Shown here: piece by piece, positions 1-64,000 of the stretch
Position numbering within the stretch: position 1 is the first letter of the stretch
Layout of the letters: each line of letters opens with the position of its first letter
From: Argopecten irradians
Lineage: Eukaryota; Mollusca; Bivalvia; Pectinida; Pectinidae
DNA: 64,000 bases
Direction: 5' to 3'
NCBI RefSeq assembly: GCF_041381155.1
Contig: NC_091138.1
Coordinates: forward strand, 34,031,604 to 34,095,603
Made by a program: the position numbers and the translations under genes
Notes under the pieces: generated by a model
The model's database searches: none
What the model saw: the letters and a program-made list of their open reading frames with translations, nothing else
Told to the model about the DNA's origin: nothing

Positions 1-733
1 TAAAGTCAGTCACAGCCAGATAGGCGATAATGTCGTGTCATATGCGTCAGTCACGAACTTTTGTCGTATTTTAATAAAATTATTTTGGAGATTCTTGTCA
101 TGTTATTAATTGCGATTTTTTCCGTTCAATAGTGTTGGGGGAGGGGAGGGGCATATGCTTAGTTCAAGTTAAGTCATTATTAGATCTTTGTTGCATCTTA
201 AATAAAACCTTGCTGTTAGCTCTACAATGTAGAAAGTTTGATAGAAACCTAGTTTCTTCAGTAACTCCTCGGGAATACCCGATTCAGGATGACACTAGTT
301 CTGGAGAACTTATAGTTATTAATTTCTGGGGAAAATCTTTCTATGACATTGGATACTTTGGATTGTCATAGGATAAAAAAATGTCATGATAGAACATACT
401 GTTTTGGTTTTTCCATTTTTCGATGTAAATTTTCTATTGCAGCATTTGAAGTGATTTTTTGTCTTGCCATAGTATGTAAAAAAAACCCACATGTCCCCTG
501 ATATTTCAAGAAAATAAAAATCTAGATATTTTGGCATATATTTTGTCTTGTCTGATTAGCTATTCGACGTCCTAGAATGATATTGCTAAGAGAAGAAACT
601 AATGCGTCTAATGATTGAAGTTACAATTGTTTTGAACTTTAAACATTATTTTTTTTCGTGGCCCACAATCTATAACTAGTTTTGATACTATTACTGTTTA
701 GTACTTACCATGTATTTACTTGTATATATGTAG

Positions 734-945
734 GTGTGGTGTTGACACTGTCCTCCGTAGTACTGATCGGAGCCTTGTTCCTGATGACGCTACTTTCATT
801 CGGATTCTCCAGCTTCCTAGTCATTGGATACTATTCCTTCACATATTTCTGGAATTTACTGAATCCGATGTCTATAGGGATTCCCATCCCTGAATTTCTG
901 ACCTCCAGGATTCCAGTCTGGACAACCAAGCAGAAATTAACATAG
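734..945 (+). CDS. 3'-terminal coding exon of an unrecognised membrane protein (partial gene)
   Basis: An AG acceptor after a T-rich tract ends at 733. From 734 an open frame (entering with two bases of a split codon) runs to a TAG at 943-945, about 70 residues. The first 40 or so are strongly hydrophobic (Leu, Val, Phe, Ile) and look like one or two membrane spans. The remaining 30 are polar and rich in proline and isoleucine, ending in Lys-Gln-Lys-Leu-Thr. Many codons end in G or C, unlike the flanking AT-rich DNA, which supports real coding sequence. I do not recognise the family. The upstream exons would lie to the left of the window. It could also be an internal open stretch with a chance acceptor. 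Confidence 0.5.
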
Positions 946-3900
946 AAGGTGTTGTCGATACTTGCCTTAGAGATCGATCTATTGGCCAGCCAAATAACAG
1001 TCAGGGTCGCGGGAATCTCTCGATTTACGCCTACGTCAATCGACGTCAACGTTTAAGATCTCTTCTGTCAATTCTAAGCCAAGATATCCTTATGTGCGTC
1101 TTTCACTTCTAACACAAAATAATGTGCGTCAAAGTTTCAGAATGTTTTTGAGGATTCTAACGCATAATGTTGTAGTCAAAGTTCTGATGCAAGCTTGTTC
1201 CGTCAAAACTCTCAATAATAAATATGACGGAATGTGACTTTGATGTAGGTGGCGTCACGGTATTTGGAAATTAACATAAAAGATTTGTGATCAGGTGAAT
1301 TTATATACTGAATGTAACGTTACATACCATAGTCAGTTCATAATTCGATGCTTTTGATAATATACATTCCTTTCATAAACTGTTTTTTGTCTAGAATCCC
1401 AAAAGATAACCGGTAGGTATCAGAGCATTGACATCAAGTTGAAATTTGTATGCAATTGTATATTATAATGTTTTCATTAATAATACCGAAGCGATTGTCT
1501 ATTGTATACATATACCACTTGAACATTTTTTGTAATAAATTAAAAATATATAATATTGCAATCTTGTAACCAATTCAGTGCTCTAACCTTGATATCCATA
1601 AATCGTATTTGCTCTATATCATGTGAATCTCTTATTCCTATATCTTTTACATCTACTGCTATGTCAGCTACTACATCAATACATATAGTTACGGGTAGTA
1701 GGCAAATTCCTGTGACACAGAAATACAGAATGGTAAAACAAACAGTAATTCGTCTACTACCATGGTTGTTTTATATGGGATTCTTGATATTTAGCTACAT
1801 GACCAATAACATTGTAGACACTTAGTGAGAAAGTGAAATATACTTTTATACAATGTCCATACTTAACCATGGATTTTGTAGACGGTTCCAGAAACATTTA
1901 TTTTTCGGTATCAAGAAGATACAACTGTTCTTGTTCTTTGGTGGTTTTTGATATACATAATGTTTACAGGAAATTGTTGAAGTTTGATCAATAAAAATAA
2001 AACAAAACCTATTTTCTGTAGAATTTATTATTATTTAAATTATTTCAACTAACGACTCATCGAAACATACACTTCAGGAATCGCCTGGAAAGACAGTTTT
2101 AAGATACCAATAGCCTCTGATTAAAAGGAACCAGTTACCAAGCAAAACACAACCTATTGGTGTGTAGTGACATCTTTGGTACCAACTGCCTTCCAGTATC
2201 GTTAAAATTTGATGTCTTGGTGTGTTGTTCGTAATTTAGATTTTTTTCTTAACAAATACAATTTCTTCTATTTAGAAGTTTATTTTCTTGATCATGAAGA
2301 GTTAAGTGGTAACATATTTCGATAAACTAGGTGTAGTCTTTACTCGTAGAATGTTTGAATGTAAATCAGTTCATTATCATGTGGTCATTACACAACAAGG
2401 AAGTACACTGCCTTACCTAGCCAGTCCTACAAAAAGATTCCTTTTGAAGTCCCGGTCGCTAAAATGTATCAAGAGGAAAACCAATCCACTGATATGAGTG
2501 GTGTTTGACCCGATAAGAGCCCAGTGTGCTTACAAGAAATAAATCCAGAAGTTAATTTGACGCTCCGAACATTGGGGGGAGCACTTATATACGGGGGGTC
2601 GCTTATTGGATAAAATGCAGGACCCCATTTTCCAGAGTATAGGTCGCACATTTTACTTGGAAATCGAGAGTGCGGCTTATACACCGGTGCGACTTATGTT
2701 CCGGAAAATATGGTAATACAATATGATTTTAATTAAACATGCCATCTTCTGCTGTAGGTTTTGTTTCATTGTTTTCTTTAATCATTTAATTTCAAGACTA
2801 CATCGACACTTTTAAGGAAAGTGTAAAGTTAACTGTCCCTTTACAAAAGATCATCGTAAAACGAATACAGATTTTGCAAAAATATAACAACAACCAAACA
2901 CAAAGGTGATACACATTGATTTATTATATTTTATTCTCGTCACAGACGCTAGCCTTTCTAAGCCTACATAATCTTGGTGCAGTGATGGCGCTATTTATAG
3001 ATGAGGTACCGTCATACAATCGCACCTTACACATGTTAATAAAATCTCTCTCGTCAATTACACACATTCACAAAATTATTATCAAAATAATAATAGAAAA
3101 ATGATCCATTATTTGATTGCGGACAAAAGAAATCATGTTACAATTTCTGATAAGAACATAATACACTTTTAACCCTACATGTATACTTTCATGGTTTTAT
3201 TTACAAAATGGGATTAAAATTGTTTATTAAAGAAAATGAGTATTTGTTCTCAGTCATATATTATATTTTTTTAAATTAGCACTTTGAAAAAGGATACCAA
3301 TGTCATACTGGTGATTATAGTGTTTAACGTGAATAGTCGGGCAAAGAAAACCAGTCTAAATGTTCATTGGCCTTCCAAAAGTTTCACATTAATACGACGG
3401 TCAAGTTCTGCTTAGTTTCCCAGCTCTGACCATTAAAGTAAAGAAAAGGTGAAAGCATTGAAAGCGAGGCTGTGTGGAAATGTAACCACGGACATAGTGA
3501 GCGGAATGTTTTAGAAATTTTCGTACGCAGACAGATTTTGACGAGAGATTTTATTTTTTCATTTCTAGATACATTCACACCATTTTTACCGACTTTAGCC
3601 AACCTTGCCCGACTGTTCACTTTAATGTCTTTTAACAACCATGTGTAAATTCTAGAATCCTTGAGTTCTTTACAACCATGTAGTGGTAAATTATAATTAC
3701 CATTACTGTACATTACATTCTTATACATTCGAAGACTAATTATGCCTATGATTATCACATAGATATTTTAATGGGAAATAAAATTTTTTGTCATGAAACT
3801 TCCCACTTCCAGTGGTATTTTCACTTTATCTGACTCAAAATTTTAATATGAACTTAGCATATGTATTTAGAGTTATTGCCCTCGATTCACACTGGCTTTT

Positions 3901-4941
3901 TCTAATCAAAATCATCAAAACAGGTGATGAATATCATTTTTATAGTCATAAAAAGTTTTTAAATGGAAGTTAGATTCTAATACATTTGATATTATCAACT
4001 AAAAACATTTATGTTAATAAAATAACCTTAAAAGTTAGATAAGCACTTTATTGGTACAAAATATACACTACAATATTGTTCTGTTCCAGAATAAAAAAGA
4101 AATTTAAACTAAACAAAAACAATTTTTTTGCCAGTTCATGAACTCCTTCACCCCTGTAGATACATTTAGAATCTTCTAGTTCAATGGCTGGAATAGCCCA
4201 TTTTTTAATTTCAGTGGTGAATGAGATAAAACTCTTTTTTCCAATAAGGACAAAAGGAAAAGCACTCATACCAAGATGATTGATCTTTCAACAAATGAGA
4301 CACAACCTGTTGATGATTTACTGTAATTTTCTCGACTTTCAGAAATTTTATTTGGAACATTATAACCACATGTTTAATACTGTAATATAAATATACACAA
4401 GTACACTGAAGTCTCGATAATGGAAATGACACAAATTTTTAACTAGTTACATGTATTGCACAGTTGCACCAACAATTAAAATATGTTACTTACAGTGAAG
4501 CTGATTATTTTTGCAGGTAAAATTTTACAAATTTGATTAGAAAATACAATTTAATTTGGTGATTTTTTTTAAATTTCCTGATCTGGCTACTGTAAATCAA
4601 CTTTCTTTTGCGGCTACTAAATTTTGAAATTTCCATTTAGTGTAGTTGCAGAGATTATGTTAATGCCTTTCAAAATAATTGCCAATTTATACCTTGATCA
4701 GCTAATTCGTTAAAAAAAGATAAATGACACGAAAGAAAGACAGTTTACAGTGAATGGGAATATATGATTAATCCATTTCTCAATATTGCGTGGATTAATT
4801 AAACTTTTATGAAGTTTTAAAAAAAAATTAACCTTCCCACGAAAACAAGGGATTATTAACCAAATTACGGTATCTGTTCCACAATACACAGGCAACTGAC
4901 ACAAATGTCCAACCAACGGTATGTATGATATCATAATATAT
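946..4941. other. Non-coding stretch, mostly anonymous AT-rich DNA
   Basis: No exon with convincing splice sites and protein similarity was found. Open frames at 1556-1825 (plus) and 3384-3758 (minus) resemble no known protein and have AT-rich random-looking composition. The only recognisable element is the degenerate repeat near 2555-2716, listed separately. Confidence 0.5.
2555..2716. mobile_element. Degenerate short DNA-transposon-like repeat (GCGACTTAT family)
   Basis: The stretch carries diverged copies of a motif like GTGCGACTTATGTTCCGG and ends in CCGGAAAATATGGTAAT. A TATTTTCCGGA terminus next to GCGACTTAT-type subrepeats resembles non-autonomous DNA transposons common in animal genomes. 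Only one end is clear. The superfamily cannot be told from this copy. Confidence 0.4.
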
Positions 4942-5140
4942 ATTCACTCTTTACACATTACAGAGTTACCTCCCTTTTGGGTAGGTATCCATTGTGACTG
5001 TGTGACATCATTATTTTGTGACTGCAGCTCACGTCATTTTCTCTGAAAAGTATTCGGTACGTTTCCCTCTAAAACACACGATGTCACAATCAATATTTAC
5101 CCGCAAGGGCAGATAACTCTATAATATGCAAATACAGAAT
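4942..5140. mobile_element. Foldback MITE, family A, copy 1
   Basis: About 200 bp whose two halves are imperfect inverted repeats. The left arm reads ACAGAGTTACCTCCC then GGGTAGG; the right arm, read backward, gives ATAGAGTTATCTGCCC then GGGTAAA. The centre holds a TGTGACATCA motif in both orientations. No open frame is present. The same structure recurs near 7028, 26160, 38672, 43489 and 51198, with a half copy near 9879. Confidence 0.7.
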
Positions 5141-7027
5141 ACTGTTGATTGCCCGGTCCCTGTGCCACAATTCTCCAAACAGCCATTTTATAGAAAGCCT
5201 GTTTCCTGTACAAGTACATGTAGTGTTGTAAATATTTTAGATCATATTAAGGGAGGCAATTGCGAAATAGAATATCAAACAAACTACAATTGCCATATAC
5301 ATAATGTATATCATATTTGACATACATGTATTATATAAATCTTCAAAAGCCAATCAACAGTGGTTTGCTATATCATGAAGAATAATTGCAGTGTAGTACA
5401 TGATTCTCACAAATACTGCTGTAGAAACACGAACAATCACACTCATTTTTAAGTACATTTTATGTACATGAAGATGTAACAACCATTATTGTGCTTGATT
5501 TCATGGTGTAAATGATTCTATGGTTTAATAAAACAAAGAGGGAGCCAAGGAGGGGAAGAACTAGTACTACAACAAATAGCCATACATTGCCTTTAATTCT
5601 GGCAGAAATCTTTCCTTTTGTCATCCAAAGCTGCAATAACTAGTACATGTACTTGAAAAAAATATCTAATAAAAAATTCACAAATTTACAGTTGAAAAGT
5701 TCTGTATTTTACGACACAAAAAATAATTTACGGTACAATCAATTTTGATCGATCATCAGAAATTCGAAGAATCAATTAGATTTTCCAAGCATTTTGCTAG
5801 TAATTTGGTTTAATCACAAATCTACTTGAAGCACCTGTATGAAACAATACAATATACCGGTAGGCTATCATACCTTTGAAAGGGCCTTATTTACATGTTC
5901 AATAAAGGAATTTTTATTTACATGGATACATTTTATATATACATAGTATATAGTATTTCAGTAATGGTCTAAACTGTATTAGTAAAAGACATAGAAACAT
6001 TAAAAACAACATAACACTGTCAATTATGAAATCTCTGCAAACTAGGCAGCGGTTCTTCTTTTAAAATTCAGTTTCATTAATCTTCATAGACTTGGACAGG
6101 GAATTATATCATCAAGTTGTATTTCAGATATGAAATAAATTTCTCCATGAAAATCAATATTGACTAATGTTTCCCCTAAAAAATGGCGGAAATGTTTTCT
6201 ACCAAGTACAATCATAAACCCAACTAATACTGCCTATAGAAGGATAGTTTATATTGCCAAGGAGTGTTTTTACTGTTTATAACAGTTATCAAATTAATTA
6301 AGTGTACACATTTTTTCATTATATCTAGTGTTTGTTGCTCTTGAAAGTTTTCTCTAAAATAATTGCGCAAATGGTTTCTTCTGTATGTGCTTGATATTAC
6401 AAATATTCTGAATTTGTAAATCAATCATTGCGCTAAGCTATTCAAAATTCACCTAGATTTGATTGTAAGCAAATGTTAACCTGCCCTTGACACACTGACA
6501 GATAACACAATGCAGTTACAGGACTCAATATATACCTTGGCACTAGAACTCAACAATGCTAATTCATGATAAATGATATAAGCATGAACTATGACCATTG
6601 TCACAGGATAATTCCCTACCAAAGTTTAATCAAACTTTCTGATAGCAATAACTGTCTCCTTGTGACAAATGCCCACAATGCATATGTACATTTAATAATA
6701 ATGCAAAAATGCCAAAAAATGTGATAAGCATTATACGTTACAGCACTTGGATGAATAAATCACATTGTTTCATTACTTTGAAAAGTAATTATTGAACATT
6801 TAAATAACTCCCATATTGATTTTTCTTTAAATGAGACGGAATGTAAGCAGTTTTGACATTGTACACCTAAATACTATTATTTTTAATGTCTTACGCAAGA
6901 CAAGCAGTATCTATTTAGCCACCTAATTCGTACATTGTCATTAAAATCAGCCAATAAATGATTCTGTCAACAAGCAAAAGGCAGGGATAGAACCAAACAC
7001 ACAGTGAAGTTTTCATCTTGTATCATG
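5141..7027. other. Anonymous AT-rich intergenic DNA
   Basis: I see no exon, RNA gene or clear repeat here. The short open frames have no recognisable protein content. Confidence 0.4.
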
Positions 7028-7218
7028 TATTCAGTCTTTGCATATTATAGAGTTATCTACCTTTAGGAGTAAATATCAAATATTGTAATGTCATGTATTT
7101 GCGAGCAGAACATCACATTTTTCAGAGAAAATAGCGAGAATTTCACTCACAATGTAATGTAATGAAGTCACATCAGATAACGACCCACAAGGGAGATAAC
7201 TCTGTAAGATTTGTTGAC
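7028..7218. mobile_element. Foldback MITE, family A, copy 2
   Basis: The left arm contains ATTATAGAGTTATCTACC and the right arm ends in AGGGAGATAACTCTGTAA, its imperfect inverse. Length and internal motifs match the copy at 4942-5140. Confidence 0.65.
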
Positions 7219-7314
7219 TTTGTAATGTAATTAGCATTCCTACCTTAAATGGTAATGTGGATGTTAATCTTGTATCATGTTTCTGTGTGTTGACCTTGTG
7301 CAGGATTTTGACCT

Positions 7315-7795
7315 TGGATTGTTGACCTTGTAAGGTGGTTTTGATTGTTAGCTTGGAGTGTTGAATTTGGATGCTGGTTTGTGGTGTTGAATTTGGATGT
7401 TGGTTTGGAGTGTTGAATTTGGATGGCAGTTTGGAGTGTTGAATTTGGATGTTAAGCTGGGGTGTTGAATTTGTAAGGCAGGTTGGAGTGTTAAATTTGG
7501 ATGGCAGTTTGGGGTTTCATCCTTGAATAGTGGTTTGTGTGTTGAACTTAAATGTCAGCTTGGAATATTGTCATTTGAAGGTATTGTTAAATGTGGTAAA
7601 TGGAAATTTGCAGGGTGATGACCCTGGATGTGTTAGGTTGAAGAGTTGGCCTTTGGCAATGACTTGAGGTGTACCAGGTAGACCTTTAACAGTGCTTTAA
7701 GGTGTTGACCATGGAAGATGGCTTTAAGTGTTGATCATGGAAGATGGCTTTAAGTGTTGACCATGGAAGATGGCTTTAAGTGTTGATCATGCATG
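7315..7795. repeat. Two-part minisatellite 3' of the WIPI3 gene
   Basis: From about 7315 to 7520, units of roughly 26-28 bp with the core GTGTTGAATTTGGATG and a variable GGCAGTTTGGA part repeat about eight times. From about 7690 to 7795 a related 26-bp unit, GTGTTGACCATGGAAGATGG plus CTTTAA, repeats about four times. The array lies just downstream of the WIPI3 stop codon (7931, minus strand), so it may fall in the 3' UTR. Confidence 0.75.
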
Positions 7796-7930
7796 GTAAT
7801 AAAGGATGTTGACCTTGAATAAAACGTAAAGCACATGACTACAAGGTTGTGGGAAAGGTTGACCATTGATAGCAACCTCACAGACTGATACACACGGTAT
7901 TGTTCTTTAGTCCATATAGTGAAGTCAAAA

Positions 7931-10900
7931 CTATGATCTATCATCTGTCATCTCGAGAAACTGGGCGTAAACATCACGAGTACATTCCCCTTTGGGGTTG
8001 AAGACAAACTTGTAATAACTGCCATCTGCACAAACCACTGTAATCAGAAATAAAACAAAATTGTTAATATTACTAAATCATAACTTTTCATTTATCTTAG
8101 AAGTAAAATATCATGAAAATTTAGTACACATGGCAAATACATAGATAAAAGTCTTAAGTTGGATTTGAAAGGGTAAATTGCAGGAAAGACTAACCTGCAT
8201 TTGACACTGAAGTATAAATCTCCTGCACAGTAAGAGATTAACTACAGACAAGATTTTTATCTCTTTAATGTAGGTCAAAGGGTCAAAATGTATGACAAAG
8301 CGACCTACTTGTCGTAAAAGATAACCCCAGCATGAAACTGGGAAAGTGGAAAATATATTGCTAGAACCATTTTACAGATAATGAGATTTATCTAAGAGTC
8401 TAGGATTTAAGAAGTAGTATTGCAAACATAATTATTAAAACATCTTTAAGACAAGTAAACCAATATCTTTATAAAGTTTTGTAAGAATTGAGAAAGTTAC
8501 CGATCACAGAGTTGGAGTCTGCACCAAAGGCACACAGACATCTAGCACCACCGGGCACCTGGAACTTGGAGAAACTCCAGGTAGAGCTGAAGTATTTAGG
8601 CAAGAAACTGGCTGATCCTATGCTGTAATAGAAAGCAAATATACCTATATGTGATCATGAGAAACTCCAGGTAGAGCTGAAGTATTTAGGCAAGAAACTT
8701 GCTGATCCTATGCTGTAATAGAAAGCAAATATACCTATATGTGATCATGATCATGATAAAATTAATTTTTCAGAGAAAGTCACATTGTATATCCACATAA
8801 TCATAATTACCTTATTCTTGTTATAAAATTAATAACAACAAAAATTAGAATTATTTTTTATATCAAATTGATATACATGCAACTCAACCTTTTATCAAAA
8901 GTCTTTTATGTATAACAACCAGACTTAAAACTTAAAATTTACTTTACACTAACCTGAATACTCAAAAAAACTCTGTCGAAAGATTTGCCACTATCCTAAT
9001 GACTTCAAGACAATGAGATTATATAGTACTTTGAAAATATATTGAAAACATCCAAGGAACAATTCCTGTACAGTAACATTTTCTATTCTTACCTTAACTG
9101 TTTGTTTTTCTTAGAATCCTCTGTAGAAAATATGTGTACAGTCCCATGATCACTGGCCACACACAAAAATGTTGAGTCTTGGTTGAAATTGATGCTGGAA
9201 AATATAGAGCATACACATCAGGTTTACACCTCTGTCGAATTTGTGACACATGCAAATCAAACTTTCATGAAAGGAAATGCAATACAAAAGCTCGGGCTAA
9301 ATCTTTTTGCTGACAGTCACATATACCATGGAAATTGTGAAAACAAACAAATTGATGGCAGTTGTACTTAGTATAGGTGCTTGAGGTTCTGACTCTAAAA
9401 ATTTTTTATATTATAAATACACACCAGTATATATGAGCATTGTTGGCCCCTCTCCTTAGTTCATGTAGCTGCAGTCCAGATATAGTATCAAACACTCGGA
9501 TCAGTGTTCCCTGAAACAAAGAACATTTTAATTCACCCTGAAATTACATAATGAACTGTTCCATCCTTTGCATAGGAAGAGCTCAAAGGTGTCTACTGGG
9601 GTGAAGAAGTTGATCAACAAAGCATCCTCATGCTGATATTCATTGTTACACAATGAAATTAAAGACATCACCAATATATGATATACTTTTTCTGTAACAA
9701 CTGAATTTTATTTTTGGCAGCAAAGAGAGGAGAGCTGTTGATTTGGCACCATTGATTACAACACCAAAGTTCAATGTGGTAGTCATTCAAGGATATGATA
9801 GATATGAGCAAAAGACCTGTATATAGCTAGGCCTTGGTACTGTACATGTGGGTAGTATTTAGTGAGCACTGTTCAGTCTATTACAGAGTTACATCCCTTG
9901 TGGGTAGGTGTCCATTATGACATCATTGTTTTGTTTTGTAAGTGAAACTCACATTGTTTTCTCTGGTCATTATGCAAATTGTTAGCAGTTTGATGCTGAA
10001 ATAAAAATGAAGAGAGAGAGACTACCTTTTCTGATGAGGTAGCCAATCGCGTACCCTGTAAGTTGAGGGCCAAAGAACCTACCTTTTCCGATGAGGTGGC
10101 CAAATGCGTGCCCTGTAAGTTGAGGGCCAGAGAACCTACCTTTTCTGATGAGGTAGCCAATCGTGTACCCTGTAAGTTAAGGGCCAAAGAACCTACCTTT
10201 TCTGATGAGGTGGCCAAATGCGTGCCATGTAAGTTGAGGGCCAGAGAACCTACCTTTTCTGATGAGGTGGCCAATCACGTACCCTGTAAGTTGACGGCAA
10301 GAGAACCTACCTTTTCTGATGAGGTAGCCAATTGTGTACCCTGTAAGTTGAGGGCTAGAGAACCTACCTTTTCATATGAGGTGGCCAATCACATACCCTG
10401 TAAGTTGAGGGCTAGAAAACCTACCTTTTCTGATGAGGTAGCCAATCGTGTACCCTGTAAGTTGAGGGCCAGAGAACCTAACTTTTCTGATGAGGTGGCC
10501 AATCACGTACCCTGTAAGTTGAGGGCCAGAAAACCTACCTTTTCTGAGTGGCCAATTGTGTACCCTGTTAGTTGAGGGCTAGATAACCTACCTTTTCTGA
10601 TGATGTGGTCAGTCGTGTACCCTGTAAGTTAAGGACCCAAGAACTTACCTTTTCTGATGAGGTGGCCAGTCGTGTACCCTGTAAGTTGAGGGCTAGAGAA
10701 CTGAGTGAAGCCTCATGAGCTGCAATATCCAGTGGTGACTTTTCAGTGTTGGCCAGGTCTACTATCTGTACATGGCCAGTCTTACGTCCAGGGAAAGTGA
10801 GTAGTGAATTGTTACTGTTTGGGCACATTACGCATAAACCTGAAAATGTATAAGCATTATTAAATATAAGTTTAACAATCTGTTTATTGCTATAGTTACC

Positions 10901-13900
10901 AACCAGTTACTGTAAACCAACTTTCTTCTGTATGCAGTTTATTTTTGCTAATTTTGTGATCAACTTAAAGATGCTCTACTGCCGACAGAGCATAAATGAT
11001 ACCCATCATTTGAACAGTAATTGGTGTTTAATCGTATATAATATATTTATGTTTAATTAACACAAAAAATAATATGATATAATTTTTTTTGCCTTGGTGC
11101 ATGCACAATCAGTTCTTCATTCCATATAGGATACTGTAGTGTCAAGGATTTTTTTCGGGATGAAATTAATTATTATTCATATTTTTAACTTGGAAGTAAA
11201 TTTATCAAAATTAGACGCTCAAACTTTTAAATGGTGGTAATGGGGTAAAGTAAGTAACTTTTGTAACCTTTTTGAAAATCACTATATTATCTGCCCCTGT
11301 TTTTGATAGCGAAAAATTACCATTTGTCTGCGGTGGATCATCTTTAATCTCTGTTAATACATATTGAAATGGAAATCACGAAACTTAGCATCAGAGAAGC
11401 ATTTGGTTTACAGTAGTAGGAAAGGTAATTCTTATATGGGTGTATAGATCTGTGAAAGCATATATCGAAAAGTTCACAATAAACCAGAATAATGTTTTGG
11501 GTTTCCCAAGGACACAGAACTTACAGTACAGACTAGTACATTTCTCAGATTTCCACAAAAACAAATGACTCATCTAAAATCATGATCATACCATCAACCA
11601 ATAACAGACTTTATATACAGTTAATAAGTTGATACTTCCAATTGTTGACTATCTCGAGCTTCCAAGGGATACTATCACTGTTGTTATATTTACCCCTGGA
11701 CAATGTCATTGCAAAACTGAAGGGTCTGTGTGCGATAACAGATGAGACAGGTAGTTTGGTCCTTTGATGTACATCAAAAGCATTGAATAACAGAATATTT
11801 TTGCACACTATGGTTGATCGTATGGCTTTGAAGTCAAGTGTCACACACCTAATCTTCAAAGGAAGCTGACTCTGTAAGCCTGTGATTTGTCTTATTTTCT
11901 CCAGAAAAGCCTACAGTCTTATATGACACAGTCCAGGGGTGGATATTATGACTGTGATAGTAACCCCTGGGATATCAAGGATGACAGAGGATGTCCCTAA
12001 TAAAGTAAAATTGGTATAATCCATTGTAAATTATATGAGATTATGTTCTGAGCTGTCTCCTAGTGACTGATCGTATAAGTCATCAGCAATCTCCATTCCT
12101 CTAACATAGATAAAATTACTATCTGTATATTTACAGTACTTACCTTTAGGATTGGCACATGTCTCAAACACATGGAGCTGTTGTGGGGTCTGTGTGAACG
12201 TGTAGACTTTAATCATCGTATCTAACACCACCACAATTCTGTAACAAAATCATACAGTCCACATTAAATACGATGCCCAAATTTCATTAAATAAAAAGAT
12301 CTAGTTTAATAGTTCTTCATACCCTTCAAAACCAGACAATTACTACAGCAAATAACATCTTCTTTTTGACGTTGAGTCTAACACTCATTCTGATTTGTCA
12401 GAGTTACTTCCCTTGGTCTCACTCCATCAGTATTAACCAAATCATCCTCGATTTCGATTGTAGGAATCATAGATGACCTAATCCATGGAAATCAACGATC
12501 TGAGTAAAACGAGGGGAAGTAACTCTGATACCTCATAAAGAGTTTTACTAAAACCCAATAAGTATCAAACCCAATTCTACATGTATTTTGGTAGAAAATG
12601 AACACAAAGTCAATCTGCAAGCAAATAAAATTTTACAAAGGTAAAATATACACTTTTTATCTACTCTAGAATAAATACTGACAACATATTCTGAATGAAA
12701 CCTCACCTATCTCTGCGAAGTCTCACACTTCTAACTTCTGTTGAAAACTCCAATTCTATCACATTTTTCTTCTTTAAGTCATCCCACACCATCACTGTTA
12801 ACAAAATTATATAGTATCTTAATACCTACAGGTACTTTATTCAGTTATTAAAACAATGTGACTCTGGTTTTAGAACAAATGTATAGTATTCGGCTGCATA
12901 TTATATCAATTGCAAAGTATATAAGCTGAACAAAATATCAATTTGGCAGATACAATGTATACGACATTTATTTATATTCCTTTTAAATCTGTGCTTTCAA
13001 AGAAGTACCTGTATCAAATTAGCCAATCAGAAAATTAGAATTACCAAGAAAACAAAGCAAAATAATTATAATGATATATATAGAGATACATTGAAAGCGC
13101 TTTGCTTTGAGCAGTTTTATTTTCTCAATACATTGTATATATGTACAGCAGAATGAAAATTAAAATTCTAAGAAAGGAGATAACAAACATACCTTTATTT
13201 GGAGGATACTTTGGATTTTTGCCTCCACCAACTAATGCTAAATAATTACATCGAAATAGCATTTCAATGTGAGTGATTCCGCCATCTGCAAAATCTGTTG
13301 GAATCAAATGACCAAAAATCTCATTGGATTATGGAAAATTTAAATTAGCTGCACAGAAAAATATTCATGAAAACAATACACCAATACAAAAATCTAAAAC
13401 AAACTATCTTAATATGATCAAAATAGAAGCTATTTGTCTTCCTCTCACAATAAATTAGAAACAAAGGGTGTGAACACTGAACAGTGAAACCCTGGTATGA
13501 TCGCCAGTTTAATAAGGTCAAACTTGACCACAGCAATAATTTACACTGGAATGGATTTACAAACACTATGATTATTCCTATGCACAAGAACATCTTATAA
13601 TATACAAGTGTATATGTGTCACATAAAATTAAGGAAATAAATTACCTTGTCTTTCTTTTTCTTTTAAAGGATCTGAATTATACACTCGGAATCCTGTTTC
13701 CATCCCACAAGCAAAACATCCTTCAAAAAGAAAACAAAGTCATATGTCATATGTGTATTGGACTCAGTCTGTTATCTCCAATCAATTGGTTTGGTTTGTT
13801 TGTTTTAAACCTCATTTTAACGACGAGTTAGTTCATCATTTACAATTGCGTCTGGTTAGTGAGGTAGCTAGGAAAAGCCAGAGTACCTACAGAACAACCA

Positions 13901-16308
13901 CAGATTTATAATTAGTACTTTGCAACTGCCCCACTTCGATTTCAAAAGATGGGTGGCCTGAGGTTAAATGTTAATTGACATGTCTTAACCACTCTACCAC
14001 CACAGCCCTGTCCTAGCTATAAATAATCTTTATTGACAGTCAAAATTAATTATCACAGTAATTTTAATAGTAAAATTATATGCTATAGGCTTAATAATGG
14101 GAGTATGGGATTTTTGCATGGTTACTAAAAATATTATTTCTTTAAGAGGGAATTGACCAAGGATGTTATTATCAATATATTGTCATTGAAAAAAACATGC
14201 AGAAAAAGCAACCACTTCCATGATGCATTAATGCATCATCAGAACTTAAAAAGTTAAAAACTTTTGACAATTAAGTGTCTATCAAACGTCCAAAATACAT
14301 TTATAATGTTTCACAAGAAATTCAAAATAAAAATTAAGCCAGAGTAAACTCTGCAGATCAATAATAGTGTAATTCTCATTACTCCTTGTTCGGGACAGCT
14401 AGTAGGTATCCCTAGCTGCGACAGCATTCAGTGGAGCACAACAGACCGTGTTAGTTTTATTGTGTAGCGGTAAAACCAGTTCTCTGCCAGACAGCAGTTA
14501 AATGAGGACAAAGCTCTCACAGGTACTCCATGCTTATATATTTGTATTCCCGAAAGATGCGTAACTTGCAAGAAATACTTTTTATACAGATAATGCATAC
14601 CATGAGGGTTTGTGTATATTAATTTCACCCGGCATTACAAAAGTGTATCACATATTTGAAAATTTATGCAATGTCTTGTAGAGTTCCCCAACCAGAATAT
14701 TTGAACTTGGATCTCCAGGGCGTTAGAATTGTACCTGCTGCCCCTATTGCATGATCGTAAAAGGCGACTAAATTTAGGATCTTATCTTTTCTATTCTTCC
14801 TAACTGACTTTATCCTTCCTAATGCCTCCTTTGGCACCGCCTCACTTTTGGCCTTGAGTTGAGCGTTCGCCCCTGTGAGGAAGGCTCTGGGTTCTGTCCC
14901 CTGGCCGAGACACACCAAAGTCTGTAAAAGTGGTAGTTTCTGCTCCTGCTTAGCGCTCAGCATAAAGGGAGTGGGACGACTGGTTCGCCCGTTGTCAGTA
15001 TAATGTGACCGGGTGGGGTGTGTTGCTTGGTGTCTTCGGCGGCATGCTTCAGTGATATAGCACTATAAAAAGGGCAACAGTTCCACTATACAAGAAGACA
15101 CAACATGAATATACCGCAGTCTCCCAAAACACGCACCTCGCACAACATACACGCAACACATCGCATACATGGGAGGCCGTCCTTACATGACCATAGCTGT
15201 TAATAGGACGTTAATTAATCAAACAAACAAACAAACAAAATCCCCAGCCAGAATTTGAACTTGGATCTCCAGAGTGTTAATCAAATATGGCTCTACAAAC
15301 TAAACTAAAGAAGTGTAACAGGAGAGGAGAAAATGTAGCGGCCAGACCGGGATTCGAACCCGGGACCCTCAGAATACTAGCCGAGTGCTCTACCGACTGA
15401 GCTACCTGGTCACCGATGATCGACCCAGTCCAATCCCGCTAAAGAAAGAATATATCCCAGCATCTAAATGATCAGGGGAAAATATACACATACGTGTATG
15501 TATAACACTAATGACTCTTGTAAAAGGATTAGAAAAAAATGTAGTAGCCAAATCAGGATTTGAGCCCAGGACCTCTGAACATTAACCGAATGCTCTATCG
15601 ACTGAGCTACATGGTCACCTATGATCGACTCAATCCAATCAAGGATTTGAACCCGGACCACTAGCCAAATGCTCAATCGCTGAACTACCTGGTCCCTGAT
15701 GATCAATCCATTCCAATACTGCTACATTCCTCCCTCCTTTTTCAATGTCTTTGCACTCAAAGACATACGAGACCCTTATACCACCACCGTGGTAACAGGA
15801 GAGGAGAAAAATTGGCAGCCAGGAGAGGAGAAAAATTGGCAGCCAGACTAGGATTTGAACCTGGGACCTCCAAACACTAGCCAAATGCTTTTTCGACCAA
15901 GCTATATAGCTACCTGGTCATGATCATTGATGATTGAACCAGTCCAATTCCACTACACTCTTTTATTTACAGCTGCAACAGTATTATGATATTGTTATCT
16001 TATCTATAATATTTTATTTATTTATACAAATGTTTTATTAATTATTTACCTGAATTTTTTATATGATTATTATCTATCTATATTATTCATACCGTCACTG
16101 TTTGAAAGTTACATTACAAAATGAATCTTATACATTCAAACTTTTTATTTAGATAATGGCATAGAAATTGGTTCCAAGAAATGCTACAGTAGCCAAGTCT
16201 TACATCCAGCCAGATGATGATAATTTACAATATACACAAACCTTGGTCTTGGTTCCATCCTGCATAAAGCAACCCATTGCCGTATTGGTTATCTCCAACC
16301 AAATTCAT
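7931..16308 (-). CDS. WDR45B: WIPI3 / WDR45B, PROPPIN-family autophagy protein (10 exons)
   Basis: Exons in transcript order: 16308-16242, 13720-13646, 13285-13193, 12794-12707, 12238-12144, 10839-10649, 9510-9425, 9194-9093, 8622-8501, 8037-7931. All junctions are GT-AG and phases join to 341 residues (human WDR45B is 344). The protein starts [17 protein letters not shown] and ends MTDDRS. Family landmarks include [23 protein letters not shown] and NPKG. The phosphoinositide-binding LRRG motif (residues 221-224) lies in exon 7. Members are seven-bladed WD40 propellers that bind PI3P and PI(3,5)P2 on autophagic membranes. WIPI4/WDR45 lacks the PKYPPNK form, so WIPI3 fits better. Oddities: a 12-copy tandem array of the exon 6 donor region fills much of intron 6, and a 90-bp duplication covers the exon 9 acceptor. 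The start codon shown is the only ATG that gives the family N-terminus. Confidence 0.95.
8569..8748. repeat. 90-bp tandem duplication across the WIPI3 exon 9 acceptor
   Basis: Two near-identical 90-bp copies (8569-8658 and 8659-8748) each hold, on the minus strand, about 36 bp of intron 8, the TATTACAG acceptor and the first 54 or so bases of exon 9. They differ at only about one position, so the event is recent. The copy next to the full exon (acceptor at 8623-8624) must be used. Starting from the outer acceptor (8713-8714) and reading on meets a TGA soon after the copied exon part. Confidence 0.9.
9879..9965. mobile_element. Half copy of foldback MITE family A
   Basis: One arm only: ATTACAGAGTTACATCCC then GTGGGTAGG and a TATGACATCA motif, matching the left arm of the 4942-5140 element. 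It lies in WIPI3 intron 6, next to the junction array. Confidence 0.55.
10022..10705 (-). repeat. 57-bp tandem array of the WIPI3 exon 6 donor junction (about 12 copies)
   Basis: On the minus strand each unit is about 52 bp of the exon 6 end followed by about 5 bp of its donor. Translated, the unit reads [19 protein letters not shown], 19 residues, against the true exon end [18 protein letters not shown]. The true donor at 10648-10647 is GTAAGT. Almost all other copies carry GTAGGT at the same place, and one copy (near 10480) has lost the GT. Each unit also contains TTACAG just before GGTAC, an acceptor-like site that splits it into a 27-nt and a 30-nt part. Because the unit is a multiple of three, read-through stays in frame until a TAA in the third copy. 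Open frames on the plus strand here are shadows of the repeat. Confidence 0.9.
11652..11981. mobile_element. Foldback element, family B, larger copy
   Basis: The left end carries an AGGGATACTATCACTG-like arm and the right end CTGTGATAGTAACCCCTGG, an imperfect inverse. Internal sequence shares ATGTCATTGCAAAACTGAAG and TCCTTTGATGT with the shorter element at 29615-29760. It sits in WIPI3 intron 5. Confidence 0.55.
12399..12527. mobile_element. Short palindromic MITE
   Basis: The ends are CAGAGTTACTTCCC and GGGGAAGTAACTCTG, inverted repeats about 15-25 bp long around a 75-bp unique centre. It lies in WIPI3 intron 4. The terminal motif recalls family A but the interior is different. Confidence 0.6.
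14717..15240 (+). mobile_element. SINE-like dispersed repeat with (CAAA)n tail
   Basis: Begins near GGGCGTTAGAATTGTACC and ends in an AATCAAACAAACAAAC tail, as expected of a retroposed element. It contains GTAAAAGGCGACTAAATTT, CTCTGGGTTCTGTCCCCTGG and GACGACTGGTTCGCCCG, all shared with a partial copy at 30944-31237. No long open frame. It lies in WIPI3 intron 1. A LINE 3' end is an alternative. Confidence 0.6.
15333..15957 (-). repeat. Cluster of four tRNA-derived SINE units
   Basis: On the minus strand the best copy (about 15430-15333) reads like a tRNA: GGTAGCTCAGTCGGTAGAGC is an A-box and GGTTCGAATCC a B-box. The acceptor stem has one mismatch and the anticodon loop is eight bases rather than seven, so it is not a normal tRNA. 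More decayed copies follow at about 15540-15640, 15640-15725 and 15830-15957. All share the leader motif TGGACTGGGTCGATC or a variant. They lie in WIPI3 intron 1. A fifth copy is at 58217-58330. Confidence 0.75.
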
Positions 16309-16663
16309 CGTTTTGTTTGGAATTTACGACAACATCGATAAAATGTTTAAGTTATGTCAATGCCTATTTATAATTTACGGAAATGAAAATTCGTCAACAA
16401 ATCACACACCCCCAACGCAAAGCTTCAGAGTGCATTATCAGTCAAACGCAGAAATGACCATGATGTTTGCAAGGTGAAGGCCTAATATGTAGTCTCAAAG
16501 CAAAAGTATATAGTATTATTTAGAATATAATTTATCTAGGTATCTGATCACATCTTATTTTTTAGTAAAGTTACATTGTTTTCTAACAGTAAAAATAAAT
16601 ACAAAATATTTATAATCATATAAGAGGAATGGGATACTTCCTTTATAGATTACGTCAGCAAAG
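16309..16663. promoter_or_regulatory. Divergent WIPI3 / ECHS1 promoter region
   Basis: The start codons of WIPI3 (16308, minus) and ECHS1 (16664, plus) are 355 bp apart and transcribed away from each other, so both 5' UTRs and core promoters must share this stretch unless an upstream non-coding exon exists. I see no convincing TATA box. The DNA is AT-rich in the middle. Confidence 0.6.
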
Positions 16664-26446
<9,783 letters not shown>

Positions 26447-27340
26447 TTCTGTTGCTCACTGTGGAAGCGTATTGGAAACGAAAACAAATATTTTTTACCA
26501 ACTTGATCAACTTAATCAGTCGGTATTAACTGGAATTATATAACTGTATAAATTGGAGCTTATAAACTTGCAATAGACATTCTTAAGTAGTCAGTTAGAA
26601 CGCTGTAATTTGCTGAAAAGTACACCAGGGTAATATTTGAGAAGAAGAGGAATTCAGCATTTAGAATTAAGTACAGTTTATTTGTGAATAACTGAAATGA
26701 AAGCTCACCAGATTTTGTGAATAGAGAAACTATATGAATACTGAACATTTGTTTCAGAAATTGATGTTCACATTTCACAGTGACTGGTAATCAGTCATTT
26801 CTATTTTCATTTTGTCAGCAAGTTCGATAAAGATAAAATGCCAAGATTAAAAAATGTCCCTGCTTATGCCACTGTATTTTAATTCCAGTAGATTTCTTAC
26901 TTTGAAATGAGAATGATGTATGTATTGATGATGAATTAATGTTTAAAAGTTTTGTATTGTGTGATTGAGGTCAGGCTTTGTTAATGCTGAGCATTATTGA
27001 AGCACACATATAGCTAATTAGTGCTCATACATGTAATGTGATATTGAACTGTATCTATGTATGTAGAATTACATTGTATAGATCCTGCAAATTGATTAAA
27101 AATCATGATTTTTTGTCATTGTTGAGTACTTATTTTTGTTCTTCCCAGAAGAAGCAAGAGGACTTATTTCATTGAGGTTTTACGCGATTCTTTCATTAGT
27201 GGGTCAGAAATATACCATTCACAGCTATCATGTATGCCTCACACCACCATAATTCCCAGTACTTAATTCTAAATAATCTCATCTAATATGCTATGTGTAA
27301 CACAAATATTTTATTGACAGAAATTTTACCATTGGTTGTT
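26447..27340 (+). other. ECHS1 3' UTR and downstream flank
   Basis: Directly follows the ECHS1 stop codon. The DNA is AT-rich without exons. ATTAAA near 27095 is a possible polyadenylation signal, but no canonical AATAAA with a clear downstream element was found. Confidence 0.4.
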
Positions 27341-27342
27341 GG

Positions 27343-28365
27343 TGGTTTTAGTACAAAGACATCCATTGGTTGTTGGTGGTTTTAGTACAAAGACATCCAT
27401 TGGTTGTTGGTGGTTTTAGTACAAAGACATCCATTGGTTGTTGGTGGTTTTAGTACAAAGACGTCCATTGGTTGTTGATGGTTTTAATACGGAGACATCC
27501 ATTGGTTGTTACGGGTTAAGTACAAAGACATTTATTGGTTGTTGGCGGTTTTAGTACAAAGACATTCATTGGTTGTTGGGGGTTTTAGAACAAAGACATC
27601 CATTGGTTGTTAGGGGTTTTAGTACAAAGACATCCATTATATATTGGTGGTTCAAATCAAAGTCATCCATTGGTTGTTGGTGGTTTTAGTACAAAGACAT
27701 CCATTGGTTGTTGGTGGTTTTAGTACAAAGACATCCATTGGTTGTTGGTGGTTTTAGTACAAAGACATCCATTGGTTGTTGGTGGTTTTAGTACAAAGAC
27801 ATCCATTGGTTGTTGGTGGTTTTAGTACAAAGACATTCATTGGTTGTTGGTGGTTTTAGTACAAAGACATCCATAGGCTGTCAAAAGTTTTAGTACAAAG
27901 GTATTCATTGGTTGTTGGTGGTTTTAGTACAAAGACATCCATTGGATGTCAAAAGTTTTAGTACAAAGGTATTCATTGGATGTTTGTGGTTTTAGTACAA
28001 AGACACACATTGGTTGTCAATGGTTTTAGTACAAAGACATCCATAGGCTGTCAATGGTTTTAGTACAAAGACATCCATTGGTTGTCAATGGTTTTAGTAC
28101 AAAGACATCCATAGGCTGTCGACGGTATTAGTACAAAGGTATTCATTGGTTGTTGGTGGTTTAAGTACAAAGACATCCATTGGTTGTTGGTAGTTTTAGT
28201 ACAAAGACATCCATTGGTTGTTGGTGGTTTAAGTACAAAGACATCCATTGGTTATTGGTAGTTTTAGTACAAAGACATCCATATGCTGGCAATGGTTTTT
28301 AGTACAAAGACATCCATTGGATGTTGATGGTCTTAGTACAAAGACTTCCATCGGTTGTTATCAGT
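27343..28365 (+). repeat. 34-bp minisatellite, about 30 copies
   Basis: The unit is about 34 bp with core CATTGGTTGTTGGTGGTTTT then AGTACAAAGACAT. Copies from about 27345 to 27470 and 27660 to 27860 are nearly identical. Elsewhere variants such as TAGGCTGTCAATGG replace the middle. Each unit holds a TTTTAG that looks like an acceptor, but no exon adjoins the array. Minus-strand open frames here are repeat translations. Confidence 0.9.
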
Positions 28366-28559
28366 TTTGGATGAGTGGAATCTTTGTCCTCCTAATTATT
28401 TGAAATGATAGTTTTCAGGTCAGTTGCAATTGCATTGCTGTCATCATGCAAAGTTTTCTATTGGTGTAATTCCTGGTCGCAAATCCAGTTGGGATGAGAT
28501 TCAAACTGGTTGATTTTGGTGGTTGGAGGACCCAAGACTGATGAGGTATGTTCTAGTGA

Positions 28560-29270
28560 TATCTATTTCACATCCCCCGTGTTACATTGGAGGAATCCAA
28601 TGGTTCTATTTGCCTCAGAAGCAACCATGTCAATATTTGTGTGCTGATTGTCACTCCACAGGCGTTTGGCTCTATAGGCATTTTCTCTCTATATATACAC
28701 ACTGTATGTAATACTGTGACACAGTATTACATATATATATAGAGAAAATATCTATAGAGCCAATCGCCTGTGGTCACTCCCAAGTACTTACTGGACTTCC
28801 TCTAGAACACTACCGTGGAAGTTGTAATTGGTCTGAACTGGTTTCCTCTTCTGGGTAATGCTCAACACTACACATTTGTCTGTGTTGAAAACCATGTGCC
28901 AGTCCTTTGCCGAACGTTCTAGGGATAACAGGACCTGCTGGAGCAATCTGCCCTGGACTTGGATGTCTCAATATAGGAGGCTGTCATGTGAGAAAATCTT
29001 GCATTTGGAACATGTCGTCAGACGTCTCCGGAAGGTCGTTTATGAAGTCTGGGAACAGCAGAGGTCCAAGAACTGCCCCTTGTGGTACAACAGATGTTAC
29101 GGGTGTTGTTGTTGATGTATTGCAGTCGAGTAGTACCTATGTTCACATCCTTAGGAAGTACTCAGTGCAATCGTTTGTCTCTTATCATAGAATGTTATCC
29201 TGTAAAGTAAGCGTCCATGGGGTATACTGTTGGTTAAAAAATTGTGCCAGGTCCCTGTTGTTTTACAGAT
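28560..29270 (-). pseudogene. LINE reverse-transcriptase fragment (dead)
   Basis: On the minus strand, pieces in more than one frame match non-LTR reverse transcriptase. From about 29110 to 28985 reads VPQGAVLGPLLF then INDLP, the conserved block after the FADD region in LINE polymerases. From about 28925 to 28780 reads WHMVFNTDKCVVLSITQKRK and later VLGVT, the palm and thumb block. The frame shifts and has stops, and only part of the polymerase is present. A foldback element is inserted at 28658-28772. The style recalls Jockey/CR1-type LINEs, but the clade is uncertain. Confidence 0.75.
28658..28772. mobile_element. Near-perfect foldback element inserted in the LINE fragment
   Basis: About 115 bp formed almost wholly of two arms, ACAGGCGTTTGGCTCTATAG on the left and CTATAGAGCCAATCGCCTGT on the right, meeting at an ATACTGTG/CACAGTAT centre. 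GTCACTC(C) occurs on both sides (28650-28657 and 28773-28780), a 7-8 bp target duplication. It interrupts the VLGVT block of the reverse transcriptase. Confidence 0.8.
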
Positions 29271-29614
29271 AAGTGCGAGGTATATATATAATGTAATTGA
29301 TATTAGACCCGTTGGTTCATGCATTCAAAACAAAAAAGTTTTGTTTGTATTCGGCTGGAATATAGTGTCGTATACTGTCGACAAATCTGTCACAATAAAT
29401 ACTGTCGCATACTTTTTATATTTCCTGTTAGCCATGTCATCGAGATCTGCGCATTAATTACAGTATAATATAGACCTACCAGAGTCTCTATAGACCATTT
29501 TAGACGTTTGTGTGTCTAGACAAAAATCCTACTCCTGTTATGTAACGTGTAGTATGAGTTTTACCTATTTGTTTTTAATTTATCCTTAAAACCTCTAAAA
29601 ATGGTCTATTACAT

Positions 29615-29760
29615 CCTCGCTACTCTAGGGGTTACTGTCACTGTCGTTATATTCTCCTTGGAATATGTCATAGCAAAACTGAAGGCAACAGAAGGCATAA
29701 GTAATTTGATCCTTTGATGTGGATATAACGTCAGTGACAGTAACCCCTGGAGTATCGAGG
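29615..29760. mobile_element. Foldback element, family B, short copy
   Basis: Ends in CTAGGGGTTACTGTCACTG and CAGTGACAGTAACCCCTGG, perfect inverses for most of their length, with outer parts CCTCGCTACT and AGTATCGAGG also paired. The centre contains ATGTCATAGCAAAACTGAAG and TCCTTTGATGT, shared with 11652-11981. Confidence 0.75.
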
Positions 29761-30179
29761 ACGGGTTTATAGATACTTCGGTTGGTCCAAAAACGTCAAC
29801 TGTTGTAATAATTCTCAGATCTGTGTGACCCAGTTATGTACATTTGACGGTCATATAAGTGAGATTCGTACGTCTAACCCTATCAAAACTGTATTGATGC
29901 TCATCTGAGAGCTGGCATGGGAAAGAGATCATCTGTTCTCGACACTAAATAAGTGTAAGTCGGAAGGGTTCTGACTATCTGACAAGCTAAAAGATTGCGC
30001 TAAGAATTTTAACTTCACTAACTAGCACACATAGAAAATTCTTTGGAAAACTCTGGGGTACTTTTAAGGAGAAAGTTAAAGTTCTTACTTCTTCATTCAG
30101 AGGACCACTTAATTATATATATAAGTAATTAGGTCCTGCGAGAAATAAAATTACCTTCAATGGATATATTGGTTGTAAA

Positions 30180-30910
30180 ATCTATCTTAACCGCCATATC
30201 TGTGAAAAGACTCTCTGTACCACAGTTATTGAGAAGAAGTTGTATTTGAATGAAAAAGTGTATGAACGACACGGCGCACGAAGTACGATCACTATCGGGC
30301 AATGATGATTTAGGAACATTTGCCCTTTATCATGTCACCTAGACCTCTTAGATATTCGCAGTGAGCAAGAAGTCGTTTTAAAAGATTTATGTCTTATTTG
30401 ACTCATGTGACCATGAAGATAGTCCAAGGGTCATTTATTTTGAACAACGGTAGGCGTTTAAGTTCGTTTAAGCATCATTCTACAGTCCCAATATCAGATT
30501 CCTATGCCTCTTAGTTTATTCAAGTCGTTTAAAGGTTTTTAGCCTATTTGACCCTTGTAACCTTAAATGAACTTGGTAGTCTTTCATGCCAGCATACTAC
30601 AGGCCTTATATCAGGTATCTAGGTATCTTAGTTATTCACAAGAAATCGCTTAAAGATTTAGCCTTTTTGAATTATGTGACTTTGAACGAAGGTCAAGGTA
30701 ATTCATTGCCGCAAACTTGGTGGTTCATCATTCCAGCATTCTACATGCCTAATATCAGTTTCTTGGGCCTTTCGGATATTGAGAAGAAGTCGTTTCAATG
30801 AAAAGTTTATACGAAAGACGAAATGCGAACAGCGCACGACAATGGACAAAGCATGGTGACTATAGGTCATCCTGACCCTTCGGGTTAGATGACCTGATGA
30901 CATTAAAATG
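30180..30910 (+). repeat. Dispersed repeat with two related halves
   Basis: TATTGAGAAGAAGTTGTATT then GAATGAAAAAGTGTATGAACG near 30215 resembles TATTGAGAAGAAGTCGTTTC then AATGAAAAGTTTATACGAA near 30778. In between, phrases such as GACTCATGTGACCATGAAG and GAATTATGTGACTTTGAACG repeat with variation. No coding content. The element class is not clear. Confidence 0.5.
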
Positions 30911-30943
30911 CACTAACGATAAAAACGCGGTCCTGCAGGTAGA

Positions 30944-31237
30944 GCGTTAAAATTGTTCCTACTGCCCCTAGTGCAAAATCGTAAAAGGCGACTAAATTTA
31001 GGATCGTATCATAGCATCTCTTCTTCCTAACTTAAATTATCTATACTTCCTAACGTCTTCCTTGACACCGCCTCGCGTTTGGCCTTAGGTCGAGAGCTCG
31101 CCCCTGTGAGGTAGGCTCTGGGTTCTGTCACCTGGCCGAGACACACGTTACACCCTGCTTAGCGCTCAGCATTAAAGGAGTAGGACGACTGGTTCGCCTG
31201 TTGTCAGTATAATGTGACTGGGTGGGAATGTGTTGCT
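30944..31237 (+). mobile_element. Partial copy of the SINE-like repeat at 14717-15240
   Basis: Shares GTAAAAGGCGACTAAATTTA, CGCCCCTGTGAGGTAGGCTC, GACGACTGGTTCGCC and CAGTATAATGTGAC with the fuller copy. It stops near TGTGTTGCTT, where the TTCTAGAA block starts, and has no tail. Confidence 0.65.
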
Positions 31238-31249
31238 TATACCACTGCA

Positions 31250-31562
31250 AGGATTTCTAGAACAGTTATAGAACTGCTCCAGAAGTTCTAGAACTGTTCT
31301 AGAATTATTCTGAAGGAATTATAGAATCTTTCTACAATGTTAAATGAGATTTTTCTAGAACGATGCTCTAGAACTGTTCTGGAAAAGTGTTCTATAATCT
31401 TTCTAGAATAATGTTCTAGAACAATTCTTGAACTATTCTTGAATTGAAAACTGGAGGAGTTCTACAGTTCTAGAAACTGTTCTAGAATTATTCTAAAGGA
31501 ATTCTACAATCGTTCTACAACGTTTTTCTAGAACGATTGTTTCTAGAAATATTCTAGACATT
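31250..31562. repeat. TTCTAGAA-rich palindromic repeat block
   Basis: Ten exact TTCTAGAA octamers lie in about 310 bp, joined by variants such as TTCTGGAA, TTCTTGAA and TTATAGAA with spacers like CTG, ATTA and CGATG. Each octamer has the TTCnnGAA form that heat-shock factor sites are built from. No nearby gene start is visible; the PDI start codon is 5 kb downstream. Confidence 0.8.
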
Positions 31563-34500
31563 GTTCCTATGGTTACTAAAGGAAAAAATGAGACATGTCG
31601 TCATATGTCTGATTGACGCTATCAAAAAAACCCATTTATGATCATGCAAAATTTATTAAACACACCCCTCCAGATACGATGGCAACAATGGTAGTAGTCC
31701 CTTTACAATGGTCAAGAGGTGTAAATATTATTACCTTAATGCATGCTACATTGTGTATTCATTAATATTTTCATAAACTGTCATGTTTATAACTTTTTCA
31801 AAAAGATAAGCAGAATTTCTGTAAAATATATTATAAACAAGGTTTTGCTTGTGAAATACGGAACTCTTTACAGATAATGCCGGAAAAATCTGACAGTGGT
31901 ACTCTACAGTACTTTGATTATTATGGAAAAAAACAGGGGTTACTAAAAAACGTAGCATATCCAGTGATTTTCCTCAACTTGAGTGTATGATGAAACGATG
32001 TTAACCTAAAATAAAATTTTAAATCACAAAATTTTAGGGTGTGCGAGCGTTTATTTATTCATGAAAAAATTGAAAACTTCAAAAAGTCGAAATCTTAATG
32101 TTGTCACCAATCATTAAAACCTACTTCAAGACAGAAAGTTTAAATTTACCTGTTATTACAAGTTAACATGTCAGAAAACAACTACACTGTGTATTTAGAT
32201 AAAATCTAAACAATAATGTAAGTAATTTATGATAAAAAGGATATAGTTTGCGGTGAACAAGCCCTTCGGTAAAAAACCAATAATACACAGAAATAGATAA
32301 AGACTTCATTATATTGCTATAGTGACGTGTGTTACTTACATGTGTGGAACGTAAAAGTTTGTTGACGAATCAGTGTAGACCACGATGGATATTTTACCTA
32401 CTAGTAATATTAATGTAAATTGTACCTCTAGGCTAAATGTATTAGGACCATGATTACTAAAAAGGTGATTAATGCAGTTTTGCTGGATGGTACTATTTAT
32501 GTCGATGGGGACATTTACTATTTTGACAGTTAAATTCACTATTTATATGTATGTCTAAAAAATTTAAACATTCTGTGTAATAAGAACTGAGGAAATTGGG
32601 TTAAACACAAGGTCTCAGGACTATGTTATAATCTCCATATGTTAGGAGATTGTCCTAGATTCTATAGAACTCTTTTGTACATTTAAAGGATTCCGATTAA
32701 CCCGATTACCAATCAAAATCCCCCTAAATATTGGAACAAGTCCAAATATTTACAGTCCATTTTCACTGGATTTTAGTCCCGTGTAATTAAATTGATAAAA
32801 AAAACACATGTCAAGATCCAGTGATGTGTATCGGAGTCGCTCGCAGTCCGAGACGCTTTGGTAGTTTAGACAAAAGATAGGTTTTTATGATATATCTATT
32901 TGTTATAGAAATTAAGCGATATATTTATTACAGTTTATTTTGGATTTTTTGGTTGGCTGCTTAAACTTAACTTCTACTATAAAAACCAGGGTTTATGCGA
33001 TATGTTGGGTGTGTGAACTGATTTCGTGTTTCAGGAGACTGCGGTATATTCATCTTGTGTACCTCCCCTTGTGTTGATATCCACACTCTACCCGGTCCAA
33101 GGGAGCCATGTACATTGTATAAGCCTAATGCATGTTGATCAAAGGTGCCAAATTTGATATTTATGTGGAAATTAATTGTAAACATTCTTACACTCTTGTA
33201 TTAATATAGATTGTCAAAATCCGTGATTATTTGCGACTATCGGCAAACAGTTTACAACTTGGCTTAGGGTTGTAATCCCCAGGGACAACATTCACAGCCT
33301 CCAGGTATACAAGTTCCTACTCACCAGCTGTGTACTATATACCACAGGGCTGACGTGGATGGTTAGAAACAATATCAATGACGTTTATCTACTACATTTT
33401 GTATATCCGCTACAGAATCCATAGATCTCGTCATCAGACGATCAGCTCGCTTATACTATAAGCGTATACAGTATACACATTTAAGATCTATATCAACTGT
33501 CCTTGTTCAAAGTAGGTTACATATATCAATATTTGCCTATTACTATTAATGAGTCAATATTCGATATTGCGCGTACGAGTATAAATGTATACGAGTCATT
33601 CAGGGTGACGTCTTATGTCCATTGTTCTTGTAATTAATTAACCACATTTTTGCATTTTTTTCATTTGTTAAAGAAACTATATATCTAATATAAGAATGAA
33701 AAACCTTTGTTTCATACATATATCGATAAATATCCGATGTTATGATGTTGTAGTATATTGTTGTATACATCTGAGACATGTATAATATAACACCTGTATC
33801 AAATCGCCATGATCCTTCCATTCTCAATACATCGATTAAACTTCTGAATACATCTATTCAATAACACCTTAAGCTTCACATCACCATATGTGAATCAGGT
33901 AACATAAGTGTGAATTTATTGGAGGCAACAGGTGCGCTGGGAAGCCTATAGCACAGCCTTCCTACTTGTAGTGGCTCTAGGTCTACGTATATCGTGTATA
34001 TTTCAATTCAATTCAATCCAATTTCACATCAAAATTGTTATCAAGAAAAGTCCATAAAAAACTGGCCATTTAGGTATAATACAGTCCCCTTAGCCACTGC
34101 ATCTCTTCCCTTAAGAAAAACTCTTGTATCAATGAATTTACTTATAGTTATTGATAACAAGCGGTAGGTGTACGTCGAGTATAATTAACTTCAAAATTGT
34201 TATCAAGAAAAGTCATTCCAAAACTGTCTACGTATAATCTCGAATGTCGTTCACAGGGTCATGGTACAAGAGTAGCTGCAATATTCTGATTACTTTATAA
34301 TTCGTCAGAAGTGTACAGCTTTTTAATACAACGGTAGCTGGGAAATGACACGTGTACAAGATCAACTGTTACATGATTGATACGTTTCGGTAGCACGCAT
34401 TGAGTTGATAAACGAGTTAATTAATTCAATGTATATATACACTGATAGAGATCCAGACCGGAAAATGACAGGCACCAATTAACACATTTACACTTTAGGT

Positions 34501-36583
34501 GATTTATATGATCATCAAAGGTGTTATTACGTTTGATACGTTCTGTACCTTGCAATCCATCTGATTATGACGTAACATTAAAAGTATTATGACATCATTG
34601 ATAGACTGCCGAATCGCGATATGATCGAGCTGTCAAACTGTCAAGCCAGAGGTCATTGGCTTATATAGGTTTATACATACATATATGTAGATGCGACGTA
34701 GTGATAGGTCAGTGATCAGTTACATGTAGCTATATACATGGATGTACTGAATGCATTTAGGTCCATTTGGAGTAACGATAACATCTTTTGATTTATGAAA
34801 AAAATAGATATGAAATGTATGTGTTCTGCACATTCTGTGTTCTGCAAATGTTCTGGAATTGTATTATGAGCTGGTATTAACTTACGTTTTTTGGGTTTAT
34901 TTTAACTGATTATATGTTCTGACATTAACTGAAGTTTTTTTTTCCAAACTTATTCCATGCTTTGGTTCTATAAAACAAGGATGTACGTATATATTATGTA
35001 TACATAGACATGTAATAGTAGTCTTTCCCCATATCGTCGTATATATATAAATATATATATAGGAGACGGATTTCTGTTTAGCTGATCACCCGACCAATTT
35101 TTAAGAATATCCCAATTAAAAAGACAATTACATATCAATTTTGGTTATGGAGTTAATTATGTCCTTGTACATTATATGTGTAGATATATTTGATGTCATA
35201 TATGTCGCTAATTGGTTTTTTTCGACAGTCCCTATTCAGATTCTAGATAGTGTTTTTAGTCGACTATATTATTAGGCTTTTTTATTTTTTTTTGCCACAT
35301 GGGGATACATATTTACATGTATAAAATACTCTACCTGTCAAAACTTTTAAACACTATGTTTTGAGTGCAGACGGGGTTTTTAATTTTATACATGTATATG
35401 GTACTACCTGTTGTTCAAATTTTCAACAGTTTTAAATATATCGTAATTTCAAAGTTTTAAATATACCATTCGCCTAATTTATTCACGCATTCCATGCAGT
35501 TAACTCTCTCAAAAATAAATAATGTTTATTAATTTAATGTAAATCAATTATGGCGCACAGTTTCAGATCTACCTTCAACTCACAATTCGCCATGGAAATG
35601 TATGACAGTTTGACATTAAGATCGTCTGTAATGGTTTTCCATGAAGAATTGTAAGTTAAAGTATGTTAACTTTATGAGGGATGTTGGTGAAACTGCACCA
35701 TGTTCACTAGCCTTTTTAACCGAAGGCAGTAGCCATATGTGATTTTACCCAATGAAAAATTAAAGTTGGCAATTTATGTAGAATATATTAACTCGTTTTA
35801 CGGAGACTCACAAACATGGACTTAATCAGGGAGATAGCCTAAGGTCTACACTTTTTTTTTAAATGCATGCATACCAGATAATGCTAGACTTTGTCTATTG
35901 ATATTGTTTTTTTAAAATCATTTATTTCTAGATGCTGTATATTAGCTTACATGTAAAAATAATGATGTTTGATTCGGTTAGACTAAGATAATTATATCTA
36001 TAGGTCTACATTTATATAACCGTACTGGAGCTACTATTCTGAGAATGATGTAAACTTTTACACAACACTTTAGATTAAAAACGTTTTAGTCGGTTAATGC
36101 TGTATATTTTGCAGTAAAACCAATAAATAAAAAAAAACAACAAAAAACCGTTTGCAACCATCTGAAGAAAAAATCAAATATTTAGGCCTATAGGCCTACG
36201 TGTATTTAGGCAACCACCTTTGTATTTAACGAGCACTACGAGCACCTGCTTAATAAGACCACATCTTTGGGTCCCAAACACGGCCAAAACGAAAATCTCA
36301 ACTCAGTTTTGAGTAACCATTAAGATCATTTTAAGGTTGTTTTTCAGATTCTTTATGTGATCTTTGTTCAAAATATGAAAATAATCAAATTTTAATGCTT
36401 CGAAGGCATTTGACATTGACATGCTTCGAGGCTATTAAAATACATAATTTATTCAGTTTTTAGTTTATTGACATTTGCTTGAGGGAATTTTGTAAATACT
36501 GTATTTCATAAAATGCAACATCCATAAGAAAGGTATTTTTGGATCCAGGGAAAATTTGTGAAATCACATGATCTCATTTTCAG
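31563..36583. other. Intergenic DNA upstream of the PDI gene
   Basis: No exon was found. Minor structure: a 24-bp direct repeat with TCAAAATTGTTATCAAGAAA at about 34028 and 34191, an AT dinucleotide patch near 35040-35062, and an imperfect palindrome at 35549-35702 with arms like CAGTTTC and CACAATTCGCCATGG against CCATGAAGAATTGTAAG and GAAACTGCACC, probably a decayed MITE. Confidence 0.4.
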
Positions 36584-36602
36584 CCAATCAAATTACAACA
36601 CG
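36584..36602 (+). promoter_or_regulatory. ERSE-like element upstream of the PDI gene
   Basis: The sequence CCAATCAAATTACAACACG fits the ER stress response element CCAAT-N9-CCACG with the spacing exact and one mismatch (A for the first C of CCACG). It lies 118 bp before the PDI start codon. Vertebrate ER chaperone and PDI genes use such boxes, bound by NF-Y and ATF6/XBP1. Function here is inferred. Confidence 0.45.
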
Positions 36603-36719
36603 CCGTTAGTCCGTCTGTATACTGGCATGCGCACACAACACCGGTCTCTATTGCCACGTTTACCCACTGACAGAAGACGTATTGAAGGATCTCTCCCCAA
36701 AACTGGGTGACTTATCATC

Positions 36720-39700
36720 ATGTTTGTTAAAATTTTATCGTTATGTTTGTTAAGTTCTTTAGTATTAGCTGCAGATATAAAAGAAGAAGAAGGAGTACTC
36801 GTGTTGACGACAGATAACTTCGAGCAGGCCCTTAAAGATAATGAGCACATTCTCGTGGAATTCTGTAAGTATTCGGTTTTACTTCCGACATATGCCAACA
36901 TGTTGATTTATAACTATAAGATTATTTCATTGCAACTTATGCATCATTATGCGATATTGATCCAAATGTGAATAAAATCGCATATGCATGTCTTAATTTA
37001 TCGTCTGCTAACAACAGTGTATACCCTGTTTTTTCGTGCCCCCCCCCCCAATCTTGATTTCATAGGCCATTCTTGACGTTTGACAAATTGTCATCTTTAC
37101 CTTTGCAATGCATAGGCATTATTATAGTAATATGCAGGTAATTTTGCAGACGATTCATTAAAACATATATATAACGGTTGTATAATGTGGAGTTCAGTCA
37201 TGGATCATTGCACCATATTGTAAACTAATTGTAAACTTGTATGTTGCCTGTTATATAATCATACTAAAAGTATAAGATAGACAGCTAGCCAGCTGCACAT
37301 TTGAATTATTAAAATGTGTTCTGTTGGCCTACCATGTATTTGTGATTGCAATACGAGTCCTGCTTTGACTATTTTACAGCTGGTCATTGGGGTTTCGAGA
37401 TACCAAAATGATGTGGATAAATCACACTTTACAGTAAATAAGTCCTAGCTCCTTCTGGTGATTGTGATGTCATATTTCGATATATTTGTAACATCATAAT
37501 CAGCAGAAGGTGGGACTAATCGGCAGTAAATCATACTTTATCCACAACTTTTAGGAATCCCAAAGCCACCATACACTTGCCAAGTACATGTACCAAATTA
37601 CCACATCACATGTGTATTTATTTGATTATACTTAACACATTTTCATGAATGAATATTCAAATTATATTCTTATAGTAGGCACTAGGCCTACCATGCATTG
37701 CAGATTTCCACAAAGTCTTTAATTTGTGTGATGCAATCAAATACACATGTGATGGTGATAATTGGTTGACAGACATTAGCCAAATGATACTAGATAAACA
37801 TGTAGCAAGTCACATGAATTCTGTGAAAATAGCATTAGTAACTGACTTCATATTGAAAACTTTTTTTAAAGTAAAGAGTAAAAAGTAAAAAATAAAATTC
37901 TGATCCAATTGGTCAGTTACAAAAAAAACAACCCATTTTTATTTGGCCTTATATAACGGGTCTCATTGAACAAGATCTACTGCAAGGATATACTGGTATA
38001 TTGGGCTAAAAGTGGTTTTCAGGTTTTACATGAAATTGGGAAATACAGCAATATTTCTGGTCCTCAAATTCTGGCGGAAGAGGCATTTATACAGTTACAG
38101 AAGCACCCCAAAAATCACTTGCATAAATAGTATCATATATATCAATAGCTTTTATAATAATTTGTTTAGAGAAGAAAAACCGAAAAAGGTAGAAATATTT
38201 ATTGACAGTATAAATTCTTGTGTTTTCAGATGCACCTTGGTGTGGTCACTGCAAAGCTTTGGCACCAGAATATGCCAAGGCAGCCGCAGCTTTGAAGGAT
38301 GCCGATTCCAAAATTAAACTTGGCAAAGTTGATGCCACCCAGGAAAACTCGTTGGCTGAGAAATTTGGTGTCAGGGGATACCCAACACTGAAGTTTTTCG
38401 TCGATGGTGAAGCTAGCGAATACAACGGTAAGTTTATAAGCTTGGATAAATATGTAGTACTAACAAAAGTCTTGACATGGACCTAAAGTAACCAGATTAC
38501 TGAAAACATGATCATGATTAATAGATGCAGTGTACAAGTACCACATATGAGGTGATTGCATGGAATTTGGAAACTCCTTCATTGACTTTGCTGATGATAG
38601 AGGGGCGTCTGTGGTACTTTATAATACTAAATAAAAACTTGTTTTAAACATTCTGTCTTTATTTCAATTCTATATTCTGTCTCAAAATAGACTTCTCTGC
38701 GCTTGTAGGTAGGTATTGATTGTGAAATCATATATTTGAGAGTATATATAACATCATATTTTTCGGAGAAAACCAAGTTTTACTCACAAAAAATATGTTG
38801 CAATAAATTCTTTCCCACAAGGAAAATACCTCTAATATTAAATGCAAAGACGAAAAGGAAAAATGCCCATAATCTAGAAGTCCCTTTGTCAATTCAGACG
38901 CTTATTATAAATAGGGCGCAGTTTCCAATATTCCATATGTTTCTGCAGGTACACACACACTTAATGATAACTGGGTTTGAACATCTAGGAAGTTCACAAG
39001 CAAAAAAAGTTGCATACAAATACTCATTTGAAAGAAGCATTAAGGTTGCACCACATTTAGATCGAGACACATGAACCTGAGGCAACAGCTAGCTGTTACA
39101 GTAAGTACTTCTCAGTGAGGAGTGGACCACAGTGTTAAAAATTTGCTTGGAGGGAAAAGTTTATTTACAATTATTCTAAAAAGTTTGAAAAACTGAGAAG
39201 TGAGAACAGAATTCCTAGTTGCATTATGGTTATTCTCTACAAAACACTGCCTTTTTCTAATGCAATACCTGTATGGTAAATGGTATGTACCAACCAAGGT
39301 TCTTGTATTTTGCAATAAAATTTGTTGAAATAAAATCATTCAAGGGTCTGGTTTTCGGTATTTACTGGTATGTTTGCTAAAAATGTTATATTTCATGAAG
39401 CGTACTTGTGTCTCATAAAAAGTGACCCTGATCAGGGTTTTTATGATTTTAGGTATATGTCACTATAATGCCAGTGTGTTCGCCAATAAGTTCTACTCGA
39501 TCAAGTATAGCAACCAAAATTGTTATTTCGTGTTTCATATTTAAGTGATCCTGACCCAGTATACTCCAATATTAATTTCTTCACTTGTTATCATAGGTGG
39601 TAGACAGTCCCCAGAAATTGTAAACTGGCTTAAGAAGAAGACCGGACCCCCATGCACAACTCTGGATGATGTTGATGCTGCTAAGAAATTTGCCGAATCT

Positions 39701-42696
39701 GATGAAGTTGTTGTTATTGGATTCTTCATGGTAATGCTATGTGTTCCACTTTCCAAAGTTTTTGAAATGATTCTCTGGAAATGATCAAGATTTCACATAA
39801 ATACTATATTTATTTGCCGTTTTAAAGAAAAGTTAATAAGCAATATGTTAATGAAGATCAGCTTCTATAGTTCTATTGACAAGCAATTCTACGTATGCTA
39901 CTTGGATAAGTTAACTTGTTCATCCCTGCAGGCACATTTATGTTCTTCTAAATCAAAGACTTTACCAGTCCTTTATGAAATTTCGGGTGAATAAGTTAAA
40001 TTTATGTCCAGTGTATCTTATGTACGTTTGGATATTCAGACTTTCACTTCCTTGTTGTTATATATTAATTGATCAAGGTATTATTAAAGCACATTTGTAA
40101 AACAATCTATCTGATTTATAATGAAATAAAACTTCTTAAGTCAAAAGGATAAGAATATTTTGTCTCCCACTTACATCTTTGTGTAAATACTTCATACTCG
40201 TGTATGTACTATTAATGGTTTAACATCACATTTATTCCAAACCCTATTTTAGGATGTTGATTCTACTGACGCTAAGAGCTACATATCCGCTGCTAAGACA
40301 ATTGATGATGTTCCTCTCGGAATCACATCCAATGCTGACATCTTTGCTGAATACAAAATGGAGAAGGATGGAGTTGTCTTATTCAAAAAGGTAGTTTAAA
40401 TATCCAGAATCCTACATTTTTGAGCTTTTGACATGAATATTGAGGTGACATTTGATATGAATTTAAATACACATTGTTCTTATTAAATCCAGATGAGGAA
40501 AACTTCTGTTGAAATAATCTACAAATAATTTCATTGATTCAACAAGATTCTTAATTTTTGTCCCAATTAGCAAAAATGTTATTAAATTGCTTTGATTTTA
40601 AAGTTGAACTTTCTTTGAAAATTTCAGTTTGATGAAGGACGTAACGACCTTGAGGGAGATATCACCATCGAGTCAGTCAAGACATTTGTTGCTGGAAACA
40701 AACTTCCATTGGTCGTAGAATTCACACAAGAGGTACATGCTTGATCTCTTTGAATAAAGGATTAAACAGATTGATTTTTACGCAAAATATTTGTTATCAA
40801 CAGTAAAATACTAAAAAAAGCTACGAAAATTTCAGAGCATACATTTTATCATTTCAGATCTATTGAATTTGCTGCATGTACTACATACAATGCAAAGATA
40901 TGATTATGCATTGGATACTGTTATATTATCCATATTCTATTTAATAATTTGTGTTTTTCAACAGAGTGCACAGAAAATATTTGGAGGAGAGATCAAGAAC
41001 CACATTCTTCTGTTTATCAAAAAAGCTGCTGATAATTTCGAGAGCACAATCGATGGATTCAAAGCTGCTGCAAAGGGATTCAAGGGAAAGGTGAGCAATG
41101 ATTGGGTTTTGTAATTCTGGTAACTATATTATGATTAATTAATGAATCTTAATCTTTTTAATGAAATTCTAGCGTAGAATTATCCTTTTCATCAAATGAA
41201 TAACAAGAACAAGAATTACCTTTGTAATGTTGCTCAATATTGTGTGCATCATATCATTTAAAAAGATTATTGACTAATTGATTGCAGGTACTTTTCATCT
41301 TCCTTGATATTGGAGATGAAGAAAATGGCAGAATCCTTGAGTTCTTTGGCCTTAAGATAGATGAATGCCCCTCAGTCCGCCTGATCAACCTTGGAGAGGA
41401 CATGAGCAAATTCAAGCCAGAAACCGATGATCTTGGAACAGAAGCCATCACTAAATTTGTACAGGGATTTTTGGATGGTAACCTTAAACCTCATCTTATG
41501 TCTGAGGATGTGCCAAAGGACTGGGATGCCGAAGAAGTCAAAGTACTCGTCGGAAAGAACTTCGATGAAGTCGCTCGTGACAAATCTAAGAATGTCTTTG
41601 TTGAATTTTGTAAGTATTATATCGTAAAAAATGTACAGATATGTACGAATGTTTTTGAAATGACCACATAACCGTAAAAGTGGAATAAGTTAATTGTGGC
41701 TTGGAAATTCAATGCGAATATATCCACTTACGAATATGTACAGTATGTTCATCTGTTATTTTTCACTGAAGAGGTGTATATTGAGTTAAATGTTGCGAGT
41801 GTTGGGAAAGAATGTTAAATGCAGGGAAGTTGAGTATCATTATTCTATATTTGTTTCCAGATGCACCTTGGTGTGGACACTGCAAGCAGCTTGTTCCCAT
41901 TTGGAATGAATTGGGAGAAAAATTCAAGGGAACAGATGATGTAGTTATTGCCAAAATGGATTCCACAGCCAACGAGATTGCTGATGTGAAAGTCCAGAGC
42001 TTCCCCACTCTCAAATTCTTCCCAAAAGACAGTGATGAGGTAATTTAATATTGTTCATTGCTTATTACACAATATGTAACATTTGTCCATATGCTTACAT
42101 GTATAGTATGTAAGCATTGGGTTTCAGTCACTATCATGATAAAGCATATGGCTGCAGTGCACCAAAAAAAGAAACATAGCAAAATATGAAAATTCTTGAC
42201 AAAAATGATGACTGATAACTTTTCAGAAAGATATTGTTATAAAGACATGATTTTAATTGCCGCTGGCTCTACGAGACCAGTTATCAATTAATTAGTTTGA
42301 TATAGTGTTTTTCATTTGGAGGACCATATACTGACAGCGCAAGGCATGATTATTTATGTGACAGTTAATTCAGGTGTGTCTGACTATTTATAGGCAGATG
42401 TAGATTTCATGATTCCCAAAACTCTTGATGAAAGGAAATTTACAGTAACGGTTCCAGGAATGCATAGTTTTCTATCATTAGATTTCAGTGGCATGTTAAG
42501 AGGTATGTATTAATAATACAAATTTATACTATAGATCATTGACTACAACGGTGAGAGAACATTAGAGGCCTTGGCCAAATTTGTGGAGAGTGGAGGAAAA
42601 GAAGGTGCTGGTGCCGAAGATGATGATGAGGAAGATGATGAAGAAGAAGAAGATGAGGAGGAAGAGGAGGAGGATGCCCCTAGAGACGAGTTGTAA
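36720..42696 (+). CDS. P4HB: Protein disulfide-isomerase, P4HB/PDIA1 type (9 exons)
   Basis: Exons: 36720-36864, 38230-38427, 39597-39730, 40253-40390, 40628-40732, 40965-41090, 41288-41609, 41861-42039, 42535-42696, joining to 502 residues (human P4HB 508). It forms, breaks and reshuffles disulfides in the ER lumen and is the beta subunit of prolyl 4-hydroxylase. A signal peptide ([17 protein letters not shown]) precedes the a domain with [11 protein letters not shown] (Cys53, Cys56). The b and b' domains follow ([44 protein letters not shown]). Then comes the a' domain with [11 protein letters not shown] (Cys394, Cys397), an Asp/Glu-rich tail and a C-terminal RDEL retrieval signal. Exons 2 and 8 both begin just after the T of the active-site Tyr codon, reflecting the ancient a/a' duplication. 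PDIA3-type proteins differ in the b domains and tail, so P4HB is the best match. Confidence 0.97.
37389..37575. mobile_element. Imperfect foldback MITE in PDI intron 1
   Basis: Arms GATGTGGATAAATCACACTT then TACAGTAAAT and ATTTACTGCCGATTA-type sequence inverted at the right (GGCAGTAAATCATACTTTAT then CCACAAC) pair over about 80 bp. GGGGTTTCGAGA and AGGAATCCCAAA-like ends also match loosely. No coding content. Confidence 0.5.
37602..37767. repeat. Second foldback in PDI intron 1
   Basis: CACATCACATGTGTATTTAT near 37611 pairs with AATCAAATACACATGTGATG near 37737; the outer parts CCAAATTACC and GGTGATAATTGG pair too. The arms are about 33 bp with a 95-bp centre. Confidence 0.6.
38672..38853. 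mobile_element. Foldback MITE, family A, copy 4
   Basis: Carries GTAGGTAGGTATTGATTGTG, AACATCATATTTTTCGGAGA and, at the right, CCCACAAGGAAAATACCTC. The order and spacing match the other family A copies, with decayed outer arms. In PDI intron 2. Confidence 0.5.
42394..42502 (+). other. Possible alternative exon in PDI intron 8
   Basis: An acceptor (TGACTATTTATAG) and a consensus donor (GTATGT) bound 109 bp that are fully open in the PDI frame. Because 109 is not a multiple of three, splicing to exon 9 would read two more residues and stop, replacing the acidic tail and RDEL with about 38 residues ending in SGMLRDH. No family homology is recognised in the insert. It may be a chance open stretch or a poison exon. 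Confidence 0.25.
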
Positions 42697-43450
42697 ATTA
42701 TCATTTTAAAACTGCATTACTTTCAAACCTCTTAGTTTTTTTCCATCATTGATATCCAGGTACATGTAAATTGTGATTTTGTGGGAGGCAGCTGGGTCGA
42801 GATATTTTTATAACTGAAGCCTCAATATTGCTGTTACCTTCGATGACAGGGTGGGGGGACGGGATATTCAACTGGGAGGATGTTACTTAATATTTTATTT
42901 GAAGATTATTTTTCCCATTTTTCTTCTCATTTTTTTTTTAAATGAAGGTGAAAAGATTTATCTTCAGAAAGGGGAGAGATCGCTCCAATACTCTTCAATT
43001 TTTTTTAATTGAATTAATGTCTTTCTGTCTTTTTTCACCTTCAATATTTGAAGTTGTAAACGGGAAACGGTTGAATGAGTGTGAACGTTGATATGCATGT
43101 GTTATTGAACGAAAAAGGGAGATGTGTACATTATCAGATTGTCAAAATTCCATTAGAGAGATGAATACTAGTTTTGAATAGATTGTTTGTGATGATCTGC
43201 TAGTGTATGATATGGTGCAAACTTACAATTATGTGCTTTAATATTAAACTTAATGCAAGATGTATGTGACCAACAAAAAAAAATAACCTCAAGATAAGTT
43301 TTAGTAATATTTATCAATTTAAACATTCGACAAGGTGGAATTTTCTTGCTTTTGTTGAATATAACTAAAATTTGCCATACTGTTTTATACTAACAAGTTA
43401 GTGAACTAAGAATGAAAAAATAAAAAGATACATCTTAATTTCTTTGTCTT
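42697..43450 (+). other. PDI 3' UTR with polyadenylation signal
   Basis: T-rich DNA follows the stop codon. AATAAA at 43419-43424, then a TTTGTCTTTGTATTCTGT stretch, is a good poly(A) signal about 720 bp downstream. No other feature is seen. Confidence 0.5.
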
Positions 43451-43488
43451 TGTATTCTGTATCTTTGTATTCTGTATCTATGACCGGG

Positions 43489-43665
43489 CATTCTGCATTT
43501 GGATATTGTAGATTGATCTGCCCTTGTGGATAGATAATGATTGGAGTGCGAGCGTAGCATCATTTTTGGAGAGAACATAATGTGCCTTTTGCTCACAAAA
43601 TAATGAAGTCACAATCAGCACCTGCTCGCCAGGGGAGATAAATCTTTAATATGCTAGGACAGGAT
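43489..43665. mobile_element. Foldback MITE, family A, copy 5
   Basis: Contains ATTCTGCATTTGGATATTGT, ATCTGCCCTTGTGGATAG, CAAAATAATGAAGTCACAAT and CAGGGGAGATAAATCTTTAA, in the same order as other family A copies. It lies between the convergent PDI and FERRY3 genes. Confidence 0.6.
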
Positions 43666-43837
43666 ATGAATTACTGGAAGGTGTATTTTAATCAAGTACC
43701 AGTTATTCAAATATGAAGAACAAAACATTAAAAGAGCTACCATGAAAGCAAGTTTCCTTCTTGACATTGCATTCATTTGGGAAAAACATTAAACAATGCA
43801 AAAAACACAAAAACCATGTCGGTAAAGAAGGAATCTG

Positions 43838-44160
43838 TGGGATGAAACAAAATTCCAGAGGGATTTTGGCGTCCACCATTGAATGATCTATGTCCGTGAA
43901 AGGAAGGAGAGATATTTTAAGACTTAAAATGGAATTAACATGAAATTTGAGGAAGAACGAAAACAGACTTGAATTGTCAAAATCAAAGATTGCTGCCTGG
44001 AAAGGTCCTAAAATGAAATATGCAATGAAATTTGAGAAAGACATCTTCAAAGAAATAATTAACTTCTATAGTCAAAGTCCAATGTTGCTATCTTTTGTTT
44101 TCCGATCAGTTCCAAAATGCAATATGCACGCCTATAGGTACCTTAGGGGAACCTTCAGTA
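43838..44160 (-). repeat. Decayed inverted copy of the 25370-25915 repeat
   Basis: On the minus strand GACATAGATCATTCAATGG, ATCCCTCTGGAATTTTG and several TCAAATTTCATG-type phrases follow the order of the 25370-25915 element, with many differences. Confidence 0.45.
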
Positions 44161-45778
44161 ATTAACGTGCTAACAAACTTCAGTTGTCAAAATCCACATA
44201 ACTGGTCCACTTAGTCATGTCATATACAATCTATAATCTATGATAAGACACGTGTAATAACTATATTATGACATCACACTGGTAATAACATTTTTGTTTG
44301 ATTTTTTTCCCCTCAAAAATCCAAGATACTACTTTCTAACAAACGAATGATGTGATGGTAAAATATTTAAGGGTAGATAACTCCACAATGCAGAGAATCC
44401 TCGACTACAAAAGATTGATATAAATGAACCTGTATGAATAGTAAACACTTATAATATCCTATTGTAAAAATAACAAAAAAAATATCTCTCTTCTTCATTG
44501 TTTTTATTATTATCCTGAAGACAACATTCAACAATATTTACATAATTAAATTCAACACAATATTGCACATTGACAATTTCTATTAAGGTTCTGTTTGTAC
44601 TGACACAGCAATGAGTTTGGAAAAACAAACCCACTAACTTCATTATCCTATGTTTCTAAGTACATTTAGAAAAACAAATTACAAGATTAAAATGTCAATT
44701 TTGTGCCAAAAGCCTGAAATCTGTGGGAAAAGGTCACTGCCAGCAGTTTTGAATAAGAAGTCTTGTACATGTAATTATTTTTTTTAATGCTGCTTAATTT
44801 GCATACAATAGTAAATATGCCATTACAATGTACATATTACAAGTATATATGGAAATATATTTTTCATTCATATCATCTGATGGTAGGTTAAGCTTACAGG
44901 GCCGTTTTCGATTATATAGTTTGACTGTTTGGACCTTGTTCATTTATCAATTAAAGAGACCTGGTGATTTTATATTGTTTTTAGACGAGCCTTGACAAAG
45001 CCATCACAGGCCTGTATCAAAAACTGCAGGTCCGTCAGGTTTTATACTTGAAATAATGACTTAAACCAATGGTCGAACTGGTTGTTCAGAATAAACGAAA
45101 AAAGCCCTGGTTTCAGAAATACATCCACTGTATCCGTTTATTGATGCATAATTTGCATATTAAATCATATGGAAAACTTGCATATATAGTAGATCTATGT
45201 TATGATTTTCACATCATGCCATTTGATACAGTGTCAAGAAATTCTTCTATGTTTCATAAGTACCAGTACACACTGTAGTTGTTCTGAATGAAATGTTCTA
45301 GTATGTAGTTGACTTCTATCACACAACAATATCCTTAGTAACTAAAATGTTTGAAACTAAAAAAATATGGCACAGTGTTATCTGAATCGTGGTATGATTT
45401 ATTTCAATATTTATGCATTTTGAATATGTATTTTTTCTACCAGTATATATATATTCTGTACTTTCATCATTTTTTTCTGACAAGTATATCTGTAAGGTCT
45501 AGTTTTCTTTGATCTATATTTTAAACACTTTCAATTGTTAGCAAATGTTTTTACAAATTTAAATAAATCCCCATACTATTGAGGTTTCAAAAACTTTGAA
45601 ACTGTAATTTAATTGGTAAAACTTTAAGATAAATTGGCAACACAGCAACATTTCTGTATTTTAACACTGTTGGACATCATTTTTATATCAATAAAATATT
45701 GAGACAAGGTACATGTCCATGTTACTATAGCGGCTTGCCAAAGAGTCTGACGAGTCCACAACCTAACTTTTGTTGTTG
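44161..45778. other. Spacer between convergent genes, including FERRY3 3' UTR
   Basis: No exon seen. On the minus strand AATAAA (plus 45398-45403) about 375 bp past the FERRY3 stop is a possible poly(A) signal. A GGGTAGATAACTCCAC motif near 44370 is a remnant of family A. The 44898-45107 stretch has loosely inverted ends (AGGGCCGTTTTCG, CGAAAAAAGCCCTG) and may be an old DNA element. Confidence 0.4.
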
Positions 45779-48700
45779 TTACCGGCCGACGTGTGATACT
45801 TGACTAGATTTGACAACCACTGGATTAGACAGCCTGAAGATGGTAGTAAGTAGGTTACTGATGCTAGCGAACATTTCCTCTGACAATCCCTGTAATGACA
45901 GTAACGTTCATCAACGCAAGGGAGATAACCTATTTCCATTAACAACAGTAAAGGCTAGAACCAAAAGTAATATTTATTTTAATTGCTCAGTAAATAAGTA
46001 TAAACTCAATTACCCCTGTAGACACATTTGAACTCATCTTAATCAAAGATTGGAACAGTTCATTATAAAATTCAAGGTGCGAGAGAGTTAATGAGTTAAC
46101 GTTGAAAAAAAAAAAAAATTCATATCGCAATATTTATATGCAAAATCGTGAAGTAGAAATGAAAATAAATTCAAAATAATTTATTTTATTTATAAAGGTG
46201 CTTATGTACAACTGAATTGAATGCAAACTCATTGAAATCTAGCATAATTTTGTACAATAGAGAAATGTATACATGTGGAAGATATGAACTGACTATACAT
46301 ACACAAGGAACCAGGAACTGGATGGTGCGAGAATTCTGGCCGCCGTAGGTGACCATCTCCATCATGAATCCTTTGACACACTTAAACATGAGTTCGGCTC
46401 TTCTCTGACACCACTGTATAGTCATCTCCTACAATATTTCAGGTGATATTTCATACAGGACAAAATGGGGGTAAAATTTTATAAACATTTAACTAAAATG
46501 TACGTCTTGTAGAATTCGTGTGGTGATGGAACCTAACTACCCGGTATATGTATTAAGGTAGACCGTCCCTTCTGGTTTCCTCTCATAGATTTCAATTGAT
46601 TTTGATTTTAGGTATACCCTGATCACAAAAACCGCATAAAAATCATATGTCACCGGATTAATTTTCTTCAAGGGTTGCTTAAAGATATGTACTAATTACT
46701 GACGATTTAAGAAGCGAGTTGTAATAAATGGGTATGGAGAAATAAAATACGTTTGCCGGGATCCGGATAGCGATGTTACAAACGTATGACGTCACAGAAG
46801 GGATGGTCTACATTAAGTGTAATCTTCTCGCTAAAATGACTTTTGCGCAAGATATCATCATTAAGCGTCATTCCATCACCGATAGAAAAAATAGTACCGC
46901 ACAAACCTTATTACCGGTAAGTATCATATGGTACATGAACTAGTCCCCTTTGCATTAAGGATCACAGATCCTAAACACAGACTAATCTCAATTTAAGCTC
47001 CTATCAGTTTAATGTACATCATGATGTTTACACAACTTATACCTGTGATAAAATATTGAGGATTATTCAATTTTATGATCACAAGTTCACAAATTAATTT
47101 TATCTGTAATCATCGAAGATCAGTGCTTGGAATGTTAGTACAATTAATTCAATTTATGTAATTGGAAGACCATGTAAAGGTATCTGAAATATTTTTTGGT
47201 CCTCGCCAAACTTTATAAATTCAACCACTCTTAACCTGAATACTACCGTTATTTAAAGGTTAAACACAGTCCAATTAAATTTGAATGAACAAGATTTGAC
47301 TAGTCATTTTTTTTTTTATACAGGAAAACGTTTAAATACAGTGTCAATTTCTTTATTATGCCCATTCAATGACACAGAAGAAGGGGAATTGAATATAATG
47401 ATAAAAGATCTACTGATGGATACAATAGAAATCCACAGTTAAAGTTGTTTACTGGGGAAAGCTTATTCACCATTTCCTTACCTCGGACATTTCATGACTT
47501 AGTAGAAGTGGGATGGTGAGGGTTGTGATGTCCGATCGGAAACACAGCTTGATGATGTTACGGATGCTGAGGATTACAGGATGTCTAGACGAGATATCAA
47601 TAGAACGTGTACTGTCATCAGTGACCAGATGGAACACAGTATGTACTTCTGATAAATTGGAATGTTTCGTGATGTAAAAATCTCCCACCTGGATTTTATT
47701 CCCTTTGTCCTGCTGCCAAACAAAGATATTACACAAATGAAACCATGGCTTGAAAATGGATTCAAGATCTCAAAAGATTTAAACCAATTCTAAAATTGTA
47801 ATATCAAAGATTTTGAACAAATTTGCAAACACATAAATTTACAATCTTTTTTTTTTTAGTTACATGTATTTGCAACACATTTAAATTTTGTATCTGATCT
47901 CTTTCACGAAATTACACGAAAATTTGTATTTTGTGAAAATAAAGTTGTTACCTACCTGGTATATGCTAATACATTGACATAACAGACACCTTGACTTAGT
48001 CTCACACTTTTAGTAAAGCTATGTTTCCCAATATTTTAGATATGCTCTGATTTTCCACTATTCTCACTGGTTAATATATGGTCGCTTGATGTCTGATTTA
48101 CATATATAGCATATCGACTGTTGTTTCCATTTTTAGAAATACCAGGTCATCATTCATTTAGTGACATCACAACCGGACCTTATTGGACTTGTAAAAACTA
48201 TTACCCAAACATCAGAGTTCTTCAGGGTGCTATCCTATGGTCATTGTGGTTCTTATAATTATCATAAACATAAGAAAATTATTTTGACATTAGAGATCAT
48301 TATTTTATATGATATTTACCAGTTGGGTATCCCCACTAGAACTGCTACTACTACTTTTAATGCTGATTTTGTCTCCTTCTTCTGACATCTTCTTCTGGGC
48401 TTTCAGCTCATTAAATTTAGCTATTTCCTTATCGACATTACTGAACTGTTGGTCCAGACTAGGGAAATGGAAGTCAGTAGACTGTTCACAAACTTTTGAA
48501 AAATCTGAAAAAAATATAAAGCAGACTTAATTAAGCAAGGTATTTGCATTAACTAAAATGAAAGGCTAATCAAACAGAACCAATGTAGTAAATACTGACT
48601 AATGGCTACTGGCTATTCTTAGAACCAATATAACACCTAATTCTGAACTAATGTAAAGATAGGTTCCTTATTACCAGTATTTGCAGTCGATTTTCACACT

Positions 48701-51700
48701 CCTCAAACTTATCTAATATAAAAAAAAAATTCCTGGGTTGAATTTAGCAGTGAATTTTACTAAATACGCATTTTCACATTTCTGAAAGGACTCTGTGTCT
48801 GTTCCAAATGCGATGTCTTACCCCGTTTGATCCCTGTATAGGAGTTGAGACGATTGTCCACCATTAGAATGAGACCACATAAATTATTGGAGTATAGAGA
48901 CATGGCTGTCTGTAGTCTCTGGGGCTGAGGGATGACCAGGCCACTGTAAACATAGCAACATAGTCTGTGTTATAATATAACTGTAACCATAGCAACATAC
49001 TTCTGTGTTATAATATAACTGTAACCACACAACATAGTCTGTGTTATATTATAACTGTTACCATAGCAACATTCTCTGTGTTATAACATAACTGTAATCA
49101 TAGCAACATTCTCTGTATTTTACCCTGTGTTATATAATAACTGTTAACAACTATAGCAACATACTCTGTTTTTTAATATAATTGTAACCACAGTAACATA
49201 GTTTGTGTTATAATATAACAGTTACCATAGCAACATATTCTGTTGTATAATAAACATTGTTGGCATTGCGCAAATTATATGTACTAGACACACAATTTTC
49301 CTTTGGATAATTACTTTCTTTGCAGCACAACATTAGAGATTATTTTATTAAAGTGAGGGTTTCCAGTCTTACATTGACATCTAACAATATTCTTTTGAAA
49401 ATGTTGCAATATACATGCTTCTAAACAACTGAAAATTCACCAATTCTCTTCTAGTATTGGAAAAAATAATTTTACATGATTTCGTTTTGATCAACCCTCA
49501 AGATTTGGCTTGTCAACACTCGGTAAACTTTATGGATATAAGGATTGAGATATATTCCTGGTAACTCAATACACACAAGTCAGATTGTAATAGTTATATA
49601 TTTTATCCTGGTAACTCAATACACACAAGTCAGATTGTAATAGTTATATATTTTATCCTATCTGGTGTGACAGTCATATTACAAACACTTTTACAATCAA
49701 TATGGTGGCGGCTACATGTCGTCAGGTGTAATACCTTAATCACATATTTATACTGAGAGATGATCATATCTTTCTGTTCAGGAATTTTTATTACAGATAT
49801 TGTTTTGTTTCTCTGACACCCACATACACACTGGCGTAAAAAGATGGAAGGATACCTACCCGACAGTGTGTGTTTTATGACGACACAAATCAAGCACATC
49901 TGTACACAGAAGTCGCAGGTTATGCGTAGTTTTCATTTGAGCACCTGGAAAAAATATTTAATGAAATACAATACATGTAAGTGATAGTGTTTTGGGCAAA
50001 ATTTTAATATCTTAATCTGGTTAAGATATAATTCAGAATGTTTTCAATATGAAATGAATATCCTTATGACACTGAACTCATTTGATCATATAGATTCGAT
50101 GGATATCAATGAAATCTCGATAAAGTCAAGTCCATGGACCTTCAATAACATTTTATCCATGTGTTTGAGTTCAGTGTTTTTGGGTCTTCAGGTTATAGGA
50201 ATTCAAGTTAATAATATAGATTAGCAACCTAGCCATCTTTGGTACACAAATTTGATATCCATTACACCAATGACATGAGCAGTATATTAGATATTACCTA
50301 GATGTACAGTGAAGCTCTCCTCCAGTCGTGTTGTAGCCGATGTTCTCTCTTCTTCCTCAGCCTCTGGTAGAGTGTTACTCAGAGCCCTCACTCGGCCACT
50401 GTATTAGTAGATCAACAACAACTGGATTAAGCTACATACGTCATTACACGTTATGAATTAGATAATACATTGTCTGGTGAAATAACAATGTCCTTACTTA
50501 TTCCTATGGAAGAACAATATCAGTTATTTTGTAGCTTTGGTGGACAGTAGCTTATGGTAGAATATCTGGCAGATCACTGAATCATATATGATACTCTTAC
50601 AGATATAACGCAAAATATTGTTTTAATGAAACTGTCTTGTTTTGCATGCGAATTAAAAATCTTTTAGCCACAAAAATAACAGATTTTTTGTGTATACCAT
50701 TTGTATTTCCAATCATTTGTTTTGCTATTGAAATATGAATTTGCTGTTACAAGAGGAGCATAATCTTGCTTTAGTTTGTGTGGGACAATGAAATATTCCA
50801 CATAAGTTTCATGATATTTGAAATGTTTGTATCAATATTTGACCAGTTCCTTATTCAATAGATATATAAATTAAGCTCCATAGAATTACCTAGGCTCTAG
50901 TCATGTTGTACTTACATGTATGAAGGTGATTTAGCAGGAGTCTGAGTATCTTCATGAACTTTGATGATCCACTCCCGGAATTCACGTTTCTGGATTTCCT
51001 TCAGATTGTTTAACTCACTAGTCCATTTACTTTCTATTAACTGTAACAAAGTATTTAAAATTACACCAAGTAAACTTTATTACTCATAGGTTGGCAAAAG
51101 CCCCATACAGTGACCATCTATAAGCTTAATGGTCATATGGGCCTGAATTGTTTGCCTTTTAGTTACCTAGTGATCCTAGTCTATGCTCTAGACAAAGTAT
51201 TCTGTATTTGCATATCTGCCCTTGTGGGTAGGCACTGATTGTGACCTCATGTGTTTTTGAGCATAGTGTCATACTTTTTCGGGAATATGACATGCATTTT
51301 GCACACAAAATAATGACGTCACAATGGACACCTACCTGCAAGGGAGTTAACTCCATAATATACAAAGACAGAATAAGAAACAAAGGCTAAAATATCAATG
51401 AACTAGATGGGTGAGCATGATTTAAATATCTCTGAACTTTTGTGAGTTGCTTGAGCGTTATCAAAATATTTCTGAATCAGCTGATTGATTTACCTGAGCG
51501 TTACGAAATGTCTCTGATCTAGTTGACTGATTTACCTGAGAGTTGTTGATATGTCTCTAAGCCAGCTGGCTGATTAATCTGAGCAGTTATCGAAATGTCT
51601 CTAAGCCAGCTGGCTGATTTTCCTGAGCATTATTGAATGTCTCTGAGCCAGTTGACTGATTCACCTGAGCGTTATTGAAATGTCTCTGGACCAGTTGACT

Positions 51701-54700
51701 GATTTACCTGAGCATTATTGAAATGACTCTGATCCAGTTGACTGATTTACCTGAGTGTTATTAAAATGTCTCTGATCAAGTTGACTGATTTACCAGAGCG
51801 TTATTGAAATGTCTCTGATCCAGATGACTGATTTACCTGAGCGTTATTGAAATGTCTCTGGACCAGTTGACTGATTTACCTGAGCATTATTGAAATGTCT
51901 CTGATTCAGTTGACTGATTTACCTGAGCGTTATTGAAATGTCTTTGAACCAGTTGACTTATTTACCCGAGCATTATTGAAATATCTCTGATACAGTTGAC
52001 TGATTTACCTGAGCATTATTGAAATGTCTCTGAGCCAGTTGACTGATTTACCTGAGCATTACTGAAATGTCTCTGATACAGTTGACTGATTTACCTGAGC
52101 CTTATTTGAAATGTCTTTGGACCAGTTGACTTATTTACCTGAGCATTATTGAAATGTCTCTGATCCAATTGAGTGATTCACCAAAGCGTTATTGAAATGT
52201 CTCTAAGCTAGCTGGCTGATTTACCTGAGCTTTATTGAAATGTCTCTGGACCAGTTGACTGATTTACCTGAGCATTATTGAAATGTCTCTGATCCAGTTG
52301 ACTGATTTACCTGAGTGTTATCGAAATGTCTCTGAGCCAGCTGACTGATTACCTGAGCGTTATTGAAATGTCTCTGTTCCAGTTGACTGATTTACCTGAG
52401 TGTTATCGAAGCGTCTCTGAGTCAGTTGACTGATTTACCTGAGCGTTATTGAAATGTCTCTGTTCCAGTTGACTGATTTACCTGAGTGTTATCGAAGCGT
52501 CTCTGAGTCAGTTGGCTGATTTTCCAGAGCATTGTCGAAATGTCTTTGAGCCAAGTGACAATTTACCTGAACGTTATCAAAATGTCTCTGAGCCAGCTGA
52601 TTAATTTACCTGAACGTTATCAAAATGTCTTTTAGCCAGCTGGTTAATTTACCTGAGCGTTATTGAAATGTCTCTGAGCCAGTTGACCGATTTACCTGAG
52701 CGTTATCGAAGTGTCTCTGAGCCATTTGGCTGATTTTCCTGAGCATTGTCGAAATGTCTTTGAGCCAAGTGACAATTTACCTGAGCGTTATCAAAATGTC
52801 TCTGAGCCACTGGCTGATTTACCTGAGCGTTATCAAAATGTCTCTGAGCCACTGGCTGATTTACCTGAGCGTTATCAAAATGTCTCTGAGCCACTGGCTG
52901 ATTTACCTGAGCGTTATCAGATGTCTTGAGCCTGATTCTGAGTTTCAAATGTTCTGGCCCTGATTTACCTGTCAAATGTCTCTGAGCTGCTGGCTGATTT
53001 ACCTGAGCGTTGTCGAAATGTCTCTGAGCCAGCTCATTAATTTACCTGAGCGTTATCAAAATGTCTCTGAGCTGCTGGCTGATTTACCTGAGCGTCAAAT
53101 GTCTCTGAGCTGCTGGCTGATTTACTGAGGTCGCTAATGTCTCAGCTGCTGGCTGATTTACCTGAGCGTTATCAAAATGTCTCTGAGCCACTGGCTGATT
53201 TACCTGAGCGTTATCAAAATGTCTCTGAGCTGCTGGCTGATTTACCTGAGCGTTATCAAAATGTCTCTGAGCCACTGGCTGATTTACCTGAGCGTTGTCG
53301 AAATGTCTCTGAGCCACTGGCTGATTTACCTGAGCGTTATCAAAATGTCTCTGAGCTGCTGGCTGATTTACCTGAGCGTTATCAAAATGTCTCTGAGCCA
53401 CTGGCTGATTTACCTGAGCGTTATCAAAATGTCTCTGAGCCACTGGCTGATTTACCTGAGCGTTATCAAAATGTCTCTGAGCCACTGGCTGATTTACCTG
53501 AGCGTTGTCGAAATGTCTCTGAGCCACTGGCTGATTTACCTGAGCGTTGTCGAAATGTCTCTGAGCTGCTGGCTGATTTACCTGAGCGTTGTCGAAATGT
53601 CTCTGAGCTGCTGGCTGATTTACCTGAGCGTTGTCGAAATGGTCTCTGAGCTGCTGGCTGATTTACCTGAGCGTTGTCGAAATGTCTCTGAGCTGCTGGC
53701 TGATTTACCTGAGCGTTGTCGAAATGACTTTCCTCTCAAATGCTCTGCTGGCTGATTTACCTGAGCGTTGTCGAAATGTCTCTGAGCTGCTGGCTGATTT
53801 ACCTGAGCGTTGTCGAAATGTCTCTGAGCTGCTGGCTGATTTACCTGAGCGTTGTCGAAATGTCTCTGAGCCAGCTGACTAATCTGTTCATCAGTATAGG
53901 CATTCCCTTTACCAGTATTCAGTGCCTGCTGCATTTCCTTTGCCTGTCTGTAACATACAATCAATTGATACAGCTAGATCACAATTATTTATAATCTATT
54001 AATATCTTACCGGCAATAAGCCCCTACCCTAGAAATAAATCTTGGGAATTTAAGGGGAATGGTCTTATCACTGAATGTATAGTTTTTTTCCTCATATCTC
54101 AGAATTATGATACACAAATGAAGAAGTGGCATTACATATTGCTGGTAGTAAATGTTTCGCTTCTATTATTAAGATTAAAAATAATTTCAATTATTTTTTT
54201 TAGTTTTAATTTAATAACTTCAATTAGGATGTCTGTATCTTCTGACCGTAGTAAGCCAACAACGAAAGATTGTCATGTTTTATCAAGTTAATTGTAAAAT
54301 TTGGTATAAGTCAAAAGCCCGATATGAGAAATATATAAGTCATTGAAAAAAACAACAACAGTTAAACACTGCTTTCAATATACAGAATCAGGTATAGAAT
54401 TTCTTCTACTATAATAAAATGCAAATCGGATATTATGTGTATCATAAAAACATAAAACAAAGTAAGATGCAGTTGTGTTATTGTCAAACTCATCAACTAA
54501 GTCAGTCCAAGGGAAGTAACTCTATATATCAAATATTTTGCTTTAAATTTTTCTACTTCAATAATTTGAAGACCCCAGAAAGGTTCAAAATCAAGCACAA
54601 TCACATAATTGTGAGGTTGACTGTTGTTTTCTTATTCATTATCTCTCTATGGGAGAAAAATGTTTGCTGAGAGAGCAATGTTGGTATAATTCAGTGTCAA

Positions 54701-57700
54701 GAAATGAATATGAAGTTGTCTCCCTTCCATCATACTTCATCTTATAGTCTTTGTGATCAAATTTGGGCACAATGAAAGTTCTACAGTTATATTTATACAA
54801 GAGTTTAAATTTATCTGTTAAAATATTAATACTCAGGTACCAACAATATTTAACAGATAATTAAAAATCAATATCAATCATATAGTAAGCAGTCAAAAAG
54901 CAAAACACAAATTAAGGAAAATACATAAATCATTTGTCTCAATTAAAGCACAAGTTCTTATACTTGTCCATATGTTGATGAGTTAAGTGGGTAGGTGGTT
55001 AAGCTAGGCGATAAACTGGAGAGTTGTCTACCTTTCTTCCAGATGCTCCAAGTCTTTATCCCTCTGGTGTATCAGATCCTCGACAGTTAGAGAGTAGGTA
55101 TGTTCAAGGTTCAGCAATGTGTCTAATGCCGGGGAATGAATTAAATTGTGGTACACTTCAGAAAATCTCTGCTCCTGGCTGATCTCCTCAGCTTTCGCAT
55201 AAGTCTTTACTTCCTACAATAGTAATAATCTTTGTAAAAATGTGACTTTAGTGAAAATCTTTGCTACGGATACCTAGAATTTTTTGTTAATCAGCTGTTT
55301 TTATTCAAAATATGAAATTTATGATTGCAGGCATTTTGCCAATGATATCCTGGTGCTATACTTTCTTTAGTAAATAAAATATTGAACTCTGAAAGTGTAA
55401 CATAATTTACGGGACACCCTGAAGTTCTACTACAGTAAAACCTGTCTTAGCGACAACTTTTGTATAAAGACCACCTGCTAAATAAGACCACTTTCTCAGG
55501 GTCCTTAGCAAAATTAACACTGTATAATGACCACCTGGCTATACAGACCAGTTTTGCTTGGTCCGTTGGGTGGTCTCTATAGACAGGTTTTGCTTTGTAC
55601 AAATCCTGTGTAACATGAAATGTGTGTCGTGCAGAAACTTTCATTGCCTTATACCTATGTAGTTGTCATATACCTATATATGAATATAGATATCACAAAT
55701 TACAATGTAATTGTTATTGTTACCATTGTTCAGGAGCTAATAACAGATATGTTGATCTATGAAAAAAAATTGAAGTTTCAAAGGAACACGGACATATATG
55801 AGAAGAATAAGTCCCGCTGGGTTTGGGGCAAGTGCAGCGCAGGACTTTTTTGTTTGTGCACTGACCGTGACGTTGGGCACCACTGATTTTCCTTTGATAT
55901 CTGCTGGCGCAGCCTTTGATGTAGCTTGCGGGTGCAAGGGTTACGGTCTTACTTTCTGAAGCGTGCTGTCATTTCATGAGCTGTCTTTTTTTTTAAATGA
56001 AAATTTAAGACATTTCTTTTAAAACTTCCGTCCTTAAAGCAAGTACTAAACATTGTGAAATTTAATTATCTTTACATTGGTATTTTGTTTAACTCAATAA
56101 GACAAGTATTCGTTGAAAAAAAATGGTTTTTATTCTCGATTCATAAGCGTCTCGCATGGTGCTTAGTAGTGTAAAGAGACAGACACGAATCCTTCTCACT
56201 TAAAAATCCTTGTACAGAATGAGTAAACCTGTCTTAGCTACTATGTCTGTATAAAGACCTCCTTGATAAGATTAATTTTAACACAGTTTAACCTGTGTAT
56301 AAAGACAACTTATTCTTTGTCCCTTGGGCAGTCGTTATAGACAGGTTTGACTGTACAGTATTTTATCACTTCACAATTTCCAGGTGTTTACTTGTTTTAT
56401 AACTTTGTATTTTTTCATAATATTATATTATTGGATGATACTATATTAAAAATGTGTCACTAATCATGCTACATAAATCATTTCCTTGTTAAGTGAAGCT
56501 CCAAAATGAATGATAACCAAGGATTTATAAGTGAGCTAGATTTGTCACTGTCTCTTTACACTATTAAACACCACCCGAGACGCCTATGAACTGAGAATAA
56601 TAACCATTTTTCTCAACAAATACTTGTCTTATCGAGTCAAAAGAAACACCAATGTAAAGCTTAATAAATATCACAATGTCTAATCCTTGCTTTAAGGACG
56701 GAAGATTTAGAACAAATGTCGTAATTTTCATTAAAACAATTATGACATCTCATGAAATGACGGACCGCTTTAGAAAATAAGACGGTAACCCTCGCACCCG
56801 TAAGCTACATCAAAGGTTGTGCCAGCTAGCTGATATCAAAGAAATCAGTTGTCATCCAACGTCACTACCAGTGCACAAACACTAAAGTGCTCACAACATA
56901 TTCGTCCAAAACCCCAAGTGACCTTATCCTTCTCATCTACGTCCTTGATGAAAACTAACTGATAAGATTAACATAAAAGTTAATGGTGTATATTGAAAAT
57001 TGTCAAATATAGAAAAAATAAACCATTACCTGTGTGTAGGCCTTGTTCCATTTCACAACCAAATCGTCGATGAGTTTTGGGTCCTTGGTGACTTTAGCTA
57101 AAACCTCCTCAGCATGTTCGTCAAACAGTTTGTTGGATTCCTTTGTTACAAATGTTTGTAACTGTTTCCGAAGGTCTTCATCATAAAAACAAAATGAAAA
57201 GATAAATATACATATAATCTTTGGACCATCTGAATGGTTTATTGACAAGATGGAGAAAATGTTCATACAAAGCTTAGAAGTGTTTGTTATATTATACTTG
57301 ATTAGTTTATAATAATAAACTATAATTAACTGCAGACAGTCTAACAACTTGCAAGAGATTTCCTTGCCATCAACAGACATCAATTTTGATTTCTACTTAC
57401 AGTATCTATCTAAAAGACATATTTTCTCCTGGAGTGAACTAATTATAAAGGCCTGTTGTCTGATCCATTTTCTTTGTTGAAATAAAATTTGGATGAAATT
57501 GAAAAATCCTTTTTCACCTTAAAATATAATAATATCCCAAAGGTCTAGGGTTCTAATGTTTATTATGGTGACATATCTGCTATCTTTATATCAAGATCGT
57601 CAGAAAATTCAGACTTCTAGAAATAAAGTTAAAATCAATTATATATCAAATAAAAGTTAGTTCACAATAATAATGTAAACTGTAAAGTACTTTATTTTCG

Positions 57701-57980
57701 CAAGCAAGCTTGAATGTAAATTTCTGTATTGGAATATGTTGAAAAATCTTTTATTCAGGAAAATAAAGTGTTTTACAGTAGATTGTATAGGTATTCTTGT
57801 ATTAGGATGTAACAAACCCTCTTCCACATAGCAGGGGAGATCATGCGCAGTAACCAAGCGTCCCACAAACTCCTTGATGCTCGTCTGACTCAACGGGATG
57901 GTCACTGGGATTGTTAGTTTAGATTTCTGTTCTTTACTACTGAACACAAACTCAAAGTCTTTCTTCACCGTCGCTGGCAT
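45779..57980 (-). CDS. FERRY3: FERRY complex subunit 3 (C12orf4) orthologue, 12 exons
   Basis: Exons in transcript order: 57980-57818, 57175-57030, 55213-55032, 53947-53845, 51040-50916, 50398-50298, 49944-49860, 48943-48822, 48504-48320, 47712-47482, 46428-46303, 45889-45779, joining to 559 residues (human C12orf4 is 552). Matches to the human protein as I recall it include [79 protein letters not shown] and [17 protein letters not shown]. In mammals the FERRY complex (TBCK, PPP1R21, C12orf4, CRYZL1, GATD1) binds Rab5 on early endosomes and mRNAs. Exon 9 ends in a serine run. The exon 4 donor is followed by a 2.4-kb array of its own junction, and the exon 8 acceptor by a 37-bp minisatellite. 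All junctions are GT-AG. Confidence 0.95.
46553..46816. mobile_element. TTAA-flanked MITE in FERRY3 intron 10
   Basis: TTAA stands at 46553-46556 and 46813-46816. The ends are GGTAGACCGTCCCTTCTG and CAGAAGGGATGGTCTACA, 18-bp inverted repeats with two differences. No coding content. The TTAA target fits piggyBac or Kolobok, but the ends differ from the 17413 element, so it is another family. Confidence 0.75.
48942..49260 (-). repeat. 37-bp minisatellite containing the FERRY3 exon 8 acceptor
   Basis: On the plus strand the unit is about ACTGTAACCATAGCAACATA then GTCTGTGTTATAATATA, repeated some eight times with variation. On the minus strand each unit ends GTTGCTATGGTTACAGT; the true acceptor of exon 8 is GTTGCTATGTTTACAG before TGG. 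Exon 8 therefore begins at the edge of the array, and most units keep TTACAG. Unlike the other junction arrays the unit holds only about one exon base. Confidence 0.8.
49553..49658. repeat. Direct duplication of about 52 bp
   Basis: TCCTGGTAACTCAATACACA then CAAGTCAGATTGTAATAG is repeated head to tail twice, with almost no differences. It lies in FERRY3 intron 7, about 200 bp from the exon 7 donor. Confidence 0.85.
51198..51375. mobile_element. Foldback MITE, family A, copy 6
   Basis: Left arm TATTCTGTATTTGCATATCT then GCCCTTGTGGGTAGGCA; right arm CACCTACCTGCAAGGGAGTT then AACTCCATAATATACAAAG and ACAGAATA. The two arms pair over roughly 60 bp. This is the cleanest copy of the family. In FERRY3 intron 4. 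Confidence 0.75.
51430..53880 (-). repeat. 42/43-bp tandem array of the FERRY3 exon 4 donor junction (about 57 copies)
   Basis: Next to exon 4 the unit is 42 bp: the last 33 bases of the exon plus GTAAATCAG of the intron. Translated it reads [14 protein letters not shown], against the true exon end [11 protein letters not shown]. Units from about 52780 to 53880 are close copies; from about 51430 to 52700 they are more diverged, often 43 bp, with TTATTGAAATG in place of TTGTCGAAATG. Nearly all keep CTCAG then GTAAAT, the donor. The first three extra donors would add 14 residues each in frame. Further out an irregular unit near 53730 breaks the frame. Open frames on both strands here are repeat translations. 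Confidence 0.93.
55430..55602. mobile_element. Foldback MITE, family D, copy 1
   Basis: Starts CAGTAAAACCTGTCTTAGCG and ends GGTCTCTATAGACAGGTTTT then GCTTTG, imperfect inverses. GTATAAAGACCACC and GTATAATGACCACC lie inside. Related copies are at about 56217-56358 and 58395-58592. In FERRY3 intron 2. Confidence 0.65.
55779..56212 (+). mobile_element. CAAGGAT-ended repeat, copy 3
   Basis: Contains TTTGTGCACTGACCGTGACG, TTTGATATCTGCTGGCGCAG, GGGTGCAAGGGTTACGGTCT and AGACAAGTATTCGTTGA, and ends AAAAATCCTTG. It is a fuller copy of the family found at 17128 and 21127, in FERRY3 intron 2 and in opposite orientation to copy 4. Confidence 0.7.
56217..56358. mobile_element. Foldback MITE, family D, copy 2
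   Basis: GTAAACCTGTCTTAGC on the left and GTTATAGACAGGTTTGACTG on the right pair; GTATAAAGACCTCC and GTGTATAAAGACAAC lie inside. It sits between CAAGGAT copies 3 and 4. Confidence 0.6.
56518..56947 (-). mobile_element. CAAGGAT-ended repeat, copy 4 (inverted)
   Basis: Starts CAAGGATTTATAAGTGAG and ends CATCTACGTCCTTG, the reverse complement of copy 3 along almost its whole 430 bp (for example GATATCAAAGAAATCAGTTG and GTAACCCTCGCACCCG). Both termini are clear here. Confidence 0.75.
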
Positions 57981-58216
57981 AGTGTACGTTGTTTTTCTTC
58001 TACATTAGGAAATGTTGATCATCTAAATAATGGAGAAAAAAAACACCATTCAAAATAAAACTTAACTTTGTTTTGAAATTCCATGACAATTTACTTTTCA
58101 TGTAAAGTATAAGTACCACGCAAAATATGTTTGTTCTGTTTTTATTCAAAGAAAGGAAAATCTTCTAATGATGAAACAAGTTTAAAGAAGATGCCTTGAT
58201 CAATCCCTATACATTT

Positions 58217-58330
58217 GTAGCGGGATCAGACTGGGTCGATCAGCGGTGACAGGTAGCTCAGTGGTAGAGCATTCGGCTAGTGTTTGGAAGTCCCGGTTCA
58301 AATTCCAGTCTGGCTGCTTTATTTTCCCCT
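58217..58330 (+). mobile_element. tRNA-derived SINE unit
   Basis: Reads GTAGCGGGATCAGACTGGGT then CGATC, GACAGGTAGCTCAGTGGTAG (A-box) and GGTTCAAATTCC (B-box), matching the units at 15333-15957 in the opposite orientation. The anticodon arm does not pair well, so it is not a functional tRNA gene. Confidence 0.7.
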
Positions 58331-58394
58331 TTCCTGATATAAATTTCCTTAAGGCTGTTCAGTGATCATCACTGCATGAGCATTGAATTGCCTT

Positions 58395-58592
58395 CGGCTA
58401 TATAGTCATACCTGTCTATAAAGACCATTCAAAAAAGTGGTCTCTATAGCCTAGTGATCTTTATACACAGGTCATTTTGTGTTATAAATTAATGGTCATT
58501 TGTTTGGGACCATAAGAAAATGACCTTATTAATTTAAGAAGTTGATCTTTATACAGAGGTGTACAGAGGTGGTTGCTGAGGCAGCTTTTATT
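58395..58592. mobile_element. Foldback MITE, family D, copy 3
   Basis: Contains CATACCTGTCTATAAAGACC, AGTGGTCTCTATAGCC and TTTATACAGAGGTGTACAGA with a ACATAGC end. It is the most decayed of the three copies. Confidence 0.45.
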
Positions 58593-59042
58593 GTACATAG
58601 CTATAGCTTGATTGAAATAAAGAACATGTAACTTCAAGGATGTATAAGATATACTGGGACCCAACCAGTAGTTGTGAAGGAACAGTAGTCATGATTCAAC
58701 AAGGATCAGTTGCATATTTAGTAAATATTCCTGTTTGCTTCGTGATGTCTACTTTCATTTTCACAGAAAACATAAAAATGTTCAAAGCATTTAAAGTCTC
58801 AATTTCAAGTATTTTGATCTAGCTACATAGTTGAATCATGTGCAATAAATTATTTAATCTTACCATCTATTGCTGGGCATAATAAATTCCATTTCAAGTA
58901 AGCAAAATTAAAAAAAATACGCCTACTTCACAGAACCCGGAAGCAAATCCATGGACGCTGACATTTTAATAGTGCATGATGGGAAAGGTGGAAAAGGTAA
59001 ATAGGTCAAGTTGCTGTGGAAAGACCCAAAACTCGGTCATAG

Positions 59043-59070
59043 ATGGACGTTAAGACATCGGTCCCAAACG
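59043..59070 (+). CDS. Possible first coding exon of a divergent gene
   Basis: ATG at 59043 opens MDVKTSVPNG and meets a consensus donor GTAAGG at 59071. The local sequence is richer in CpG than its surroundings and holds CCGGAAGC (58938 onward), an ETS-type promoter motif. No downstream exon was found in the next 5 kb and the peptide is too short to identify. An alternative upstream ATG at 58951 opens only 17 codons. Confidence 0.2.
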
Positions 59071-62000
59071 GTAAGGAGACATTTTTCTCATTATAACCCG
59101 TTCATATCGTTAATTTTAGCCGGTTTATGTCATTTTGTCATTGAACCAAGCCCTTTTTTTACATAGAATGTTCGTGACGTGTTTGTCTGGTATGATCATT
59201 CGCGTGCAGACATGACCGGTGGTGTCGTGCTTTGTTCCATGTAAATAGGTCAAGTTCCTGTCTGCTATTTCCCATCATCATACACACTTGGGCTGGACTG
59301 TTGGCAAATGAAGCACCGGCCATATTCGTTCTCTGGTCATTTGTGGAGGCGAGACGAGTGTCAGATTAAGTGGACATATATTATTTTGACCATTATGTGT
59401 ATTGGAAACAGTCAAGGGGTTGAATGAGAAGAAATAGGTCACTTGGAATGAGTCAAGGTGTGTTCCTCGAGATAACTGATCTTGTGTGTAAATACCATGT
59501 CTGTGTCACGTAGTTCACTTGTACTCTTTATAGACCGGTCAGTCTGACCTGCTGACCTTCCTCAATATCTTAATTCATAATTTTCCTCCGTACTGGATGT
59601 TGTATTTTGAGTCAATACAATTTCACAATAGCATTATAAACTCAGACGTCGTCCTGTTTAATGACTTTAAAAAGTTTTTTAATTGTTCAAAGACTTCTGT
59701 TATGGTTACCAAAACTGACATTTGAGAATGACATACAAAATTCTTTATGAAAAATTATGATAGAAGCTAGCTGTCAGACAATCATTCAGTTAAATGTTTA
59801 TGAATTTTCTTATACATTTAAAAAGATACTCCTATAACTTTATCAAAAGATACAGATATTTAAATTCCAGAAGGATGGCTACTGAAATTCTGATTTCATT
59901 TCATTAGTGTGATTTGTATTCCAATCTACCTCTTGGTTATTATATAAATAATTGATAAATCACGCTTTTGTACATTTTTATTTACCTGCAAGTGTAAGCC
60001 TGTATCATAATTATTAATTATGAAACAATAATTTCTGATCAAAATTTATTTTACAAAAGATAATAATTGTTATCCATTTGAATATTATCTGAAGGTTCAA
60101 TTTGTTTATACATTTATAATAACTGATACTTCTTTAATGATTTGTATATAATGTGTGCTTGTTTAAAAGTTATATAAGTTCATTTAGTGCCATATTTTTG
60201 TATCAAATTATAAAAACTAAATCTAAGATATGGTAAAACCTTAGAAATTCTGCATTACAAATGAAAACCATACGATTTGAGAATCACATTATTTTCCTAC
60301 AAGTGTTAATCATTATAATGGTAAAAAAATCCTTATTTGATAATAAAGATCCTCCCAAATATAAAAAAAGTCAATATATAAATTACAGCTAATATTGATT
60401 GGATCTGCATATTTACTGTAATTGAAGAAAAAACTTTTTTCCATAAGTTAAAAAGTTTTATTTTACATCATGGTCAATGTAAAAAAAAAATATTTCTAAA
60501 GATATTGACTAAAATGTTTTATTAATGAAAAAACAAGTATCATTATGCAGTGGTATATATTCCAATCGAAATTCCTTAAAATTCATTATTGAATAAGAAA
60601 ATTGAATTGTCAATGACTTGGATGAAGAGTCTAAGGGAATTATTGATGACACATACTTCATTAATTTATCATTTAACGTTCATTAGATTGGAAATTTTAT
60701 GCCAACGCCTTTTAAGGTTTAAATTTATTTATATGCAATGTAAAGATTGAAATCTGTGTTCTAGTTTGGGCCGGTTATGACTCACTCAATTTTTAAAAAA
60801 AAATTATTAAAAAAGATAAAAATGACAATCATGTGACACAAACATGCACAGTACATGTTGATCGATCATTGTTAAAAATGGTCTATATTGTACACATGGA
60901 TCTGCCACATGGTTTAGTTTCAATTGTTAAATATGAACTTCAGTGAAACCATACTGAGCTGATCAAGACTGTTGTTATATATAGGCCGGCTGCACATCCT
61001 CAAAAGGCCATAGGTCATGCTTAGTGAGTTAAAAATTAATTTTGGTTTAAGTTGTGATTTGGTAAAGCTGCCTATTTTTTTTCGACAGTACCATGCTATA
61101 AGTATGAAAACAATGCCATTTTCTCATTGGATTCAGTGCTTTTTCATCTTTTATTTTTTTTAAATTTTGATTTTATTAGGTTTGATTCAATAACAAAGAA
61201 ATTTTACCTGGTGAAAGAAAACATTCTGAATTTTCTTTTGAGATAAAAATGATTTTTGTCCGTTTTCTAGTTTTCAAATAGTTACTACAAAACAAAAGGA
61301 AATGCTTAGATTGCTCCATTGTCATTCTTGAATAATCTAATTAAGTTATAATTGATGTTCTAAATTACAATAAGATTTTACTAATGTATAGTGAGTTGTT
61401 TTCCGAGCCAACTTTTTTTCATGATTTTGACTTAAAGTGGTAATGGGTAAATCAAATTTGATTTGGATCGAAGAGAATATAAATATTTCACCATTTTCTC
61501 AATATTTTGTGGATCATATTTATTTTGCTACCAAAGCTCTCCGATATTGGGGAAAAAAGATCTTCTCCCTGAAAATAATGGAGTACGTTTGTTTGTTGAA
61601 TTACATGAAAACACAAGGAATAAATAACATTTACAGGTTTTCAGAGTTGAACTGAGCTGTATACAATGTTGCAAACTGAAAAAGAATCTTTATTCATTTG
61701 GGAAGGTTTCATATCATATTCATTATGCTATGTGGTTCATCAGGAAAACATCTAGATTACAATTCTAGAGAATGTTACAGTTTTATAAAGAAAGTGTAAG
61801 TTACATAGGGACATCAGAGTTTGACACCACATGTACATACGTTTTACTACTCTGCAAATATCTGAGTGATAATTTTAATTGCAGCTGCAAGTCTCTACAT
61901 TTTTAGAGAGTTGATCAAATGCGGGTAATTTTTCTGAATGTACACGTGGATATGGATCAATTTTAATTTGGTTTTTCTGTCTTTAGATCTAGAATAAGTA

Positions 62001-64000
62001 TGTGGTTATGTACATGGATAGTATACATACTTTGTTAGACTTTTGCAGCATGCATGCTATATGTACATTGTATGTAGATAACCGACACAGATTGCACTGG
62101 GAAAACCCATCTTAACATGTTTAACCTGATTTCCTTTACAAGTGATGAATAAGTGAAGTATAACAGACCTATTTGTATAATGTCAAACATTAATAATTCA
62201 GTTGCAGATGTCTGATATGCAGTTTAAAGCCTATATTGATGGATGTAGTTGTGCTGTTTGAAATTTGAAACAGGCATCATGGATTTTGATGGAAACTATT
62301 TCAAAAGAAAAAAAGTAGATACATCATAAGTGAATGACACATTTTAAAAACCAAAGTGGGACATTTTACAATTTGGAGAAAATATAAGTGTTACTATAAC
62401 TTGTCTAAAGCAATTGGCACCGGACCAGCATGTTTGGTCGGTATAGCCAGGTTAACAGATTATACAGGTTTTTATAAATTAAGAACGAAATTTGCTATAC
62501 AGAATACGCAGGGACTCGGATTAGACAAGGGCTGGTTTTCACAGGATATAATATATTCTGATAATATTTGATAAAAGATCCTTTTACTTTCGAAATATCA
62601 ATATATCCAGTACCAAAGTCGAAATTTACATAGAAACTCCCTACCAACCAAATATCAAGGTAGTCTATTGTCATTTCTAAAGCTTGAGGGTGATCTAGCT
62701 GTTAGGCCCGTTAATGCAGGAACACTCACATAACGCGGTGATTATATATATCTGTCTCTGAGTTAAATGTCAGATGTAGATGGTTCTGAAGTAAAAATGA
62801 AGCATTAAATATCACTAATAACAAGTAATAATCTTAAAGCAAACATCGGCTAAATATTCAATTTATTTCTATATTACCAATTAATGAGCCAAGGCAAAAC
62901 TTTACACGGGGAAATAACACATAATTTGTAAAGTGCATGATAAAGATGTGATGAGTATACATGATCATGACTCTCTTTATTAGAATTACTTGTATTGTAT
63001 GTATTCTCAATAGAGAAGCATATGACGGTTTTCTAGTCTATGTGGTGCTTGTTGAAGTTTATTTGTTATTTTTGCTGTCAATTGTCCTGTTTCATTGATA
63101 TGTATTAAGATATTCTTTTAAATTCAATCTGTCAGACTGGATTTTCAAATACAGCTTTTAGTCTGGTGTAAAATATGTCATATATTCAACAAGAAAAATA
63201 TAAAAAATAAGTAAAAAGGAGCTGATATTTCATATAAGTTTTGGAAGAAAGAGCTGAGCTAAATTTAGATATTACAATATTAATAGCCACACAGTCTGCA
63301 TTGTAGAAGTTATGTACAAGTGTATTTCTTATTTTTGTTCATTGACCAAATAACAGAAGATAAAGAGAACAATATTGATAATTCTTCTTGACTTTGACAT
63401 TGCTTTTAGTTTTCTATACTTGATTTTTAATGACTGAAATAACGTCAAGTACATTAGGGTTACGTTAGCTTTAATGAAGTTCTAAATAAAGCCGGTTCAA
63501 CCAGAGTTGTGTGGACTGATCTGAGGCCCAATAGATGTAGTCTAGATATATTTTCCTTAGCTGAGATATACAATATTTTTAAGTATTTGACAAATTAGAA
63601 TCTCAGGACTTTTCACCTTACTGTATGTTTAAAAACAGGACTTTAATAGTTTAGGTAGTTCTATTTTCTCTACTGCCTAATCTGACACGTTCCTAAATGA
63701 CCCTGGTTGTAAATACAACATGAAATTAAAAACAAACAAATGATAAAGTATACATATAAAGTTATTCTATGCAGAATTTTAAAAATTAAGAAAAAAAATA
63801 TTGTTAATGTGCATTAAGATTAATGGTTTCATTGATTGTGTGTGTATAAACTATTTTCAAATCAAATTCAATTCAGCTAAATGCTTACAAATTAAGTTTC
63901 CTGTGGAATTTCACTTCATTTGATAATAAATCTGATGAAATATCGTTTCTAAGTATAGAAATGTGGTCATGTTGTGGTACTTGTAAAACGTCGACAGAAC
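59071..64000. other. Anonymous AT-rich DNA to the window end
   Basis: No exon with splice sites and recognisable protein was found. Long A/T-rich tracts dominate. The open frames at 61437-61655 and 62356-62571 have no recognised similarity. If the 59043 exon is real, this would be its first intron. Confidence 0.4.

Follow-up and report, generated by a model that had tools for sequence, protein, structure and literature searches.

The window analysed here, a 64,000-nucleotide stretch of Argopecten irradians DNA, carries three neighbouring genes, WIPI3, ECHS1 and FERRY3, and tandem arrays lie at splice junctions of all three. Five such arrays had been reported in the first-pass annotation, and each was found in place by TRF, with its junction located by homology and an exon scan. 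Exon ends were placed by tblastn with human WIPI3, ECHS1 and FERRY3 queries, and exon numbers follow the first-pass annotation, which was made from sequence only. The arrays, and one further array for comparison, are as follows.

10015-10701, minus strand: WIPI3 exon 6 donor array, 57 bp x 12; exon 10649-10839, intron starts at 10648 (TRF, tblastn, splice model, copy alignment)
8569-8750, minus strand: WIPI3 exon 9 acceptor tandem duplication, 90 bp x 2, 98%; exon 8501-8622 (TRF, tblastn, splice model)
21532-22795, plus strand: ECHS1 acceptor array at the GAGGTQRL exon, units of 29 and 54 bp intermixed; exon 22770-22874 (TRF, sequence, tblastn, splice model)
51452-53877, minus strand: FERRY3 exon 4 donor array, 42/43 bp, 57 copies; exon 53845-53947, intron starts at 53844 (TRF, sequence, exon scan; adjoining exons by tblastn)
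48943-49260, minus strand: FERRY3 exon 8 acceptor array, 37 bp, 8 copies; exon 48822-48943 (TRF, tblastn, splice model, copy alignment)
27329-28359, strand not given: comparison array, no junction located there, 34 bp, 30 copies (TRF)

The FERRY3 exon 4 donor was taken from the exon scan because the splice model gave no FERRY3 introns 3-6. ECHS1 exon 1 was not found. The comparison array lies 3' of the last ECHS1 exon located (26381-26440, tblastn), and the exon scan gave it no adjoining exon. Region 8569-9200 has a single match in the genome (one assembly).

The repeat units had also been said to contain the junction itself. This is the case for four of the five, which hold both exon and intron sequence, but not for the FERRY3 37-bp unit, which is intronic apart from an exon share of 0-1 base and abuts the exon.

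Junction arrays in other genes

Such arrays are not confined to the window, as at least six additional genes carry them. The six further arrays lie at PSMC2, PSMC3-, RECQL4-, AFG2A-, AFG3L- and DDX41-like exons, and in all six the unit spans a real boundary. Both boundary types are represented, as in the "mirages" of amphioxus discussed below: WIPI3 exon 6, FERRY3 exon 4 and loci L061, L062, L073 and L074 on the donor side, and WIPI3 exon 9, ECHS1, FERRY3 exon 8 (abutting), L034 and L063 on the acceptor side. The L034 array was missed by the exon scan and recognised by eye. Three high scorers in that scan were not counted: L005 and L019, where the repeats seemingly lie within long intronless reading frames, and L015, where the 157-bp unit is similar to one in L078.

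Splice sites and reading frame within the arrays

Copies mostly retain GT or AG, in agreement with the first reading. GT is present in 11 of 12 WIPI3 exon 6 copies and 52 of 57 FERRY3 exon 4 copies (49/53 by a looser site count), and AG in 31 of 33 acceptor-like sites in ECHS1 and 6 of 8 copies in FERRY3 exon 8 (4/6 by another site count). Among the independent arrays, copy alignment gave GT in 11/14 copies of L062, 10/13 of L074 and 4/4 of L061, and AG in 4/4 of L063; alternative site counting gave 14/14 for L062, 10/14 for L074, 5/5 for L063 and 2/2 for L034.

Retention was not consistently preferential, however, as the junction dinucleotide had no consistent advantage over the other dinucleotides of the unit in the copy alignments. 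Its conservation rank (no formal test) was 14/56 in WIPI3, 13/41 in FERRY3 exon 4, 27/45 in L062 and 18/24 in L074 for donors, and 29/53 (54-bp unit) and 9/28 (29-bp unit) in ECHS1 and 23/36 in FERRY3 exon 8 for acceptors. It ranked first in L061 and L063, each with only 4 scored copies and with ties. Conservation of GT was 0.92 against a mean of 0.86 for dinucleotides in WIPI3, and 0.91 against 0.80 in FERRY3 exon 4. The exon and intron parts of the unit had identities of 0.917 and 0.935 in WIPI3, 0.901 and 0.867 in FERRY3, 0.923 and 0.915 in L061, 0.993 and 0.995 in L063, 0.928 and 0.885 in L074, and 0.947 and 0.857 in L062, where the intron part is 3 bases. The exon part of the ECHS1 unit matched less well than the intron part (0.70 vs 0.96) because 29-bp units lacking it are interspersed.

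Scored with a simple matrix, spare sites equalled or exceeded the authentic site in 44/52 cases in FERRY3 exon 4, 30/32 in ECHS1, 12/13 in L062, 4/4 in L063 and 6/13 in L074, while authentic strength was reached by 0/11 in WIPI3 exon 6 and 0/5 in FERRY3 exon 8. The exon-edge donor of WIPI3 reads GTAAGT, compared to GTAGGT in 9 spare copies, and by eye the ECHS1 edge exon has two third-position differences from the spares. Selection on spare splice sites is unsupported by dinucleotide conservation and site strength (no formal test). When we spliced the queries at the exon-edge site, the WIPI3 exon 6/7 protein aligned without gaps, and all 140 residues of the L074 product aligned gaplessly to 26S proteasome subunit 7 across the array.

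The earlier proposal that exon-carrying units are multiples of three did not extend beyond a minority. Two of the six independent units (84, 39, 46, 89, 25 and 44 bp) and 24 of the 57 FERRY3 exon 4 copies are divisible by three, with 42 bp in 22 of the latter and 43 bp in 26. The WIPI3 exon 6 array keeps frame in 11/12 copies, each exactly 57 bp, and its spares read in frame (tblastn). In contrast, the WIPI3 90-bp unit introduces an in-frame stop when the upstream acceptor is used, as would the last ECHS1 spare, if used. Overall, these are not frame-preserving exonic repeats, both open and a multiple of three in length, and we rejected selection for reading frame on the basis of the out-of-frame lengths and the stops in spares.

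Frequency of arrays at junctions

In the window, which was picked for this feature, the unit includes 4 or more exon bases in 4 of 13 arrays, compared to 0.39-0.53 expected (P 4e-4 to 1.3e-3). The 13 arrays are a hand list with periods over 20; merging by script gave 14. In an independent sample of 34 hand-picked multi-exon loci (periods 20-100), the unit crosses a junction in 6 of 22 arrays, compared to 1.9 expected (P 0.009), and variants of this calculation gave 1.6-2.1 expected and P 0.003-0.014. The probability of six or more was 0.09 for all 76 non-overlapping loci (38 arrays), and rose to 0.33 (34 loci, 32 arrays) and 0.62 (76 loci, 50 arrays) when periods up to 500 were allowed. These wider tests are harsh: false exons in intronless frames inflate the expectation in the 76-locus runs, and no visual check for junctions was made of the longer arrays. 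Four of the six junction cases are AAA genes (P 0.04; other genes, P 0.10).

GC-rich seeds do not explain the excess, as the 16 non-exon arrays have a mean GC content of 0.31, compared to 0.32 for local non-coding DNA. A first crude null, in which random array positions were scored for an adjoining exon, predicted ~14.9 hits in the loci, where 8 were observed, and 1.2 in the window, where 5 were observed. We rejected it because the loci were in genome rather than gene orientation, which left the coding model partly mistrained, and because intronless frames had been scored as exons.

Genome-wide, the donor word AGGTAAGT forms 1,838 tandem runs among 43,940 loci, compared to 426 among 44,140 for its reversal, which is 4.3 times more per locus. 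By our reckoning, runs are pairs minus triples and loci are singles minus pairs; single and triple counts cover this one donor word. Pair counts for AGGTAAGT (8,623) and AGGTATGT (10,496) are higher than for any of the eight non-splice words counted (323-3,940). Long arrays, however, contribute most of the pairs, and words were counted wherever they occur rather than at real junctions. The acceptor words give conflicting signals. There are 573 pairs of TTTTCAGG, half the number for its reversal, whereas TTTACAGG has 4,863, 1.9 times its reversal and above all eight non-splice words; a single array supplies all but three of the TTTACAGG matches among those listed.

The first-pass annotation had offered either a process favouring junctions or the survival of junction-containing duplications only. 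The second is not supported, as 16 of the 22 arrays in the sample fall outside predicted exons. The first is partly supported: the main sample and the donor word point to it, but the excess weakens with all loci and vanishes with longer periods.

Origin of the arrays and relation to known systems

What gives rise to these arrays? They are probably ordinary minisatellites, the founding duplication of which straddled an exon-intron border by chance. The founding step would be slippage or unequal exchange. The copy joined to the rest of the exon would stay under selection and act as the real splice site, while the spare copies, on the intron side, would be removed with the intron and be free to expand, contract and drift as intronic minisatellites do. 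Duplications of this kind would thus be tolerated, with the exon-edge copy still working. Splicing probably chooses that copy by exon definition and proximity, which we invoke because the spare sites are often equally strong.

It is less likely, though worth weighing, that mutation favours tandem duplication at splice junctions, and at donors in particular (e.g. by transcription-linked R-loops or border slippage). The excess in the main sample, the failure of GC content to account for it and the donor-word counts all favour this, and the 4.3-fold excess suggests that neutral tolerance may be insufficient to account for the donors. However, the sample is fragile to the choice of loci and periods and rich in AAA genes, and the word counts are subject to the limits given above, with acceptors in conflict. 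Such a process would supplement rather than displace the minisatellite explanation. A broader reading, that donors are birth hot spots for minisatellites genome-wide, at several times the background rate, leaving a few per cent of junctions with strings of spare, often equally strong sites among which the spliceosome would have to select the exon-edge one, is a tentative possibility. The weaker P values under wider choices led us to lower slightly our confidence in both of these readings, and to raise slightly that in chance, whereby this is a minisatellite-rich genome and the window was selected where several arrays fell on junctions. Chance is nevertheless unlikely. In its favour, many arrays lie elsewhere than at junctions (16 of 22 in the sample and 8 of 13 in the window), the choice of window was post hoc, the excess in the sample is lost when more loci or longer periods are admitted, and the crude null expected more matches in the loci than were observed; but that null was faulty, the excess holds under the main choice, and donor words stand out genome-wide.

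Two further explanations are far less probable than these. Spare sites might be functional, as splice-site reservoirs or sources of in-frame protein variants, for which the open WIPI3 57-bp and ECHS1 54-bp units, the in-frame WIPI3 spares and the strong spares of five arrays could be cited. Against this, which makes it highly unlikely, no spare in WIPI3 exon 6 or FERRY3 exon 8 is as strong as the authentic site, splice dinucleotides are not consistently conserved, stops follow use of the WIPI3 exon 9 and last ECHS1 spares, and units of 46, 89, 25 and 44 bp would shift the frame. Even more improbable is assembly artefact, in which repeats were collapsed or over-expanded at real loci. Some arrays are indeed nearly identical (WIPI3 exon 9 and L063, 98%; L073, 100%), but assembly error does not invent individually marked, diverged copies such as those of FERRY3 (84% matches, TRF) and WIPI3 exon 6 (85%). 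Copy number in the assembly could still be inaccurate.

If the minisatellite origin is general, mirages would be a common by-product of minisatellite birth rather than a lancelet oddity, and might give rise to novel introns, extended exons and errors in gene models. Each array also amounts to a natural competition experiment, in which up to ~50 similar splice sites are present and the exon-edge one yields the conserved protein. A donor bias, if it held up in an annotation-based test, would indicate that DNA duplication is connected with transcription or splicing.

The pattern had been thought to lack a named description, but two papers already name it, as "mirages" in amphioxus, in Adh3, the globins BflGb6 and BflGb9, troponin C and PGBD5 (PMC3087553, PMC3902484), with RT-PCR suggesting regular splicing (PMC3087553). 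As described there, mirages share with our arrays a unit across a real boundary, occurrence on 5' and 3' sides, and GT or AG kept in many but not all copies. The amphioxus accounts add an edge copy outside homogenisation, regular splicing, copy-number polymorphism and somatic instability, whereas our data are the sequence of one assembly. They also proceed gene by gene in lancelets, whereas we sampled genes and counted words across an 846-Mb bivalve genome. Human segmental-duplication genes are likewise described as having internal tandem repeats at exon-intron boundaries (PMC2812944); the location is common to both systems, but the human repeats differ among paralogs and yield new introns or alternative transcripts. 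Finally, the Rogers model, as named in PMC3087553, has introns gained through duplicated AG/GT proto-splice sites. Splice signals are duplicated in both cases, but here it is an existing intron that is lengthened.

Arrays at junctions of WIPI3, ECHS1 and FERRY3

Genes were placed in the window by tblastn, with human protein sequences as queries:

16308-7937, minus strand, WIPI3
18818-26440, plus strand, ECHS1
57965-45800, minus strand, FERRY3

A splice model recovered 9/9 introns in WIPI3, 6/6 between the exons found in ECHS1, and 7/11 in FERRY3, some of them poorly; the FERRY3 exon 4 donor was placed by exon scan and sequence. The window has 42 TRF rows, and five arrays end on junctions.

Units of the five arrays
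WIPI3 exon 6 donor: about 48-50 exon and 7-9 intron bases
WIPI3 exon 9 acceptor: 90 bp x 2
ECHS1 acceptor: 54 bp (28 intron, 26 exon bases), interspersed with an almost purely intronic 29-bp unit
FERRY3 exon 4 donor: 26 exon and 16-17 intron bases
FERRY3 exon 8: 37 bp, intronic, abutting the exon

A further array (27329-28359; 34 bp, 30 copies) lies 3' of the last ECHS1 exon found, at no junction identified.

The first-pass annotation had argued from frame, taking units to be multiples of three. This was wrong. In a wrap-around alignment the 57 FERRY3 exon 4 copies include 22 of 42 bp and 26 of 43 bp, with 24 divisible by three; WIPI3 exon 6 does keep its length, 11 of 12 copies being 57 bp.

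Junction arrays elsewhere in the genome

Searches for three families (kinases, helicases and AAA proteins) yielded 81 loci, each about 3.3 kb long. The exon finder, whose training set of 28 kb of coding DNA included the window exons, found 13 of 18 internal window exons exactly and 16 by overlap, which makes this a non-independent test. A hand-picked subset of 34 multi-exon loci, totalling 111 kb with 124 predicted exons and 248 junctions, held 22 arrays of period 20-100, six of them spanning junctions. The arrays are real as an observation and recur outside the window.

Junction-spanning arrays in sampled loci
L034, DDX41-like, 44 bp x 2.3
L061, RECQL4-like, 84 bp x 4.8
L062, AFG2A-like, 46 bp x 14.7
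L063, PSMC3-like, 89 bp x 5
L073, AFG3L-like, 39 bp x 2.6
L074, PSMC2, 25 bp x about 13

After splicing, the product of L074 aligned without gaps to 26S proteasome regulatory subunit 7 over 140 residues. L061 aligned to helicase Q4, its array-encoded stretch falling in a gapped, poorly conserved part. The names of L034, L062, L063 and L073 are presumed; the first three matched only related bacterial and archaeal families, and no PDB entry matched the exon of L073.

With the founding unit placed at random, 1.6-2.1 junction-spanning arrays were expected in the subset (P 0.003-0.014 for at least six). AAA loci alone gave four against 1.3 expected (P 0.04), and the others two against 0.6 (P 0.10). 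Across all 76 non-overlapping loci, 3.2 were expected among 38 arrays (P 0.09); admitting periods up to 500 raised expectation to 4.8 of 32 in the 34 loci (P 0.33) and 6.3 of 50 in the 76 (P 0.62). Support for the proposal that junctions are favoured is partial and weakens under the wider choices; the excess is fragile, depending on locus and period choices. An initial chance model, which pointed the opposite way, had a faulty null and was set aside.

Other repeats were seen in these loci. A 145-bp tandem unit, alike by eye at L026 (1-859), L034 (1959-3288) and L077 (1-707), all in stored orientation, looks like a dispersed satellite. Repeats in L017 (2398-3794), L005 (1195-1363) and L019 (3034-3270), with periods of 27, 21/42 and 30/90, all divisible by three, seem to lie within long intronless kinase-like reading frames. 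At L068/L069 (C1:53753306-53753770, minus strand) an AAA exon, which we take to be katanin-like, is present twice, 306 bp apart; the copies are possibly mutually exclusive.

Splice-like words across the genome

Words were counted on sequence alone, with arrays not linked to genes. The donor word AGGTAAGT occurred 52,563 times (reversal 45,462), with 8,623 pairs whose starts lay 20-50 apart (1,322) and 6,785 triples (896). Runs (pairs minus triples) numbered 1,838 against 426 and loci (singles minus pairs) 43,940 against 44,140, so that runs amount to 4.2% of loci for the word and 0.97% for its reversal. For another donor word, AGGTATGT, there were 10,496 pairs (3,940 reversed). Besides these two reversals, other non-splice words gave 3,889 (AGGAAAGT), 323 (TGAAAGGA), 1,793 (GATGAAGT), 1,361 (TGAAGTAG), 1,187 (GGACTTTT) and 2,528 (GGACATTT), a twelvefold spread indicating that long arrays strongly sway pair counts. 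The acceptor word TTTTCAGG gave 573 pairs; TTTACAGG gave 4,863, more than any of the eight non-splice words, one array supplying all but three of the rows listed. Therefore both donor words stand out while the acceptor words disagree, and a donor-specific excess is suggested, not proven.

Two arrays were seen individually. One (G000:C1:2437117-2443322) exceeds 6 kb in roughly 49-bp units, those listed carrying TTTACAGGTGTGT; the other (G000:C1:24407816-24407897) has a 37-bp unit seemingly holding both acceptor and donor, around 16 bases.

Spare sites and amphioxus mirages

Most copies keep the junction dinucleotide intact. It ranks first in L061 and L063 (four scored copies each), and elsewhere 14/56 (WIPI3), 13/41 (FERRY3 exon 4), 29/53 and 9/28 (ECHS1, two unit models), 23/36 (FERRY3 exon 8), 27/45 (L062) and 18/24 (L074) in the unit. 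WIPI3 and FERRY3 exon 4 retain it slightly more often than the average dinucleotide, whereas L062, L074 and FERRY3 exon 8 retain it less often. Exon- and intron-derived parts diverge alike in WIPI3, FERRY3, L061 and L063; identity in the exon-derived part exceeds that of the intron-derived part in L074 and L062 and falls short of it in ECHS1, a comparison affected by the mixed units.

Spare sites, those of copies away from the exon edge, were scored on our own weight matrix of generic consensus. They equalled or exceeded the authentic site in 44/52 cases at FERRY3 exon 4, 30/32 at ECHS1, 12/13 at L062, 6/13 at L074, 4/4 at L063 and 1/1 at L034, and in 0/11 at WIPI3 exon 6 and 0/5 at FERRY3 exon 8. 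Splicing at the upstream acceptor of WIPI3 exon 9 would meet a stop, as would splicing at the last spare site of ECHS1. The best reading is that spare copies are neutral and the exon-edge site is in use.

The pattern had been thought to lack a named description, which was mistaken. The matches listed, from open-licence PMC papers, included no mollusc report of mirages, although absence is unproven. The arrays here match in structure the minisatellites straddling exon-intron junctions that are called mirages in amphioxus, in which splicing is reported to be regular and length unstable (PMC3087553, PMC3902484).
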